Of a DNA stretch of 64,000 bases, positions 1 through 64,000 are shown piece by piece (the stretch's first letter is position 1; each line of letters starts with the position of its first letter). The notes beneath the pieces were generated by a model. The model did no database searches and was not told where the DNA came from. It saw nothing but the letters and a program-made list of their open reading frames with translations. The position numbers and the translations under genes were made by a program. The stretch is from Pseudoxanthomonas sp. PXM03 (GTDB lineage Bacteria; Pseudomonadota; Gammaproteobacteria; Xanthomonadales; Xanthomonadaceae), in the NCBI RefSeq assembly GCF_014852005.1, contig NZ_JACVAU010000001.1:1-64000 (forward strand), written 5' to 3'.

Positions 1-105
1 GCGCTTCGCTCGGCGATCAACAACTACATCCAGTTCTACAATCACCAGCGCCTGCACTCGGCGCTGGGCTATCGATCACCGGTGGAATTCGAGCAGTGCT
101 GCTAG
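1..105 (+). CDS. IS3-family transposase (OrfB), C-terminal fragment
   Basis: The window opens inside a reading frame whose last 34 codons include [20 protein letters not shown], the conserved end of the DDE integrase domain of IS3-family OrfB transposases, followed by a stop. The catalytic residues lie to the left of the window, so activity cannot be judged. The frame is intact to its stop. The gene belongs to the insertion sequence whose right end abuts the integron cassette array. Confidence 0.88.
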
Positions 106-139
106 AGAACCGGTGTCCACTTTTTCGTAGGAAGTGCCA
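1..139 (+). mobile_element. IS3-family insertion sequence, right end
   Basis: After the transposase stop, the sequence GTGTCCACTTTTT...GTGCCA resembles an IS3-family right inverted repeat: read on the minus strand it begins TGGCAC and contains AGTGGACAC, and it ends in the family's typical CA. Directly after it, from 140, begins the second half of an attC site, so the element appears to have inserted into an integron recombination site. The left end and target duplication are outside the window, so the exact border is inferred. Confidence 0.7.
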
Positions 140-175
140 CCCGCTTCGCGGGTCGGCTTAATTCAGGCGTTAGCG
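140..175 (+). other. Truncated integron attC site (attC0), cut by the IS
   Basis: The right half of an attC site remains: CCCGCTTCGCGGGTCGGCTT followed by the R' core GTTAGCG at 169-175. It matches the same half of the complete sites at 673-733 and 1067-1126 almost base for base, while the left half is replaced by the IS end. It marks the 5' border of the first cassette, which starts with the TTAGCGC of this core. Confidence 0.82.
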
Positions 176-180
176 CTCAG

Positions 181-672
181 ATGCAACCAACCACTTATCG
201 ATTCAGCGAGAGCTACATTAGATCCAAAGTTCGAGGCCCTTTAGTGGGCGCAATTGTCTTCGCTGCACTTATGGCACTCATATCTGCCGGCATGACGATC
301 GAGGGAGATTGGCATCCTGCAATCTCCATTGGTCTTTTTGTTGCGGCATCGCTGTTCATGCTGATGAAGAATCGAAAGCTGAGCAGGGATGCGGCCTCCC
401 ATCTTTCATCGGTCGCAATTGAGCTATCTGATGATTCGCTGCGCTTTGTTGAGCTGGGTGGCTCGCAGATCATGCCAACTGCATCAATCGCCTCGATCAT
501 TGTTGCCCGCAAGGCGCAGGAGACTCGCGTTGTTTATCTACAAAGGACCGCTGGCCTCACGGTGCAGCTTGAGGGCTTAGAGGGACTTGGTCAGTTCACC
601 AAGCAACTGGCTTCGATCATAGGACCTTCCAAAGTCAAGGAGCTCAAGTGGTGGCAGTTTCCGCCGCGTTGA
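181..672 (+). CDS. Integron cassette 1: two-TM protein with a PH-like C-terminal part
   Basis: A 163-residue protein of unknown function. Two hydrophobic segments (about residues 18-37 and 45-60) form a membrane hairpin; the soluble remainder alternates short strands and ends in a helix and a basic, Trp-rich tail, reminiscent of bacterial PH-like membrane proteins (inference). The ATG lies only 11 bases after the attC0 cut point, with no clear ribosome site, as is common for cassette genes. It has lower GC and different codon choice from the chromosomal genes further right. Cassette limits are about 170-727. Confidence 0.72.
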   Translation: MQPTTYRFSESYIRSKVRGPLVGAIVFAALMALISAGMTIEGDWHPAISIGLFVAASLFMLMKNRKLSRDAASHLSSVAIELSDDSLRFVELGGSQIMPTASIASIIVARKAQETRVVYLQRTAGLTVQLEGLEGLGQFTKQLASIIGPSKVKELKWWQFPPR

Positions 673-733
673 GCGCTAATAATTCATTCAAGCCGAACCC
701 GCTTCGCGGGTCGGCTTAATTCCGGCGTTAGGC
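673..733 (+). other. Integron attC site 1
   Basis: Left core GCGCTAAT (673-680), a central imperfect palindrome AAGCCGAACCCGC / GCGGGTCGGCTT with one unpaired A, and right core GTTAGGC (727-733). The extra A matches the extrahelical bases that orient attC recombination on the folded bottom strand. The left core is complementary to the first bases of cassette 1 (TTAGCGC, 170-176), as expected if the cassette was inserted by an integron integrase. Confidence 0.9.
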
Positions 734-742
734 ACTGCACTC

Positions 743-1072
743 ATGGCCTCAGAGATTGCCAGTGAAAGAGTCTGGGGGCAGCGCCCCGGTGAGGATGTAT
801 TCGAAATCCGCATTCAGATTGGCGCGCCCTACCAAGTCGGGGACGATCCGCACGAGTGGGCGTGCCCAGTTGCGCTACCTCCACTTCACAATCGACTTCA
901 CGATGCTCATGGCGGGAGCTCGTTTCAGGCTCTCTACCTCGCGTCGTCACTAGCACTCGATCTACTTCACGGCTTCAAAGAGCAAGGTGGCGCGGTGTTC
1001 TATGCGCCAGGCGAGGACTTTCCCTTTGAGGCGTACTCATTTGGCATTGCCAGTAGGCGGGGCAGTGCCTAA
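743..1072 (+). CDS. Integron cassette 2: hypothetical protein (DUF6968-like)
   Basis: A 109-residue soluble protein without signal peptide or membrane segment. The pattern (charged strands, an EWACPV motif, a GGSSFQALYLASSLA helix) resembles the small DUF6968 family; this is a recollection of pattern, not a search result. The start ATG lies 15 bases after the cassette border. The stop TAA at 1070-1072 is embedded in the left attC core GCCTAAC, typical of compact cassettes. Function unknown. Confidence 0.72.
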   Translation: MASEIASERVWGQRPGEDVFEIRIQIGAPYQVGDDPHEWACPVALPPLHNRLHDAHGGSSFQALYLASSLALDLLHGFKEQGGAVFYAPGEDFPFEAYSFGIASRRGSA

Positions 1073-1126
1073 CAATTCATTCAAGCCGAACCCGCTTCGC
1101 GGGTCGGCTTAACTCAGGCGTTAGGC
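1067..1126 (+). other. Integron attC site 2
   Basis: Left core GCCTAAC (1067-1073), stem AAGCCGAACCCGC (1083-1095), loop TTC, stem GCGGGTCGGCTT (1099-1110), right core GTTAGGC (1120-1126). The left arm has one extra A. It is nearly identical to attC1. Eleven bases at the 5' end of cassette 2 (728-738) are the exact reverse complement of eleven at its 3' end (1062-1072). Confidence 0.93.
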
Positions 1127-1141
1127 CTCACTACAGACCTC

Positions 1142-1516
1142 ATGCTCATCCGTTTCACAGTTCTGGCCGAGGACCCAGATTCCGGACGCACCAGCGGAGT
1201 CTTGGTAGCTGCTCACACGCTTCGCGATGAGGGAGACCTGACGGTTGACGAGCATCAGGAGCTGCGGCTTGCCCTGTCGTGGTTCAACGAGAACCTCAGC
1301 ATCCCGGCCGTCCTCAAGCGCACCGAGCACCGACGCGCAATCTCCTGGTTCAAACCCGCCGCAGCAGAGGCAATTAGGCGCATGTGGCAGCTCAAAGGAC
1401 TGCTGGATATCCATGGGTTCCACGTAGACGTGCTTCGGACCACGGACCCCGGTATTGTTGTTCACGAGGATGACTGGCAAGTAATCGCCAAGCCTCGCAA
1501 AGGGCAGCACTTCTAG
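1142..1516 (+). CDS. Integron cassette 3: hypothetical protein
   Basis: A 124-residue soluble protein of unknown family. It begins with a beta strand (MLIRFTVLAED), has a helical middle rich in Trp/Phe/Arg (LSWFNENLSIP, RRAISWFK) and ends in HEDDWQVIAKPRKGQHF. No signal peptide or membrane segment. The stop codon lies 6 bases before the attC3 left core. Between the attC2 core and the ATG there are 15 bases with no obvious ribosome site. I do not recognise a function. Confidence 0.68.
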   Translation: MLIRFTVLAEDPDSGRTSGVLVAAHTLRDEGDLTVDEHQELRLALSWFNENLSIPAVLKRTEHRRAISWFKPAAAEAIRRMWQLKGLLDIHGFHVDVLRTTDPGIVVHEDDWQVIAKPRKGQHF

Positions 1517-1522
1517 GGTGAG

Positions 1523-1578
1523 GCCTAACTCATCATTCAAGCCGACGCCTTCGGCGCGGCTTAACTAAGGCGTCAGGC
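1523..1578 (+). other. Integron attC site 3
   Basis: Left core GCCTAAC (1523-1529), short stem AAGCCG...CGGCTT around GCCTTCGGCG, right core GTCAGGC (1572-1578). It is shorter than attC1 and attC2 and has a different loop, so it is not a simple copy. Positions 1121-1131 and 1518-1528 (the two ends of cassette 3) are exact reverse complements over 11 bases. Confidence 0.88.
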
Positions 1579-1582
1579 GCCA

Positions 1583-2119
1583 ATGACCAACATCAGTGCA
1601 GCCGAAGAACTTGACTCTTGCGCCTACTTGTTGCTCGCGGGCATTGGCGAGCCCGAGGAAAATTCCTTGCGCCTTGTCCTTGACGAGGCGCTGGTGCTTG
1701 AGCGAGAAGAATCGCTTGAGGTCAATGGTGTTTCACTCACCGGTATTCGGCCCATAGAGGTTACGCATGGGTCGCGCCGGTTCGAGGTTCTCTGGGGCAC
1801 GTACATCACGTACGCCGTCCACAATGAGTCCTACTGCCACCAGGATGACACTGAGGTGTGGGCTGGAGAGCGTCTGCGTGTCTACTCCAGATCAAAATTT
1901 CTGGAATTCACGGCAGCTGCAACGTTCGCCAGCGATGGCTATCCTGGGCCGTTCAAGCATTACCGGCTCATCTGCGGCAACCATGTCATTGATGTGGCCT
2001 CGGAGCATGCGCCTGTGGTGACGCGTTTGGCGCGTAACAATTCATCCGGGTCGAAGTCGCTTCGCGGGTCGGCTCAATTCGGGCGCCAGAGAGCTAGGAA
2101 CTTTCCTTGTGACCACTAA
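1583..2119 (+). CDS. Integron cassette 4: hypothetical protein reading through its attC
   Basis: A 178-residue soluble protein of unknown family. The first ~150 residues look like a compact alpha/beta protein (VEVTHGSRRFEVLWGTYITYAV region, then LICGNHVIDVASE). The last ~30 codons are translated attC4 (LARNNSSGSKSLRGSAQFGR) because the in-frame stop expected before or inside the left core is missing, and the frame continues to 2119, overlapping the GTG start of the next gene. Either the tail is real or the natural stop was lost by mutation. The ATG overlaps the edge of the cassette's 5' complementary end. Confidence 0.65.
   Translation: MTNISAAEELDSCAYLLLAGIGEPEENSLRLVLDEALVLEREESLEVNGVSLTGIRPIEVTHGSRRFEVLWGTYITYAVHNESYCHQDDTEVWAGERLRVYSRSKFLEFTAAATFASDGYPGPFKHYRLICGNHVIDVASEHAPVVTRLARNNSSGSKSLRGSAQFGRQRARNFPCDH
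2032..2091 (+). other. Integron attC site 4 (partly degenerate)
   Basis: Left core GCGTAAC (2032-2038), then GGGTCGAAGTCGCTTCGCGGGTCGGCTC, right core GCCAGAG (2085-2091). The right core departs from the GTTRRRY consensus and the stem has mismatches. The 5' end of cassette 4 (1573-1583) still pairs with 2027-2037 at 9 of 11 positions. It lies wholly inside the reading frame of cassette 4. Confidence 0.78.
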
Positions 2120-2615
2120 CCCGTATGCCCCGCCGGTTGCAGACTGCACAGACCCGACGACGTCCGACAGACTGCTTCAAGAGCTCAAAAGCCAGAATAC
2201 CTGGCGCTTGCTAGGTTTCGGATTGATCACTATCGGAACCTACTATGCTCACTACTGCGCTCGGCAATCCCGGGTCATCAATCGCCACTCTGACTCTGAG
2301 GTGATACCCCGGGCTCTGGTCGTCTCGCTTTACGTCCTTGCTTACTCCTCCCTCGCATTGTTCTTTGGCTATCTGCTTGTCGATGAGACCCATCCTGTTG
2401 CAATAGCGAGCAACGTCGCAGATAAGCTCTGGATGCTTCTGATGATTGTGTGGGGCTTCTATGCACGCGGCGCATTGAACAAGCTGATGTCTTTCTCTGA
2501 AACGGACCCGAGAAGGGTCAAGGGGCTTTGGACTCTCCTGTTTACTCCGCTTCACTTCAACTACAAGATAAACTTGCTCAATGAGGCACCTTCCGGCACG
2601 CAAGTGGTTGCCTGA
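2109..2615 (+). CDS. Integron cassette 5: DUF4234-like membrane protein
   Basis: A 168-residue membrane protein opening with the NPYAPP motif common at the N-terminus of small gammaproteobacterial inner-membrane proteins. About four hydrophobic segments follow (residues ~36-52, 70-90, 103-124 and 144-156); the arrangement resembles the DUF4234 family. The GTG start is chosen because it places NPYAPP at residues 4-9; an upstream start would run into attC4. The stop TGA (2613-2615) is part of the attC5 left core. Function unknown. Confidence 0.68.
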   Translation: MTTNPYAPPVADCTDPTTSDRLLQELKSQNTWRLLGFGLITIGTYYAHYCARQSRVINRHSDSEVIPRALVVSLYVLAYSSLALFFGYLLVDETHPVAIASNVADKLWMLLMIVWGFYARGALNKLMSFSETDPRRVKGLWTLLFTPLHFNYKINLLNEAPSGTQVVA

Positions 2616-2669
2616 CAGGTCATTCGAGATGAAGCCTCCTCGCGGGTCAGGCTGATGCGGATGTTGGAC
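2610..2669 (+). other. Integron attC site 5 (degenerate)
   Basis: Left core GCCTGAC (2610-2616) and right core GTTGGAC (2663-2669, fits GTTRRRY) at the correct spacing. The intervening AAGCCTCCTCGCGGGTCAGGCT keeps only a weak palindrome. No complementarity to the 5' end of cassette 5 is visible, so this site looks aged or was reshuffled. Confidence 0.62.
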
Positions 2670-2672
2670 GCC

Positions 2673-3098
2673 ATGATGAAGATCGCGGCTATTGTGCTTT
2701 TCTTGTGCCTTCTACCCGGCCGATCCATCGCTCAAGACGTTCCTGCTCCTGCGGACCGGCTGGATACCGCACGCTTGGCTGTATCCAATTACGCAGAATG
2801 TAGTAGGGCCATCATGGGTCTGCTTGCAATCAGCGCGGACGAGTGCGCGCGGCGCGTTGAGCTTGCTCGGACTGAATGCCTGTCCAAGATCCAATCGGGC
2901 CTGCCTGAGCGCCTGAATGATCGAGAGATGTTTGTCCTCGGCAATCGTGCCCTCGCTTGCTACATGACTCATCGAAATGGAAAGCCTTACTCCAATCATG
3001 AATTCGACTCGGTCATCGAAGCGCAGTGGGAGGCCATGTATCCACCAGGTGTTGGCTGGAAGTTCACTCAAACCGAACCCGCTTCGCATGACAGTTGA
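2673..3098 (+). CDS. Integron cassette 6: small secreted protein
   Basis: A 141-residue protein with a clear signal peptide (MMKIAAIVLFLCLLPGRSIAQ, cleavage after SIAQ). The mature part has four or more Cys (AECSR, DECARR, TECLSK, ALACYM), suggesting disulfides in the periplasm. The ATG at 2673 follows the attC5 core by 3 bases and is preferred over the in-frame ATG at 2655, which lies within the attC. The C-terminus (QTEPASHDS) is encoded by a broken attC-like sequence. Function unknown. Confidence 0.65.
   Translation: MMKIAAIVLFLCLLPGRSIAQDVPAPADRLDTARLAVSNYAECSRAIMGLLAISADECARRVELARTECLSKIQSGLPERLNDREMFVLGNRALACYMTHRNGKPYSNHEFDSVIEAQWEAMYPPGVGWKFTQTEPASHDS
3068..3088 (+). other. attC remnant at the end of the array
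   Basis: CAAACCGAACCCGCTTCGC matches the left arm and loop of attC1 and attC2, then homology stops abruptly at CATGACAG and no right core follows. It appears to be a truncated or decayed attC marking the distal end of the recognisable array. Confidence 0.55.
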
Positions 3099-3134
3099 TC
3101 GACCAGCGACGTGGGAGACCTCAGAGAGGGCGAT

Positions 3135-3485
3135 ATGTATATCGATGGATTCGTAGCCGCTGTACCGGCAGCCAACCTGGAGGCCTACCGGAAGATGGCG
3201 CGCGAGGCCGCCGCGATCTACCGTGAACATGGTGCGCTCAATGTCGTCGAGTGCTGGGGCGATGACGTGCCGGAGGGCGAAGTGACCTCGTTCCACTCGG
3301 CCGTCAAGCGGGAACCGGATGAAGTGGTGGTCTTCGCGTGGATCTCGTGGCCTTCGAAAGAGGCGCGCGACGAGGGAAACAGCAAGGTCATGGCCGATCC
3401 GAGGATGGACCGCGGCGATGAAGTCCCACCCTTTGACGCACGGCGCATGATCTACGGGGGCTTCAACGTCATCGTGGATGCCTGA
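3135..3485 (+). CDS. DUF1428 family protein (YbaA-like)
   Basis: A 116-residue cytosolic protein of the DUF1428 family (ferredoxin-like dimeric alpha/beta barrel, biochemical role unknown). Recognised by MYIDGFVAAVP, REHGALNVVECWGDDV, the hydrophobic VVVFAWISWPSK strand, and DPRM near the end. The ATG at 3135 is chosen because GAGAGGG lies just upstream and family members start at MYIDGFV; an in-frame GTG at 3111 has no such support. It follows the cassette array but has no attC of its own, so it is probably ordinary chromosomal DNA. Confidence 0.85.
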   Translation: MYIDGFVAAVPAANLEAYRKMAREAAAIYREHGALNVVECWGDDVPEGEVTSFHSAVKREPDEVVVFAWISWPSKEARDEGNSKVMADPRMDRGDEVPPFDARRMIYGGFNVIVDA

Positions 3486-3500
3486 GTTCCGTGGTCCGCT

Positions 3501-3650
3501 TGCGGGATGGGTTGAGCCGCAGCCGATATCCATCCCATGAAGTGCCGAGTGCAACGTGCAGATCAGCCGCAGCGAGGTTCATGTCGCGGCTTCACGCTAT
3601 GGCAGAGAAACGGATCGATGGATATCGGCTGCGGCTCAACCCATCCTGCA
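3501..3650. repeat. 150-bp element with 34-bp terminal inverted repeats (MITE-like)
   Basis: Arms at 3501-3534 and 3617-3650 are reverse complements over 34 bases with one mismatch (30 perfect at 3505-3534 / 3617-3646), beginning GGATGGGTTGAGCCGCAGCC. The 82-bp middle has no convincing gene and contains shorter pieces of the same motif (CAGCCGCAGCGAGG, CGCGGCTTCACG). It lies between two convergent genes. It could be a miniature inverted-repeat element or a large REP-type hairpin; no clear target duplication was found. Confidence 0.75.
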
Positions 3651-3682
3651 GTCCTGCAGCCCAACCCTCCGCTGGCCCTGGA

Positions 3683-4078
3683 TCAGCGGGACGGCTTGCG
3701 CTTGCTCAGGCGGCGCTGGTTGGCCACGGTGATGCGGCGGTAGGGCTTCATGCCGGCGCTTGCCATGTTGACCACGGCGTCCTCGGGGGATGGCAGGGGC
3801 TTCGCCGTGAATGCCCAAGGCATCCAGAACGCCAGCGCGGCCTGCGTTGCCGTGGTGTTCAACGTCACCGCGTAGCCGGCCATGGCGCGCCAGGATTCCC
3901 AGGCGGCTGCGACCTTCTCGTTCGACATCAGCGCGAACTCGCGCCGGTCGCGGGCCGACGGGTTGGCGCCGGCCGTCGCCAGCCGCGCCATGCGATGGGA
4001 GATGACGAACGGTGCCGCGGTGCCGAGTTCAACCAGTTGCGTGCCCAGGGCACGTGCAGTGCTGCGACGGCGGGTCAT
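3683..4078 (-). CDS. Phasin-like / PHA granule-associated small protein
   Basis: A 131-residue protein with no signal peptide. A helical N-terminal half (VISHRMARLATAG, REFALMSNEKVAAAWESWRAM) and an amphipathic middle resemble phasin-type proteins of polyhydroxyalkanoate granules; the C-terminus is basic (RRITVANQRRLSKRKPSR). Family assignment is by resemblance only. GGAGACC precedes the ATG. No PHA synthase gene is in the window. Confidence 0.55.
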   Translation of the reverse strand: MTRRRSTARALGTQLVELGTAAPFVISHRMARLATAGANPSARDRREFALMSNEKVAAAWESWRAMAGYAVTLNTTATQAALAFWMPWAFTAKPLPSPEDAVVNMASAGMKPYRRITVANQRRLSKRKPSR

Positions 4079-4195
4079 GGCGGTCTCCGTGGGAACGGCA
4101 TGATGCGATGGCGCGCGTATGCAGCCAGTGAATGCAGTGGCCTGGGGCGGGGCGTGCGCTTGCCGCCCGCGTCGCTCACGCCACGGAACAGGTAG

Positions 4196-5695
4196 TCAGT
4201 CGGCGGGGACAGTGCGCTCGCGCGCCCAGTCGCGCAGCGCCTGCACCTGTTCGGCCATCATCACCGAGAGCGGGCGGGTGCTGCGGATCTCGTGCATCAC
4301 CAGGTCGGTGTCGAGCGGCTTCTGCTCAGCATGCGCGGCGTACAGCGCGGAGACGATGGCCTGTTCCAGCTCCGCGCCGGAGAAGCCGTTCGCCGCGGCG
4401 GCGAGTGCGGGCAGGTTGAAGGCTTCCGGATCCAGCTGGCGGCGGGTCAGGTGCACGCGCAGTACCTCGACGCGCGCCTCGGGCGAGGGCAGGTCGACGA
4501 AGAAGATCTCGTCGAAGCGGCCCTTGCGCAGCAGTTCCGGCGGCAGGTCCTGTACCTGGTTCGCCGTGGCCACGAGGAAGACTTGGGCGCTGCCGGCACC
4601 GGCCTTGCGTTCCGCCATCCACGTGAGCAGGTAGCCGAGTACGCGGCGCGAGACGCCGCCGTCCTCGTCGCCGCCACTGGCCAGTCCCTTCTCGATCTCG
4701 TCGATCCACAGCACGCACGGCGCCAGCTGTTCGGCCGAGGCCAGCGCAGCGCGCAGGTTCTTCTCGGTTTCGCCGTGGTACTTGTCGTACAGCGTGCCGA
4801 AGTCCAGCCGCAGCAGCGGTACGCCGAAACCGGCAGCGGTGGCCTTGGCCAGCATCGACTTGCCGCAGCCCTGCACGCCCAGTAACAGCACGCCCTTGGG
4901 CAGGTCCAGCCCGGGCGGCGGGTTGCCGGAGACGAACACCGCGCGGCGCTGCTCGATCCAGCGCTTCAGGCGGCTGGCGCCGGCGACCTCGGCGAACTTC
5001 GCGGTGTCGTATTCGTAGTGCAGGTGGCCGCTGCGGTTGAGCAGTTCGAACTTGAGTTTGTTCAGCGCGGGCAGGTCGCTGGCGGTCAGCGCGCCGTCGG
5101 CGAAGATCAGCTGCCGCGCGATGCGGCGCGCATCCACCAGACTCAGGCCCTGCAGGTTGCGCACGATCTGCCTGACCGCCTCGCCATCGGCTTCCACGCG
5201 GCGCCCGCCGTGCTCGCGGGCGTAGTGGTCGGCTTCCTCGCGCACCATCTTCAGCAGGGCGTTGCCGTCGGGCAGGCGCGGGTTGAAGCGCACGGCCAGC
5301 GCTTCCAGTTCGGCCGGCAGTTCGATCTTGGCGCCCACCAGCACCACCACGTGCGGCAGACTGTGGCGGCGCTGCATGATGTCGCGCAGCTGGCGCTGGC
5401 TGCTGGCGTAGCCCAGGTAGGGATGGAAATCGAGCAGCAGGTAGATGCCGCGCTGGTCGGCCTGCTTGATCGCCTGCAGGGCGGCGCTGGCGTCGGGCGG
5501 GCCGACGGCGTCGTCTTCGCGGTCCATGTCCAGCCGGCGCAGGCCTTCGGTGATGCTCCAGCGGTGCAGCGCCCGCCACACCTGGCCCAGGGCCTGCCGG
5601 AACAGGTCGACCACACGGGCTTCGTCCTGGGTCTCGATGACGATCAGCGGGGTGTTGGCGCGGATCAGCGCGGTCAGGTCCTGCAGCTCGTTCAT
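4196..5695 (-). CDS. AAA family ATPase, Ycf46-like
   Basis: A 499-residue AAA protein. Residues 1-240 form an N-terminal region typical of Ycf46-like proteins ([16 protein letters not shown] near the start). The AAA module follows: Walker A GVQGCGKS near residue 275, Walker B VLWIDEIE near 330, sensor-1 ATANQ, and the arginine-finger region [15 protein letters not shown]. All key residues are present. The family is of unknown function in most bacteria; in cyanobacteria it is linked to CO2 uptake regulation. The start MNELQDL is chosen from family alignment; the longer upstream frame lacks protein-like sequence. It is divergent from parA. Confidence 0.88.
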
Positions 5696-5849
5696 GGGGC
5701 ATCCGGTCCGTGGGGACGGGCACGATAGCAAGCGCGCACGGGAACGGGGAGCCGACCGGCCCGCGACAACGGGTCGTGCTTCGCCGCGCCGGTTCCCGCT
5801 TAACTTGCCCCGGTGTACCCTCCGGGTTCTCCAGCAACGAGGTGCGCGC

Positions 5850-6482
5850 ATGAAGACGATTCTGGTCGCCAGCTCCAAGGGCGGCGCGGGCAAGACCACC
5901 CTGGCGACCAATCTGGCCGCACATTTCGCACTGGACGGCAAGCGCACGGTCCTCGTGGATGCCGATCCGCAGCATTCCTCCACCCGCTGGGCCGAGCGCC
6001 GGGCGGAGCTGGAAACCGCCGTACTGCCGATCGATGCCAGTGGCAAGCGCGCCTGGCGCGCCTGGCTGCCGGAAGACGCGGAGCGGGTGGTGATCGATGC
6101 CCCGGCCGGCGCGATGGCCGACGACCTGGGCGGCTTCCTGGAGCACGCCGATGCGGTGGTGGTGCCGGTGCTGCCGTCGGCGCTGGACATCGAGGCGACG
6201 GTGGGCTTCCTGAACACCATGGCCAAGGTGCCGCGCGTGCACAAGCGCAAGCTGCCGGTAGGCCTGGTGGTCAACCGCAGCAAGCCGTGGACGAATGCGT
6301 CGCAGCAGGCGGTCGAAATGCTGAAGACCTGGCCGTACCCGGTGATCACCCAGTTGCGCGATACCCAGGCCTATGTCGTGATGGCCGGCCTGGGCCGCAG
6401 CCTGTTCGACTACCGCTCGGCCCAGGTGCGCGATCACCAGGCCGACTGGGACCCGTTGTTGAAATGGATCAAGAAGGCCTGA
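5850..6482 (+). CDS. ParA/MinD-family ATPase
   Basis: A 210-residue cytosolic deviant-Walker ATPase. Walker A' is KGGAGKTT at residues 10-17, with the signature lysine; VLVDADPQ is the A'' motif and VVIDAPAG the Walker B region. It is short, like orphan ParA proteins that position cargo rather than partition chromosomes, and no parB neighbour is present. GAGG lies 8 bases before the ATG. First gene of a tight operon with sixA, yceI-like and phospholipase-D genes. Confidence 0.9.
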
Positions 6483-6512
6483 ACAGGCCAAACCCGAAGG
6501 AGTCGTTGTCCC

Positions 6513-6989
6513 ATGCGTGAACTGATCCTGTTGCGTCATGCCCATGCCGAACCCGCGACCACCGGGCAGTCGGACCTGGATCGTCCCCTGTCGCCACAAG
6601 GCCTGGCCGAAGCCGAGGCCGCCGCGCGCTGGTTGCAGGACAAGGGCCTGGTGCCGGATCGGGTGCTGTGCTCGCCCGCACGCCGGGCCCGCGAAACGCT
6701 GGAGGCGGTGCTGGGTGCCGTCGGCTACGTGGAGCAGCGGCTGGAGGAGCGCATCTACGAAGCCACGCCGGGCACGCTGGCCGACCTGGCCGACCAGCAC
6801 CGTGAAGCCGAGCGCCTGCTGATGGTGGGCCACAACCCCGGTTTCGAGCAGCTGGCTGCGCTGATGTATTCCGGCGTGACCAGCGAGTACCGCGGCATGC
6901 CGCCGGCCGGCGTGGTCGTGCTGACGCTGCCGGTGGACACCGCGATCGAGCCGGGAGTGGCACAGCTTTCCGCTTTCTGGTGGCCATGA
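6513..6989 (+). CDS. sixA: Phosphohistidine phosphatase SixA
   Basis: A 158-residue histidine-phosphatase superfamily protein. LLRHAHAEP at residues 6-14 carries the RH motif with the nucleophilic His; the second catalytic His is in MVGHNPGFEQL. SixA removes phosphate from His of phosphotransfer domains such as ArcB HPt and of nitrogen-PTS proteins. Length is normal for the family. GAAGGAG lies before the ATG, 30 bases after parA. Confidence 0.9.
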   Translation: MRELILLRHAHAEPATTGQSDLDRPLSPQGLAEAEAAARWLQDKGLVPDRVLCSPARRARETLEAVLGAVGYVEQRLEERIYEATPGTLADLADQHREAERLLMVGHNPGFEQLAALMYSGVTSEYRGMPPAGVVVLTLPVDTAIEPGVAQLSAFWWP

Positions 6990-7570
6990 CACAGGCAGTC
7001 CCGGGGATCATGCGGCTGGCCGCGCTGGGGCTGGGCGCGCTGCTGGCAACGCCTGCCCTGGCCGATGGACGCAACGATTTCGACCCCTCGCACACGCGCT
7101 TGGGGTTCGAACTGCGCACGCGCTGGGGGCAGGTGCTGGATGGCGTGTTCCAGCGTTACGAGGGCTCGGTGGAACACCTGCCCGATGGCCGCCAGCAGGT
7201 CCGCCTGCGCATGTACACGCGCGAGGTGGAGATCGCCGGGCATCCGCGCTACAGCGAGTGGGCGCGCAGCGAGAAGTTCTTCGATGCCGACCGTTACCCG
7301 GTGGTGACGTTCACCTCCAAGCCGTATGACCCGATGCTGCTGTACGACGGCGGCACACTGGAGGGCGACCTGAGCATCAAGGGGATCAACCGGCCGCGCA
7401 GCCTGGACGTGGCCCCGGCCACCTGCTCGCATCCCGCGGTGGGTTGCGATGTGGTGGCGACGGGCGCGGTGCGCCGCAGCGATTACGACATGGACGACTG
7501 GATGCTGGCGGTCAGTGACCGCGTGGTGTTCGTACTGCGTGCGCGCATCCGGAGTGCGAAGACACCGTGA
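6986..7570 (+). CDS. YceI-family periplasmic lipocalin-like protein
   Basis: A 194-residue protein with a signal peptide (LAALGLGALLATPALA, cleavage after ALA). The mature part is a YceI domain: FDPSHTRLGFELRTRWGQVLDGVF at the start, KFFDADRYPVVTFTS in the middle and the GDLSIKGINRP strand. YceI proteins are periplasmic lipocalin-like barrels binding isoprenoid-type lipids. The ATG overlaps the sixA stop (TGGCCATGAC) and the gene overlaps the next start by 4 bases, so translation is coupled. Confidence 0.87.
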   Translation: MTQAVPGIMRLAALGLGALLATPALADGRNDFDPSHTRLGFELRTRWGQVLDGVFQRYEGSVEHLPDGRQQVRLRMYTREVEIAGHPRYSEWARSEKFFDADRYPVVTFTSKPYDPMLLYDGGTLEGDLSIKGINRPRSLDVAPATCSHPAVGCDVVATGAVRRSDYDMDDWMLAVSDRVVFVLRARIRSAKTP

Positions 7571-9549
7571 ACCGCCGTTTCCCCGCCTTGGCCGCGCGGT
7601 GCGCGGTGCTGTGTGTCGCGCTGCTGGGCAGCGCCTGCGCCAGCCTGTCCGACCGCCAACGTGAGCGTGCTGCCGGCATCGCCGCAGGCGCGCGTTCTTC
7701 GGTGGTCGAATGCACGCAGGCCGATGCCTGTGCGCTGTCATCGCCGCTCTACGACCTGGCCGGACAGGCGCGCGCCGCGTCCACGCCGCAGGCGCCGCGC
7801 CACTACGCGGTGATTCTGGACCAGGGCTCCGATGCACTGCTGGCACGCCTGAACCTGATCCGCAGCGCGCGCGAACGCATCGACCTTCAAACCTACATCT
7901 TCGACAAGGACGACAGCGCGCGGCTGGTGCTGGATGAACTGCTGGCGGCGGCGCGGCGTGGGGTGAAGGTGCGGGTGCTGATCGACCAGCTGTCCGCCAT
8001 CGCCGACCTGGAGATCCTCGCGGCGCTGTCCGGCGCGCACGAGAACTTCGCCATCCGCATCTACAACCCCAGCTTCGGCAAGGCCAAGCTGAACTACTTC
8101 GACTATGCGGGCAGCGTGCTGTGCTGCTTCCGCCGCTTCAACCAGCGCATGCACACCAAGTTGCTGCTGGTGGACGACCGCATCGGCATCAGCGGCGGGC
8201 GCAATTACCAGGACGACTATTTCGACTGGGACGCGGAATACAACTTCCGCGACCGCGACGTGCTGGTGGCCGGCCCGGAAGCGGCCGCGATGGCGGACAA
8301 CTTCCAGGCGTTCTGGGAGGCACGGCGCAGCGTGCCGGCGGAACGCCTGAACGATGTCGGTCGCACGCTGCTCGACGAAGGCGTGCCGGCGATGCCGGTG
8401 CCGCGCTATCTGCGCCCGGAGCGCGTGCAGGCCGCGAGCGGCCAGGCGAGCGACCCCGAGGTCATGCGGACGCGGTTCGTGGAGGCGGCCTTTCCGGTCG
8501 GTGCGGTGCGCTACATCGCCGACCTGCCGCAGAAGCACCGGCGCGAGCGCCGCGACGACGATGCGCCCGCCGCGCCGGAACTGGAAGCGCTGATGCGCAG
8601 TGCGCAGTCGGAAGTGCTGCTGCAGACGCCGTACCTGGTGATGTCGAAGCAGGCGCAGGCGATGTTCCGCGAGATGCGCGAACGCCAGCCACCGCCGCGC
8701 GTGCTGGTGTCGACCAACAGCCTGGCCGCGACCGACAACCCGGTCGTCTATTCGATGTCGTTCAAGTACAAGCGCCGCTACCTGCGCGAGTTCGGTTTCC
8801 AGATCCATGAGTACAAGCCGTTTCCGGAAGACGCGCCGGTGGATTACGCCGCGCTGATGCCGGAAGGGCCGCCGCTGGCGACCTCCGCCGGCGGTACCGG
8901 TGGTAGCGGCGGCAGCGGCAGCAGCGGCAGCGGACGCGTTCGCGGGCCGTCGGGATCCCTCGGGCCGTCGGCCGGCTCCGAGGGCGAGACCACGCGTCGC
9001 CTGCAGCGTACCGAGTCGCGCCCGTCGTTCCTGAGCAGCGGCGCCGGTTCCGAGCCGCTGCCGTTGAAGCGTGCCGGCGTGCGCATGGGCCTGCACGCGA
9101 AATCGATGGTCATCGACGGCGGCACGGCGGTGATCGGCACGCACAACTTCGATCCGCGCTCGGAGAACTACAACACCGAAGCGGCGGTGGTGATCCAGGA
9201 CCCTGCCTTCGCGCAGGCGCTGGCCGACAGCATCCGCCGCGACATGTCGCCGCGCAACGCGTGGGTGATCGCGCCGCGCGCCAAGCCGCTGGTGTTCTCC
9301 GGCCTGGACTACAGCCTGGGCAAGGTCTCCGAGTCCTTGCCGATCTTCGACATCTGGCCGTGGCGGTATGCGACCAGCTACGAATTCCAGCCCGGCCCCG
9401 ATTGCCCGCTGCCGGTCGGACCGAAGGATCCGGCGTTCCACCGGTGCTACGTGGCCGTGGGCGACTTCCCCGAGGTCAATGTCGGTCCGAAATGGCTGTA
9501 CACGCGCGTGCTGACCGCGTTCGGTGCGGGGCTGGTGCCGATCCTGTAG
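7567..9549 (+). CDS. Phospholipase D / cardiolipin synthase C-like lipoprotein
   Basis: A 660-residue PLD-superfamily protein of the ClsC (YmdC) type, which makes cardiolipin from phosphatidyl lipids. The N-terminus is a lipoprotein signal (LLGSACAS). Two HKD motifs are intact: HTKLLLVDD near residue 196 and HAKSMVID near 510. Between them, at residues ~441-474, lies an unusual Gly/Ser-rich linker (GGTGGSGGSGSSGSG) not usual in the family. GTG start overlaps the previous stop. Last gene of the operon; a REP pair follows. Confidence 0.87.
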   Translation: MNRRFPALAARCAVLCVALLGSACASLSDRQRERAAGIAAGARSSVVECTQADACALSSPLYDLAGQARAASTPQAPRHYAVILDQGSDALLARLNLIRSARERIDLQTYIFDKDDSARLVLDELLAAARRGVKVRVLIDQLSAIADLEILAALSGAHENFAIRIYNPSFGKAKLNYFDYAGSVLCCFRRFNQRMHTKLLLVDDRIGISGGRNYQDDYFDWDAEYNFRDRDVLVAGPEAAAMADNFQAFWEARRSVPAERLNDVGRTLLDEGVPAMPVPRYLRPERVQAASGQASDPEVMRTRFVEAAFPVGAVRYIADLPQKHRRERRDDDAPAAPELEALMRSAQSEVLLQTPYLVMSKQAQAMFREMRERQPPPRVLVSTNSLAATDNPVVYSMSFKYKRRYLREFGFQIHEYKPFPEDAPVDYAALMPEGPPLATSAGGTGGSGGSGSSGSGRVRGPSGSLGPSAGSEGETTRRLQRTESRPSFLSSGAGSEPLPLKRAGVRMGLHAKSMVIDGGTAVIGTHNFDPRSENYNTEAAVVIQDPAFAQALADSIRRDMSPRNAWVIAPRAKPLVFSGLDYSLGKVSESLPIFDIWPWRYATSYEFQPGPDCPLPVGPKDPAFHRCYVAVGDFPEVNVGPKWLYTRVLTAFGAGLVPIL

Positions 9550-9560
9550 GTCTGCAGGTC

Positions 9561-9685
9561 TGTAGGAGGGGCTTCAGCCCCGATGCTTTTCGACCAGACG
9601 ACAGAGAGCCCCCGAATGCAGCCTGGTCGACCTCGGGCCTGTCGGACGGTGATGGAAAAGCATCGGGGCTGAAGCCCCTCCTACA
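9561..9685. repeat. REP pair (BIME-like), GTAGGAGGGGCTTCAGCCCC type
   Basis: Two 30-base arms, 9561-9590 and 9656-9685, are perfect reverse complements; each arm itself contains the palindrome GGGGCTTCAGCCCC. The 65-base spacer has no gene. Such REP sequences are mobilised by RAYT (TnpA-REP) transposases in Xanthomonadaceae. A second pair of the same type is at 25832-25913. Confidence 0.88.
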
Positions 9686-9731
9686 TGGGCGTGGGTAGAA
9701 TCCGGACACCCTCCCTCCTGGTCTGCATGCC

Positions 9732-10160
9732 ATGGCTTTCCGCGCCCCCGTCGATCTCGCCGCCGTCAACGCCCACGCCGCCGACACGCTGGTGTCCCAT
9801 CTCGGCATCGTCATCACCGGGGCGGGCGAGGACTGGTTGCGCGGCACGATGCCGGTCGATGCACGTACCGTGCAGCCCTACGGCATCCTGCATGGCGGGG
9901 CTTCGGTGGCGCTGGCCGAGACCCTGGGCAGCGTGGCGGGCAATCTGTGCGTGGACATCACCAAGGAGATGGTGGTGGGCCTGGAGATCAATGCCAACCA
10001 TGTGCGCGCGATGCGCGGTGGCGTGGTGACCGGTACGGCGCGTGCGCTGCATGTGGGCCGTAGCACGCAGCTGTGGGAGATCCGCATCGAGAACGATGAA
10101 GGAAAACTGGTCTGCGTGTCCCGGCTGACCCTGGCGGTGGTGCCCCTGCCCAAGGCCTGA
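9732..10160 (+). CDS. PaaI/MenI-type hotdog thioesterase
   Basis: A 142-residue hotdog-fold acyl-CoA thioesterase. HGGASVALAETLGS near residue 54 is the family signature, with the catalytic Glu in ALAET. Close relatives include YdiI/MenI and EntH. Preferred substrate cannot be read from sequence; no menaquinone genes are nearby, so a broad aromatic or acyl-CoA proofreading role is likely. The ATG follows a REP pair, so it probably has its own promoter. Confidence 0.88.
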   Translation: MAFRAPVDLAAVNAHAADTLVSHLGIVITGAGEDWLRGTMPVDARTVQPYGILHGGASVALAETLGSVAGNLCVDITKEMVVGLEINANHVRAMRGGVVTGTARALHVGRSTQLWEIRIENDEGKLVCVSRLTLAVVPLPKA

Positions 10161-10191
10161 GACCCGGCGTGGCAGCGGCGACGGGCTCGAC

Positions 10192-10503
10192 ATGGGCATG
10201 ATCGACACGCACTTTCTGGCGATCGTCGGCGCGGGCGGCGTGGCCGGGTGCGCGTGGCTTCCGTTGCTGACCCCGCTGTTCGACAAGGTCGCCGGTCGCG
10301 CGTCCCGCAGGATCACCACGGCCGGGCTGCCGCGCTTTCTGCTCGCCATCGTGGTCTGGGTGGTGGTGACGGCACTGGTGTTCTGGCTGCCCGCAAAGCT
10401 GCTGGGCCTGTTGCCGGTCGATGGCCGCTTCAAGCTGTATCAGCTGTCTTTCCTGGTGGGCGCGCTGGCAGGCAGGGCGCTGACCGCACGCACGCGGCAC
10501 TGA
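10192..10503 (+). CDS. Small inner-membrane protein, unknown
   Basis: A 103-residue protein with three hydrophobic segments (residues ~9-30, 47-68 and 80-95) and an Arg-rich tail (RALTARTRH). No recognised family. It follows the thioesterase by about 30 bases and precedes plsC by 75, suggesting a shared transcript. Confidence 0.62.
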   Translation: MGMIDTHFLAIVGAGGVAGCAWLPLLTPLFDKVAGRASRRITTAGLPRFLLAIVVWVVVTALVFWLPAKLLGLLPVDGRFKLYQLSFLVGALAGRALTARTRH

Positions 10504-10578
10504 GGTCTTCATGACGCCTGCCACCTCCATCGACCACGGCACGTTCCGCTGCGGCGACGCATCCGGTATCGTGACGGG

Positions 10579-11376
10579 ATGACGCCGCCCCCTGTTCATG
10601 TTGCTGGCGGCAGCGGTGTGGCGCGGGCGATCCGCTACCTCTACCGCGTGCCGTTGCTGCTGGTCCACCTGCTGGTCTTCCTGCCGATCATCCTGCTGTG
10701 CCTGTCGCCACTGCTGGCCTGGGTGCGGGTAGGCGACGAGAGCGTGGGCGAGGTGGCGGTGCGCTGGTGGTCCAGCGGGCTGATGCGCATCTTCGGGTTC
10801 CGCCTGCGTCGCGTGGGCACGCCGCTCCCCGGCGCCACGATGTTCGTGGCCAACCACGTCAGCTGGATCGACATCGAAGCGCTGCACAGCCAGCGCATGA
10901 TGGGATTCGTCGCCAAGCATGAGATCCGCGGCTGGCCGGTGGTTGGCTGGCTGGCGGCGCAGGGCCACACCATCTTCCACCAGCGCGGCAGCCAGGAGTC
11001 ACTGGGCGGCGTGCTGCAGGCCATGATGCAGCGCCTTCGCGAGGGCCGTCCGGTGGGTGTGTTCCCGGAAGGACGTACCCGCGACGGCCGGTCGGTGGGC
11101 CCGTTCCACGCGCGCATTTTCCTGGCGGCGGTGGAGGCCGGAGTGCCGGTACAACCGGTGGCGCTGCGCTACGGTGCGCGCGGCAGTGCGCAGCCGGTGG
11201 TGGCGTTCGGGCCGAAGGAGAGCTTCTTCGCCAACTTCGTGCGCCTGCTGGGTGAGCCGGCCCGCACGGCCGACATCTGTTTCCTGGAGCCGATCCGGAT
11301 CGCCGATGTGGAAGGGCGCCGCCGCATCGCCGAGCTGTCGCGCGAGCGCATCGTGCAGGCGATGTCGGAAGCCTGA
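10579..11376 (+). CDS. plsC: 1-acyl-sn-glycerol-3-phosphate acyltransferase
   Basis: A 265-residue PlsC-type acyltransferase that converts lysophosphatidic acid to phosphatidic acid at the inner membrane. NHVSWID carries the NHx4D catalytic motif; FPEGRTRDG is the substrate phosphate-binding FPEG motif; VPVQPVALRY is motif IV. One membrane helix near residues 23-47 (LLLVHLLVFLPIILLCLSP). ATG at 10579 fits family length. Confidence 0.9.
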   Translation: MTPPPVHVAGGSGVARAIRYLYRVPLLLVHLLVFLPIILLCLSPLLAWVRVGDESVGEVAVRWWSSGLMRIFGFRLRRVGTPLPGATMFVANHVSWIDIEALHSQRMMGFVAKHEIRGWPVVGWLAAQGHTIFHQRGSQESLGGVLQAMMQRLREGRPVGVFPEGRTRDGRSVGPFHARIFLAAVEAGVPVQPVALRYGARGSAQPVVAFGPKESFFANFVRLLGEPARTADICFLEPIRIADVEGRRRIAELSRERIVQAMSEA

Positions 11377-11466
11377 GCGGATGCGTTCGGCCGGCATCGC
11401 GACGGAATCGAAGGAATACTCCACACTGCGGTGCCACCCTCGTCCCGACACCGCTGCGATGACCCC

Positions 11467-12459
11467 ATGATCACTGCCGCCGACTACCGCCCGCCTCGCT
11501 GGCTGCGCAATCCGCACCTGCAATCGGTGCTGGGTTCGAGCGCACTGCGCCGCCGCCGCGGGCTGCGCGCGCTGGCGGGCAGTGGTGCGGTGACGGTGGA
11601 GCACATCGTGGATGGCGGCGATGGCGTGCGCCTGCAGGGGTTCCTCAGCCGGATGTCCGGACAGAGTCCGCGCGGCCTGGTGCTGCTGCTGCATGGCTGG
11701 GAAGGCAGTGCCGATTCCAGCTACATGCGCCTGACCGCCGTGCAGCTGCTGGCGCGCGGGTTCGACGTGTTCCGGCTGAACTTCCGCGACCACGGCGATA
11801 CCCACCACCTCAACGAAGACCTGTTCCACTCCAACCGCCTGGATGAAGTCGTGCACGCGGCGCTCGACGTGTCGCGGCGGTTCGCCGGCGACGTGCCGAT
11901 GCGGGTGGCGGGCTATTCGCTGGGCGGCAACTTCGCGCTGCGGCTGGCACTGCGCGCACCGGAGGCGGGACTGGCGCTGGCTCACGTGGCGGCGGTCTGC
12001 CCGCTGCTGGATCCGGCCACGACGATGGATCGCATCGAGAATGGCCTGCCGCTGTACGACTGGTACTTCGCGCGCAAATGGCGCCGTTCGCTCGAACGCA
12101 AGCGCAGCCTGTTCCCGCAGCGGCATGACTTCGACGACACCGTGCTGGCGCTGGACATCCGCGCGCTGACCGACTGGCTGGTGCAGCGGCACACGGCCTT
12201 CGGCACGCTCGAGGACTACTTCGACGGCTACGCCATCGCCGGCGGCCGCCTGGCGGGGCTGACCGTGCCCGCGCACATCCTGATGGCCGAGGACGATCCG
12301 GTGATCCCGTTCGAGACCTTCCGCGACTGGGCGCTGCCGGCGCAGGCCACGCTGGAGATCGCCCCTTGGGGCGGGCACTGCGCCTTCATCGAGAACGCCG
12401 CCTGCGACGGCTACGCCGAGCGCTGGGTGGCCGAACGCCTGGCCGGCGGCACCGCCTGA
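11467..12459 (+). CDS. YheT-family alpha/beta hydrolase
   Basis: A 330-residue alpha/beta hydrolase of the YheT/ABHD1-3 family. YRPPRWLRNPHLQSV at the N-terminus is diagnostic. The nucleophile elbow is GYSLGGN; the acid is in AEDDPVIP and the His in WGGHCAFI. The physiological substrate in bacteria is not settled. The ATG at 11467 begins at MITAADY, where homologues start; the longer frame upstream is not conserved-looking. Confidence 0.88.
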   Translation: MITAADYRPPRWLRNPHLQSVLGSSALRRRRGLRALAGSGAVTVEHIVDGGDGVRLQGFLSRMSGQSPRGLVLLLHGWEGSADSSYMRLTAVQLLARGFDVFRLNFRDHGDTHHLNEDLFHSNRLDEVVHAALDVSRRFAGDVPMRVAGYSLGGNFALRLALRAPEAGLALAHVAAVCPLLDPATTMDRIENGLPLYDWYFARKWRRSLERKRSLFPQRHDFDDTVLALDIRALTDWLVQRHTAFGTLEDYFDGYAIAGGRLAGLTVPAHILMAEDDPVIPFETFRDWALPAQATLEIAPWGGHCAFIENAACDGYAERWVAERLAGGTA

Positions 12460-12511
12460 GCCGGGGAACGGCCGGTACAATCGGCGTTTGCCCGAATCCT
12501 GGTAGTTCTCC

Positions 12512-14581
12512 ATGTACGACCCGATCCTCGATGCCCTTCGCCGCGGCGCAGTGGCCGATGCCCTGACCGCCGCGCAAGCGCTGGTGGCAGAACGCCCCGA
12601 CGACGCCCAGGCGTTGCGCTGGCTGTCCGCCGCCCAGCTGCAGAGCGGCCAGCCCGACGCCGCCCTGGCCAGCATCGACCGCGCCATTGCCCTGGCGCCG
12701 GACAACGCCGACCTGCACTTGGCCCGTGCGGGCGTGCTGGTGGGCAGCCGGCGTCCCGACGAGGCGCAGGCATCGCTGGCCCAGGCCACCGGGCTGGATC
12801 CCAACCAGTTCACCGCGTACCTGGTGCAGGCACAGCTGGCGCTGGGTCGCGGCGACCTGGACGAAGCCGAACGCCTGAACCGCCTGGCCGCCCGCGTGTC
12901 ACCGGATCATCCGCAGCTTGCCGCCGTCGAAGGCATGGTGACCTTGCGTCGCGGCGATGCCGACACGGCCCTGAAGATCGTGAGTGCGGCGTTGCAGGTG
13001 GCGCCCGAGGAAGTGCAGCTGCGCTATTCGCTCGGCTTCATCCACATGGCGCTCGGGCACTGGGCGTTCGCCGAACAGGCGTTCCGTGGTGTGGTGGAGC
13101 GGACGCCGGGTGCGGACAGCCTGCGCAGCCTGATCGCGGACATCATCCGCCGGCAGGGGCGTCCCGCCGATGCCGCCGACGAACTGGTCCCGCTGGTGGC
13201 GCGCAACAACGCGCCCGCGCTGCACCGCTACATCGGCCACCTGCGCCTTGCCGCAGGACAGGACGAGGAAGCGCTGGCCTCGCTGCGTATCGCCCTGGCC
13301 GGACAGCCGCGCGATCGCGACACCGTGCTGGCGATCATCGAGGCGTGGCGTCGCCTGGGTATGCAGGATGATGCACGCAACACGCTGGATGCCGCCCTGG
13401 CCACCACGCCGGACGAGCACGATCTGTGGCTGGCGCGCCTGTTGTTCGAGCCCGTGGGCAGCGCCGAGGCGCGCGCGGTGGTCGAGCGCTGGGTGTCGGC
13501 GATGCCGCAGCACGTGCCCGCGATGGAGGCCCAGATGTCGGTGCTGGATGCGGTGGGCGAGCGTGATGCGGCCGAAGCCGTGGCGCGGCGGGTCGTCGCG
13601 CTCGACCCGGGCCGTGCCAGTGCCGAGCAGCGGCTGGTCGAGGCACTGTTCGAACGCGATCCGGTGTCCGCGATCGCACGCGTCGGCGAACTCGCCGACC
13701 AGGCCTCCGAACCGCACCACAAGCGCAGCCTGCGCAGTTGGCAGGCGTTCGTCCGCGACCGCGCCGGCCGCTATGCCGATGCCGCCGCCACGTGGGCCGC
13801 ACTGGCCCACGAACTGGCCCCCACGCGCCTGCCGTTGTGGACCCCGAGCGGTGCCCAGGGCCCCTGGCCCGACGTGGCGCCGATTCCGATGTCGTCCGCC
13901 GGCCGCCCGTACCCCATCCTGCTGTGGGGCGCGCCGGGCACCGTGGTCGAATCGATCGCCGGCGTCCTGGGCGCGATCAGCCATCGCCTGCGCGGTGACC
14001 GCTTCCTGCCCAATCCGCCGGTGGACGCCTTCCAGAACTACCACACGCCGGCACGGCTCCTGTCCGGCGAGCTGTCGGGCGAAGCCTGCGTGGCAGGATG
14101 GCGCGAGACGCTGGCCACCCGCTCGGAAGATGGCGGCATCGTCGACTGGCTGCCGTGGTGGGACAACGCGCTGCTGCTGGCCCTGCGTCCGCACCTGCCG
14201 GAGGCCCTGCTGATCATCGCGGTGCGCGATCCACGCGATGCCTTCCTCGACTGGCTGGCATTCGGTGCCCCGGCCCCGCTGGCCCTGGACGACCTGGACG
14301 CCGGCGCGCGCTGGCTGGCGCAGCTGTTCGACCAGGTCGCCGATGTGCACGAGCATGACCTGTTCCCGAGCCGGCTGATCGCGATGGATGCGATCAAGGA
14401 CGATGCCGCGGCCGTGGCGCAGGCGCTGAGCCGGGCGCTGGGCGCGCAGCTGACGGAGCCGCCGTCTTCCGGTGCGCGCCGCTTCCCGGCGGGCCACTGG
14501 CGCCACTATGCCGACGTGCTGGCGGGCCCGTTCGCCGCGCTGACGCCGGTGGCGGTGCGACTGGGTTACCCGGAAGCCTGA
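12512..14581 (+). CDS. TPR protein with a C-terminal sulfotransferase-like domain
   Basis: A 689-residue protein. About residues 1-440 are tandem TPR-like helical repeats (for example DDAQALRWLSAAQLQSGQPD, LHLARAGVLVGSRRPDEAQ). The last ~230 residues resemble a sulfotransferase fold: YPILLWGAPGTVVES sits where the 5'-phosphosulfate loop would be but lacks its usual GxPRSGTT form, LLIIAVRDPRDAFLDWL resembles the 3'-phosphate motif, and FPAGHWRHY matches the family's end motif. The altered first loop suggests changed or lost PAPS use. No signal peptide. Confidence 0.78.
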   Translation: MYDPILDALRRGAVADALTAAQALVAERPDDAQALRWLSAAQLQSGQPDAALASIDRAIALAPDNADLHLARAGVLVGSRRPDEAQASLAQATGLDPNQFTAYLVQAQLALGRGDLDEAERLNRLAARVSPDHPQLAAVEGMVTLRRGDADTALKIVSAALQVAPEEVQLRYSLGFIHMALGHWAFAEQAFRGVVERTPGADSLRSLIADIIRRQGRPADAADELVPLVARNNAPALHRYIGHLRLAAGQDEEALASLRIALAGQPRDRDTVLAIIEAWRRLGMQDDARNTLDAALATTPDEHDLWLARLLFEPVGSAEARAVVERWVSAMPQHVPAMEAQMSVLDAVGERDAAEAVARRVVALDPGRASAEQRLVEALFERDPVSAIARVGELADQASEPHHKRSLRSWQAFVRDRAGRYADAAATWAALAHELAPTRLPLWTPSGAQGPWPDVAPIPMSSAGRPYPILLWGAPGTVVESIAGVLGAISHRLRGDRFLPNPPVDAFQNYHTPARLLSGELSGEACVAGWRETLATRSEDGGIVDWLPWWDNALLLALRPHLPEALLIIAVRDPRDAFLDWLAFGAPAPLALDDLDAGARWLAQLFDQVADVHEHDLFPSRLIAMDAIKDDAAAVAQALSRALGAQLTEPPSSGARRFPAGHWRHYADVLAGPFAALTPVAVRLGYPEA

Positions 14582-14612
14582 TCCCTTTTCCCCGCATCTG
14601 CAGGAGTCATGC

Positions 14613-15227
14613 ATGCGCCTCTGGAGCGACAGTTTCGAAAATGCGAAGCCCATCCCCGCTGGCTTCGCGATGGGCCAGCCCGACGGATTCGCCGCGAACC
14701 GCAATCCTCACCTGGCCTGGGATGACGTGCCTGCCGGGACGAAGTCCTTCGCCCTGCTGTGCATCGATCCCGACGTGCCCACCGTGCCGGAGACGGTCGG
14801 TCGCGACGACCTGCAGATCCCGGTCGAGCAGCCGCGCGGGCATTTCATCCACTGGGCGATGGCCGACATCGCGCCGGAAGTGCGGGAGATCGCCGCCGGC
14901 AGCTGCAGCGACGGCGTCACTGCCAAAGGCAAGCAGCAGCCTGCGGGGCCGGCGGGTGCGCGGCAGGGCCTGAACGACTACACCGGCTGGTTTGCCGGTG
15001 ACGCGCAGATGGGGGGCGACTACTACGGATACGACGGCCCGTACCCGCCCTTCAACGACCTGCGCATGCATCGATACTTCTTCCGCCTGTTTGCGCTGGA
15101 TCTCGCCACGCTCGACCTGCCGGTGCGATTCACCGCCGGCGATGTGGAGCGCGCGATGCAGGGCCATGTGCTGGCCGAAGCCGCCGTGCATGGCACCTAT
15201 ACGTTGAATGCGCCGCTGCGCGGCTAA
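14613..15227 (+). CDS. YbhB/YbcL-family Raf kinase inhibitor-like (PEBP) protein
   Basis: A 204-residue phosphatidylethanolamine-binding-fold protein. NPHLAWDDVPAGTKSFALLCIDPDVP is the anion-pocket signature in part, with HFIHWAMADI and YDGPYPPFND following. No signal peptide. Bacterial function is unknown. CAGGAG precedes the ATG. Its stop overlaps the stop of the convergent membrane gene by 4 bases. Confidence 0.87.
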   Translation: MRLWSDSFENAKPIPAGFAMGQPDGFAANRNPHLAWDDVPAGTKSFALLCIDPDVPTVPETVGRDDLQIPVEQPRGHFIHWAMADIAPEVREIAAGSCSDGVTAKGKQQPAGPAGARQGLNDYTGWFAGDAQMGGDYYGYDGPYPPFNDLRMHRYFFRLFALDLATLDLPVRFTAGDVERAMQGHVLAEAAVHGTYTLNAPLRG

Positions 15228-16657
15228 CGCGGCTGCACGCCGCCCGCGACGGGCTGCAAGCGCCAGCGCCCATCGGCTTCGATGACAAGGCACGCGCCGG
15301 AAGGCGGGCATTCGCGCACCCTGCGGATGGTGTCCGGTGCCACGCCCAGGCGCCATGCCAGGCCCATCTGGCCGATGGCATAGAAGCGCTGTTCGTCCGC
15401 CACCTGCACGTGCAAGGGCGTGGCGACCGGCTGCCGCGCCAGGGCCTGCAATGTTGTTTCCGCCCAGCGGGCGCGACCGATGAGGCCGGGGTGGTCGAGG
15501 CGGCGCGTGCCTTCCACCGCGATCCATGACGACACCGCGATCAGCACGGCGACCACGGGAGCGAGGCGATCCGTGGCGATGCAGCGCGCCAGCGCGATGA
15601 CCGGCAACACCACGGCGATGGCTGCGTAGTACTCGTAGCTGTTCCATGCGAACAGGAAGTACGGCGCGTATGCGAACACCGCAAACGCCGCGATGCAGAG
15701 CCATTGACGCGTTGCGAGCAGCCTGCGGCCACGCCAGCCCGCGATGCCCCACGCCGCGAGCATCGGCAGCGCCGTCGCCGCGATCCAGGCCAGCCCCTGC
15801 ATTCGCTCCCCGGCCACCGCCATGCGCATGGCTTCGCGCGGGACATTCAGTAGCCACGCCACGAACGAGGCCGCGTTGCGCACCACGTTGCCACCCAGGG
15901 TCATGGCATAGGACGCGTCCGTATTGGCGGTGAACCGCGCGCGCAGCACCAGCCATGCCGCCACGACGGCGACACAGGCAAGCCACGCGACGAGTTCGCC
16001 ACGGTCCAGCCGGCGCGCGGCGACGAATCCGCTGACGATGAGCATCAGGGCCGGCGTCAAGGCTGCCGACTCCTTGCTCAGCAGCGCCAGTGCGAGCAGC
16101 AGCGGAACGGAAGCCAGCAGTGCCGAGCGTGTCGCGTGCTTCGCCTCGCGCGCGCTCACCCATGCCGCCAACAGCAGCGTGGTGAACAGGGTGAGCATCG
16201 CGTTGTTGGCGGCGGCGGCCCAGTGCACGGGCAGCGTGTGCAAGGTCAATGCACCGTAGACGGCCCCCGCCAGCGCGGCGATCCGGCCAGCGTGCGGCCA
16301 TTGGCAGGCGCGTGCGAGGCGGAACCCGAGCAGTGCCACGCCCAGGGTGGCCAGCAGGTGCAGCACCAGGCTCACGACGTGGGCGGCATGTGCGCTGCCC
16401 CCCAGCGCGGCATCGACCCAGCGCCAGTACCCTTCCTGCGACAGCGGTCGCCAGAATCGGGGCGGCGATGCAGGCCAGAAATCCGACCACCATGGCGCGC
16501 CGGATGCATTCGTGGCATGCGCCGCGTGCAGGAACGCGTAGTCATCGCCCCAGAAGGGGGTCTGCAGCGCAGGCAGCCACATCAGCAACGCGGAGGCCGC
16601 CAGCAGCGCGGCGGCGATCCAGGGTAGGGGAGAGGCGTTCCTTGCTGGCAGGCTCAT
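15224..16657 (-). CDS. Polytopic membrane protein, GT-C glycosyltransferase-like
   Basis: A 477-residue protein with roughly ten hydrophobic helices. FWGDDYAFLHAAH near residue 37 lies in the first periplasmic loop, where GT-C glycosyltransferases carry an acidic catalytic pair (DD). The C-terminus (~60 residues) is a small soluble domain with two Cys (RECPPSGACLV). It probably transfers a sugar from a lipid-phosphate donor at the periplasmic face, but no sugar-related neighbour supports this. The ATG at 16657 is chosen over an adjacent TTG. Confidence 0.68.
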   Translation of the reverse strand: MSLPARNASPLPWIAAALLAASALLMWLPALQTPFWGDDYAFLHAAHATNASGAPWWSDFWPASPPRFWRPLSQEGYWRWVDAALGGSAHAAHVVSLVLHLLATLGVALLGFRLARACQWPHAGRIAALAGAVYGALTLHTLPVHWAAAANNAMLTLFTTLLLAAWVSAREAKHATRSALLASVPLLLALALLSKESAALTPALMLIVSGFVAARRLDRGELVAWLACVAVVAAWLVLRARFTANTDASYAMTLGGNVVRNAASFVAWLLNVPREAMRMAVAGERMQGLAWIAATALPMLAAWGIAGWRGRRLLATRQWLCIAAFAVFAYAPYFLFAWNSYEYYAAIAVVLPVIALARCIATDRLAPVVAVLIAVSSWIAVEGTRRLDHPGLIGRARWAETTLQALARQPVATPLHVQVADEQRFYAIGQMGLAWRLGVAPDTIRRVRECPPSGACLVIEADGRWRLQPVAGGVQPR

Positions 16658-16777
16658 CAATCGCGCGTCGTGTCCGGTGACGGCGCACTATACCGGCCGC
16701 TGCGGTGCCTTCGGAGCGTCACGTCGCCACGGCGCGCGCGGCGTTGCCACCGTGCGCGCCGTGCGGGGACGGAAGCG

Positions 16778-17593
16778 TCATTTTTTCTCGTTGGCGGATT
16801 CCACCACCATGTCCAGCACATACGCCTTCGGCGGCGCATCGGCAGACGGATTCTTCACGGTGTAGCGGTCCACGCGCAGCACGTTGCGCACGCCCGGCTC
16901 GTGGGTATAACCCTCGATGCTGTCGTGGAAGTGCTTGAATTCACCGGGCGTGCCGACCTTCAGTCCCTTGTCGTCGTACTGGATCTCGCGCACCTGCAGG
17001 CATTGCTTGTCGGGAATCAGTGGATGGCTGCACGGCTTCGTTTCCGATGCGACTTCCAGGAACACGCGCTCGCCGGGACCGCCGTAGCGGGTTTCGGCGG
17101 TGGGATTGCCCGCGAACAGGAGCTTGTCGCCCGTCGCCGTCGTGAGTGCCAGCTGGGTGACGCCGTCCTGCGTCGCCGCCACCTTCAGCGTCCCTTCGAG
17201 GCGCTTGCCGACTTCCTGGTCCAGCGCCATCAGCGCGTTGTCGGTGCAGGCCATCATGGTGGACACCAGGCGACCGATGGTGAGGCTGGTATCCGACAGT
17301 GTGTAGGTTCCCCCCATGCGGTTGCAGGTGTTGGCCACACCGAGTTGCCCCTCCTTGAAGTCGAGTTGCACCGGCTTGTCGGCGCGTGCGAACAGGGCGT
17401 CGATGCGTTTGCCCTGGGCGTCGGTGGCGTCCATGAGTTGCCAGTGGTGCTGGGACAGCAAGGCAGCCGCGTCGACCGATGCGGCAACCGGGGTATCCGG
17501 GGTGGTGGCCACGGTGGGCGTGTCGGCCTGTTCCGCCGGCTTGGGGCAGCCCGCAAGGGCCAGTGGCAAGGCAAGCAGCAGCAGTCGTTTCAT
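16778..17593 (-). CDS. META / DUF4377 domain lipoprotein
   Basis: A 271-residue lipoprotein (signal LLLALPLALAGCPKP, lipid on Cys). After a Thr/Pro/Ala linker, residues ~48-150 form a META (HslJ-like) domain with HHWQLMDATDAQG, NTCNRMGGTYTL and MMACTDNALM. A DUF4377 domain follows at ~175-265 (RVFLEVASETKPCSHP, CLQVREIQYD). META proteins are periplasmic or outer-membrane stress proteins of unclear biochemistry. The listed start MKRLLLL gives a proper signal peptide; longer frames do not. Confidence 0.82.
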   Translation of the reverse strand: MKRLLLLALPLALAGCPKPAEQADTPTVATTPDTPVAASVDAAALLSQHHWQLMDATDAQGKRIDALFARADKPVQLDFKEGQLGVANTCNRMGGTYTLSDTSLTIGRLVSTMMACTDNALMALDQEVGKRLEGTLKVAATQDGVTQLALTTATGDKLLFAGNPTAETRYGGPGERVFLEVASETKPCSHPLIPDKQCLQVREIQYDDKGLKVGTPGEFKHFHDSIEGYTHEPGVRNVLRVDRYTVKNPSADAPPKAYVLDMVVESANEKK

Positions 17594-17671
17594 GGCGTTC
17601 TCCGTCGAAGGTGGCCCAATGCAAACGCGCGGCAGGTTGGAATGGGGTGAAGGCCGGGCATCGCGCTTGAT

Positions 17672-17817
17672 TGCAGGAGCGACGTCGGTCGCGACCGCAC
17701 GGCGAACCTCCACGTGGAAACCCGGTGGTTCTCCGTGCGGGCGCGCTGCGGCGCGGTTCCTGTTCCTGCAGGGGGTACTGTTATCGGGGCGCGGCCGCGA
17801 CTGACGTCGCTCCTGCA
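17672..17817. repeat. REP-like inverted repeat, TGCAGGAGCGACGTC type
   Basis: Arms 17672-17698 and 17791-17817 are reverse complements with two mismatches in 27; each begins TGCAGGAGCGACGTC. The 92-base spacer has no gene. This is a different REP sequence type from the GTAGGAGGGG pairs at 9561 and 25832. It lies between the convergent-spaced ends of META-protein and uppP genes. Confidence 0.82.
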
Positions 17818-17838
17818 GGGAGCAGGGAGCGCGGCGGA

Positions 17839-18636
17839 TCAGCTGCCCACGGGCATCAGCAACAGCAGCAGCGCGCCCAGCACGATCCGGTAGATCGCGA
17901 AGCCGGTGAAGCGGTGCGCCTTGATGAAGCCCAGCAGCCACTTCACCACCACGAAGCCGGTGGCGGTGGCGGCGACGAATGCGAGCGCCACTTCGCCCCA
18001 GTTCTCGCTGCCCAGCGCGTCGTCCTTCACCAGTTCCAGGAAGGCATAGCCACTGGCGGCGAACATGGTGGGAATGCCCAGCAGGAAGACGAACTCCGCC
18101 GCCGACGAGCGCCGGCTGGTGCCGGCCAGCATGGCCATGAAGATCGCCGCCGCCGAGCGCGAGGTGCCGGGGAACACGCCGGCCACCACCTGCGCCAGGC
18201 CCACCAGGATCGCCACCTTCCACGTGATCGTCGCCACATCGCCGCGTTTTTCGGCGAAATGCTCGGCCACCAGCATCCACACGCCGCCCAGGATCAGCGC
18301 CCACGCGATCGGGGTGACGGTCTCCGGCAGTTCCCAGCCGGCCAGGCGCACGGGCAGGCCGACCAGCGCGGTGACCAGGAAGGCGGCCGCCAGCTTCATG
18401 GAGTAGTCGCGGGCTTCGGCATCGCGCCAGCAGCCGGTCGTCAGCTCCCAGATCCGGCGGCGGAACACCAGCGTGGTGGCCAGGATCGCGCCAGCCTGGA
18501 TGACGATGTTGAAGAAGTCCGAGCGCTCGCCAAGCCAGTGTTGCGCGATGAGCAGATGGCCCGTGCTCGAGATGGGCAGGAATTCGGTCAGGCCTTCGAG
18601 GATGCCGAGCAGCAGCGCGGCGAGCAGGTCGGTCAT
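17839..18636 (-). CDS. uppP: Undecaprenyl-diphosphatase (BacA/UppP)
   Basis: A 265-residue integral membrane enzyme that dephosphorylates undecaprenyl pyrophosphate, recycling the carrier lipid for peptidoglycan. Both signature motifs are present: EGLTEFLPISSTGHL near residue 14 and the GTSRSAA loop near 158. About eight membrane helices. The start MTDLLAALLLG matches the family; an upstream in-frame start would add 39 non-conserved residues. Confidence 0.93.
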   Translation of the reverse strand: MTDLLAALLLGILEGLTEFLPISSTGHLLIAQHWLGERSDFFNIVIQAGAILATTLVFRRRIWELTTGCWRDAEARDYSMKLAAAFLVTALVGLPVRLAGWELPETVTPIAWALILGGVWMLVAEHFAEKRGDVATITWKVAILVGLAQVVAGVFPGTSRSAAAIFMAMLAGTSRRSSAAEFVFLLGIPTMFAASGYAFLELVKDDALGSENWGEVALAFVAATATGFVVVKWLLGFIKAHRFTGFAIYRIVLGALLLLLMPVGS

Positions 18637-18684
18637 CGGGGCGTGGAAAGTGAGAAGGGCGGCAAAGAATAGTGGAAACCGCAA

Positions 18685-18701
18685 CGCACCGCGTTGGTTC
18701 A
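18685..18701 (+). promoter_or_regulatory. Candidate NtrC-binding site upstream of glnA
   Basis: CGCACCGCGTTGGTTCA matches the NtrC consensus TGCACY-N5-GGTGCA at 10 of 12 defined bases. It lies about 95-110 bases upstream of the sigma-54 promoter, a normal enhancer distance. A possible half-site CGCACCA follows at 18716. Confidence 0.6.
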
Positions 18702-18793
18702 TGGCGAATCCAGAACGCACCAGAAAAGGGATTTCGCGTGATGGTTTTGTCAACGACCTCCATATGAATCAGTGACTTGGCGCGATATCGGGG

Positions 18794-18810
18794 TTGGCAC
18801 GGGGATTGCT
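18794..18810 (+). promoter_or_regulatory. Sigma-54 (RpoN) promoter of glnA
   Basis: TTGGCACGGGGATTGCT fits the consensus TGGCACG-N4-TTGCW exactly, with the -24 GG at 18796-18797 and the -12 GC at 18808-18809. The glnA ATG is 41 bases downstream. Implies nitrogen-limited induction through NtrC, which is encoded 5 kb downstream. Confidence 0.88.
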
Positions 18811-18850
18811 GTGTGTTGGCACAACCCTTATCCAACCCGAGGTTCCAAAG

Positions 18851-20260
18851 ATGTCCCTGGACAACGTTGAGAAGCTGATCAAGGACCACAAGGTCGAGTT
18901 CGTCGACCTGCGCTTCGTCGACATGCGCGGTGTCGAGCAGCACGTCACCTTCCCCGTCAGCATCGTGGATGCGTCCCTGTTCGAAGACGGCAAGATGTTC
19001 GACGGCTCATCGATCTCGGGCTGGAAGGGCATCAACGAGTCCGACATGGTGCTGCTGCCCGACCCGAGCACCGCCTACCTCGATCCGTTCTACGCCGACC
19101 CGACCCTGGTGCTGGTCTGCGACATCCTGGACCCGGCCACCATGCAGGGCTACACGCGCGATCCGCGCGGCATCGCCAAGCGCGCCGAGGCCCACCTGAA
19201 GGCCAGCGGCGTCGCCGACGTGGCGTTCTTCGGTCCGGAACCCGAGTTCTTCATCTTCGACTCGGTGCAGTTCGCCAACGACATGGGCAACACCTTCTTC
19301 AAGATCAATTCCGAAGAAGGCGCCTGGAACAGCGGCAAGAGCTACGACGGCGCCAACAGCGGCTACCGTCCGGGCATCAAGGGCGGTTACTTCCCGGTGC
19401 CGCCGACCGACTCGCTGCACGACCTGCGCGCCGAGATGTGCAAGACGCTGGAGCAGGTCGGCATCGAAGTCGAAGTGCACCACCACGAAGTCGCCACCGC
19501 CGGCCAGTGCGAGATCGGCGCCAAGTTCAACACGCTGGTGCAGAAGGCCGACGAACTGCAGCGCATGAAGTACGTGGTGCGCAACGTCGCCCATCGCAAC
19601 GGCAAGACCGCCACCTTCATGCCGAAGCCGATCGTCGGCGACAACGGCAGCGGCATGCACGTGCACCAGTCGCTGGCCAAGGGCGGGCAGAACCTGTTCT
19701 CCGGCGACGGCTACGGCGGCCTGTCGCAGCTGGCGCTGTGGTACATCGGCGGCATCTTCAAGCACGCCAAGGCGATCAACGCGTTCGCCAACTCGGGCAC
19801 CAACAGCTACAAGCGCCTGGTGCCGGGCTTCGAGGCGCCGGTGATGCTGGCCTACTCGGCACGCAACCGTTCGGCCTCGTGCCGCATTCCGTGGGTCGCC
19901 AACCCGAAGGCGCGCCGCATCGAGATCCGCTTCCCCGATCCGCTGCAGTCCGGCTACCTGACCTTCACCGCGCTGATGATGGCCGGTCTGGACGGCATCA
20001 AGAACCAGATCGACCCCGGTGCGCCTTCCGACAAGGACCTGTACGACCTGCCGCCGGAAGAAGAGAAGAACATCCCGCAGGTCTGCTCCAGCCTGGACCA
20101 GGCGCTGGACGCGCTGGACAAGGACCGCGACTTCCTCAAGGCCGGCGGCGTGATGAGCGACGACTTCATCGACGCCTACATCGCGCTGAAGATGCAGGAA
20201 GTGACCAAGTTCCGCGCAGCCACGCACCCGCTGGAATACCAGCTGTACTACGCCAGCTGA
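18851..20260 (+). CDS. glnA: Glutamine synthetase, type I
   Basis: A 469-residue GSI, the normal length, making glutamine from glutamate, ammonia and ATP. Signatures seen: [16 protein letters not shown] early, the ATP-binding [26 protein letters not shown], and the adenylylation site with Tyr398 in [11 protein letters not shown]. So activity is expected to be controlled by GlnE and PII. ATG at 18851 gives [13 protein letters not shown], the family start. Transcribed from the sigma-54 promoter above. Confidence 0.97.
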
Positions 20261-20289
20261 TGCCGTCGAACGCGCACATCGCCATGCAT

Positions 20290-20316
20290 GCGGAGGGCCG
20301 GGTACCGGCCCTCCGC
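20290..20316 (+). terminator. Stem-loop after glnA
   Basis: GCGGAGGGCCGG-GTA-CCGGCCCTCCGC is a perfect 12-bp stem with a 3-base loop, 30 bases after the glnA stop. There is no T-run, so termination would need Rho or the hairpin may protect the 3' end. Confidence 0.6.
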
Positions 20317-20509
20317 GACGCAGCGGTCGCGCACTGAGTTCTCGCGGCGATGGCGACGGATCTCCCCTCCCACCCGTCGCCATCGCCGCACCTTATCGAG
20401 CGCATCGTTCTGCGATGCGTTCGCCCGGTTGGGGAACCGGGGCACCACCCGTCTTCGATTTCCGGAGATCGCGCCAACGCTGTACCAGGGGAAACACAGG
20501 AGAGGTCCA

Positions 20510-21031
<522 letters not shown>

Positions 21032-21046
21032 CACTCGGAGCCCCAC

Positions 21047-22621
21047 ATGAAGACTCGACTGTTCTCCGGGTGGAAGACCCGTGCCCAGACGTTGTGCCTG
21101 GCCGCGCTGTGCGGCCTGATGACGGTTGGCGTGTCGGCTGCGGCGCTCGCCGCACAGGACACTGCCGCCCCGACGACCGAAGCCCCCGCCACCGACGCCG
21201 CGCCTGCGCCGGTCGAAGCCGCCGCCGCGCCTGCGGAGGTCGCTGCGGCTCCCGCTGAAGCCGTCGCCGCCCCCGCCGAGGAAGCCGCTGCCGAGGAAGC
21301 TCCTGCACCGACCATCAGCAAGCCCGACACCGTGTGGGTGCTGGTGTCGGCGGTGCTGGTGATCTTCATGACGCTGCCCGGCCTGGCGCTGTTCTACGGC
21401 GGCCTGGTGCGTTCGAAGAACGTGCTGTCGATCCTGATCCAGAACCTGGCCGTGTTCTCGCTGGTGGCGGTGCTGTGGGCGGTGTACGGCTACAGCTTCG
21501 CGTTCACCGAGGGCAATCCGTTCATCGGCGGCACCGATCGCCTGTTCGCCGCCGGTCTGGATGCCTCGTCCATCGGCGCCACGTTCACCAAGGGCGTCTA
21601 CATCCCGGAACTGGCGTTCTTCGTGTTCCAGGGTGCGTTCGCCTGCATCACCTGTGCGCTGATCGTCGGTGCGTTCGCCGAGCGCGTGAAGTTTGCCGGC
21701 GTGATGCTGTTCACCGTGCTCTGGTTCACCTTCGCCTACCTGCCGATGGCGCACATGGTGTGGTTCTTCCCCGGCCCGGATGCGTTCACGGGCACCGATG
21801 CCGTCGACGGCGTGCTGGCCAAGTCGGGCTACCTGTGGGCCAAGGGCGCGCTGGACTTCGCCGGCGGCACCGTCGTACACATCAATGCCGCGATTGCCGG
21901 CCTGGTGGGTGCGTACGTCATCGGCAAGCGCACGGGCTACGGACGCGAGGCCATCAAGCCGCACAACCTGACCCTGACCATGGTCGGCGCGTCCATTCTG
22001 TGGGTGGGCTGGTTCGGCTTCAACGCCGGCTCGGCGCTGGAAGCCGGCGGCGTGGCCGCGATCGCCTTCGTCAACACCTTCCTGGCCACGGCCGCGGCGG
22101 TGGTGGCGTGGCTGCTGGTGGAGTGGATCACCAAGGGCAAGCCGTCGCTGCTGGGTGCGGCATCGGGCGCGGTGGCCGGTCTGGTCGCCATCACCCCGGC
22201 CGCGGGTCTGGTGGGCCTGAACGGCGCGCTGGCGATCGGTGCCATCGCCGGCGTGCTGTGCCTGTGGGGCGTCAGCGGGCTGAAGAAGCTTCTGGGCGCG
22301 GATGACAGCCTGGACGTGTTCGGCGTGCACGGCGTGGGCGGCATCACTGGTGCGCTGCTGACCGGCGTGTTCGCGGCGCCCTCGCTGGGTGGTGCGGGCA
22401 TCTGGGACTACGTCACCGAGACCGCCCTGGCCGAGTACTCGATCGGCTCGCAGGTGTGGATCCAGGCGCAGGGCGTGCTGATCACGGTGGTGCTGTCCAG
22501 CGTGGTGGCCCTGGTCTCCTTCCTGATCGTGAAGTACACGGTCGGCCTGCGCGTCTCCGAGGACGCCGAGCGCGAGGGGCTGGACATCACCTCGCATGGC
22601 GAATCGGCCTACGAGGCCTGA
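21047..22621 (+). CDS. amtB: Ammonium transporter
   Basis: A 524-residue Amt/Mep channel. An N-terminal signal segment (LCLAALCGLMTVGVSAAALA) is followed by a long Ala/Pro/Glu low-complexity stretch (residues ~37-88, APAEVAAAPAEAVA-like), then about eleven membrane helices. The twin histidines of the pore are in TVVHINAA and DVFGVHGVGG. The C-terminal tail, which binds GlnK, is present. The low-complexity periplasmic extension is longer than in E. coli AmtB. Follows glnK by 15 bases: one operon. Confidence 0.95.
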   Translation: MKTRLFSGWKTRAQTLCLAALCGLMTVGVSAAALAAQDTAAPTTEAPATDAAPAPVEAAAAPAEVAAAPAEAVAAPAEEAAAEEAPAPTISKPDTVWVLVSAVLVIFMTLPGLALFYGGLVRSKNVLSILIQNLAVFSLVAVLWAVYGYSFAFTEGNPFIGGTDRLFAAGLDASSIGATFTKGVYIPELAFFVFQGAFACITCALIVGAFAERVKFAGVMLFTVLWFTFAYLPMAHMVWFFPGPDAFTGTDAVDGVLAKSGYLWAKGALDFAGGTVVHINAAIAGLVGAYVIGKRTGYGREAIKPHNLTLTMVGASILWVGWFGFNAGSALEAGGVAAIAFVNTFLATAAAVVAWLLVEWITKGKPSLLGAASGAVAGLVAITPAAGLVGLNGALAIGAIAGVLCLWGVSGLKKLLGADDSLDVFGVHGVGGITGALLTGVFAAPSLGGAGIWDYVTETALAEYSIGSQVWIQAQGVLITVVLSSVVALVSFLIVKYTVGLRVSEDAEREGLDITSHGESAYEA

Positions 22622-22640
22622 TGGATCACCGGGGACGGCT

Positions 22641-22659
22641 TTGCACTAAACTGGTGCAA
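22641..22659 (+). promoter_or_regulatory. Perfect NtrC box overlapping the ntrB start
   Basis: TTGCACTAAACTGGTGCAA is a full match to TGCACY-N5-GGTGCA. Its last A is the first base of the ntrB ATG (22659-22661). A bound NtrC dimer here would block transcription or initiation at ntrB, an autorepression layout comparable to the glnL promoter of enteric bacteria (known for those species; inferred here). Confidence 0.82.
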
Positions 22660-23724
22660 TGTCGTCCCCGGACCCGTCCCGCATGCGTTTCGAGCCCACC
22701 ACCGACGCGCTCAGCACGCCGGTGGCCTGGGCGGATGCCGACGGCCTGATCCGCGGCGTGAATCCTGCCTTCGCCCGTTGGCTGGGCGTCAGTAGCCGCC
22801 GCCTGCTGGGACAACCCCTGGCGGCCCTGGAAATCGAAGGCGACGCCATGGCACGGTTCCTGGACAACACTGATCGCGACGTCCTGCGGCTGCACCGCAT
22901 GGCGCTGGGCATGCCCGGCGAGTCGCCGTGCTTCGCCGAGGGCTGGCTGTCGCGCCTGGATGGCGGGGGCTGGCTGCTGGAAGCGCATCCGGTGGACGAA
23001 TTCCCCGCGCTGGATCCCACCCAGGTCCTGCCCAATGCCTTGAGCGCCGCGCTGAAGGGGCTGGCGCACGAGCTGCGTAATCCGCTGGCCGGCCTGAAGG
23101 GCGCTGCCCAGTTGCTGGCGCGCCGGGCTGCGCATCGCAACGACAACGACGACGAGCGCGAGCTGATCGAACTGATCGAATCCGAGATCAACCGCCTCAA
23201 CACTCTGCTTGAACAGCTGCTGTCGCCGTCCCCGCAGCGACCGCACGCGCCGTTGAACATCCATACCGTGCTGGAGCGCGTGCTGCGCCTGGCCGAGAAC
23301 GAAGGTGGCTGGTCGGTGCGCCTGCAACGCGACTACGACCCCAGCCTGCCGGAACTGTCCGGCGACGCCGACCGCCTGACCCAGGCGGTCTGGAACCTGG
23401 TGCGCAACGCCATCCAGGCGGGCGCCGCCAACATCATCCTGCGCACCCGTGTCGAACACGGGTCGCGCATCCACGACCACCTGCACGCGATGGCGTTGCG
23501 GGTGGAGATCGTCGACGACGGCCGCGGCGTGCCCGAAGAGCTCGCCGAACACCTGTTCCTGCCGCTGGTCAGCGGCCGCGCCGAAGGCAGCGGCCTGGGT
23601 CTGGCGCTGTCGCAGCAGGTGGCGCGTGAACACCGTGGGTCGTTGACCTACCGCTCGCGCCCCGGCCACACGGTCTTCACCCTGCTGCTGCCGCAGTCGC
23701 TGCACGACCACGACGAGGAACGTC

Positions 23725-23735
<11 letters not shown>
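22659..23735 (+). CDS. ntrB: Nitrogen sensor histidine kinase NtrB
   Basis: A 358-residue cytosolic kinase. A PAS-like domain spans ~15-110, the HisKA helix carries phospho-acceptor His137 in GLAHELRNPLAGLK, and the HATPase domain has the N box (NLVRNAIQAG), G1 (IVDDGRGVP) and G2 (GSGLGLALS). It phosphorylates or dephosphorylates NtrC under PII control. Starts 37 bases after amtB. Its end overlaps ntrC by 11 bases. A second ATG at 22683 is also possible. Confidence 0.94.
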
Positions 23736-25167
<1,432 letters not shown>

Positions 25168-25246
25168 GCGGGCGTCGCTTCTTTCATTGAACATGAAGGT
25201 AGCGATGGTTACGGTAGCGGGCCACGACCTGCACCTGGAGCTTCCC

Positions 25247-25819
25247 ATGCGTATCGCCCTGCTGGCCGCCGCATCCGTCCTCACGCTCGCAGCCTGCGGC
25301 ACCACGCCGTCCTCGTCTTCGCCCCCGTCGACCGCAACGCCCGACGTTCCCACCACCAGCACCGCCAAGCAGGCCGTCGCGGTGCTGGCTTCCGCGTCCG
25401 GCAGCCTGGTCAGTGGCAGCGTCACCCTCACCCCGATGGGCAAGGGGCTGCATCTGACCGGCGAGATCGGTGGCCTGCCGGCCAACAGCACGCATGCATT
25501 CCACGTCCACGAGAAGGGCGATTGCAGCGCCGCCGATGCCAGCAGCGCGGGTCCGCACTTCAATCCGTTCAACACGGCCCATGGCAAGGCCGGCAGCGGC
25601 GCCCACCATGCGGGCGACATGAACAACCTCGCCGCCAATGCCGACGGGGTGGCGAAGGTGGATGCACACGTGGAAGGTGTCACGCTCGGGGGCGGCGCGG
25701 TGAATGACGTCGCCACGCGCGCGCTGATCGTGCACGCGGCACCGGATGACTACGCCAGCCAGCCCGCTGGCAACGCCGGCGCACGCGTGGCCTGCGGCAT
25801 CATCAAGATCACCCGGTAA
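25247..25819 (+). CDS. sodC: Cu,Zn superoxide dismutase, lipoprotein form
   Basis: A 190-residue protein with a lipobox (LTLAACGTT) followed by a Ser/Thr/Pro linker, then a SodC domain. Metal ligands are all visible: FHVHEKGDC, GPHFNP, AHGK, HHAGDM and VHAAPDD, plus the substrate-guiding Arg in GARVACG. It dismutates superoxide in the periplasm, membrane-anchored. ATG at 25247 gives the signal peptide directly; the frame extends further upstream without support. Confidence 0.92.
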   Translation: MRIALLAAASVLTLAACGTTPSSSSPPSTATPDVPTTSTAKQAVAVLASASGSLVSGSVTLTPMGKGLHLTGEIGGLPANSTHAFHVHEKGDCSAADASSAGPHFNPFNTAHGKAGSGAHHAGDMNNLAANADGVAKVDAHVEGVTLGGGAVNDVATRALIVHAAPDDYASQPAGNAGARVACGIIKITR

Positions 25820-25831
25820 CCCGGCTTGGTG

Positions 25832-25913
25832 CTGTAGGAGGGGCTTCAGCCCCGAGGCTCTTGCTTCTAAGACATCCCCGCAAAAAGCCTCGGGGCTGAA
25901 GCCCCTCCTACAG
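25832..25913. repeat. REP pair (BIME-like), GTAGGAGGGGCTTCAGCCCC type
   Basis: Arms 25832-25859 and 25886-25913 are 28-base perfect reverse complements containing the same GTAGGAGGGGCTTCAGCCCCGA unit as 9561-9685, but with a shorter 26-base spacer. It lies between sodC and a convergent hypothetical gene and could act as a transcript-end structure. Confidence 0.88.
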
Positions 25914-25939
25914 GGATTGCGTGGGGCGGAGGTCCGCCT

Positions 25940-26821
25940 TCACGCCATCGCAGTCCGCGGATCCGCGTTGGCCGGGCAGTGTGCGAAGGTCACCGGGATG
26001 CCGTGTGCTTCCAGCACCGCCGCGATCTGCTGTTGTCGCGCCTGGAAGTGCTGGTAGGCGCGCTCGAGGCGCTCGTCGGTGGCTTCCCGTGGCGCGTAAC
26101 GCGCGCGCCACGCCATGGGCTCGAACAGCGCGATATGCACTTCACCCTCCGCATACCGCAGCAGCGGTTCCGGCAGCGTATCCAGCCATTGTTCTTCCGC
26201 CGGCGCCATCAGCGCGGTTTCGATGACCGGCCACAGCGCGCCCAGGCCGCCATGCTCGTATTGCATCGCGGTCATCGCGGCGAGGTCGTGCAGCGTCATG
26301 TAGCGCGCGTGCTCGATCTGCGCACCGAAGGCGGTCTGTGCGAGCAATGCGGTATCGGCCTGCGCCATGCCGGTTTCCAGCAAGACTGTTTCCAACCGTT
26401 CTGCGACGACATCGACCGTATGGTGGTCGCCGGCCAGCACGAAAGGCAGCACGCGCAACAACCCGCCGCCCAGTCCAGCATCGGCCTGCAGCGGCAAAGG
26501 CACATCGCCGGCATCGTCTGCACCGAACGCGATCACACGGGCACCATCGCCGCGCCCGGGCGCGCGCTGGTGCAGTTCGCGCAGCCGCTGGTGCAGCGGC
26601 CAGCCGGGACGCAGGGCTTCGGCGGGATCGAAGTGCGCAGCGGCGAAGACGAGATCCAGGTCACGCACCTGTGGTGCATGCGTGGCGAGGTCGCGCCCCA
26701 GCTTCCCGGCCAGTTCGCTTGCTTCCGCGGCCGCCAGCGCCGCACGCTGCGGCAGGTTGCCGGCGGCCAACTCCAGGGCGATCACGCCCATCACGACGGG
26801 GCTGGTTGTGGATGGAGTCAT
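25940..26821 (-). CDS. Hypothetical protein (293 aa)
   Basis: A 293-residue soluble protein that I do not recognise. It is Ala/Leu-rich and mostly helical, with a possible Rossmann-like segment in RVIAFGADDAGDVPLP, a GLGGGLLRVLPFVLAGDHH stretch, and an amphipathic C-terminal helix (ERAYQHFQARQQQIAAVLEAHG). Codon choice fits a real gene better than the plus-strand frames over the same DNA. It is divergent from the thiolase gene. Function unknown. Confidence 0.62.
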   Translation of the reverse strand: MTPSTTSPVVMGVIALELAAGNLPQRAALAAAEASELAGKLGRDLATHAPQVRDLDLVFAAAHFDPAEALRPGWPLHQRLRELHQRAPGRGDGARVIAFGADDAGDVPLPLQADAGLGGGLLRVLPFVLAGDHHTVDVVAERLETVLLETGMAQADTALLAQTAFGAQIEHARYMTLHDLAAMTAMQYEHGGLGALWPVIETALMAPAEEQWLDTLPEPLLRYAEGEVHIALFEPMAWRARYAPREATDERLERAYQHFQARQQQIAAVLEAHGIPVTFAHCPANADPRTAMA

Positions 26822-26930
26822 GTCAGCGGTTGGAGGCGGTGGAGGGGCGCATTACACTCCCCCATTATGCCTGCCGCATGCACGGCGTCTTCACTCCATC
26901 CCCACCACCATCACCTGCAAAGAGGTCCCC

Positions 26931-28211
26931 ATGCCCGCACCCCGCCCCGTCGCCATCCTCGGCGGCGTCCGCATTCCGTTCTGCCGCCAGAACACGGCCT
27001 ACGCGGATGTGGGGAACCTGGGCATGTCGGTGCGTACGCTGGGCGCGCTGGTCGAGCGCTTCGGCCTGCATGGCCAGCAGTTGGGCGAAGTGGCGATGGG
27101 CGCGGTAATCAAGCATTCGTCCGACTGGAACCTGGGCCGTGAAGCCGCGCTGTCGTCCGGCCTGTCGCCGCTGACCCCGGGCATCACGCTGCAGCGTGCC
27201 TGCGGCACCAGCCTGGACACCATCATCCACATCGGCAACAAGATCGCGCTGGGGCAGATCGACTCCGGCATCGGCGGTGGCTCCGACACCACCTCCGAAG
27301 TGCCGATCGTCTACGGCAAGAAGCTGCGCGCGCGCCTGCTCGCCGCCAACCGCGCGAAGACCACGCAGGACAAGCTGAAGGCGCTGGTGAGCGGCTTCAA
27401 GTTCGGCGAGCTGAAGCCCGAGTTCCCCGGCGTGGCCGAGCCGCGCACCGGCAAGAGCATGGGCGACCACTGCGAAGACATGGCGAAGGAGTGGAGCATC
27501 TCGCGCGACTCGCAGGACGAACTCGCCGTTGCTTCGCACAAGAAGCTGGCCGCCGCGTACGAGCGCGGCTTCTTCGACGACCTGATCGCGCCATTCCGCG
27601 GCCTGGAGCGCGACAACATCCTGCGCCCGGACACCTCGCTGGAAAAGCTGGCCACACTGAAGCCGGCGTTCGACAAGACGTCCGGCCGCGGCACGCTGAC
27701 GGCGGCCAACTCCACGCCGCTGACGGACGGCGCGGCCGCCGTGCTGCTGTCCAGCGACGAATGGGCGAAGGCGCACGGCCACGAGCCGTTGGCCTACCTG
27801 AAAGACGCGCAGGTGTCCGCGGTGGATTTCGTCCACGGCGAAGGCCTGCTGATGGCGCCGACCGTGGCCGTGCCGGAGATGCTCAAGCGGCATGGTCTGA
27901 CGCTGCAGGATTTCGACATCTACGAGATCCATGAAGCCTTCGCCGCGCAGGTGCTGTGCACGCTGCGCGCGTGGGAGAGCGAGGACTACTGCCGCAACCG
28001 TCTGGGCCTGGACGCACCGCTGGGCAGGATCGATCCCGCGAAGATGAACCCCAACGGCTCCTCGCTGGCGACGGGCCATCCGTTCGCTGCCACGGGTGCG
28101 CGCATCGTCGCTACCGTCGCCAAGGAACTGAAGCAACGGGGCGGTGGTCGCGCGCTGGTGTCCATCTGCACCGCCGGCGGCATGGGCGTGGTGGCGATCA
28201 TCGAGCGATGA
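26931..28211 (+). CDS. Acetyl-CoA acyltransferase (thiolase), FadI-like
   Basis: A 426-residue thiolase that cleaves or condenses 3-ketoacyl-CoA. The nucleophile is Cys91 in RACGTS; the other active-site pieces are NPNGSSLATGHPFAATGAR and the C-terminal CTAGGMGVV. The length and an insertion around residues 130-170 fit the FadI / trifunctional-beta-like group rather than biosynthetic PhaA thiolases. No fadJ partner is adjacent. GAGGTC lies before the ATG. Confidence 0.9.
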   Translation: MPAPRPVAILGGVRIPFCRQNTAYADVGNLGMSVRTLGALVERFGLHGQQLGEVAMGAVIKHSSDWNLGREAALSSGLSPLTPGITLQRACGTSLDTIIHIGNKIALGQIDSGIGGGSDTTSEVPIVYGKKLRARLLAANRAKTTQDKLKALVSGFKFGELKPEFPGVAEPRTGKSMGDHCEDMAKEWSISRDSQDELAVASHKKLAAAYERGFFDDLIAPFRGLERDNILRPDTSLEKLATLKPAFDKTSGRGTLTAANSTPLTDGAAAVLLSSDEWAKAHGHEPLAYLKDAQVSAVDFVHGEGLLMAPTVAVPEMLKRHGLTLQDFDIYEIHEAFAAQVLCTLRAWESEDYCRNRLGLDAPLGRIDPAKMNPNGSSLATGHPFAATGARIVATVAKELKQRGGGRALVSICTAGGMGVVAIIER

Positions 28212-28275
28212 GCCGTCGCGGCGTGAATGCCGCGATGCGTGCCTTCATCGTTTTCTTCCGGTAGCAGGCGCCGCG

Positions 28276-30021
28276 TCACCGCGCTGGCGTCTGCACCTGC
28301 GCGCTGCCGATGCCGTGGCGGCGACCTTCGCTGACCGCCGTCACCGTGCCGTCTGGGTTGAACACCAGCGCATTGGTGGCGCCGATTTCCTCCACAAGGC
28401 CTGACCAGCGATGCCCGCGCTGCATCAGCGCCTTCGCCTGCACGCTGTCCGCGTAGCCGGGCTCGATGTACGTCATCGCGCCATTGCGCTGCGACAGCCG
28501 CGGCGCATCCACGGCCTGGTCCATGCGCAGGCCCAGGTCCACGTGGTTGACGATGGTCTGCAGCACCGTGGTGATGATCGTCGAGCCGCCCGGGCTGCCG
28601 ATCGAGAACGCGGGCTTGCCGTCCTTCAGTGCCAGCGTCGGCGTCATGCTGCTGCGCGGGCGCTTGCCGCCTTCGGGCACGTTCGGATGCGGACCGGTGA
28701 AATCGAAGTCGGTCAGCTCGTTGTTGAGCAGGAAGCCGTAACCCGGCACGACGATGCCGCTGCCGCCCCAGTCCTCGATGGTGAAGGTGTAGGCGACGAC
28801 GTTGCCGTCCTTGTCCGACACGGTCAGGTGCGTGGTGTGCGCGCTTTCAGGCAGCAGCGCGCGCGGCGCGGGGCGCAGCGGGTAACTCGCATCCTGCTGG
28901 AAGGCGAACGGATCGCCCGCGGTGACCGGACCGGACGCCGCGCGGGCCGGATCGATCAACGCGCGTCTCCGGGCCGCGTAATCCTTGCTCAGCAGGCCGG
29001 CCACGGGCGCATCCACGTATTCGGGATCGGCCAGGTAGGCATCGCGGTCGGCGAAGGCGAGGCGGCTCGCTTCCAGGTAAAGATGTTCGACCTGCGCGCG
29101 CGGCAGCGTCTTCAGGTCGTAGCCTTCGAGAATGTTCAGCGCTTCAAACACGGTCACGCCGCCACTGCTCGGCAGCGGCATGCCGTACAGCTCATAGCCG
29201 CGGTAGGTGGAGCGCACCGGCGCGCGCACGCGGGCTTCGTAGTCGGCCAGATCCGCCAGCGTCATGCGGCCGCCGCGCACGGAAACGCCGACAGCGGTCT
29301 GCGGACGATTGACGGCATCGACGATCGCGCGCGCCAGTGGGCCTTCGTAGAACGCCTCCACCCCGCCGCGAGCCAGCAGGCGGTAGGTGCGTGCGAGATC
29401 GGGGTTGCGCAGCGTCGTGCCGGCGGGAATTGCCTTGCCGCCCCGCAGATACAGCGCGGCGGTGGCAGGGAAGCGGCGGAACTTGCCTTCATTTCGCGCC
29501 ACCAGCCCCGAGAAGTTCGCGTCCACCGTGAAGCCCTGCTCTGCCACGATGATGGCGGGCGCCAGGACCTGTTCGAACGACATCGTGCCGTAACGCTGCA
29601 GCGCCTCATGCCAGCCGCGCACGGTGCCCGGCACGCCGACCGACAGGCCACTGGCAACGGCGGTATCGAAATCCATTTCCCGACCGTCTTCGATGAAAAG
29701 GGCGGGCGTGACCGCGGCGGGTGCCGTCTCGCGATGGTCGAGCGTGACCACGCGCTTCTCCTTCGCCAGGTACACCACCATGAAGCCGCCACCGCCGATC
29801 CCGCAACTGAAGGGATCCGTCACCCCGAGCGTGGCTGCCGCTGCGACGGCGGCATCGACCGCATTGCCGCCGCGGTCGAGGACCGCGATGGCCGACCGGG
29901 TGGCCTGCTCGCTGATCGTTGCCGCGGCCCCGCCGGTGCCAGTGGCGACCGGTGTCCTGGCATGCGTGGCCGTGGCGGTCAGCAGGACCAGGAGCAAAGC
30001 GGCACGCAGGAATCGGGTCAT
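28276..30021 (-). CDS. ggt: Gamma-glutamyltransferase
   Basis: A 581-residue periplasmic enzyme of the Ntn-hydrolase fold that cleaves gamma-glutamyl bonds such as glutathione. A signal peptide is present (RAALLLVLLTATATHA). The self-cleaving junction and nucleophilic Thr are in HTTHLTVSDKDG near residue 396; MPLPSSGG and GSPGGSTIITTV carry substrate-binding residues. Length and domain order are normal. Monocistronic, convergent with the thiolase gene. Confidence 0.93.
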   Translation of the reverse strand: MTRFLRAALLLVLLTATATHARTPVATGTGGAAATISEQATRSAIAVLDRGGNAVDAAVAAAATLGVTDPFSCGIGGGGFMVVYLAKEKRVVTLDHRETAPAAVTPALFIEDGREMDFDTAVASGLSVGVPGTVRGWHEALQRYGTMSFEQVLAPAIIVAEQGFTVDANFSGLVARNEGKFRRFPATAALYLRGGKAIPAGTTLRNPDLARTYRLLARGGVEAFYEGPLARAIVDAVNRPQTAVGVSVRGGRMTLADLADYEARVRAPVRSTYRGYELYGMPLPSSGGVTVFEALNILEGYDLKTLPRAQVEHLYLEASRLAFADRDAYLADPEYVDAPVAGLLSKDYAARRRALIDPARAASGPVTAGDPFAFQQDASYPLRPAPRALLPESAHTTHLTVSDKDGNVVAYTFTIEDWGGSGIVVPGYGFLLNNELTDFDFTGPHPNVPEGGKRPRSSMTPTLALKDGKPAFSIGSPGGSTIITTVLQTIVNHVDLGLRMDQAVDAPRLSQRNGAMTYIEPGYADSVQAKALMQRGHRWSGLVEEIGATNALVFNPDGTVTAVSEGRRHGIGSAQVQTPAR

Positions 30022-30198
30022 CGCGGATCACCGAAGGGCAGGCGAACCGATTGTCACACGGTCCCGCTGGTCCACGCGGCGACCTTCACCACAACGCATC
30101 CAGGCGTGGAATGATGCAGGCCAACCCCGGTGGGCCGTGCCATGCGTTGGTAGTCGGGCCGGTACCGCCGGCCACTGCCCCGCTGCCCTGGAGTCTCC

Positions 30199-31215
30199 AT
30201 GCGCTTGCACAGGATGTACTGCGTCGTTCCGCTGTTGGCCTTCTCGATCCTCGTTGTCGCCTGCAGCAAGCGGGAGATGGCCGAGTCCGATGCTACTGCG
30301 GCCGCCGAATCGAGCGCCGACGCCGGAGCGGCGCCGGTGATGGCCGAAGCGGCCCCGGATGACTTCGCTGGCGCTGGGGCACCGCAGAAAAGCGTGGATG
30401 CATCTGCCCTGCAGGGGCCCGGCGTCGACCCTTCGCAGATGGCCTCGGATGTGTCTACCCAGGTCGATCCGCAGCGCCGCTTCATCCGCACCGCCCAGGC
30501 GCAGTTCCAGGTGGCGGATGTCTACCGCACCGCGCTGGCGATCGAGGATGAGGTTGCCGCGCAGGGCGGATTCGTCGCCGACAACGAGATCACCTCGCAG
30601 GTGCAGCGCGTGCTGAGCCGGCCGCTGGGACAGGGCAAACGACTGGAACTGACCGAGTACACCCTGCAGGGCGAGCTAACGGTGCGCGTGCCGAGCGAAC
30701 GCACGCAGGCATTCCTGCGCGCCGTCGCTGCGCAGATGGAATTCCTGGACCAGCGCAGTTTCTCGGCCCGCGATGCGCAGTTCGATCTGCTGCGCCAGCA
30801 GCTGGCACGCCAGCGCGCGCAGGACGAACAGCAGGAGCTGGGCGACGCCGTGCAGGCGGGCGGCAAGCTGGGCGACAAGACCGATGCCATCCAGTCACGG
30901 GGCGCAGCGCGCGCCAGCCGCGACGAAGCATTGATCGCGCAGAAAGAGTTCGAAGACCGCGTCGCCTTCAGCACGATCACGCTGTCGCTGCGCCAGGATG
31001 CGCAGGTCCGGAAGGCCGAGCGCGTCGACGTGGACGCGGTGTTCCGCGACAACGGACCGGGCTTCTTCAACCGGCTGGGCGATGCGCTCGCAGTCGGCTG
31101 GCGCGGGGGACTGGAGGTCGTCGTTGCCTTGGCGGCACTGTGGCCGTTGTGGCTCTGCGTGTTGGCGCTGTGGCTGGGCTGGCGGCGCTGGCGCCGGAAG
31201 CCGGCGGCCGGCTGA
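30199..31215 (+). CDS. DUF4349 domain lipoprotein
   Basis: A 338-residue protein with a lipobox (FSILVVACSKRE). Residues ~90-290 form a DUF4349 domain: FIRTAQAQFQVADVYRTA, VPSERTQAFLRAVAA, then a coiled coil (RQQLARQRAQDEQQEL...ASRDEALIAQKEFED). A membrane helix lies at ~308-330 (VVVALAALWPLWLCVLALWLG). The family is of unknown function, perhaps envelope-associated. Convergent with hemY, 15 bases apart. Confidence 0.83.
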   Translation: MRLHRMYCVVPLLAFSILVVACSKREMAESDATAAAESSADAGAAPVMAEAAPDDFAGAGAPQKSVDASALQGPGVDPSQMASDVSTQVDPQRRFIRTAQAQFQVADVYRTALAIEDEVAAQGGFVADNEITSQVQRVLSRPLGQGKRLELTEYTLQGELTVRVPSERTQAFLRAVAAQMEFLDQRSFSARDAQFDLLRQQLARQRAQDEQQELGDAVQAGGKLGDKTDAIQSRGAARASRDEALIAQKEFEDRVAFSTITLSLRQDAQVRKAERVDVDAVFRDNGPGFFNRLGDALAVGWRGGLEVVVALAALWPLWLCVLALWLGWRRWRRKPAAG

Positions 31216-31230
31216 CCGAACGCCGCGCGC

Positions 31231-32490
31231 TCAGTCCCTGAGTCGCGGCAACCCGTGCGCGTCGCGTTCTTCCACGACGGCCTCAGCGTGGATCTTCTGT
31301 TTCAAGTCGCGCCCGGGCAATTCGACGGTCGCGCCGCCATGCGCGGCCTTCAGCGCATTGCTGTAGCACTGCTGCGCCATTGTGGCGTCGCCTGCCGCGC
31401 CGAAGCCGTCGCCAAGCTCTTCCCATGCCTCGGCACCCGCGCCCTGCGCGATCGCGCGGTGCAGGAATTCCTGTGCCTGCGTCCACTGCCCCTGCAGGCG
31501 CGAAAGTCGACCCAGGGCAAGCAGCAGCGAAGGGCTGGCAGGATGGGCCGCCAGCCAGTGCTGCGCGCTGGCGCGGCGGGAATCGAGCTTTCCGACGGGC
31601 AGGCGCCCGTACAGCGCGGCGAGCGATTCGTCCCAGCGCGCTTCCAGCGCCTGCTCGATGCTGCGGGTGGCGGCGTCTTCCCAGCGCAGCGCGGCGGCGC
31701 GTTCGGCATAGGCCGCAACGACGGCCGGCTGGAGCCGCAGCGGCTTGGTGAGCGTTTCCCAACGTTCGGCCAATACATTCGGATCGGCGGCTTCGATCAG
31801 CGACTGCGAGGCCAGGCGGATCTCCAGCGCATCGAACGCCGCAGGCGCCAGGGCCTGGTTCTGCTTCAGCGCACCGAGTAGCCCATAGGCGTCGCCCGCG
31901 CGCGCGGTGGCGGCCAACGCCTGCGTGCGCAACACCAGGCCACGTGGTGGCAGCGGCTGCACATCGGCGGCATCGAGCGTGGTGAGCGCGTCGTCCGGCC
32001 GTCCGGTGTCCAGTGCGATCTGTGCCGATGCCAATGCATGCGCGGTGGTGGAGCGATCCCGCAGCGCGGCGAGATGGCGCTGCACGGCGGCTTCGTCACC
32101 ACGCTCCCGCGCCGCCTGCACGGCGGCGGTGCGCGCGACCGGGCCGACCTCGGCATCGTCCGCGGCGCGCTCCAGCAGTTTCTCGGCCTTCTGCCACTGC
32201 CCCGCGTGCAGTGCGTCCAGGCCCTCGATGAGGCGTGCGCGCGCCTGCTTGCGGCGATGGCGACCCCAGGCACGGAACGGCAGCGAGATCAGTCGCCATG
32301 CCAGCCACGCCACCGTACCGACCAGCATCAACGAGAGCAGCGCGCGCGGCACGTTCGTATGCAGGTCGTAACCGCCGAAGCGGATGAACACCTCGCCCAG
32401 GTCGCGATCGGTGCCCGCCATCCATTGCGCGGCCAGCACGCCGGCCATGACCAGCAACAGCAGCAACATCACGGTGCGGAACGGCTTCAT
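31231..32490 (-). CDS. hemY: Heme biosynthesis-associated TPR protein HemY
   Basis: A 419-residue inner-membrane TPR protein of the proteobacterial HemY type (not protoporphyrinogen oxidase). Two N-terminal helices (RTVMLLLLLVMAGVLAAQW and ALLSLMLVGTVAWLAWRLI) precede TPR repeats with GQWQKAEKLLERAADDA and GQWTQAQEFLHRAIAQG. It acts with late heme pathway enzymes. The start overlaps hemX by 4 bases (ATGA), so translation is coupled. Confidence 0.88.
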   Translation of the reverse strand: MKPFRTVMLLLLLVMAGVLAAQWMAGTDRDLGEVFIRFGGYDLHTNVPRALLSLMLVGTVAWLAWRLISLPFRAWGRHRRKQARARLIEGLDALHAGQWQKAEKLLERAADDAEVGPVARTAAVQAARERGDEAAVQRHLAALRDRSTTAHALASAQIALDTGRPDDALTTLDAADVQPLPPRGLVLRTQALAATARAGDAYGLLGALKQNQALAPAAFDALEIRLASQSLIEAADPNVLAERWETLTKPLRLQPAVVAAYAERAAALRWEDAATRSIEQALEARWDESLAALYGRLPVGKLDSRRASAQHWLAAHPASPSLLLALGRLSRLQGQWTQAQEFLHRAIAQGAGAEAWEELGDGFGAAGDATMAQQCYSNALKAAHGGATVELPGRDLKQKIHAEAVVEERDAHGLPRLRD

Positions 32491-33518
32491 GGCGTCACCT
32501 CCGACGTGTTTGCGGGCGCGGTCGGCACATACGTGTGCACGCCCGCGTTGCGCATTGCCCGCAACTGCTGCAGCGTGCTGCCCAGCACGGCCGGGCGCGA
32601 GGGTGCGGGCGCTTGCTGCAATGTGCGCAGCTGCACCTGAACCTGCCGTCGTTGCGGTGAATCGGGCCACAACCGTGGCAGCCATGTGGCGATGCGTGCG
32701 AGGGCGGCGCGCTGGCCGGCAACGTCCCCGCGTTCCAGCGCAGCCCGCGCAAGACTGATCTCGATCTGCAGTGCCGCGTCCGCGGTGGCGCGATCGTCGG
32801 GTGCCACCAGCGTGGTATCGCGCGTGGGCCGCACGTCGACCAGGGGCGCGAGCATGCGCTGCCACGCCGGGCGAGCCTGCGCATCCACCATCCTGTCGCG
32901 CGGGAGGCCCGCGAGCGCATCGGCCAGGGCGCCCAGTTGCGCGAGCGACTCCGCCTGCGTTCCAGCGCCCAGCGCATCCATCGCAGCGCGCTCCTGCGCC
33001 AGCGTCTGCTTGAGGTTCAACAGGCGGTGGTCGTCCATCCCGTCCAGGGTGCCGGCGGCAAGCGCATAAGCGCGTCGCGCGCCGTCCAGGTCGCGCGCGA
33101 TGTCCAGTCGCTGCGCCGCCTGCGAAAGCAGGAGTTCCACTTCGTCCAGCCGCAGCGCCTGCGCACCGTGTCGATTCGGGTCGGTCAGTTTGGCAACGCT
33201 TTCCTCCAGCAAGGCGCCGCGCTGGCCCAGGCCGATCACTTCGTCGCGCAGCACGCGATTGGTGGTCGCGGCATCGAGCAGGCGCTGCGCCTGCGCGCGC
33301 TGATCGCGCCGCAAGCCGTCCGTGCGTGCTTCCAGGGCCTCGATGCGTTGCATGGCCGCGGACTGCGCGGACTGCGCGGTCAGCTCGTCGGCATTGCGCG
33401 CCTGCCACCACGACCAGCCACGCCATGCGCCGATGCCCACGACCAGCACCACCAGCGACACGGCGATGAGGCGGCCGGCACCACCGGGATGGCGGGGAGG
33501 GGAGGGTTCGTCGTTCAC
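32487..33518 (-). CDS. hemX: HemX-type uroporphyrinogen-III C-methyltransferase-like membrane protein
   Basis: A 343-residue protein with one N-terminal membrane helix (LIAVSLVVLVVGIGAWRGW) and a long periplasmic coiled-coil region (QSAAMQRIEALEARTDGLRRD). HemX is annotated as a methyltransferase in databases, but this region has no SAM-binding fold, so a scaffold role is more likely. Middle gene of hemD-hemX-hemY. Confidence 0.87.
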   Translation of the reverse strand: MNDEPSPPRHPGGAGRLIAVSLVVLVVGIGAWRGWSWWQARNADELTAQSAQSAAMQRIEALEARTDGLRRDQRAQAQRLLDAATTNRVLRDEVIGLGQRGALLEESVAKLTDPNRHGAQALRLDEVELLLSQAAQRLDIARDLDGARRAYALAAGTLDGMDDHRLLNLKQTLAQERAAMDALGAGTQAESLAQLGALADALAGLPRDRMVDAQARPAWQRMLAPLVDVRPTRDTTLVAPDDRATADAALQIEISLARAALERGDVAGQRAALARIATWLPRLWPDSPQRRQVQVQLRTLQQAPAPSRPAVLGSTLQQLRAMRNAGVHTYVPTAPANTSEVTP

Positions 33519-33565
33519 ACAAGCATCCTTGTCGGCGGTCGAAAACGTGATGGACGCCGCAGATG

Positions 33566-34336
33566 CTACCGGATGCCGGGAAGCATGGCCGAGCAGGCCG
33601 TCATGACCATCTGCGCCGGGCGCGGACCAGCCGCCTGGAGGACGCGCGTGAACCCGGCATCGCGCGCAGCGTCGGCCAAGCGCGCACTCGCGGCGACCAC
33701 GGTGGTGCCCCGCAGGCGTGCCAGCAACGCACCCGGCAGTTGCGCGAGGAGTTGCTCCAGGGCCCCCCCGCTGCTCACCAGCAGGCAGGCGGGTGCGTGC
33801 AGGCCGGCGAGTGCCGAGCGTGCGCGGGGTGTCAGCGCGACGGGTTCACGCCGATAGACCTCGGCGCGATGCAGGCGGGCGCCCCGGGATTCCAGCGTGG
33901 GTATCAGCAGGTTGCGGCCATCAGGAGCGGTGACGAAGCCGACATCCGTCCCGCGCACGTCGGTCAGCGCCGGCAGCGCGAGCAGGCCTTCGCTATCCAT
34001 GCGCGCAGGGAATGACACGTGCCCGATGCCGGCGCGGCGCAGCGCCGCCGCGGTACCGGATCCCACCGCCAGCCATGACTGCCCGGATTGCGCCTCCAGA
34101 GGCTGCAGGGCGTGCGCCGCCGAAACCGCGGCGGGACTGGTGAACACGACGGTCGGGCAGGCGAGGGCGTCACGCAGATCAGCACGCGTGGCGCTGTCGT
34201 CGCATCGCTGGATGCGCCAGGGCGACAGGGCCAGCAAGCCGGCACCGTGGCGTCGCGCGGCACGGCGCAGTGCATCGTGGCCGCCCTGGGGCCGCAGCGA
34301 GATGACGTACCATGCCGGCGGCGTTGGGTGTCCCAT
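33566..34336 (-). CDS. hemD: Uroporphyrinogen-III synthase
   Basis: A 256-residue HemD that closes hydroxymethylbilane to uroporphyrinogen III. Family features: WYVISLRPQGGHDALRR start, VVFTSPAAVSAAHAL, AVGSGTAAALRRAGI and FVTAPDGRNLLIPTLESRGA. Sequence conservation in HemD is always low, so the hemX/hemY context strengthens the call. The ATG at 34336 (MGHPTPPAW) is chosen; a longer frame would overlap the divergent gene. Confidence 0.85.
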   Translation of the reverse strand: MGHPTPPAWYVISLRPQGGHDALRRAARRHGAGLLALSPWRIQRCDDSATRADLRDALACPTVVFTSPAAVSAAHALQPLEAQSGQSWLAVGSGTAAALRRAGIGHVSFPARMDSEGLLALPALTDVRGTDVGFVTAPDGRNLLIPTLESRGARLHRAEVYRREPVALTPRARSALAGLHAPACLLVSSGGALEQLLAQLPGALLARLRGTTVVAASARLADAARDAGFTRVLQAAGPRPAQMVMTACSAMLPGIR

Positions 34337-34352
34337 GCGCGGATTATGAGTG

Positions 34353-34811
34353 ATGAGTGCGGAAGAAGCCTTGCGGGAACTGCGTGAGTACTGTCGTGGC
34401 ATGCCGCCCGTGGCGGCGATGGGCGTGGAAGTCGATGGCTTCCAGGATGGGACATTGCGCCTGACCGCCCCGCTGTCCGCCAACGTCAACGACAAAGGCA
34501 ACGCCTTCGGCGGCAGCCTGACCTCGCTGATGACCGTGGCCGGCTGGGGACTGGTGACGCTGAAACTCCGTCTGGCGGGCCTGAAGGCCGAGGTCTACGT
34601 GGCCGACAGCCAGATCCGCTACCTCGCGCCGCTGTACGCCGACCTGGTGGCGGACGCCACCTTCGGCGAAGGACAGTCCTGGGAGACCTTCGTGGATACG
34701 CTGGTGCAGCGTGGCCGCGCGCGTATCCAGGTCGAAGCCAGGGTTCTGTTGCCTGAAGGCGGCAGCGCTACCACGCTGGCGGGACGGTTCGTCGCCATCG
34801 CAAAGCGGTAG
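34353..34811 (+). CDS. YiiD-type hotdog thioesterase
   Basis: A 152-residue hotdog protein matching the putative thioesterase domain at the C-terminus of E. coli YiiD. NVNDKGNAFGGSLTSLMTVAGWGL is its signature (seen here as NDKGNAFGGSL), followed by the YVADSQIRYLAPL strand. Substrate unknown. The ATG at 34353 is preferred over the GTG directly before it. Divergent from hemD with a 16-base gap. Confidence 0.84.
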   Translation: MSAEEALRELREYCRGMPPVAAMGVEVDGFQDGTLRLTAPLSANVNDKGNAFGGSLTSLMTVAGWGLVTLKLRLAGLKAEVYVADSQIRYLAPLYADLVADATFGEGQSWETFVDTLVQRGRARIQVEARVLLPEGGSATTLAGRFVAIAKR

Positions 34812-34837
34812 CATGCCGGCATGACCGAGGGGGTGCC

Positions 34838-35263
34838 ATGCGCGTGATCCGGAAGATGCTGTTGGCTGCGGGGCTGCTGATGCTGGTGCTGGCACCCGCT
34901 GCCGCGCAGAGCCGCCTGCAGCGCGGCAAGCTGCAGCAGTTGCAGGATATGTACGCGGCGTCGATCCGCTGGGGGGATTTCGAGAACGCCTGGCAGGCCG
35001 TCGATCCCGCCTACAAGCTCGAGCATCCGATGACCGAACTGGAGTTCGAACGCTACCAGCAGGTCCAGATCTCCGGGTACCGCGACGTCTCGACCAGTGC
35101 CGGCCCGGACGGGACGGTGGAGCGTGCGGTCGAACTGCGCGTGATCAACAAGCACACCATGGCCGAGCGGACCCTGCGCTACCGCGAACGCTGGCGCTGG
35201 GATCCGGAAATGAAGCGCTGGTGGCTGGTGGTGGGTCTGCCGGACCTGTGGGACGGGGAGTAG
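34838..35263 (+). CDS. Small secreted hypothetical protein
   Basis: A 141-residue protein with a signal peptide (LLAAGLLMLVLAPAAA, cleavage after AAAQ). The mature part has an NTF2-like flavour: LQDMYAASIRWGDFENAWQAVDPAY at the start and YRERWRWDPEMKRWWLVVGLPDLW at the end. No catalytic motif known. It lies 26 bases after the thioesterase gene and probably shares its transcript. Confidence 0.7.
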   Translation: MRVIRKMLLAAGLLMLVLAPAAAQSRLQRGKLQQLQDMYAASIRWGDFENAWQAVDPAYKLEHPMTELEFERYQQVQISGYRDVSTSAGPDGTVERAVELRVINKHTMAERTLRYRERWRWDPEMKRWWLVVGLPDLWDGE

Positions 35264-35327
35264 CCGTCCGACGCCCCGGCGACGTCCTGTGCGACAATCG
35301 CCGCCCGCTCCACTGCCTCCAAATCCC

Positions 35328-35771
35328 GTGAATTTCGAAGAAATCCTGGCCTTTGCCACCGGTTCGCCCTGGAACCAGATGCTGTCACTGGCCCTTGTCG
35401 GCCTGACGGTCGCGATCATCTACACCGAGATCGCCCGCCTGTTCCGCGGCTACACGGCGCTGCGCCCGGCCGAGTTGACCCACCTGGTCAACAGCGAGAA
35501 CGCGCTGGTGGTCGACCTGTCGGCGAGCAACGACTTCGAAAAGGGCCACATCGCGGGCAGCCGCAACGTGCTGCCCAGCAGCTTCGACCCCGAAAGCAAG
35601 TTGCTGGCCGGTTCCAAGGCCCTGCCGGTTGTGCTGATCTGCCGCACCGGGCAGGCCTCGGCGGGTGCCGCCAAGCGTCTGAAGAAAGCGGGTTTCGAGA
35701 AGGTCTATGCGCTGGAAGGCGGCATCGCCGCCTGGCAGCAGGCCGACCTGCCGCTGGTCAAGGGCCGCTGA
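35328..35771 (+). CDS. Membrane-anchored rhodanese-like protein
   Basis: A 147-residue protein with an N-terminal membrane helix (MLSLALVGLTVAIIYTEIARL) and a cytosolic rhodanese domain: LVVDLSASNDFEKGHIAGSRN and the active-site Cys in VLICRTGQASAG. It may handle sulfane sulfur. The GTG start at 35328 (MNFEEILAF) is chosen because homologues begin there. It sits before secB, an arrangement common in gammaproteobacteria. Confidence 0.86.
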   Translation: MNFEEILAFATGSPWNQMLSLALVGLTVAIIYTEIARLFRGYTALRPAELTHLVNSENALVVDLSASNDFEKGHIAGSRNVLPSSFDPESKLLAGSKALPVVLICRTGQASAGAAKRLKKAGFEKVYALEGGIAAWQQADLPLVKGR

Positions 35772-35869
35772 GTCCGCTTTGGCCGCGGTCCCGCCCTTGA
35801 ACAGGGCGCCGCGTGCCGCCATGACATAATTTCCATTCACCGCAGCAATCCAGATTCCGGAGTCAAGAA

Positions 35870-36391
35870 ATGTCCGACGAGACCACCAACGGCGCGGTCG
35901 CGCCTGCCGCCGAAGCCGCTGGCCCCGCTTTCACTGTCGAAAAGATCTACGTCAAGGACGTTTCCTTCGAGGTCCCCGGCGCCCCGGCGGTGTTCGCCGA
36001 GAACGTACAGCCGGAGCTGCAGCTCAACCTCAACCAGCGTGTGCAGCGCCTGGGCGAGAATGCATTCGAGGTCGTGCTCGGCGTGACCCTGAGCTGCAAG
36101 GCCGGCGACAAGACGGCGTATGTGGCGGAAGTGCAGCAGGCGGGCATCTTCGGCCTGATCGGCCTGGAGCCGCAGGCTGTCGACGTGCTGCTCGGCACGC
36201 AGTGCCCGAACATCCTGTTCCCGTATGTGCGCCAGCTGGTCAGCGACCTGGTGCAGGCCGGCGGCTTCCCGCCGTTCTTCCTGCAGCCGATCAACTTCGA
36301 AGCCCTGTATGCCGAATCGCTGCGCCAGCGCGCCGCCCAGGGCGGAGCCGAAGGCCAGCTGGCCAATTCGGAACCTGTCGGCAACGCCTGA
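35870..36391 (+). CDS. secB: Protein-export chaperone SecB
   Basis: A 173-residue SecB, which keeps preproteins unfolded and hands them to Sec[20 protein letters not shown] and the end motif [17 protein letters not shown] are diagnostic. An Ala-rich N-terminal tail of ~20 residues is longer than in E. coli. Forms a cluster rhodanese-secB-gpsA as in many gammaproteobacteria. Confidence 0.95.
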
Positions 36392-36439
36392 TTGGCCGTG
36401 CAACCGTCGGATACCGCGACGCAGAACGCAGGGGGACGG

Positions 36440-37477
36440 ATGGCCGAACCAGCGCCGGACAATCCACTGAAGATCGCCGTCCTCGGTGCCGGTTCCTGGG
36501 GCACCGCGCTGGCGGCCCTGATGGCCCGGCACGGGCACGCGGTCACGCTGTGGGGCCGCGATCCCGTGGTGTCCGCCGCCATCGACCAGCAACACGAGAA
36601 CACCCGCTACCTGCCGGGTATTCCGCTGCCGGAAAACCTGCGTGCCACCACCGACCTGGCCGCATCGCTCGCCGATGCGGACCAGGTGCTGATCGTGGTG
36701 CCGTCGCACGCCTTCACCGAGACACTGAAACTGGTCGCCCCGCTGCGCCCGGCGCGTGCCGGCGTGGCGTGGGCCACCAAGGGTTTTGAAACCGGCTCGG
36801 GCCGCTTTCTGCATGAAGTGGCCGAGGACATCCTGGGCCCGGACGTGCCCTTGGCCGTGGTCACAGGCCCGTCATTCGCCAAGGAAGTCGCACTGGGCCT
36901 GCCCACGGCGGTGACGGTGCACGGTGCCGACGCCGCGTTCGCCCAGGCCGTGGCGGATGTCATGCACGGTCCGGCGTTCCGCGCCTATACCGGCGATGAC
37001 ATGGTCGGCGCCGAGCTTGGTGGCGCGATGAAGAACGTGCTGGCGGTCGCCACCGGCGTAGCCGATGGCATGCAACTGGGCCTCAATGCCCGTGCAGGCC
37101 TCATCACCCGTGGCCTGAACGAAATGCTGCGCCTTTCCGCAGCGATCGGTGCCAAGCCGGAAACCCTCATGGGCCTTGCCGGCCTGGGCGACCTGGTGCT
37201 GACCTGCACCGGCGACCTGTCGCGCAACCGCCGGCTTGGCCTCGCTTTGGGTCGTGGTCAGTCGTTGCAGGACGCGGTACGCGAGATTGGCCAGGTGGTG
37301 GAATCGGTGCAGACCGCCGACGAGGTCATGCGCCAGGCCGATCGCCATGGCATCGACCTGCCGATCTCCAGCGCGGTGCGTGCCGTGCTGCATGGCGATC
37401 TCACGCCTGCTGCCGGCCTGCAGCACCTGTTGTCGCGCGAACAGAAGCCGGAGTATCCGGAAACACTGTTCAAGTAA
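36440..37477 (+). CDS. gpsA: Glycerol-3-phosphate dehydrogenase [NAD(P)+]
   Basis: A 345-residue GpsA, making sn-glycerol-3-phosphate for phospholipids. [18 protein letters not shown] is the nucleotide-binding motif; the catalytic Lys lies in [26 protein letters not shown] is conserved. GGGGGA precedes the ATG at 36440; the frame runs back to the secB stop but that part is not protein-like. Followed by a bidirectional terminator. Confidence 0.95.
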
Positions 37478-37498
37478 TCCGACGCGGCGTACCGAATC

Positions 37499-37564
37499 AG
37501 CCCGGCCCTTGTGGCCGGGCTTTTTCTTTGACGCATGAAAAAGCCCGGCCACAAGGGCCGGGCT
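37499..37564. terminator. Bidirectional terminator between gpsA and the Ax21-family gene
   Basis: On the plus strand AGCCCGGCC-CTTGT-GGCCGGGCT is followed by TTTTT; a second inverted copy (37538-37564) gives the same structure with a T-run on the minus strand. The two 27-base copies are perfect reverse complements. They serve the convergent genes on either side. Confidence 0.93.
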
Positions 37565-37614
37565 GGGTGCGACGCGGGGAGAGAGGGACGCGTCGCGGGG
37601 AACGCTCTTGCGGG

Positions 37615-38172
37615 TTACCAGGTGAAACGCGGACCGACGAACCACTGGGTGTCGTTGTCGGCGAACTTCACGTCGCCACTCAGGCCCCAGTTCTGGTTGA
37701 ACTTCACCTGCGCGCCGAGGCGACCGTAGAAATCACCGTCGAAATCGCTGCCGTCTTCGTAACCGACGGTGGCGTAGCCCTCGAACTTCGGGGCGATGGC
37801 ACCGCGCACGCCGACTTCGGCGCTGTAGCCGTTGAAGTCGTCGACCGGCGTTTCATAACGCTCGTAGGCCACGCGGGTGATCAGGTCGGCACGCTGGCTG
37901 ATCTCGTGGTTGTAGCCCAGGCCCAGGCGCCAGTTGTCGATATCGAAATTGGTGTTGTCGATTTCCTGCGTGGTGTAGTCGCCGAAGATGCTGAAGTTCG
38001 GCGCGATCGCAACGGAACCCTTCACGCCCCAGCCATCGGCATCGGGCAGGCCATCGCTGAGGTTGGAGGCGACATAACCGCCCTCCACATAGTTGTAGGA
38101 CACACCTTCGGCAGCCGACGCAGCGAAAGGAGCGGCAGCCAGCAGGGTCAGGGCAAGCAAGGACTTCTTCAT
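37615..38172 (-). CDS. Ax21-family outer membrane beta-barrel protein
   Basis: A 185-residue protein with a signal peptide (LLALTLLAAAPFAASA) and a mature N-terminus AEGVSYNYVEGGYV typical of Ax21 from Xanthomonas and Stenotrophomonas. Alternating strands (SIFGDYTTQEIDNTN, YNHEISQRADLITRVAYERY) and a terminal aromatic residue (PRFTW) indicate an 8-strand barrel inserted by BAM. Its earlier claimed role as an immune or quorum signal has been disputed. Confidence 0.9.
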   Translation of the reverse strand: MKKSLLALTLLAAAPFAASAAEGVSYNYVEGGYVASNLSDGLPDADGWGVKGSVAIAPNFSIFGDYTTQEIDNTNFDIDNWRLGLGYNHEISQRADLITRVAYERYETPVDDFNGYSAEVGVRGAIAPKFEGYATVGYEDGSDFDGDFYGRLGAQVKFNQNWGLSGDVKFADNDTQWFVGPRFTW

Positions 38173-38456
38173 GGGAACGCCTTTTTATTTTGTTGTTGTG
38201 TATCCGTCGCCTCGGGGAAGCGACGGTGGCCGAAGTATCCGCTCCAGCTCACAACAAGCCCTGAATATCAAACTTAGCAGTACATAAATTGAGTGGTCGC
38301 GCGGGGAACTTTTGCCGGTTGTATTTCGCGCCTTGATTGATGTGGACCTGGGTTTGTCCTCTTCCGGCAAAAAGCAACGAATTGAACTGGCAAGCGGAAG
38401 GATTTCGCAGCGCGTGCAGGCGCGCAGGCTTTTCTCGGAGCGGCAGGAGCTACGCG

Positions 38457-38873
38457 ATGATGGAAGACCACGGCGGTGGGGTGGTGCTGGAACACGGGTG
38501 CGGGGACATGGACACGCCTGCCGTTCTACTCGATGAAATGCGATGGAATGCGATCGTCGCGACATTGCCGCCACTGGTGCGCGCAAGGGCACTGAACGGA
38601 GTGGGCACCCGGAGCTTTCTCGAAGGCGTGCTGTGGGTCGCGGTCACGCAGCAGCCCTGGGGCCGGTTGCCCAGGGCATGCGGCCCCTGGCATAGCGTCT
38701 ATGTCCGCTTCACGCGATGGACCCATGAAGGCATCTGGGATGTGGTGATCGCATCCCTGGAATCCCATCCAGACGTCGCCGATGCCCTGCGCCGGCTTGT
38801 CAGCGCCTACCGGAACTCGAACCATCCCGCGTCAAGCGCGCGGCGTGCCGAGCAGCGGCCTCAGCCGCTCTGA
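38457..38873 (+). CDS. Orphan transposase N-terminal (DUF4096-like) domain protein
   Basis: A 138-residue protein. Residues ~20-105 resemble the N-terminal DUF4096 domain of IS5-type transposases: FLEGVLWVAVTQQPWGRLP, CGPWHSVYVRFTRWTHEGIWD. No DDE catalytic domain follows; the next frame downstream is unrelated. GGCAGGAG lies 9 bases before the ATG, so it may be expressed. Either a relic or a domesticated DNA-binding module. The N-terminal 20 residues are unique. Confidence 0.6.
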   Translation: MMEDHGGGVVLEHGCGDMDTPAVLLDEMRWNAIVATLPPLVRARALNGVGTRSFLEGVLWVAVTQQPWGRLPRACGPWHSVYVRFTRWTHEGIWDVVIASLESHPDVADALRRLVSAYRNSNHPASSARRAEQRPQPL

Positions 38874-38987
38874 GCAGCGTGGTCGCAGGTCCGTAGGCGC
38901 TCCAGACATCCTGCCTCGTCATCCGTGATGCCGATGGTGCATCGACGCATCGCATCAACCGGTTGTGCCTGGAAGCAGTTCGCCGCC

Positions 38988-40250
38988 TCAGTTGGCGACT
39001 TCATCCGCATCGCGCGCGTCGGGAGACTGGCGCGCGACGATGCTGGTCGCGGTGAGATCACCGGTGACATTGCCGGTGGTCGCGAAGACATCAGGAATGG
39101 TATCCACTGCAAGCAGCAGGCCCAGCGGCTCGATCGGCAGCCCCATCGATTGCGTCACCGGCATCACCGTTGCCATGAAGCTGACCTGCCCGGGCAGGCC
39201 GATAGAGCCGAGACTGATCACCACCGCCAACGCGGCGCCGGCTGCCAGCGTCACCGCATTCACGTCGATGCCGTATGCCCACGCGACGAAGCATGCAGCG
39301 ACGATGTACTGGATCGGGCTGGTGATCCGGAACAGCGTCACCGCCATCGGCAATACCAGCGCAGCCACCGCGCGCGGATGCCCCAGACGGAAGCGTGCGC
39401 TTTCCACCATCGCCGGCAGCGAAGCCAGGGATGACTGCGTGCTGGCAGCCACCACTTGGGCCGGCAGGATCGCCTTGGCGAAAGCGAGCGGCGACTGGCG
39501 TGCGAAGGCCGCAACCAGGACGTAGCAGATCAGCGTGGCGCCGAGATACATGCCGCATTGCAGGCCGATGTACCCGGCCAGCGCGCCGATCACGCCGATA
39601 CCCGCCTGCGCACACACGGCCAGCACCAGCGCGAAGACGCCTATCGGCGCCGCCACCAGCATCCAGCGCACGATCACGATCATGGTGTCGGCGATGCCAT
39701 GGCAGAACGCGATGATCTGCACGCGTCGGTCTTCCTGCACGCGGGTCAACGCAAACCCGAAGAACAGCGCGAACACCACCACTGGCAGCATCGCGCCCTG
39801 TGCCGCCGCCATGATGGCGTTGCTGGGCACCACCGATCCTATCCAGTCCGCGAGCCCGGGTGTTGCCATCTCGCCAGCTGCGGGCAATGTGCCGCGCAAG
39901 GTGGCTGTGAGGCTGGCACTCGGCGGCACCAGTGACAGCACGAGCGGTGCGACGATCGCGGCATAGGCGGCGAACAGGGAAAGCAGGCTGATGAAGACCA
40001 CCATCGCGCGTCGTGCGACGCGGCCGGAGGCCGCCGCATCGCTGGCGGTGGCGACGCCCAGGATCACCAGCGACAGCACCAGCGGCACCACGGTCATCTG
40101 CAGGCCGCTGAGCCAGAGCTTGCCGATCGGCTGCGCGATCGCGACCGCGGTGCCCGCGCTGTCCGGCAGCCAGTGCGCCAGGGACAGGCCGGCAACGGCA
40201 CCGGCGCCCAATCCGAGCAGTACGCGCGCCGTGGCGCCGGGCCACCTCAT
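38988..40250 (-). CDS. Dicarboxylate/amino acid:cation symporter (DAACS)
   Basis: A 420-residue SDF-family carrier that imports dicarboxylates or acidic or neutral amino acids with H+ or Na+. The hairpin-1 serine motif reads AASTQSSLASLPAM, and hairpin 2 / TM8 carry SIGLPGQVSFMATVMPV and NVTGD with the Asp. About eight helices. Last gene of the minus-strand murein-peptide operon; its ATG overlaps the stop of the L,D-transpeptidase gene by 4 bases. In context, L-Glu, D-Glu or D-Ala are candidate substrates (inference). Confidence 0.9.
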   Translation of the reverse strand: MRWPGATARVLLGLGAGAVAGLSLAHWLPDSAGTAVAIAQPIGKLWLSGLQMTVVPLVLSLVILGVATASDAAASGRVARRAMVVFISLLSLFAAYAAIVAPLVLSLVPPSASLTATLRGTLPAAGEMATPGLADWIGSVVPSNAIMAAAQGAMLPVVVFALFFGFALTRVQEDRRVQIIAFCHGIADTMIVIVRWMLVAAPIGVFALVLAVCAQAGIGVIGALAGYIGLQCGMYLGATLICYVLVAAFARQSPLAFAKAILPAQVVAASTQSSLASLPAMVESARFRLGHPRAVAALVLPMAVTLFRITSPIQYIVAACFVAWAYGIDVNAVTLAAGAALAVVISLGSIGLPGQVSFMATVMPVTQSMGLPIEPLGLLLAVDTIPDVFATTGNVTGDLTATSIVARQSPDARDADEVAN

Positions 40251-41041
40251 CGCGTCGCCTCCGGTAGCCGCCAGTCATGCGCCAGGCGCGCGTATTCATC
40301 GCGCGGTAGCAACACGAACACCGGCCGTGCGTCCGGCCGCAGCCAGGCCAGCAAGCTGTCCATCGTCCCGGATGCCATGGCGGTGCAGCCCGCCGTCGCT
40401 TCGCCGGGGGTGCGCCACAGGTGCGCGAAGATGCAGCTGCCGCCACGCGGTGTCGCGTTGGGGTTGTGGCCGATCACCAGGCCGTTACGGTAGCGCGGGT
40501 CGCCGTTGTTGTGCAGGTCCAGCCGCATGGGTTCCGTCGATCCCTTCGCGGCCGCTTCGCCCTGCTCGCGGGTATCGATGATGCGGTTGTAGAGCGGGGA
40601 GTCCGGCACGTCGATGCAGTAGCTGGTCGCATGCATCGGACGATACGGCATGGCCGTGCCTGCCTTGGATCCGTAGCCGAATGCCTCGCCCAGAGTGAAG
40701 ATACCGGCGGGCGCGCGTCCATCCCCTTCCTGCTTCACCGGCCCCTGCGGTTGCGCCGGGTGCAGCCCGTCGCCCCATGCCGATCCATTGCGTCCCACCG
40801 TGATGGGCGCGGCGGACGCCTCGGATTGCCAGCGCCCGTCCCTGAATTCGAAGCGCTGCAGCGTGCCGCTGGTGGCATCCCAGCCATCGGTCAGGACCAG
40901 CACCATCTGGCGTGCATCGCGCCAGGGTAGCGAAGTGGACGCCTGCGTGCCTGCGGCGGATGCGCTGTCGCCGTACGCGAGCATGAGGGCTGCGAAGGCG
41001 AGCGAGCGGAACGAGTGACGCATGGACGGCAGTGCGGGCAT
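40247..41041 (-). CDS. L,D-transpeptidase-like (YkuD-type) exported protein
   Basis: A 264-residue protein with an export signal (FRSLAFAALMLAYGDSASA). The YkuD-like core shows RLDLHNNGDPRYRNGLVIGHNP with the His, and the catalytic Cys in EATAGCTAM. Such enzymes cross-link or attach to peptidoglycan stem peptides, or have drifted to L,D-carboxypeptidase activity. The ATG at 41041 shares its A with the TGA of the regulator gene (TGATG), indicating coupling. Confidence 0.84.
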   Translation of the reverse strand: MPALPSMRHSFRSLAFAALMLAYGDSASAAGTQASTSLPWRDARQMVLVLTDGWDATSGTLQRFEFRDGRWQSEASAAPITVGRNGSAWGDGLHPAQPQGPVKQEGDGRAPAGIFTLGEAFGYGSKAGTAMPYRPMHATSYCIDVPDSPLYNRIIDTREQGEAAAKGSTEPMRLDLHNNGDPRYRNGLVIGHNPNATPRGGSCIFAHLWRTPGEATAGCTAMASGTMDSLLAWLRPDARPVFVLLPRDEYARLAHDWRLPEATR

Positions 41042-41898
41042 CACGACTCCAGCAGATGATGGATGCGTTCAAGATTGATGGCGAGTTGCCGGTTCCGGTC
41101 CGGATTGGTCTGGCACAACAGTACGAAGACGAAATCCAGCAGCGATTGCAGCGAAGAACGGTACAGCAGTTGTTCCACGTGCGGCGCAGGGTCGTGCGCG
41201 GAAATCAACAGCGCGGCATCGGCATGCGCGCGCAAGGGATTGGCGGTATGCCGCGTGATCGAGATGACCTTGCCTTCGCAGGCCTGGAATTGCCGGCTGA
41301 CCTGGGACAGCTCGGGCAACTTGCCGAATTCGGAGAACATCAGCAGCACGTCGCCGGGCCGCGTTGCCGACAAGTTGGCCATCATCAGGATCGGATCGGT
41401 ATGGTGCACGGTCAGTACGCCGAGCAGCGACAGCCGCATCGCGAACTCGCGCGCGAACAGGCCGTCGTCACCCAGGCCGCAGACGAACACCTTGTCCGCC
41501 CGGTCGATCAGTTCGACGATCGGCTCGATGTGCGAGCGCGGGTTGAGGCTGCGGGTTTCTTCCTCGGCCGAGGCCTTGCTGCGCCGCAGCCCATCCTGCA
41601 GTCGCTGGTAAGCATCGCCCGCCTCGTCACCTGCGGACGCCGGGGGTTGCGCCTGCCCGTTGCCGTTGCGCGCGACTGCCTCGCCGATGGTGTACTTCAG
41701 GTCGGGATAGCCCTTGAAGCCGAATTTCTGCGCGAACTTGACCACGCTCGACTGGCTGACGCCCAGTGCGCTGGCCAGCTGCTGCGAGGAGTAGTCGCGC
41801 AGCAGGTGCGCGTTGTCGAGGATGAAGTCGGCGATGCGGCGCTCGATGGCCGACATCTGGTCGCGTTCGGAGCGGATCTTCACCAGGGGCGTTGTCAT
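41041..41898 (-). CDS. MurR/RpiR-family transcriptional regulator
   Basis: A 285-residue regulator. An N-terminal HTH_6 domain (IRSERDQMSAIERRIADFIL, LASALGVSQSSVVKFAQKFGF) is joined to a SIS phosphosugar-binding domain (FVCGLGDDGLFAREFAMRL, DVLLMFSEFGKLPE). Members sense sugar phosphates such as MurNAc-6-P. Placed inside a peptidoglycan-peptide operon, it likely controls that locus; its operator may be the AT-rich box at 44578 and 44609 (inference). Confidence 0.9.
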   Translation of the reverse strand: MTTPLVKIRSERDQMSAIERRIADFILDNAHLLRDYSSQQLASALGVSQSSVVKFAQKFGFKGYPDLKYTIGEAVARNGNGQAQPPASAGDEAGDAYQRLQDGLRRSKASAEEETRSLNPRSHIEPIVELIDRADKVFVCGLGDDGLFAREFAMRLSLLGVLTVHHTDPILMMANLSATRPGDVLLMFSEFGKLPELSQVSRQFQACEGKVISITRHTANPLRAHADAALLISAHDPAPHVEQLLYRSSLQSLLDFVFVLLCQTNPDRNRQLAINLERIHHLLES

Positions 41899-41952
41899 GG
41901 CGTGAGTGTGATGGCGGTGGGCGGTGCTGACAACGGGCCTTCGCCACCGGGC

Positions 41953-43050
41953 TCAGCCCGGCAGCATCTCGAGGCCGCGGATCTCACGGATGCCCAGGCC
42001 GGGCGCGTCGGTGATCGTGATCTCGGATTCGTTGAAGATCACCCCGCCCTCGACCGGGTTGAACTGGCCCAGCGACGGACCGTCCAGGTCCACCTTGGTG
42101 ATCACGTTGGCCTTCGCGGCGGCCACGTGGACGGCGGCCGCCACGCTGATGCTGGTCTCGATCATGCAGCCGATCATGCATTCCACGCCATACAGCGACG
42201 CGATGTCGGCGATCCGGATGGCGTTGGAAATGCCGCCGGTTTTCATCAGCTTGATGTTGATGATGTCGGCGGCGCGCATCTTGATCAGGTCGATGACTTC
42301 GGTGGGCCCGAACACGCTCTCGTCGGCCATCACCGGGGTGTGCACGCGGTCTGTGACGTACTTCAGTCCCTCGAGATCGCGCGCCTTGACCGGCTGTTCC
42401 AGCAGTTCGAGCACCACGCCTGCATCTTCGAGGTGCTGCATGGCGAACACCGCCTGCTTGGCGGTCCAGCCCTGGTTGGCGTCCAACCGCAGCAGTGCGC
42501 GGCCTTCGACGGCGGAATAGATGGCCTTCACCCGTTCGATATCCAGGCCGATGTCCTTGCCCACCTTGATCTTCAACGACTCGAAGCCACGCTCCACCGC
42601 ACTGATGGAATCGGCCACCATCTTGTCGATGTAGTCCACGCTGATGGTGATGTCGGTGGTGATGACCGGGTCGCCACCGCCGAGCATCTTGTAGAGCGGG
42701 GCGTCGTACAACTGGGCCCAGAGGTCGTAGACCGCGATCTCCACCGCGGCCTTCGCGCTGGTGTTGCGCTCCAGTGATGTCTGGATGAGGTCGGTGATCC
42801 GGTTGAGGTGGGCGATTTCCTGCCCGATCAGGCGCGGCCGGATGAACTTGCCGATGGCTTCGATGATGGAGCCATGCGTATCGCCGGTGATCACGGCGGT
42901 GGCGGGGGCCTCGCCGTAGCCTGTGTGCCCGGTGTCGGTGTGCACGATCACCACGATGTCCTCGACCGTGTCGACGGTGCGCAGGGCGGTCTTGAACGGG
43001 GTCTTCAACGGCACGCGCAGCATGCCGAACTTGATGTCGGTGATCTTCAT
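41953..43050 (-). CDS. L-Ala-D/L-Glu-type dipeptide epimerase
   Basis: A 365-residue enolase-superfamily enzyme of the muconate-lactonizing subgroup. Catalytic Lys pair: SLKIKVGKD near residue 161 and NIKLMKTGG near 268. Metal ligands: LRLDANQG, LLEQPV and MADESV. The C-terminal DLDGP matches dipeptide epimerases, whose Asp binds the substrate ammonium. It interconverts L-Ala-D-Glu from murein with L-Ala-L-Glu so that ordinary peptidases can split it. Overlaps the endopeptidase gene by 4 bases. Confidence 0.9.
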   Translation of the reverse strand: MKITDIKFGMLRVPLKTPFKTALRTVDTVEDIVVIVHTDTGHTGYGEAPATAVITGDTHGSIIEAIGKFIRPRLIGQEIAHLNRITDLIQTSLERNTSAKAAVEIAVYDLWAQLYDAPLYKMLGGGDPVITTDITISVDYIDKMVADSISAVERGFESLKIKVGKDIGLDIERVKAIYSAVEGRALLRLDANQGWTAKQAVFAMQHLEDAGVVLELLEQPVKARDLEGLKYVTDRVHTPVMADESVFGPTEVIDLIKMRAADIINIKLMKTGGISNAIRIADIASLYGVECMIGCMIETSISVAAAVHVAAAKANVITKVDLDGPSLGQFNPVEGGVIFNESEITITDAPGLGIREIRGLEMLPG

Positions 43051-44513
43051 GGAGCCCCTTGGGCACGGATTCTCTGGATGGCGGTGATGCGGTCCACGGT
43101 GGGCTGCTCGCTGTTGAACATCAGCGGCTCCAGCGGGGTGACGGCCACCGAATTGAGCCGGGTGCGCACGGTCTTCCCGTCCGCGCCACGATAGGTGATG
43201 CCGGTGGTGTCGTGAATGGTGTAGGTGGTGCCATTGTCATGGCCGATCACCATCATCACGTGGCCGGGGATATAGACAAGATCGCCTACCTGCAGCGTAC
43301 GCAGCACGGCGAGGCGCTTCTCGTGGCTGTCGGAAGCCTCGAAGCCTACCCGCTCGAGAGCGGGACTGACGGCCTGCGCGCTGGTGTTGCGCGGCAGGGT
43401 GATGCCCATGCTGCGGTAGACCTCGGAGACGAAGCCGCTGCAGTCGCGGGTGTTGTAGCTGTGGCCCCAGCCGTAACGCTCGCCAAGGAACTTGAAGCTC
43501 TGCTGCAGCAGGTTGGCCTGCGTCAGCGGCAGGTAGTCCGGTGCCACGTCCGCCGTGCGCGGCAGCAGCGCGGGCAGCAGCGCCAGTGCGCCGTCGGCGC
43601 GCCGCACGGGCAGCTGGATGACATGCGAGGTGTAGGGGTGCTGCCCGTTCACCGGCGTGTCGGCCGGCCAATCGGCAAGCAGCGGGACGCGCACGCCCAT
43701 GTCCAGTTGCAGTTCGGACAGGCCGGCCTCCTCCGGGTTGTGGACGGTGCGCGCTGTCGCGCCCGTCACCACCAGTGAAGGTGTGCTGCGTCCATAGCCG
43801 AACACCATCCCTCTATCGCCCTCGGCGACGTACTGCTTTTCGATCCATGCTGCGTAGAGCGGGCTGACCACGAAGTACCAGTCGCCGTCAGCGCTGGTAT
43901 GCGCGATGACGACGGGGATACCGGGAAACAGGGCGCTTTCCTGGAAGCGGTCGATATCCGTGTCGCCCTGGCTGCTGAACACACGCTCGCGGCTCGGGAA
44001 CGTGCGCAGGTCGGCACGGTGCACGACCAGGCCGTAGCGTGCCGGCGCGCGCTCCGCGACGGTATCCACGGCCGCATTGGCGGCGATCGCGGCCAACTGC
44101 GTCTTCGTCACCTCGCGACCCTGTGCGTCGTACAGGGTGCGGGTGGGCGGTGCCGAAAGCGGCAGCAGCCATGCCCGCACCTCGGCGCGGGTCAGTTCCG
44201 CCGGCAGTGCTTCCAGTGCATGGACGTGACGGTCGGTCTGCTGCATGCGCTGGTTCTGCGCGGCCACGCCGGCACGATCGAGCAGCGCGCGCTGCGGGTG
44301 CGCCAGCTTGCCCGTCCAGTAGTCGGCTTGCAGGTGGCGGTCCTCCACGCCGATCACCGCATGCTGCGGTAGCGGCAATGACGCGCGTGCCAGCGCGGGC
44401 GGTGTGGCGCACAGCAACGCCGTCAGGGCGAAGCAGTGCAGCCACCGGCGATGGGGGGCGTGCCCCGGAGTGTCCCGTCCCACCGTGGGCCGGTAAGGCG
44501 TCGATGCGTTCAT
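43047..44513 (-). CDS. SH3 / NlpC-P60 murein endopeptidase
   Basis: A 488-residue exported protein with a signal peptide (FALTALLCATPPALA). SH3-type domains occupy about residues 170-300 and an NlpC/P60 domain the rest: catalytic Cys ~358 in NTRDCSGFVSEVY, His ~418 in IPGHVMMVIGH, and a third polar residue in YTIHDTT. Relatives such as YkfC cut between D-Glu and the diamino acid of free murein peptides, releasing L-Ala-D-Glu, the substrate of the next gene's epimerase. AGGGGAG lies before the ATG at 44513. Confidence 0.9.
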   Translation of the reverse strand: MNASTPYRPTVGRDTPGHAPHRRWLHCFALTALLCATPPALARASLPLPQHAVIGVEDRHLQADYWTGKLAHPQRALLDRAGVAAQNQRMQQTDRHVHALEALPAELTRAEVRAWLLPLSAPPTRTLYDAQGREVTKTQLAAIAANAAVDTVAERAPARYGLVVHRADLRTFPSRERVFSSQGDTDIDRFQESALFPGIPVVIAHTSADGDWYFVVSPLYAAWIEKQYVAEGDRGMVFGYGRSTPSLVVTGATARTVHNPEEAGLSELQLDMGVRVPLLADWPADTPVNGQHPYTSHVIQLPVRRADGALALLPALLPRTADVAPDYLPLTQANLLQQSFKFLGERYGWGHSYNTRDCSGFVSEVYRSMGITLPRNTSAQAVSPALERVGFEASDSHEKRLAVLRTLQVGDLVYIPGHVMMVIGHDNGTTYTIHDTTGITYRGADGKTVRTRLNSVAVTPLEPLMFNSEQPTVDRITAIQRIRAQGAP

Positions 44514-44577
44514 CCGCTCCCCTTGGTCAGGCCTGGTCCGCCGGACATACATGACGCCATGCCGGGGGTAGGTTCTG

Positions 44578-44626
44578 CAAGAATATTTATTTCTTCCGAG
44601 ATAAAAATCAAGAATAAATTATTGAC
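44578..44626. promoter_or_regulatory. Divergent control region with two AT-rich boxes
   Basis: CAAGAATATTTATT (44578-44591) and CAAGAATAAATTATTGAC (44609-44626) are direct repeats spaced 31 bases, three helical turns, in an AT-rich island within GC-rich DNA. The second contains the palindrome AATAA-A-TTATT and overlaps the -35 of the plus-strand promoter. The same 18-base box recurs at 50190. A likely operator for the MurR/RpiR regulator (inference). Confidence 0.65.
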
Positions 44627-44650
44627 CCATGCATTAATGCCGTGTTACAC
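44622..44650 (+). promoter_or_regulatory. Sigma-70-type promoter for the transglutaminase / TonB receptor genes
   Basis: TTGACC (44622-44627), a 17-base spacer, then TTACAC (44645-44650). The -35 is strong and the -10 moderate. The expected transcript would start near 44657, a few bases before the coding start, leaving a very short leader. Confidence 0.6.
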
Positions 44651-44673
44651 AGCCGTGACCAGTCGACGTGGGG

Positions 44674-46197
44674 ATGTACGACGTGGATGCCAGCAAGCGC
44701 CAGCACACGGTTGCAGCACGCGGCAGGCGCCCCAGGCGCCGGCTGGCGGCGTGGCTGTGCCTGTGCGGGTGGCCGATGGTACTCCTCGCTCCCCCGGGTG
44801 CATGGGCGGGAGACCCGCTGGTGGAGATCGTCGCCGATGTGGACCAGGGGCGCTTCCGCGACGCCGACGCTGCCATCACCCGAGCGCTGGCGGCGGCCCC
44901 CACCGACGCCGCCGGCCGCCAGGCGCTGCTGTTTCAGCGCGAACGCATGCGCCGGATCCGCCTGGACTTCACGCTCGACGCAGACGCCGTCCGTCGTCGG
45001 ATCCGTGCGCAGGTACCGGATCTGCGCGAGGACGAGTTCCAGCGTTGGGATCGTGCCGGCCTGATCGAGCGGCTGGATATCGATGGCGAGCCGCGCTATT
45101 TCAGCCGCTCCGTCTCGAACCTGTTCCGGCTCAGCCCGGAGGCGGCCGCGCGCCGGGCGCCACCGGTCAAGCCGTTCACCGAGGGCCCGTTCGAATCCCT
45201 GCATCCCCACCACCATGAAGTGGTGCGTGCGGCCGCAGCCTCGCGATCGAGCAGCGTGGCGCCGCGCCGCATCCGTGTAACCCAGTCGCTGACGGTGAAG
45301 CCGGGTGCGGTGCCGGCGGGAGAGAGGGTGCGGGCGTGGATCCCTTACCCGAGAGCGATCCCCGGCCAGCAAGAAGGCATTCGCCTGCTGGGCAGTCTGC
45401 CGGCGGGTGCGCAGGTCGCGCCGGAGTCCGCGCTGCAGCGGACGGCCTATCTCGAGCAGCCCGCCTTGGCCGATGCGCCGACGACGTTCTCGGTGAGCTA
45501 CGAGATGACCGTCCATGCGCGCCATTTCCCCATTGATCCGGACAAAGTGGTGCCCGCGGACATCACGCCGGCATTGGCGCCGTTCGTGGCCGAACGCGCG
45601 CCGCATGTGGTCTTCAGCGATGACCTGCGCCGCTTCAGCGCCAGCGTCGTCGGCGAGGAGACACATCCCTACCGCATCGCGCAGAAGCTGTTTGCCGCCG
45701 TGGATCGCATTCCGTGGGCAGGTGCGCGCGAGTACTCGACCATCAGCAACATCAGCGACTACGCGTTCCGCGCCGGGCATGCCGATTGCGGGCAGCAGAC
45801 CCTGTTGCTGATCACCCTGCTGCGCATGAACGGTATTCCCGCGCGCTGGCAGTCCGGCTGGGTGTACTCGGACGATGCAGTCGGCTACGACAACATGCAC
45901 GACTGGGGCTGGGTGTACCTGGCACCCTACGGCTGGGTGCCGATGGACGTGACCACGGGCCAGCTGCAGTCGGACGATCCCGCGCTGCGCTGGTTCTACC
46001 TGGGTGGGCTGGACGCCTACCGCATCGCATTCAACGACGACTATTCGCGCGAGTTCGTTCCCGCCAAGCGGCACGTGCGTTCGGAGACGGTGGACCTCCA
46101 GCGCGGCGAAGCGGAGTGGCAAGGCGGGAACCTCTACTTCGATCAATGGGATTACCGGTTCGAATGGACCGTGTTGCCGCAGGACGGGCACGACTGA
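44674..46197 (+). CDS. Transglutaminase-like exported protein
   Basis: A 507-residue protein with a signal peptide (LAAWLCLCGWPMVLLAPPGAWA). A helical N-terminal half precedes a transglutaminase-like core: Cys372 in HADCGQQTLLL, His409 in NMHDWGW and Asp425 in PMDVTTG make an intact triad. Bacterial members act as peptidases or amide-forming enzymes; here a peptide substrate is suggested by the neighbours. ATG at 44674 is preferred; an in-frame GTG at 44668 is possible. The following receptor gene starts 46 bases after. Confidence 0.84.
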   Translation: MYDVDASKRQHTVAARGRRPRRRLAAWLCLCGWPMVLLAPPGAWAGDPLVEIVADVDQGRFRDADAAITRALAAAPTDAAGRQALLFQRERMRRIRLDFTLDADAVRRRIRAQVPDLREDEFQRWDRAGLIERLDIDGEPRYFSRSVSNLFRLSPEAAARRAPPVKPFTEGPFESLHPHHHEVVRAAAASRSSSVAPRRIRVTQSLTVKPGAVPAGERVRAWIPYPRAIPGQQEGIRLLGSLPAGAQVAPESALQRTAYLEQPALADAPTTFSVSYEMTVHARHFPIDPDKVVPADITPALAPFVAERAPHVVFSDDLRRFSASVVGEETHPYRIAQKLFAAVDRIPWAGAREYSTISNISDYAFRAGHADCGQQTLLLITLLRMNGIPARWQSGWVYSDDAVGYDNMHDWGWVYLAPYGWVPMDVTTGQLQSDDPALRWFYLGGLDAYRIAFNDDYSREFVPAKRHVRSETVDLQRGEAEWQGGNLYFDQWDYRFEWTVLPQDGHD

Positions 46198-46243
46198 CCA
46201 CGACAGACAGTTCAACCAACATCTTTAGCAGGAGAGAGCGGGG

Positions 46244-49243
46244 ATGAAAGGCAAGGTATTGAAGAAGGCGGCGCTGGGCATCGCGCTGGGGGCATGCATC
46301 GCGACCATGGCGCCGTTGGCGATGGCGCAGAGCGCGACCGGCGCTGTCGCGGGACGGGCCAGTGCGGGCGACCAGATCACGATCGTCAATACCGCGACGG
46401 GTGCCAGCCGCACCGTCACGGTGGAAGGCAATGGCAGTTACCGCCTGACCCAGTTGCCGATTGGCGATTACCAGTTGCAGGTCAAGCGCGACGGCGCCAA
46501 CGTCGGCGACGCCGTCGGTGTGAATGTATCGCTCGGCGGCACGACCACGGTCAACCTGGGCGCCGATGGCGGCGTAGTCAATCTCAACGCGGTGCAGGTG
46601 GTCGGCTCGCGTGTGGTCAACCGCGTGGACGTGCGATCCACGGAGTCAGCGACCAACATCAATCGTGAAGAACTCGCCCGACTCCCCGTGGCGCAGGACG
46701 CGTCGTCTGTCGCGCTGTTGGCGCCCGGCGTGATTGGCGGCAACTCAAGCTTCGGAGGCATTTCGTTCGGTGGTTCTTCAGTGGCCGAGAATTCCGTGTT
46801 CATCAACGGCCTCAATGTCACCGACTTCTACAGGCGTCAGAGCTTCTCGACTGCACCGTTCGCCTTTTTCCAGGAATTCCAAGTAAAGACGGGTGGCTAC
46901 TCGGTAGAGTTCGGGCGTTCCACGGGCGGCGTCATCAACGCGGTCACACGTTCCGGAAGCAACGAGTTCAAAGGAGGTGTTGAAGTAACGTTCCAGCCGA
47001 GCGCATGGAAGACCAGCGCAGACGACCACTACTACACCAACGGTGCGCCGAACGTGCGGTCCAGCCACGACCGGAGCAGCTTTACGAAGGCGAATGTCTG
47101 GGCATCTGGCCCAGTGGTCGAGGACAAGCTTTTCCTCTTCGCCATGTATGAGCAACGCGACGGAAATTCCGGTTATACGAACGCCGTGGGAAGTACATGG
47201 ACGAAGAGCAAGTCCAACAACGGGTTCTGGGGCGCCAAGCTGGACTGGAACATCACGGACGACCATCTCCTCGAGTTGCTGGCCTTCTCCGATGAGGGCG
47301 ACACCGACTATGCGCAGTATGGCTACGACTTCGATACGTCCACGATCAGCGGAAGCGCGCCCAACGAGTCGACAGTGTCGAGCGGTGGCAAGAGCGGATC
47401 GGTCACCTACACGGGACGATTCGGCGAAAGCTTCGTCGCCAAGGCCATGTATGGCATCAACCGGAGCACGAGCTTCACGCTGTCGCCCGCAGATTCGCTC
47501 TGCGACTGGGTCACCTATAACGCTGCGTCCTATGGGGCGGCATACGCGGCGCTGGGACAGCCGCGCCTCGGCTGCCACCCGGGTTCCAACGTCGTCTCCC
47601 ACGAGGACGAACGCAAGGTCAAGCGTCTGGACTTCGAGTGGACCCTCGGCGACCACCTGCTGCGTTTTGGCTGGGACCACGAACTCATGACCACGGATCG
47701 GGTGAGCTATTACCCCGGAAGCGGCGCGCAATACACGGCGTATGGACGCACGAGTGCCACGCAGGTTCTTGACAACGGTACTGTGCTCCCAACCGGCGTC
47801 AATGCATTCCTGATGGCGCGCAACCGTGCCGACGGCGGTGTCTTCGATATCAAGGCCAGCGCAGGTTACATAGAGGATTCATGGAGCGTGACTCCGAATC
47901 TGTTGATCAATCTCGGTCTGCGCGTGGACAATTTCGAGAATCTCGACGCCGCGGGTGGCAGCTACATAAAGCTCGACAACCTCGTCTCGCCGCGTGTCGG
48001 ATTTTCCTGGGACATGAAGGGTGACGGTACGACCAAGCTCTTCGCGAACCTTGGACGCTATTACCTGCCGATTCCCAGCATCATCAGCTACAACTTCGCC
48101 GGAGGTTTGACCGACGAGCGTGCGTTCTACGTGCTGAATGGCTGGACGCCACAGACGAATCCGGTTACCGGCGCTCCTTATGTATCGCCGATCATCGGTG
48201 CGCAGATAGGCCCCATCGATGACAGTTTCAATCTGTCCAACGAACCCGTCGACCGCGATCTGGATGCGGTCTACCAGGACGAAGCGATCGTCGGATTCCA
48301 GTCGATGATCAACCAGGCATGGTCATGGGGCGTCAATGCAACCTATCGGCGCATGCCGAACGCCATGGATGATGTACGTATCAACGCGCTGTGCGGCGTC
48401 CGTCACGCCAATCTCTGGCCAATCGCCAATCCAGGCGAGTCGCTCACCTTGTGGGGCACGCGGGCCATGGGGTGTGCGGAAGACGGTTGGGTGACGATCG
48501 ATACCTCCAAGGAAGGTTATATAACGGCGGGCACCAACCAGATCATCGGTTACTCGAAGCCAAAGCGCACCTACAAGGCCGTCGAACTCCAGATTGACCG
48601 GGCATGGGACGACAAGTGGGCGTTCAATGCGTCCTACCTTTGGTCAAAGCTGGAAGGCAATCATGAAGGCCCGGTCAACTCCGACACCAACTATGGCGAC
48701 ACGGGCATGGTCCAGCACTGGGACCATCCAGCCAACAACGAGCGCTACGGCGACCTGTTCAACGATCACAGGCATCAGATCAAGTTGCGCGGCAGCTACA
48801 AGTTCAACGAAATGTGGTCGTTTGGCGGTACGCTGACCGCACTTTCTGGTGGCCCGATCACGGCGTTCGGTGTATCGCGGCCGGGTGAAGACAGCATTGC
48901 CAGCTATACCAGTGAGGGCAGTGGCGGTGGTACCGGCTGGCTCTGCGTGCAGAACTGCTCGCTGCCCAACAGTCAGCGCACGTATGAGTACTCGCCACGC
49001 GGCGCGTTTGGCCGCATGCCGTGGATCTACAACCTCGGCGCCAATGTCACGTGGACGCTGCCAGTCGATGGCATCGACCTCAAGGCACGGCTGTCGGTGT
49101 TCAACCTGCTCAACGAGCAGGAGGTCATCAACGTGCGCGCACGCTACGAAGGCCAGCCGGGCCAGATGCGTTCCACCTTCGGCACCGGCACGCGCTGGCA
49201 GTCCCCGCGCTACACCCAACTCGTCGTGACCTGGAACTTCTGA
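46244..49243 (+). CDS. Oar-like TonB-dependent receptor with carboxypeptidase-regulatory domain
   Basis: A 999-residue outer-membrane receptor. Signal peptide ends at PLAMAQ; a beta-sandwich domain (~30-110: NTATGASRTVTVEGNGSYRLT region) precedes the plug (VVGSRVVNRVDVRSTESATNI) and a large barrel ending in RYTQLVVTWNF. This Oar type often handles peptides or proteins. AGGAGAGAG lies before the ATG. Codon choice between about 46700 and 48990 seems less GC-biased than in its neighbours, hinting at recombination in the barrel. Confidence 0.9.
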   Translation: MKGKVLKKAALGIALGACIATMAPLAMAQSATGAVAGRASAGDQITIVNTATGASRTVTVEGNGSYRLTQLPIGDYQLQVKRDGANVGDAVGVNVSLGGTTTVNLGADGGVVNLNAVQVVGSRVVNRVDVRSTESATNINREELARLPVAQDASSVALLAPGVIGGNSSFGGISFGGSSVAENSVFINGLNVTDFYRRQSFSTAPFAFFQEFQVKTGGYSVEFGRSTGGVINAVTRSGSNEFKGGVEVTFQPSAWKTSADDHYYTNGAPNVRSSHDRSSFTKANVWASGPVVEDKLFLFAMYEQRDGNSGYTNAVGSTWTKSKSNNGFWGAKLDWNITDDHLLELLAFSDEGDTDYAQYGYDFDTSTISGSAPNESTVSSGGKSGSVTYTGRFGESFVAKAMYGINRSTSFTLSPADSLCDWVTYNAASYGAAYAALGQPRLGCHPGSNVVSHEDERKVKRLDFEWTLGDHLLRFGWDHELMTTDRVSYYPGSGAQYTAYGRTSATQVLDNGTVLPTGVNAFLMARNRADGGVFDIKASAGYIEDSWSVTPNLLINLGLRVDNFENLDAAGGSYIKLDNLVSPRVGFSWDMKGDGTTKLFANLGRYYLPIPSIISYNFAGGLTDERAFYVLNGWTPQTNPVTGAPYVSPIIGAQIGPIDDSFNLSNEPVDRDLDAVYQDEAIVGFQSMINQAWSWGVNATYRRMPNAMDDVRINALCGVRHANLWPIANPGESLTLWGTRAMGCAEDGWVTIDTSKEGYITAGTNQIIGYSKPKRTYKAVELQIDRAWDDKWAFNASYLWSKLEGNHEGPVNSDTNYGDTGMVQHWDHPANNERYGDLFNDHRHQIKLRGSYKFNEMWSFGGTLTALSGGPITAFGVSRPGEDSIASYTSEGSGGGTGWLCVQNCSLPNSQRTYEYSPRGAFGRMPWIYNLGANVTWTLPVDGIDLKARLSVFNLLNEQEVINVRARYEGQPGQMRSTFGTGTRWQSPRYTQLVVTWNF

Positions 49244-49281
49244 TCGCGCAGCGCATGCGATCGAAGCGGTTTTTCTCCGGT

Positions 49282-49312
49282 GGCCTGCTGTTCGCGGCAG
49301 GCCTTTCTTTTT
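49282..49312 (+). terminator. Rho-independent terminator after the Oar-like receptor gene
   Basis: GGCCTGC-TGTTCGCG-GCAGGCC followed by TTTCTTTTT, 39 bases after the receptor stop. It separates the transglutaminase-receptor unit from the amidase gene. Confidence 0.85.
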
Positions 49313-49380
49313 CTGCCGTCTGCGCCAGTCGGCATCGTCCGTGCTATTTCTTGGCACGGCTGCCCAACGAGGGTTTCATC

Positions 49381-50157
49381 ATGACCACGTCCGTCCCGTT
49401 CGCTTGCCGCGCTGCGCTGATTGCTGCGCTGGCCTTGTTCCTCGGCGGCTGCGCCCATTCCGGCCCGCGCAACCCGCTCGCCAGCTGGGTACCCTCGAAG
49501 AACTTCGATGAGCGGCGCCCGGTCGTCATCGTGCTGCACTACACCGAACAGGACTCGGTCGAGCAGTCGCTGGACACGCTGCGCACCCGCAACAGCGGCG
49601 GTCGCGTCAGTGCCCACTATCTGGTCGGCAGGGACGGCAAGGTCTACCAGTTGGTGAAGGATTCACAGCGCGCGTGGCATGCGGGCGCCGGCCGCTGGGG
49701 CGGCATCACCGACGTCAACAATGCCTCGATCGGCATCGAGATCGACAATGATGGCAAGACGGCGTATCCCGATGCCCAGATCGAGAGCCTGATCGTACTG
49801 CTGCGCGACCTGTCCGAACGCCTGCGTATTCCCCCTGCCCAGGTGATCGGCCATTCCGATCTCGCACCGTCGCGCAAGATCGATCCGGGCCCGCTGTTCC
49901 CGTGGAAGCGCCTCCACGATGCCGGCTTCGGCATCTGGCCCGCCGAAGGAGCAGGCGACCCCCCTGCGGGATTCGACCCCTGGCTTGCACTGCAGGCGGT
50001 CGGCTACTCCGTCGAGGATCGTGGCTCCACCGTGCGTGCGTTCCATCACCGCTTCCGTGGCATGGAAGGAACCGAACTGGATGCGGAGGACCTCCGCATC
50101 CTGCATGCGCTGACCCGCGTGGCGCCAGCACAGGACGCGGGCGCTCCGTCGCCTTGA
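49381..50157 (+). CDS. N-acetylmuramoyl-L-alanine amidase lipoprotein (AmiD-like)
   Basis: A 258-residue Amidase_2 enzyme with a lipobox (ALFLGGCAHS). Zinc ligands: His in VIVLHYTEQ, His in RAWHAGAG and the third in GHSDLAPSRKIDPG, with the catalytic Glu/Lys region present. It cuts the MurNAc-L-Ala bond and releases stem peptides, and is probably anchored in the outer membrane facing the periplasm. ATG at 49381 has GAGGG upstream; the longer frame would translate the terminator. Confidence 0.92.
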   Translation: MTTSVPFACRAALIAALALFLGGCAHSGPRNPLASWVPSKNFDERRPVVIVLHYTEQDSVEQSLDTLRTRNSGGRVSAHYLVGRDGKVYQLVKDSQRAWHAGAGRWGGITDVNNASIGIEIDNDGKTAYPDAQIESLIVLLRDLSERLRIPPAQVIGHSDLAPSRKIDPGPLFPWKRLHDAGFGIWPAEGAGDPPAGFDPWLALQAVGYSVEDRGSTVRAFHHRFRGMEGTELDAEDLRILHALTRVAPAQDAGAPSP

Positions 50158-50528
50158 TCAGGAATATTCAAGTCAGTTTTTTCGTGCAACAAGAATAAAT
50201 TATTGACTCACTCCGGGTGGCGTGCTACACGGATGTACAAGGGTTTTTGTGAGGGATGGCGGCATCGTCCATCCATGGGTGCCGGCGGGGTGCCGGCGCA
50301 CGTCATAGCAATCAAAACAACGTACCAACGTACTGCGGTGCGCATCCGGGACGGGTGCGCCGGAAGGCGCCAGTGGGGATTCGTGCGCTCCGGGGAGATG
50401 GCAGGCAACGCGTCCGTCGCGGAAGCCATGCGAGGACCATCGAGCTCCCCTGGAACAACGCGTCGGCGCATCGCAGCGACAGTGTAGTGGCCGCGTATTG
50501 CAGCGTTCTTTCATCCAGGAGATTCCGC
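50158..50528 (+). promoter_or_regulatory. Promoter and long leader of the second TonB receptor gene
   Basis: This 371-base gap begins with GGAATATTC and then the box CAAGAATAAATTATTGAC (50190-50207), whose TTGACT serves as -35 with CTACAC (50225-50230) as -10 at 16 bases. After it comes a leader of about 300 bases up to the ATG at 50529, with a GC-rich stem near 50280-50303 and no convincing small gene. The length leaves room for post-transcriptional control; a second, unrecognised promoter is also possible. Confidence 0.62.
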
Positions 50529-53414
50529 ATGCCCGTTCGATCCCATCCGCTCAAGCCGAGCCATCTCGCCGCCGCCATCGTGCTGGGACTCGCCATCCCC
50601 GCAGTCGGCCTCGCGCAGGATGCAGCGCCTGCCCAGGAAGGCGGTGCGCGCACGCTGGATACCGTCACCGTCACCGGTTCGCGCATCAAGCGCACCGACG
50701 TGGAAGCCGCACTGCCCGTCACCATCATCCAGAAGGCGGAGATCGAGGCGCAGGGCATCACCTCGGCAGAGCAACTGCTGCAGTTCCTCAACATCGCCAG
50801 CAACGGTTCCGACAGTCTTGCTTCCAACGCGGGCATCGCTCCGGCGGATCTGCGCGGCAACAATGGCGTGTCCGGTGCCAACCTGCGCGGCCAGGGCGCG
50901 GATGCCACGCTGGTGCTGCTCAATGGCCGCCGCGTCGCCACCCACGGCCTGCGTGGCCAGGCGGTGGACCTGAATTCGATTCCGTTCGCGGCGATCGACC
51001 GGGTCGAAGTGCTGCGCGACGGTGCGTCCGCCGTCTACGGCACCGATGCGATCGGCGGCGTCATCAACTTCATCACCCGCAGCGACTATCAGGGCATCAC
51101 GGTCAATGCCGGGTTCGACATGACCCAGGAAGGTGGCGGCAACATCTTCACCTACAGCGTCCTGGGAGGCATGGGCGACATCGACAACGATGGCTGGAAC
51201 GTCTGGGGCACGATGAACTATCGCGAGAACGAGATCCTGCTGGGCAGTGATCGCGATTTCTCCAACACCTTCCAGCTCAACCGCGGCCTGTCGCCCGACA
51301 CGCGCGGCACGCCGTTCGCCACCGTGTCCAACCTGGCCGGCGGCATGATCACGGGCACCCTGGCCGATCCGGCTGGCGGCGGCGGACAGGCCCTGATCAA
51401 CATCCTCAACCTGCCGGGCGCAGCGGGCTGCGAAGCCGGCGGCGACATGATGGGGCCCTATGCCTACCAGCTGTGGGGCGTGGCGAACTCCAGGTACGCC
51501 TGTGCGTGGGACTACCCGGCCGCGCAGGTGATGCAACAGCCACAGGAGAGCCTCCAGGCCCTGGGCCGTGCCACGTTCAAGATCAGTGACAACCACCGCT
51601 TCTACGCCGAAGCGATGGCCTCGCGTTCGGAGTCCAACCGCCAGTTCGAAGCGCAGCAGATCACCTCCAGCACCTCGACCGCGGCCTCGGCGCTCGGGCC
51701 GAGCACGTGGTATCCGCTGAACGCGAATACCACGGCGACCTACAACATGATCTACAACGCGCTGGTCGGCTATTTCGGTCCCGCCAACCTCGTCTACGGC
51801 CGTCCGATCCCTTATCGGTGGCGCTGCGAGATCTGCGGACCGCGCCAGATCGAGACCACCACCAAGGCGTACCGTTTCCTGGTGGGCTTCGACGGCACCC
51901 TGGGCAGCTGGGACTACGATATCGGCCTGTCGCGCGCCTCCAGCGAGGCCGAGTCGGTGCTGGGCACCGGCTATTACTTCACCCCGGCGTTCAAGGCGGT
52001 GCTGGGCAGTGGCCTGCTCAATCCCTTCCTGATGCCCGGCCAGCAGCACGATCCGGCGGGCGTTGCAGCGTTGCAGGCCGCGTCGGCGGCGGGCGTCCGC
52101 CTGTACGGCGGCGAGTCCACGGTCACGACGCTGGATGCGGCGTTCTCCGGTGGACTGGGGTTCAACCTCTGGGGCGGTGAGGTGATGGCAGCGGTCGGCG
52201 TGGACCTGCGTCGCGAGGAGTTCGAGTTCGGCTCGACCGCGGACGGCATTGTTCTGGACAACAGCTACATCTTCGGTGCGCCGTTCGATGCGACCAACAA
52301 CCTGCCCAAGGTGCAGCGCGATGTGAAGGCGGTCTATGCGGAAGCCTTCCTGCCGGTACTGGACAGCCTGGAAGTGAGCGTGGCCGTGCGCCGCGACGAT
52401 TACGACGGCTTCGGCAGCACGGTCAATCCGAAGTTCTCGTTCAAGTGGCAGCCGATCGATTCGCTGGCATTCCGTGGCGCCATCAGCGAAGGCTTCAAGG
52501 TGCCCGAGTTCACCAAGCTGTTCAGCGGTGTCACCGAAAGCCCGTACACCGGCTTCGACCTGGCCGACCCGGCTACCTGTCCCGGCGGTGCGGCGAATCC
52601 CGCGGTGCCGGGCTGCGAAGCCATCCAGCCCGCCATCTTCACGGGCGGCAAGGCCGACCTGCAGCCGGAAACGTCCGACCAGAAGAGCTTCGGCGTGGTG
52701 TTCGCGCCCAATGATCGCTTCAACATCAGCCTGGACTGGTGGGAGATCGAGCGCACCAACACCATCCGCACGCCCAACCAGGCGACCCTGATCGCCAACT
52801 ACGATCTCTTCGTCGACAACTGGATCCGCGACGCCAGCGGCGAAGTGGTGGCGATCGACCGCCGCTTCATCAACTCGGGCGGCACGCTGATCAGCGGCGT
52901 GGAAGTGGACGCCAACCTGACCGGCGAACTGGCCGGCGGCACGTGGCGCGTCAACCTCAACGGCAGCTACATCGACAGTTTCCAGGAGAAGGCGCTGGAG
53001 AACTCGCCCTATGGCGACAATCTGGTGGGCAAGTACGTCCGCTACTACAGTCTGCCGTTGAAATGGAAGCATACGCTGGGCGTCAGTTGGGCAAAGGGCG
53101 ACTGGTCGCACACGCTGACCCAGATCTACCGCGACGGGTACAAGGATGAGTTGCCGGTCAGCGTGAGGAACGGCAGCTACATTCCGGAAGACTGGAACCC
53201 GGACGTGGACGACTACATCACGTACAACTACAGCGTGGGCTGGACGGGTCTGGACAATGCCAAGTTCACCTTCGTCGTACGCAACCTGCTCAACGAAGAT
53301 CCTCCGTTCACCGCGCACCAGAACGACTTCGCTTCCGGCGCCGCGTGGGAGCCGCGTGTCGCCGATCCGCGCGGTCGTTCGTTCGCATTGATGGTCGAGT
53401 ACAAGTTCGACTGA
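50529..53414 (+). CDS. TonB-dependent receptor
   Basis: A 961-residue outer-membrane receptor. Signal peptide to GLAQD; a TonB box-like TLDTVTVTGSRIKRTD; plug with ADATLVLLNGRRV and VEVLRDGASAVYGTDAIGGVINF; large barrel ending in FALMVEYKFD. It belongs to the long Xanthomonas receptor type without STN or carboxypeptidase domain. AGGAGA lies 7 bases before the ATG. It shares the promoter box with the transglutaminase operon, so it may import murein peptides. Confidence 0.92.
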   Translation: MPVRSHPLKPSHLAAAIVLGLAIPAVGLAQDAAPAQEGGARTLDTVTVTGSRIKRTDVEAALPVTIIQKAEIEAQGITSAEQLLQFLNIASNGSDSLASNAGIAPADLRGNNGVSGANLRGQGADATLVLLNGRRVATHGLRGQAVDLNSIPFAAIDRVEVLRDGASAVYGTDAIGGVINFITRSDYQGITVNAGFDMTQEGGGNIFTYSVLGGMGDIDNDGWNVWGTMNYRENEILLGSDRDFSNTFQLNRGLSPDTRGTPFATVSNLAGGMITGTLADPAGGGGQALINILNLPGAAGCEAGGDMMGPYAYQLWGVANSRYACAWDYPAAQVMQQPQESLQALGRATFKISDNHRFYAEAMASRSESNRQFEAQQITSSTSTAASALGPSTWYPLNANTTATYNMIYNALVGYFGPANLVYGRPIPYRWRCEICGPRQIETTTKAYRFLVGFDGTLGSWDYDIGLSRASSEAESVLGTGYYFTPAFKAVLGSGLLNPFLMPGQQHDPAGVAALQAASAAGVRLYGGESTVTTLDAAFSGGLGFNLWGGEVMAAVGVDLRREEFEFGSTADGIVLDNSYIFGAPFDATNNLPKVQRDVKAVYAEAFLPVLDSLEVSVAVRRDDYDGFGSTVNPKFSFKWQPIDSLAFRGAISEGFKVPEFTKLFSGVTESPYTGFDLADPATCPGGAANPAVPGCEAIQPAIFTGGKADLQPETSDQKSFGVVFAPNDRFNISLDWWEIERTNTIRTPNQATLIANYDLFVDNWIRDASGEVVAIDRRFINSGGTLISGVEVDANLTGELAGGTWRVNLNGSYIDSFQEKALENSPYGDNLVGKYVRYYSLPLKWKHTLGVSWAKGDWSHTLTQIYRDGYKDELPVSVRNGSYIPEDWNPDVDDYITYNYSVGWTGLDNAKFTFVVRNLLNEDPPFTAHQNDFASGAAWEPRVADPRGRSFALMVEYKFD

Positions 53415-53445
53415 CCTGATCCGCCATCGGACCGCCTGAAGGTTC

Positions 53446-53475
53446 GGGCCGTCGCCGGCTTTCCGGTGGCGGCCC
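53446..53475 (+). terminator. Stem-loop after the second receptor gene
   Basis: GGGCCGTCGCCGG-CTTT-CCGGTGGCGGCCC pairs at 11 of 13 positions, 31 bases after the stop. No T-run, so it may only attenuate transcription into the serine hydrolase gene. Confidence 0.45.
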
Positions 53476-53527
53476 GCCTGCATGCGGGATGCCTCGCCTG
53501 CGATTCCGCGGAGCCCTGAGCCACGCC

Positions 53528-55072
53528 ATGAAACATCTTCTCGTCTGTCTCGCCCTGGTCGCGCCGCTCGCGCATGCCGCGCCCGGCAACGAAACCTTCG
53601 ATGCGGCAGTGGAGCAGACCTTCGAGCACTACCAGCTGCCCGGTCTTGCGGTCGGTGTCATCGAAGACGGCAAGATCGTCTACACGCGCACACTGGGTGA
53701 GGTACGCGCCGGCGGCGGCGGGAAGATCGACAATGACACGCTGTTCAAGATCGCCTCCAACAGCAAGGCGATGACCGCAGGCGTGCTGGCGCGCCTGGTC
53801 GACGCGGGCAAGTTGAAATGGGACGACCCGGTCACCAAGTACCTGCCGCAGTTCCGCATGCACGATCCGTGGGTCACGCAGCAGATGCAGGTGCGCGACC
53901 TGTTGATCCACAACAGCGGCCTGGGCCTGGGTGCGGGCGATCTGATGCTGTGGCCGGAGCCCAACCGGTTCACCCGTGCGGACATCATCGCCGGGTTGGC
54001 GCACCTGAAGCCGACGCACAGCTTCCGCGCCAACTACGCCTACGACAACCTGCTCTACGTCGTCGCCGGCGAGGTCGCAGCGGCGGCAGGCGGCGCCTCT
54101 TACGAAGAACTGGTGAAGCGCGAACTGTTCCAGCCGCTCGGCATGCACCGGTGCCAAGTGGGGGAGTGGAACCGTGCGCAGGTCGGCAACGTGGCGCAAC
54201 CGCACATGCGTACCGCGCAGGGCAATCGTGTCATCCGAGAAGACGCCGAGGTAGTGCCGGATCTCACCTCGATGGCGGCCGGCGGCATCCGCTGCAGCCT
54301 CGACGACATGCTGGTGTGGATGGACATGTGGCTGTCGCCGGAGCGTACCCCGGCGTGGTTGTCGCCCGCGCAGCGCAAGGCCGTGTGGACCGCGCATATG
54401 CCGATGCCCGTGAGCGCGCGCATGCGTGCCTGGGACAACAGCCATTTCTCCGCTTACGGCTACGGTTGGCGCCTGTCCGACGTTGATGGGGTCTGGAAGG
54501 TCGCGCATACCGGAACCCTCGCAGGCATGTACTCCTCGGTGATCCTGCTGCCGGACCAGCGCACCGGCATCGTCATCCTGATCAATGGCGAAGGCGAGGC
54601 CGCGCGGACGGTGCTGGGACAGGTGCTCACCAAGCATTTCACCGCGCCAGGGACATCGCCCACCGTCGCGCACTATGCGGCGCTGCTGGACAAGGAGCGC
54701 ACCGGTGAGCGGGCCACCAAGCCCAAGCCCGACACGGGGCATCGCACGCGCGCGACGGCGCGCGCGATGGCGCCGTGGATGGGACATTACCGCGACCCCT
54801 GGTTCGGTGAGGTGACCTTGTGTGCGACAGGCGATCGCGTGCGCTTTTCCGCGGCGCGCTCACCCATGCTCACGGGTACCGTGATGCGGGTGGACGAGCG
54901 CTGGCTGGTGGATTGGGATGATGACAGCGTGGATGCCGAGCCGTGGCTTCACTTCGCCCCAGCCCAGGCCGGCAGCGATGCCGGGCTTAAACTGTCGCAC
55001 GTCGACCCCGAAGCAGACTTCAGCTACGACTATGCCGATCTCGATTTCCACCGCACGCAGGCCTGCCGCTGA
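53528..55072 (+). CDS. Penicillin-binding-type serine hydrolase (class C beta-lactamase family)
   Basis: A 514-residue exported protein (signal LLVCLALVAPLAHA). Active-site motifs: SNSK (SxxK) in LFKIASNSKAM, YDN (YxN) in NYAYDNLLY, and HTG in KVAHTGTLAG. The last ~110 residues form a beta domain (DUF3471-like). Such proteins act as D-aminopeptidases or D,D-peptidases or esterases. Context suggests action on D-amino-acid-containing murein peptides. The next gene starts 10 bases downstream. Confidence 0.9.
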   Translation: MKHLLVCLALVAPLAHAAPGNETFDAAVEQTFEHYQLPGLAVGVIEDGKIVYTRTLGEVRAGGGGKIDNDTLFKIASNSKAMTAGVLARLVDAGKLKWDDPVTKYLPQFRMHDPWVTQQMQVRDLLIHNSGLGLGAGDLMLWPEPNRFTRADIIAGLAHLKPTHSFRANYAYDNLLYVVAGEVAAAAGGASYEELVKRELFQPLGMHRCQVGEWNRAQVGNVAQPHMRTAQGNRVIREDAEVVPDLTSMAAGGIRCSLDDMLVWMDMWLSPERTPAWLSPAQRKAVWTAHMPMPVSARMRAWDNSHFSAYGYGWRLSDVDGVWKVAHTGTLAGMYSSVILLPDQRTGIVILINGEGEAARTVLGQVLTKHFTAPGTSPTVAHYAALLDKERTGERATKPKPDTGHRTRATARAMAPWMGHYRDPWFGEVTLCATGDRVRFSAARSPMLTGTVMRVDERWLVDWDDDSVDAEPWLHFAPAQAGSDAGLKLSHVDPEADFSYDYADLDFHRTQACR

Positions 55073-55082
55073 CGTGCGAGGC

Positions 55083-55781
55083 ATGGCGCTGCTCCTGTTG
55101 AGTGCGCTTCCGTTGCTCGGCGCCTGCGCTTCCGCGCCGGGCGTGCAGGTGTCTCCGGCACAGGAAGCAGCGCAGGCGGACCTGGTCGATGCGGCGACGG
55201 TCGTGCCCGGTCTGCAGCAGGAAATCCGCTATGCGGGCAAGGACAATTTCGTGGGCGCGCCGGTCGCCGGTTACGACGCGCCCAAGTGCCTGCTGCTGGC
55301 ACCGGTCGCACGGGCGCTCGCCCGCGTGCAGCAGGACGTGCAGCGCGAAGGCCTGTCGCTGAAGGTGTTCGACTGCTATCGCCCGGTACGCGCGGTGAAG
55401 CACTTCGTCGCCTGGGCACGCGACCCTGCCGACCAGCGCACCAAGGCGGCGTACTACCCGAACCTGGACAAGGCGCGCCTGCTCGATGGCTACATCGCCG
55501 AGTCCTCGGGGCACAGCCGGGGCGCGACGCTGGATCTGACGCTCGTGCGCTGCAACGGTGGCGCGTGTACGGAACTGGACATGGGTACGCCGTTCGACTT
55601 CTTCGATCCGCGCGCCAATACCGCGCATCCGCAACTGGACGACGAGCAGCGACGCAACCGCGACCAATTGCTGCAGGCGATGGCGCGGCATGGGTTCCAT
55701 AATTATCCGATGGAATGGTGGCACTACACCTTCCGCCCCGAACCCTCCCCCAAGACCGCCTACGACGTTCCGATCCGATGA
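55083..55781 (+). CDS. D-alanyl-D-alanine dipeptidase (VanX/DdpX family) lipoprotein
   Basis: A 232-residue lipoprotein (lipobox LLGACAS). Zinc and catalytic motifs: SSGHSRGATLDLTLV (the SxHxxGxAxD type) and EWWHYTF with the Glu base and third His. It splits D-Ala-D-Ala. Presence in a catabolic rather than a vancomycin-resistance setting suggests feeding on the terminal dipeptide. Overlaps dadA by 4 bases (ATGA). Confidence 0.92.
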   Translation: MALLLLSALPLLGACASAPGVQVSPAQEAAQADLVDAATVVPGLQQEIRYAGKDNFVGAPVAGYDAPKCLLLAPVARALARVQQDVQREGLSLKVFDCYRPVRAVKHFVAWARDPADQRTKAAYYPNLDKARLLDGYIAESSGHSRGATLDLTLVRCNGGACTELDMGTPFDFFDPRANTAHPQLDDEQRRNRDQLLQAMARHGFHNYPMEWWHYTFRPEPSPKTAYDVPIR

Positions 55782-57043
55782 GTGCTTCCCTTTCCTCCCC
55801 TGCACCGCGCACCACCGATGTCGCGGTGATCGGCAGCGGCATTGTCGGCCTGTCGACGGCCCACCATCTCCTCGATCGCGGGCTGTCGTGCACGCTGATC
55901 GATGCGAAGGGACCCGCTGGCGAAACGTCGTTCGGCAACGCCGGCTCCATTTCCGTCGGCAACGTGATGCCGCAGTCCACGCCCGGCATCGTCATGAAGG
56001 CGCTGCGGATGCTCGCCAATCCGTTGGCGCCATTGAAGCTCGATTGGGGCGTCAGCCCGAGTTACGCGCGCTGGCTACTGCAGTTCCTCGACCAGGGCAG
56101 GATGGAGCACGTGCTGCCGATCATCGATGCGTTGAGTGCGATCAATACCGCCTCGCGCTCGGCGTGGCTCGAACTGGGCGAGCGGATCCGCGCGCAGGAC
56201 CTCATCGCGCACACCGGCTACCTGCACGTCTACAGCGAGGAGGCCAGCTTCGCGAAGGGCGAATGGGAACGTGGCCTGATGCGTGACCGCGGCGTGGCGT
56301 TCGACGTGTTGGACGCCGACCAGCTGCGTGAGCTCGAACCCGGCATCGGCACGGGCTTCCAGCGGGCGGTCTTCCAGCGCGAATCGCTGGCGATGCGCGA
56401 CCCCGGGGACTTCTGCCGGCGCCTCTTCAATCACCTGAGCGCGCGCGGCGCGACGCCGCTGATCGCCAGCGTCTCGGCGATCCTGCGCCAGGACGGCGGC
56501 TATCGCCTCGACACCGATCATGGCGCGGTGCATGCCGGCCGCGTGGTGGTGGCCGCGGGCGCCTGGAGCAACACCCTGCTGCGTCCGTTCGGGGTGAAGA
56601 TCCCGGTGATTCCCGCACGCGGCTACCACCTGATGTATCCGCAGAAGGATGTCATCGTGCGTCGGCCCACGCTGTGGGCGGAGCGCTACATGGTGGTGTC
56701 GCCGATGCAGTCCGGCATCCGCATGACCAGCATCAAGGAGCTGACGGCGCTGGGCCGCGACCCGCATTACCACCTGATCCGCCGGCTCGACCCCGAGGCG
56801 CGCAAGCTGTTCCCCGGCATAACGACTGAACCGGTATCCGAATGGGCGGGCAATCGGCCATGCACGCCGGATTCGCTGCCGATCATCGATCGGGTGCCGG
56901 GCGAGGACATCTTCGTCGCCACCGGGCATGGCCATCTCGGCTTGACGCAGGGCCCGGTAACAGGACGGCTGCTCGACCAGATGATGGCGGGCGAAGCGAC
57001 CGACATTCCGCTGACACCCTACGGGCTGGCGCGGTTCGCGTAG
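55778..57043 (+). CDS. dadA: D-amino acid dehydrogenase (DadA-like)
   Basis: A 421-residue FAD-dependent oxidoreductase of the DadA type. VAVIGSGIVGLSTAHHLLDRG is the dinucleotide-binding motif; ARGYHLMYP and GHGHLGLTQGPVTGRL are typical of the family. It oxidises D-Ala and other D-amino acids to keto acids and passes electrons to the respiratory chain. Translationally coupled to the dipeptidase that supplies D-Ala. Confidence 0.9.
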   Translation: MSASLSSPAPRTTDVAVIGSGIVGLSTAHHLLDRGLSCTLIDAKGPAGETSFGNAGSISVGNVMPQSTPGIVMKALRMLANPLAPLKLDWGVSPSYARWLLQFLDQGRMEHVLPIIDALSAINTASRSAWLELGERIRAQDLIAHTGYLHVYSEEASFAKGEWERGLMRDRGVAFDVLDADQLRELEPGIGTGFQRAVFQRESLAMRDPGDFCRRLFNHLSARGATPLIASVSAILRQDGGYRLDTDHGAVHAGRVVVAAGAWSNTLLRPFGVKIPVIPARGYHLMYPQKDVIVRRPTLWAERYMVVSPMQSGIRMTSIKELTALGRDPHYHLIRRLDPEARKLFPGITTEPVSEWAGNRPCTPDSLPIIDRVPGEDIFVATGHGHLGLTQGPVTGRLLDQMMAGEATDIPLTPYGLARFA

Positions 57044-57061
57044 CGTTCTGCGAGGACAGGG

Positions 57062-57961
57062 TCACGCGGGTGGAGTGTGCACGGTGATGTGCGCCGCCAC
57101 GCACCACCAGCGCCCGGCGCGCTTGATCCAGATGTCGGTATAGCGGTTGATGCCCTGGCGGCCGTCTTTCAGCGTGTAGGCGTTCTCGGCATGGATCAAG
57201 GCGAGCTCCCCGATGCGGTTGATCCGCACCTTGTCCAGCGGAAACGCGGCGATGCTTTCAGCGAACACCGGCTTGGCGAAATAGACCAGGGCGGCGGCAC
57301 GGTCCTGCAGCGAGCCGTCGCCGGAGACGACCCGATAGTCCGGCGCCAGATGCGCGTCGTACCAGCCCGCATCGGCGTCGCGGAAAGCCTGCACGTACTG
57401 TTCGTTCAAGGCTGCCAGCACGGTGGCATCGTCGCCGACGGGATCGGAGCCACGCCACCGCGATGGCGCGGAGGGGGGCGCCTGCATCGATGCGGGGGCA
57501 GCAACGGCGTTCGCGATGCGCGTGCGCTGTCCATGCACCCATGTCCAGCGCCCTTCCCGCCACGCATAGACATCGGTGCAACGCACCCGCCGTGCATCGC
57601 CTGTGTGCGGATGGCCCAGGAGGGTGCCGTGCACCACTGCGGCCGTGCCGAACATGCGCACCTGCACTTCGTCGTAGGCGACGTCCGCCAAGGGCGATGC
57701 GGTGGGCAGCGATGCGAGAAATGCGGCCCGGTCCAGCCATTGACCGTCGCTGTCGATCACCAGCAGGTCCGGCGCGGCAAGTGCATGCAGGAACGCCGGG
57801 TCCGGCACGCGATGGGCCGCGACGTGGCGATGATGGATCGCGCGCAGCTGCATTTCCGCCCCCGGAGGAAGGAGGGTCTTCGCCAGGACAGGCCAGGTGC
57901 CTGCCGTCAGCATGACGGCAAGCACCAGCAGGGCAGCCTTGTGCACGTCAGGCAGCCGCAT
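57062..57961 (-). CDS. Exported protein with two NTF2-like (DUF4440) domains
   Basis: A 299-residue protein with a signal peptide (KAALLVLAVMLTAGTWPVLA). Two NTF2-like domains are arranged in tandem, about residues 35-150 and 190-298: FLHALAAPDLLVIDSDGQWLDRAAFLASL and, in the second, YDAHLAPDYRVVSGDGSLQDRAA. Such domains bind small ligands or act as isomerases; no catalytic residue is clear. ATG at 57961 overlaps the upstream small gene by 14 bases; a GTG at 57946 is an alternative. Confidence 0.76.
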   Translation of the reverse strand: MRLPDVHKAALLVLAVMLTAGTWPVLAKTLLPPGAEMQLRAIHHRHVAAHRVPDPAFLHALAAPDLLVIDSDGQWLDRAAFLASLPTASPLADVAYDEVQVRMFGTAAVVHGTLLGHPHTGDARRVRCTDVYAWREGRWTWVHGQRTRIANAVAAPASMQAPPSAPSRWRGSDPVGDDATVLAALNEQYVQAFRDADAGWYDAHLAPDYRVVSGDGSLQDRAAALVYFAKPVFAESIAAFPLDKVRINRIGELALIHAENAYTLKDGRQGINRYTDIWIKRAGRWWCVAAHITVHTPPA

Positions 57962-58097
57962 CGGCGTCGGCGCCGGCCTCGCGCAGCCTGGCAGCGCATT
58001 CCTCGCAACACACCTCAACGGTACGGCCGCCAAGGGTGACTTCAATGGCGCCGCCGTCCAGCGGGTAGTCGCAGGCAGCGCAGGTCTGTTCGGTCAT
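57948..58097 (-). CDS. Small CxxC metal-binding protein (49 aa)
   Basis: A 49-residue protein, MTEQTCAACDYPLDGG at the start and VEVCCEECAARL in the middle: two pairs of Cys in CxxC spacing plus an extra Cys, fitting a zinc-ribbon or other metal-binding fold akin to a half YHS or TRASH motif. AAGGAA lies 5-6 bases before the ATG. It lies downstream of an AraC-type regulator gene and upstream of the NTF2-like gene, all on the minus strand, so probably one transcript. Confidence 0.7.
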   Translation of the reverse strand: MTEQTCAACDYPLDGGAIEVTLGGRTVEVCCEECAARLREAGADADAAA

Positions 58098-58171
58098 GAC
58101 ACGTTCCTTGGGCAGCCCGGATCGGGCAGGCGCAGGAAACCATGCGGGCAGCGTTGGCGCTGTCGGAATCT

Positions 58172-59041
58172 TTAGCCGGTTGCGGCAGGTCGGCGGGTGA
58201 GCGCGCGGAAGGCGCTGGGCGTGCGGCCGTAGGTCTGCCGGAACGCGGCGGCGAAGTGGCTGTGGCTGGAGAAACCGAGGTCCTGCGCGAGCATGGACAG
58301 GTCGCCGTCGCCTTTCAGCAGATCCAGTGCGCGCGCCAGCCGCAGGTGCAACTGGTAGCGGTACAGCGGCATCTCTTCGACCTGCCGGAACGCCTGGGTC
58401 AGATAGACGGGAGAACCGCCGGTGTCGGCCGCGATGTCTGCCAAGGTCCAGCGCCGACCGGGATCGCTGGCGAGCAGCACCTTGACGCGATCGACCAGCC
58501 GCTGCCGTGCCCGGGTGGCGCCGGGGACGTGCGCGGTGCGGGGACCCAGGCTGCGCGAGGCGAGGGTGAGCGCCAGGCCTTCCGCTTCCAGCGGCTCTAT
58601 CCCGCCCTGCCGCAATGCATGCCGCAGCAGGGCGACCAGCGCCTGCGCGCGCGCGTCGATGCGCAACGCCTGATGGCGGAACGCGGCGCGTCCGCCGTTA
58701 CGGATCTGCGTCACCGGCGAGAGTTCGCGCAGCAGGGGTTCGGCCAGCTGCAGCACCAGGTTGGCGTCACCGCCGGCAACGGGATGGCTGACCTGGTAGT
58801 CCTCGTCGGCGTTGAACAACAGGACATGGTTGGCGTCGGCGACAGTCTGGGCGCTGCCGACATGGCGCAGGTAGACACCGCGGTACGGAAACACCAGGTG
58901 GGTCGCGTTCGTACATTCCTCGCCGCTGCGATGCCGGCACTCGCCGCGGCAGCAGACCTCGCGCACCGATACCGTGGCCGTATCCAGCAATCGGGCGACC
59001 TCGAAGGGTGGCGATGGCGGCGGCGTGGCAGGACGGGTCAT
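58172..59041 (-). CDS. AraC-family transcriptional regulator
   Basis: A 289-residue regulator. An N-terminal sensor region with a Cys cluster (VREVCCRGECRHRSGEECTNATH), then a C-terminal pair of HTH motifs: WTLADIAADTGGSPVYLTQAFRQVEE and DLSMLAQDLGFSSHSHFAAAFRQTYGRTP. The Cys-rich segment could sense metal or redox state (inference), consistent with the CxxC protein encoded next to it. ATG at 59041 gives MTRPATPPP. Confidence 0.88.
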   Translation of the reverse strand: MTRPATPPPSPPFEVARLLDTATVSVREVCCRGECRHRSGEECTNATHLVFPYRGVYLRHVGSAQTVADANHVLLFNADEDYQVSHPVAGGDANLVLQLAEPLLRELSPVTQIRNGGRAAFRHQALRIDARAQALVALLRHALRQGGIEPLEAEGLALTLASRSLGPRTAHVPGATRARQRLVDRVKVLLASDPGRRWTLADIAADTGGSPVYLTQAFRQVEEMPLYRYQLHLRLARALDLLKGDGDLSMLAQDLGFSSHSHFAAAFRQTYGRTPSAFRALTRRPAATG

Positions 59042-59060
59042 GGCGACAGTCTGCGCGCGA

Positions 59061-59540
59061 TCACGCGCCTCCGCCGAACCCCGCCTGCCGCCACGCTTCG
59101 AACACCACCACGGCCACCGTGTTGGACAGGTTGAGGCTGCGGTTTTGCGGGCGCATCGGCAGGCGCAGGCGCTGCTGTTCGGGCAGGCCGTCCAGTACCT
59201 CCTGTGGCAGGCCACGGGTCTCGGGGCCGAACAGGAACGCATCGCCGGGCTGATAGGCGGGCTGATCGTAACGGAGGGTGCCGCGGGTGCTCAGTGCGAA
59301 CAGGCGCGTGGGCCGCACGTGCTGCAGGGCCGCTTCGAGCGACGCGTGGACCTGCAGCGTGGCGTATTCGTGGTAGTCCAGGCCGGCGCGCTTGAGCTGC
59401 TTGTCTTCCAATGCGAACCCGAGCGGTTCGATCAGGTGCAGCCGCGCGCCGGTGTTCGCGCAGAGGCGGATGACGTTGCCGGTATTCGGGGGAATTTCCG
59501 GCTGGTACAGCAGGACATCGATGTCCAGGGTGTCGGTCAT
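59061..59540 (-). CDS. trmL: tRNA (cytidine(34)-2'-O)-methyltransferase
   Basis: A 159-residue SPOUT methyltransferase that modifies the wobble base of tRNA-Leu. The knot motifs are present: NTGNVIRLCANTGARLHLIEPLGF, FGPETRGLP and LPMRPQNRSLNLSNTVAVVV. Length is normal. Start MTDTLDIDVLLYQPEIPPNTG is chosen; an ATG three codons earlier is in frame. Confidence 0.93.
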   Translation of the reverse strand: MTDTLDIDVLLYQPEIPPNTGNVIRLCANTGARLHLIEPLGFALEDKQLKRAGLDYHEYATLQVHASLEAALQHVRPTRLFALSTRGTLRYDQPAYQPGDAFLFGPETRGLPQEVLDGLPEQQRLRLPMRPQNRSLNLSNTVAVVVFEAWRQAGFGGGA

Positions 59541-59653
59541 GGCGCGCATTCTACGCGGCGCTGCATGGCCTCACGGGCATGTGGTGCGGTGGAACTCCGG
59601 CGGCTGCCGGCTTGCGTGAAAACGCAGGTGGAGCGTGGTGTGTTGCCTGCGTA

Positions 59654-60031
59654 TCAGCGCGAAGCCAGCTGGCCGGCCAGCACGCCCGCCTGCACCGCGA
59701 TCTGCTGCATGTCCTCGGCGGACGGACGCACGGTGACCACCGGCATGTCGACCACGCGCACTGCCTGCTGGGCAACGAAGTAGGCCAGGTCTTCGGCACT
59801 GGGCTTCACGGTGACCGTGGACAGATCGACGATCTTGGTGTCCTTGTAGGTCAGGTAGTGGGCCAGGTCGGCCGCATCGGGCTTCACCGTGACGGTGGGC
59901 AGGTTGACGATGTGGGTGGCTTCGGCGGTGTTGCGGTTGTTGTCGGCGTGGGTGGCGGAAACGACCATGGATCCGGCGCACAGGGCGAACACGGCGGCGG
60001 CGGTCAGCGGGAGGAGGTTCTTGGTGTTCAT
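59654..60031 (-). CDS. Small exported protein with three internal repeats
   Basis: A 125-residue protein with a signal peptide (LTAAAVFALCAGSMVVSATHA). The mature part consists of three repeats of ~26-30 residues: HIVNLPTVTVKPDAADLAHY, KIVDLSTVTVKPSAEDLAYF and RVVDMPVVTVRPSAEDMQQI. Each reads strand-turn-helix. No known family. The ATG at 60031 has AGAGG at good distance; an ATG at 60037 is in frame. Probably periplasmic or secreted. Confidence 0.75.
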   Translation of the reverse strand: MNTKNLLPLTAAAVFALCAGSMVVSATHADNNRNTAEATHIVNLPTVTVKPDAADLAHYLTYKDTKIVDLSTVTVKPSAEDLAYFVAQQAVRVVDMPVVTVRPSAEDMQQIAVQAGVLAGQLASR

Positions 60032-60431
60032 TGTCATGCCTCTGTAGTGATGTTGTTGTGTGGTGTGGTAGTAAGGTAGTACACCTAGACAGACGGATCA
60101 AGCAAAACCGTTCGTTTCGGTGAGCTGATTCAGGTTTCAGTCAGGTTGACGTCGGACAGCGGAAGGCTCGTTATGGGTAGAGCAGAAACCGTGCCAATCA
60201 CAAGTTATTGATCCAATAGGGCTTTAGGCTTCTGTTCTGCGTGTCCGGTGTCCGAGTGCATGTCCGCCCGGGTGTCCGTCCTGCATGCAACAGGACGCGC
60301 CTGGGTGTGCGTTGTGACTGCGAACACGCCGCTTGGGCCCGATCCCGGTCAATGCGGTGTGTTCTGGTTTGGATGCCGTTCAACCAGGAACCGTTGCGGT
60401 CCACCGGCGCCGGCGCAGCCGGCATTCAGCT
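60032..60431. other. Intergenic region upstream of the repeat protein gene
   Basis: About 400 bases without a convincing gene. The part nearest the repeat-protein gene is relatively AT-rich and probably carries its minus-strand promoter (a TTGATC element with a possible -10 TACCTT 17 bases on). The stretch 60165-60240 is also AT-rich. The rest is GC-rich with short GTGTCCG repeats near 60241-60310. No terminator was seen after the SDR gene. Confidence 0.4.
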
Positions 60432-61136
60432 TTACCAAGGCAGCGAAGCACCCTGCCAGTCGAGGAAGCGGCCGCTGTCTTCTGCGCCGAGGTGGTCGAT
60501 CACGTGAAGCAGCCCTGTGGCGGACTCCTGCACGGACAGCGCTGCGTTGTCGCCCCCCATGTCGGTGCGGACCCAACCCGGATGCAGGGCGACGACCGTG
60601 ATGCCGCGTGCAGCCAGGGCCTGGGACAACAGCGAGGTGGCCATGTTCTGCGCGGCCTTGCCGATGGCATAGCTCGGGGTGCGGAATTCCTGCCGAAGCC
60701 CGATCGATCCGACCTCGGACGAAATATTGGCCACCACCCCGCCTTCGGCCAGGCGCGCGGCCAGCGTCTGCACCAGCAGGAACGGGCCGGCGGCGTTGGT
60801 ATGGAAGCTGGCGTCGAGATCGGCAGCGGTCACGTGGCCGAAACGCTCGCCGCCGCGCAACACGCCGGCATTGTTCACCAGCAGGTGCAGGGGTTCTTCA
60901 TCGGTGACCAGCGATACCTCGTGGAGCAGCTGGTTGCGGCTGCGGGCGTCGGCAACGTCGAGCGGCAGCACATGCAGGCGGCCGGGGTACTCGCCCGCCA
61001 GGCTGTTGAGCGCAGTGGCCTTGCCGGGCTGCCGGCAGGTCGCGATGACGTGGCAGTGGCGGGCCAGCAGCTGCCGGACAAGTTCCAGGCCCAGGCCACG
61101 GTTGGCCCCGGTTACCAGGCAGTGCTTGCGGTCCAT
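60432..61136 (-). CDS. Short-chain dehydrogenase/reductase
   Basis: A 234-residue SDR. NAD(P) motif TGANRGLGLELV at residues 8-19, NNAG near 83, catalytic Ser in NISSEVGSIG and the YxxxK in YAIGKAAQN. It resembles carbonyl- and sniffer-type SDRs; substrate unknown. GGAGGT precedes the ATG at 61136, an optimal ribosome site, and the longer frame upstream is discarded. Confidence 0.9.
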   Translation of the reverse strand: MDRKHCLVTGANRGLGLELVRQLLARHCHVIATCRQPGKATALNSLAGEYPGRLHVLPLDVADARSRNQLLHEVSLVTDEEPLHLLVNNAGVLRGGERFGHVTAADLDASFHTNAAGPFLLVQTLAARLAEGGVVANISSEVGSIGLRQEFRTPSYAIGKAAQNMATSLLSQALAARGITVVALHPGWVRTDMGGDNAALSVQESATGLLHVIDHLGAEDSGRFLDWQGASLPW

Positions 61137-61281
61137 GGCACCTCCGCACAACAGGATTGGCGGGCCGCGGCGGGGCGGCGGATGGGCCATTCGTCATGGC
61201 TTGTGGCCTAGTGTAATGACCGCGGGCGGCGGTTAGCATCGGGGGTTCTCCAGGCCCATTCAGTATTCAAAGGAGTGTCCG

Positions 61282-64000
61282 ATGCACCTTTCCCGCCGGC
61301 CCCGCGCCGCCCTGCTCGCCATCGCCCTGTCCGCCGCGCTCGGGGGACTGGCTTACGCGCCGGCGTCGACGCATGCGAAGCCGGCGGGCGCGGACGTCGT
61401 GATTCCGTATGAAGAGTTCACCCTGCCGAACGGCCTGCGCGTGATCGTGCACACCGACCGCAAGGCGCCGATCGTGGCGGTGAATGTCTGGTACCACGTG
61501 GGCAGCAAGAACGAGACCCCGGGCCGCACCGGCTTCGCGCACCTGTTCGAGCACCTGATGTTCCAGGGCAGCGAGAACCATGACGGCGAGTTCTTCACCC
61601 CGTTCGAGCTGGTCGGCGCCACCGACCAGAACGGCACCACCAACCAGGACCGCACCAACTATTTCCAGAACGTGCCCACCACCGCCGTGGACATGGCGTT
61701 GTGGATGGAATCCGACCGCATGGGCCACCTGCTGGGCGCGATCGACCAGAAGGCGCTCGACGAGCAGCGCGGCGTGGTGCAGAACGAGAAGCGCCAGGGC
61801 GAGAACCAGCCCTATGGCCGCCGCATCTTCGCGCGCATGTTCGAGGCGCTGTACCCGGCCGGGCATCCCTACAGCTGGCAGACCATCGGCTCCATGGCCG
61901 ATCTGGACGCCGCCACGCTGGCTGACGTGAAGACCTGGTTCCGCAGCTGGTACGGCCCCAACAACGCCGTGCTGGTGCTGGCCGGCGACATCGACGTGGC
62001 CACCGCCAAGGAGAAGGTGACCCGTTACTTCGGCGACATCCCGGCCAGCGCCACGCTGGCGGACATGAAAACCAACATCCCGAAGCACGCCAGCGACACC
62101 CGCGAGACGATCCCCGACCGCGTGCCGCAGGTGCGCGTCTACCGCGCCTGGCCAGTGGCGGAGATGGGCACGAAGGACGCCACCCTGCTGGACCTGTTCG
62201 CGCAGGTGCTGGGCGGCAGCGCGGCCTCGCGCTTCGACACCCGCCTGGTGCACGGCGACAAGATCGCCGACCAGGCCAGCGCGTTCCAGTGGAGCAGCGA
62301 GATCAGCAGCACGTTCTTCCTGATGTCCACCGTGAAGGAAGGCGTGGAGCCGGCCAAGGTCGAACAGGCCTTGGACGAGGAACTCAAGCGCCTGGTCACC
62401 CAGGGCCCGACAGCCGAAGAGCTGGAGCGTGCCAAGGTCTCCGGGCGCGCGGCGTTCGTGCGCGGCATCGAGCGCATCGGCGGTTTCGGCGGCAAGTCCG
62501 ACGTGCTGGCCTCGTGCGCCGTCTACCAGGGCACGCCGGATTGCTACAAGGAAGAGTTGGACATCCTCGCCAACGCCACGCCGGCCGAGGTGCAGGCCGT
62601 GGCCAGGAAATGGCTGACGGGGGCCTCGCACACCATCCTCGTGCAGCCCAGCGAGACGCCCGCCTCGGCCCTGCCGGAAACCGTGTTCGCCGCGCCCGCC
62701 ACGCAGCCGGCCCCCACGCCCAACGTCGATCCGAAGTTCAAGACGGTGAAGACCGACGTGGACCGCAGCCAGGGCGTGCCGAAGACCGCGACGTTCCCGG
62801 ACCTGAAATTCCCGGCCGTGCAGCGCGCCACCCTGTCCAACGGCATGCAGGTCGCGCTGGCCGAGCGGCATGAAACGCCGGTGGTGCAGATCAGCGTCGA
62901 GTTCCCCGGCGGTTACGCCGCCGATGTCGGCAAGAAGCTGGGCACCGCCAGCTTCGCGCTGCAGATGATGGACGAAGGCGCGGGCGAGTACGGCGCGCTG
63001 GACTTCGCCGCTCGCAAGGAAGCGCTGGGTGCGGAACTGACCACGAGCGCTGGCCTGGACAGTGCGTCGGTGGGCCTGTCGGCACTGACCGAAAAGCTGG
63101 ACCCGTCGCTGGACCTGCTCGCTGATGTGCTGCGTCGCCCCACCTTCGCCCCGGCCGAGATCGAGCGCGTGCGCGCCACCTGGATCGCCGGGATCAAGCA
63201 GGAGAAGGCGCGTCCGCAGACCGCCGCGCTGCGCACGTTGCCGCCGCTGTTGTACGGCGCCGGCCATCCGTATGCCATCCCGTTCACCGGCTCGGGCACG
63301 GAGGCATCGATCGCCTCGCTGACCCGCGACGATCTGGCCGCATTCCATCGTGACTGGCTGCAGCCGGACCAGGCCCGCATCACCGTGGTCGGCGATACCA
63401 CGCTGGCGCAGATCGTGCCGTTGCTGGAAGCCCGCCTCGGCGACTGGAAGGCCGCACCGAACGCCCCGAAGCTGGCGGCCGTGCCCAAGGTGGCCAACGC
63501 CACCAAGCCGCGCGTGTTCCTGATCGACCAGCCGGGTGCCATCCAGTCCAACGTCTACGCGGCCCAGCTGGTGCCGCCCACCGGCGACGCCGGCACCATC
63601 GACTTCGACTTCGCCAACGGCGTGCTGGGCGGGCAGTTCAGCTCCCGCCTCAACATGAACCTGCGCGAGGACAAGCATTGGGCGTACGGCTCGTACAGCG
63701 GTGCCCGCAATGCGCTTGGCCAGCGCCCGTGGTGGGCCAGCGCCGCAGTACAGAGCGACCGCACCGCCGACTCGATGAAGGAGCTGCAGAAGGAGATCAG
63801 CCAGTTCGCCACCGGACAGGCGCCGTCCAAGCCGGAGGAAATCGCCAAGATCCGCGCGGCCAACACGCTGGAACTGCCGGGCGCGTACGAAACCGCCTCC
63901 GCAGTGCTGGGGCAGATCGCCACCAACCAGCGCTACGGTCGGCCGGACGACTACATCGTCCAGTACAAGGCCCGCAACGAAGCGATCGGCGCGGCCGACG
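61282..64000 (+). CDS. M16-family zinc metallopeptidase, partial at right edge
   Basis: At least 906 residues; the frame is open at the window end. A signal peptide (LLAIALSAALGGLAYA) is followed by a first peptidase domain with the inverted zinc motif HLFEH (in FAHLFEHLMFQGS) and the downstream Glu in VVQNEKRQGE; further M16 domains follow, including NGMQVALAERHETPVV. Two-domain-pair exported members (pitrilysin-like) degrade small peptides in the periplasm. AAGGAG lies before the ATG. Confidence 0.93.
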   Translation, partial: MHLSRRPRAALLAIALSAALGGLAYAPASTHAKPAGADVVIPYEEFTLPNGLRVIVHTDRKAPIVAVNVWYHVGSKNETPGRTGFAHLFEHLMFQGSENHDGEFFTPFELVGATDQNGTTNQDRTNYFQNVPTTAVDMALWMESDRMGHLLGAIDQKALDEQRGVVQNEKRQGENQPYGRRIFARMFEALYPAGHPYSWQTIGSMADLDAATLADVKTWFRSWYGPNNAVLVLAGDIDVATAKEKVTRYFGDIPASATLADMKTNIPKHASDTRETIPDRVPQVRVYRAWPVAEMGTKDATLLDLFAQVLGGSAASRFDTRLVHGDKIADQASAFQWSSEISSTFFLMSTVKEGVEPAKVEQALDEELKRLVTQGPTAEELERAKVSGRAAFVRGIERIGGFGGKSDVLASCAVYQGTPDCYKEELDILANATPAEVQAVARKWLTGASHTILVQPSETPASALPETVFAAPATQPAPTPNVDPKFKTVKTDVDRSQGVPKTATFPDLKFPAVQRATLSNGMQVALAERHETPVVQISVEFPGGYAADVGKKLGTASFALQMMDEGAGEYGALDFAARKEALGAELTTSAGLDSASVGLSALTEKLDPSLDLLADVLRRPTFAPAEIERVRATWIAGIKQEKARPQTAALRTLPPLLYGAGHPYAIPFTGSGTEASIASLTRDDLAAFHRDWLQPDQARITVVGDTTLAQIVPLLEARLGDWKAAPNAPKLAAVPKVANATKPRVFLIDQPGAIQSNVYAAQLVPPTGDAGTIDFDFANGVLGGQFSSRLNMNLREDKHWAYGSYSGARNALGQRPWWASAAVQSDRTADSMKELQKEISQFATGQAPSKPEEIAKIRAANTLELPGAYETASAVLGQIATNQRYGRPDDYIVQYKARNEAIGAAD

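Follow-up and report, generated by a model that had tools for sequence, protein, structure and literature searches.

A locus that is conserved across much of the Xanthomonadaceae and carries its own predicted operator probably serves the uptake of external peptidoglycan stem peptides and their use as amino-acid food under the control of an RpiR-type regulator. In the window, that is, the whole 64,000-nucleotide stretch of the Pseudoxanthomonas sp. PXM03 genome analysed here, the twelve genes named by the original prediction are all present between 38988 and 57043, each in its stated arm of a divergent pair (Pfam and open reading frames). The proposed link between stem-peptide catabolism and a TonB receptor is supported by the co-occurrence of the NlpC/P60 and epimerase genes and by the recurring divergent order, and an operator-like element newly described here, AAGAATAAATTATTGACC, tracks the RpiR gene and marks only this locus. 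The features are as follows.

38988..40250, - strand: DAACS/SDF-family symporter (PF00375, 257 bits; best PDB match the aspartate transporter 9bgz, 1.3e-47)
40247..41044, - strand: YkuD-like exported protein, L,D-transpeptidase/carboxypeptidase-like (H193, T-x-G-C220; PF03734 sub-cutoff)
41041..41898, - strand: RpiR/MurR-type regulator, HTH_6 + SIS (PF01418, 78 bits; PF01380, 52.9 bits)
41953..43050, - strand: L-Ala-D/L-Glu epimerase, enolase superfamily (MR_MLE_N/C; best PDB match 1jpm, the B. subtilis epimerase, 1.8e-101)
43047..44552, - strand: exported SH3b + NlpC/P60 protein, predicted gamma-D-Glu-diamino acid endopeptidase (PF12913, PF00877; best PDB match 3m1u, 5.4e-27)
44611..44626, + strand: predicted RpiR operator, copy 1, palindrome AATAA-A-TTATT, 5' of the transglutaminase-like gene
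44668..46197, + strand: exported transglutaminase-like cysteine protease (PF01841, 59 bits; Cys374/His411/Asp427)
46244..49243, + strand: TonB-dependent receptor 1, Oar-type (PF13620 and PF25183, i.e. CarboxypepD_reg + OMP_b-brl_4; no Plug match)
49381..50157, + strand: AmpDh2/AmiD-like lipoprotein amidase, accessory (PF01510, 125.9 bits; AmpDh2 4bpa, 2e-41)
50192..50207, + strand: predicted RpiR operator, copy 2, perfect, 5' of receptor 2
50529..53414, + strand: TonB-dependent receptor 2, accessory (PF07715 and PF00593, Plug + TonB barrel; ATG with AGGAG upstream)
53489..55072, + strand: exported S12/beta-lactamase-fold serine hydrolase, AmpH/ClbP-like (PF00144, 210.6 bits; ClbP 3o3v, 4e-22)
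55083..55781, + strand: VanX-like D-Ala-D-Ala dipeptidase (M15), probable lipoprotein here (PF01427, 142 bits; VanX 1r44, 1.4e-43)
55778..57043, + strand: DadA-like D-amino acid dehydrogenase, accessory (PF01266, 214 bits)

Pfam domains above cut-off cover SDF, HTH_6+SIS, MR_MLE_N/C, SH3_6+NLPC_P60, Transglut_core, Amidase_2, Beta-lactamase, Peptidase_M15, DAO and both receptors, and 4-base overlaps join NlpC/epimerase, RpiR/YkuD and YkuD/SDF in the left arm. The window gave no Rfam matches, and a strict sigma-70 scan found no promoters in the locus against 2.8 in shuffles.

Chance does not account for the make-up of the locus. Of 149 family genomes, 98 carry an NlpC/P60 homologue and 90 the epimerase, every one of these 90 being NlpC-positive and 87 having the two genes adjoining, while both are absent from 51; the transglutaminase-like gene occurs in 69 of the 149, again always with NlpC (69/69). 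These counts ignore kinship, and common descent may account for part of the conservation among relatives. A unique and unstable order, the outcome that the original prediction had set against itself, was not observed: the divergent order was found again in most of 89 sampled genomes (drawn from the 98 NlpC-positive ones, with the window's own and 8 others left out). Conservation as a unit across the family is thus borne out, but not for all twelve genes: AmiD was found in 15/89 loci and the second receptor and DadA in 5/89 each, and the twelve-gene unit was rejected on account of this patchiness. The conserved unit is smaller and consists of the epimerase, the endopeptidase, the YkuD-like protein, RpiR (66/89 loci), the transglutaminase-like protein, the Oar-type receptor, the S12 hydrolase, the VanX-like enzyme and one permease, either SDF or AA_permease and never both, with DUF819 in some loci. 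Per-gene counts are lower bounds because some stretches stop at contig ends. Reduced loci without RpiR, the transglutaminase-like gene and receptor 1 also exist, and a second NlpC copy was seen in two genomes (G012 and G055).

Diaminopimelate decarboxylase, a step missing from the window, is supplied in some relatives, with homologues in 17/89 loci; one of them (L043:6011-7339:-) scores 472.1 bits against the TIGR01048 lysA equivalog cut-off of 297.9. Ten gap open reading frames that were scanned comprised five locus genes (three decarboxylases, one DUF819, one AA_permease), three without a match and two unrelated genes, and six further ones comprised two without a match, three unrelated and one, in locus L104, encoding a TonB receptor that adjoins NlpC. 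No extra member was recognised among the 22 largest unassigned-ORF clusters listed (each in at most 20/89 loci), all of which, going by where and on which strand they lie and mostly without a family scan, were taken for flanking genes or shadow ORFs. In wider samples, matches were found in 37 of 121 genomes of an order sample and in 4 of 369 of a class-wide sample, all four from the Xanthomonadaceae themselves. Among the best 80 of at least 556 named loci, 25 of which repeat an nlpC stretch from the 89, the genera are Lysobacter, Stenotrophomonas, Luteimonas, Pseudoxanthomonas, Rhodanobacter, Dokdonella, Tahibacter and Steroidobacter. Steroidobacter appears there although the class-wide sample matched only the locus's own family.

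The operator-like element ties this unit together. Only two perfect sites of AAGAATAAATTATTGACC exist in the 4.03 Mb genome, both in the locus; copy 1 abuts TTGACC, with TACACA 18 nt on, and copy 2 is followed by TACACG 17 nt on. Across the 149 genomes there are 63 sites, all beside locus genes, against none for the reversed control: 61 lie less than 8 kb from NlpC, one lies at a split-off left arm and one precedes a relocated receptor orthologue in a single genome. Among 79 definable intergenic regions, 65 hold the element and have RpiR, 12 have neither and 2 have the element without RpiR in the stretch, one of these being cut by a contig end and the other having RpiR in a split-off part; the count omits 10 of the 89 loci (9 without RpiR, 1 with) in which this region could not be defined. 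Coding stretches held the element in 0/225 cases. A joint set of 157 regions agrees, with the element (at most 3 mismatches) in 145, of which 142 have RpiR, and with RpiR also lacking from all 12 regions that lack the element. The 152 sites counted over 169 loci, from overlapping sets that were not dereplicated and that count some genomes twice because 25 named loci repeat nlpC stretches, precede the transglutaminase-like gene (133), receptor 1 (6), receptor 2 (10) or nothing annotated (3). A shared element thus stands before receptor and enzyme genes, a feature by which substrate-utilisation loci are recognised, and the regulator pairs the RpiR-type HTH with the SIS domain (PF01418, PF01380) as MurR does, while sugar genes such as MurQ/MurP are absent from the Pfam matches of the twelve genes.

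The catalytic residues of eight enzyme families are kept across relatives in alignments that left out DadA. In the epimerase, R24, K160, K162, K267, D321 and D323, to which we assign the active-site roles of YkfB, are kept in 158/158 rows; the protein lies below the NCBIfam equivalog cut-offs (256 vs 500 bits; 117 vs 343 bits) and shows no signal peptide by eye. The NlpC/P60 protein carries an SH3b domain and keeps its triad Cys371, His431 and His447 in 159/159 rows, whereas Asn389 here (159/159 rows) stands in the place of Asp256 of YkfC in the ykfABC(D) system, the residue to which the free amine of L-Ala binds; 3m1u has Asn there as well. VanX-like SGH, D and E-W-W-H motifs are found in 99/99 rows (H146, D153, E213 and H216 in the numbering of the row alignment, presumably with zinc-binding and catalytic roles, in a protein that also aligns to 1r44), with a lipobox Cys in only 36/99 rows and a score below the NCBIfam equivalog cut-off (184.7 vs 320 bits); the DadA-like protein is likewise below the D-amino acid dehydrogenase cut-off (212.3 vs 383 bits). 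The amidase has its lipobox Cys in 25/25 rows, and the S12 motif residues (SxxK, YxN, HTG) are kept in 121-122 of 122 rows, DUF3471 on that protein being below the Pfam cut-off.

Two enzyme assignments have a weak or generic fold basis. The YkuD-like protein scores 21.7 bits for PF03734 against a Pfam cut-off of 23.4 and keeps H193 in 130/133 rows and TxGC220 in 133/133; its model (pLDDT 70.6) gives a weak fold match to Pgp2 6xj6 (E 7.7e-3) and none at E <= 0.001. The transglutaminase-like triad Cys374/His411/Asp427 is kept in 138/138 rows, and its model (pLDDT 88) is closest in fold to 3isr (Z 20.1). PDB sequence searches with these two proteins returned no matches. As a model for the transglutaminase-like protein, the pseudomurein endoisopeptidase PeiP gave a Foldseek E of 7e-3 and a Z of 6.9, values too weak to be informative.

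In the route that we infer, from the substrates, external source and ligand to the binding of RpiR and the direction of its effect, released wall peptides would cross the outer membrane via the Oar-type receptor and, in this genome, also via receptor 2. A periplasmic amidase would free the stem peptides, the VanX-like, YkuD-like and S12 enzymes would trim D-Ala ends in the periplasm, the NlpC/P60 enzyme would split the bond that joins D-Glu to diaminopimelate, and another amide or isopeptide bond may be the target of the transglutaminase-like protease. After import of the products via a permease (SDF or AA_permease, or DUF819 in some loci), the cytoplasmic epimerase would convert L-Ala-D-Glu to L-Ala-L-Glu, DadA would oxidise D-Ala in the cytoplasm and diaminopimelate decarboxylase, where present, would yield lysine. 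RpiR would sit on the operator copies of both the divergent and the receptor-2 promoters until relieved by a wall-derived ligand. The locus encodes no L-Ala-L-Glu dipeptidase and no proven L-Ala-D-Glu importer. Glutamate import by the SDF symporter was considered and rejected: Ala390 sits where aligned glutamate/aspartate transporters have arginine, and the site is Ala/Cys/Ser in 94/94 rows, so that this function is unlikely.

The enzymes would suit self-derived fragments equally well, and the locus could instead salvage the cell's own stem peptides that have leaked into the periplasm and the medium, supplementing AmpG/Mpl recycling with a periplasmic branch, which we regard as unlikely. Export signals on most trimming enzymes (judged by eye) would fit such salvage, as would the persistence in some genera of epimerase and NlpC loci without receptor 1, though in L104, if not in others, a different TonB receptor adjoins NlpC. 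However, the receptor shares the enzymes' element and retains it even after relocation, a sign that peptides are taken in from outside. The genome encodes AmpG, Mpl and a peptidase S66 (LdcA family) at other sites, so the cell's own wall is probably recycled by the usual route, and 51/149 family genomes do without both NlpC and the epimerase. We retain feeding on external wall peptides as the preferred reading; the walls of other bacteria would be a plausible source, and predation may be one way of reaching them.

Scavenging of peptides in general, with the receptor carrying protein-derived peptides and the wall enzymes as passengers, is very improbable: we know of no Oar-type receptor that has been shown to carry wall peptides, and the two-type receptor switching described below could mean shifting ligands, but the locus has no recognised general protease, except perhaps the transglutaminase-like one, the catabolic enzymes of clear family are wall- or D-amino-acid-related, and the element joins them to the receptor. 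Equally remote is a defensive role against peptide antibiotics or D-amino-acid peptides, which the VanX-like, ClbP-like S12 and NlpC enzymes would break down, for although VanX 1r44 and ClbP 3o3v are the nearest solved relatives, VanX-type enzymes without resistance roles exist and the epimerase core, the decarboxylase and the importing receptors would be left unexplained.

Loci that join a TonB receptor, degradative enzymes, an inner-membrane transporter and a regulator are familiar from the CUT loci of Xanthomonas, which serve plant carbohydrates rather than wall peptides, and murein peptides are catabolised in the cytoplasm of E. coli by MpaA-YcjG-PepD, without a receptor. The latter follows the same endopeptidase, epimerase and dipeptidase logic, although MpaA is unrelated to the NlpC/P60 enzyme here (PMC2954226). 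NlpC/P60 endopeptidase and epimerase genes are known to adjoin in several other bacteria, including ykfABC(D) for murein tripeptide recycling in B. subtilis/B. cereus, hosts without an outer membrane for which the sections of that source used here name no TonB receptor, RpiR, VanX or decarboxylase (PMC2954226). Caulobacter nag clusters likewise combine a TonB receptor with cytoplasmic catabolism and overlap with wall recycling, but for GlcNAc, with a PTS permease and GntR-type regulators thought to act (PMC13046382). The claim that no described system joins such functions was too strong, because a murein locus of a Bacteroidota symbiont, Urechidicola, has been published with two SusCD pairs, an epimerase, AmpG, AmpD and MurQ (PMC10199937). 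Both loci bring together genes for TonB-type receptors, L-Ala-D/L-Glu epimerase, amidase and D-Ala carboxypeptidase, whereas SusCD pairs, AmpG, MurQ, NagB and glycosidases for the sugar part belong to the Urechidicola locus alone, as far as the extracts of that paper go (PMC10199937). Here the receptors are present while SusD and glycosidases are absent among the Pfam matches of the twelve genes, unlike in a polysaccharide utilisation locus of the Bacteroidota type with its SusC/SusD pair and glycan-degrading enzymes, and the NlpC/P60, VanX-like and transglutaminase-like proteins, RpiR with its element and, in relatives, diaminopimelate decarboxylase set the locus apart from what those extracts describe. 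No description of the present locus was found in the open-licence PMC literature.

Receptor 1, here labelled Oar-type, occurs as two types among relatives, and its type changes more often than the neighbouring genes. Two FastTree trees of 85 dereplicated rows (of 106) gave 18 and 15 switches, where balanced splits of other genes gave 3-7 and shuffles 29 on average; balanced splits were used only after a plain two-way split of each other gene had given 84 vs 1 row. Identity correlations drew on the 105 loci holding all six genes, plus the window, and were not dereplicated. If the receptor is exploited by phages or bacteriocins and selection holds the nutrient route, trading of the receptor alone is what one would expect, and the switching makes this question of receptor evolution testable.

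To our knowledge, recovery of external wall peptides by bacteria with an outer membrane has been little explored compared with AmpG-type recycling. For the import of wall peptides across the outer membrane, receptor 1 is a candidate; the predicted operator is usable in reporter assays, and a conserved, self-marked locus offers a direct way of testing whether bacteria exploit the walls of neighbours that have died or been killed. More tentatively, and with rather more doubt than conviction, the order of the Xanthomonadaceae may possess a dedicated regulon for feeding on other bacteria's peptidoglycan peptides, in which an RpiR repressor and a single-locus operator would govern a stem-peptide-importing TonB receptor and catabolism to pyruvate, glutamate and lysine, with the receptor alone traded between species in two types.

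The original prediction placed twelve genes in two divergent arms at 38988-57043, and genes, arms and coordinates were all confirmed in the window. They are arranged as follows, together with two copies of a predicted RpiR operator-like sequence (the element).

Left arm, minus strand: SDF symporter, YkuD-like protein, RpiR regulator, L-Ala-D/L-Glu epimerase, SH3b-NlpC/P60 endopeptidase (NlpC)
44611-44626: element site 1, perfect copy, between the arms
Right arm, first part, plus strand: transglutaminase-like protease (TG), Oar-type TonB receptor 1, amidase (AmiD), TonB receptor 2
50192-50207: element site 2, perfect copy, before receptor 2
Right arm, remainder, plus strand: S12 serine hydrolase, VanX-like dipeptidase (M15), DadA-like dehydrogenase

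The YkuD-like protein scores below the Pfam cut-off (21.7 versus 23.4 bits). Directly after the locus, 57062-58045 encodes one protein with two stretches of DUF4440/SnoaL-like domains.

Of 149 family genomes, 98 have NlpC and 90 the epimerase; every epimerase-positive genome also carries NlpC, as does each of the 69 with TG. Kinship is not corrected for in these counts. NlpC and epimerase adjoin in 87 of the 90, the others being two genomes with ~350-390 kb spacing and one fragmented assembly that splits them between contigs; NlpC stands without the epimerase in eight genomes, and both are absent from 51. The 89 loci fetched from NlpC-positive genomes contain NlpC (89), epimerase (80), YkuD (69), RpiR (66), S12 (66), TG (64), receptor 1 (64) and M15 (60), and as accessory genes diaminopimelate decarboxylase (17), AmiD (15), receptor 2 (5) and DadA (5). 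YkuD, RpiR, epimerase, NlpC, TG, receptor 1 and S12 are complete in 48. The locus was found in 37 of 121 genomes of an order-wide sample, spread over four families, and in 4 of 369 class-wide, all four from its own family. The 80 best of at least 556 matches name as carriers, among others, Pseudoxanthomonas, Lysobacter, Luteimonas, Stenotrophomonas, Rhodanobacter, Dokdonella, Tahibacter and Steroidobacter. The epimerase (41953-43050) has a mean pairwise identity of 0.83, far above its neighbours' 0.56-0.64. Near one reduced version of the locus, L109:8739-10094 (minus strand) encodes a VgrG3-like C-terminal domain with peptidoglycan-binding and XVIPCD domains (X-Tfes-type effector).

The inter-arm region holds AAGAATAAATTATTGACC, in which the palindrome AATAA-A-TTATT abuts TTGACC, and a TGnTACACA-like block follows after 17 bases (18 at the window's first site). 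A strict sigma-70 scan of the locus returned no promoters; a promoter at TTGACC and this block is tentatively proposed. Of the 79 loci (among the 89) with a definable inter-arm region, 65 have both element and RpiR and 12 neither; the two with the element and no RpiR in the fetched stretch are L081, which lies at a contig end, and L089, whose RpiR is in a split-off second part. From this co-occurrence we infer that RpiR binds the predicted element. The element matched none of 225 coding stretches taken from these loci, and its 16-base core, at up to two mismatches, has exactly two sites in the window's 4.03 Mb genome, both perfect. At up to one mismatch there are 63 sites across the 149 genomes, and none for the reversed-sequence control. 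The sites fall in 59 genomes, each of which has NlpC, and 61 of the 63 lie within 8 kb of that gene. The outlying site in genome G057 precedes a split-off left arm (L239), which has its own epimerase copy and element ~24 kb from NlpC. The other, in G003, stands before an orthologue of receptor 1 (59% identity) on a separate contig (L238:8001-11102), and receptor 1 is missing from what was fetched of the main locus in G003, which reads as a receptor moved off the locus with its operator-like element retained. Retention at both the relocated receptor and the split-off arm indicates that the receptor is linked with the catabolic genes by the predicted element and not simply by proximity.

Receptor 1 (46244-49243, and its counterpart position in relatives) falls into two discrete types, which take up 42 and 43 of the 85 rows, with median identities of 0.63 and 0.59 within and 0.49 between them. 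Its pairwise identities correlate with those of other locus genes at 0.32-0.44, and those genes among themselves at 0.67-0.82. Along the other genes' tree its type has to change at least 15 times, whereas balanced splits of those genes need 3-7 changes and shuffled types 29 on average; the switches, more frequent than in neighbouring genes, also occur inside Stenotrophomonas and Pseudoxanthomonas. Since the window's genome encodes no more than a single paralogue, weak and partial at 30% identity, the donors were probably other genomes. At a guess, such switching would fit evasion of phages or bacteriocins.

Regarding the substrate, some relatives carry a diaminopimelate decarboxylase gene between receptor 1 and S12 (L043:6011-7339, minus strand; 472 bits versus the TIGR01048 lysA cut-off of 298). 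NlpC would free diaminopimelate next to L-Ala-D-Glu, and because the decarboxylase would act on this expected product, it argues independently for stem peptides, the peptidoglycan peptides, as substrate. Catalytic residues are kept in nearly every row of the eight enzyme families checked, a set without DadA. SDF and AA_permease, present in 41 and 26 of the 89 loci, never share one among 169 (the 89 plus 80 named, partly overlapping), pointing to alternative proteins for a single import step; in L035:17457-18788 (plus strand) an AA_permease_2 protein occupies the symporter's slot. A DUF819 (PF05684) membrane protein, encoded upstream of NlpC in 18 of the 89 loci (L043:12042-13199, plus strand, and left arms elsewhere), is a candidate importer of wall dipeptide. 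The side-chain carboxylate is held by an arginine in aspartate/glutamate transporters. All 94 rows of the SDF protein carry Ala, Cys or Ser at the aligned site, which makes a neutral or larger molecule a likelier substrate than glutamate. Asn389 of NlpC (159 of 159 rows) aligns to Asp256 of YkfC, as does an Asn in 3m1u; in YkfC, that acidic residue and a tyrosine bind the free amine of L-Ala (PMC2954226). Judging from this alignment, the strict free-N-terminus specificity of YkfC cannot be transferred to the NlpC of this locus.

The same source reports the ykfB-ykfC association from several bacteria (PMC2954226). The original prediction knew of no described system joining TonB receptors and D-amino-acid catabolism with such genes in one locus. 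A published Bacteroidota locus has two SusCD pairs with murein genes (PMC10199937), so that joining TonB-type receptors to wall catabolism is in itself not new. The exact combination seen here, NlpC/P60, VanX-like, TG-like and decarboxylase genes with a single-locus RpiR-linked element and without sugar genes or SusD, was not found in the open-licence PMC literature searched.

AmpG, Mpl and a peptidase S66 are encoded outside the locus in the window's genome, so ordinary wall recycling seems to be present, with the locus on top of it. As the receptor appears to stand under the catabolic genes' element, uptake of the peptides from outside is the better reading, and prey, dead neighbours and the own cell are candidate sources.
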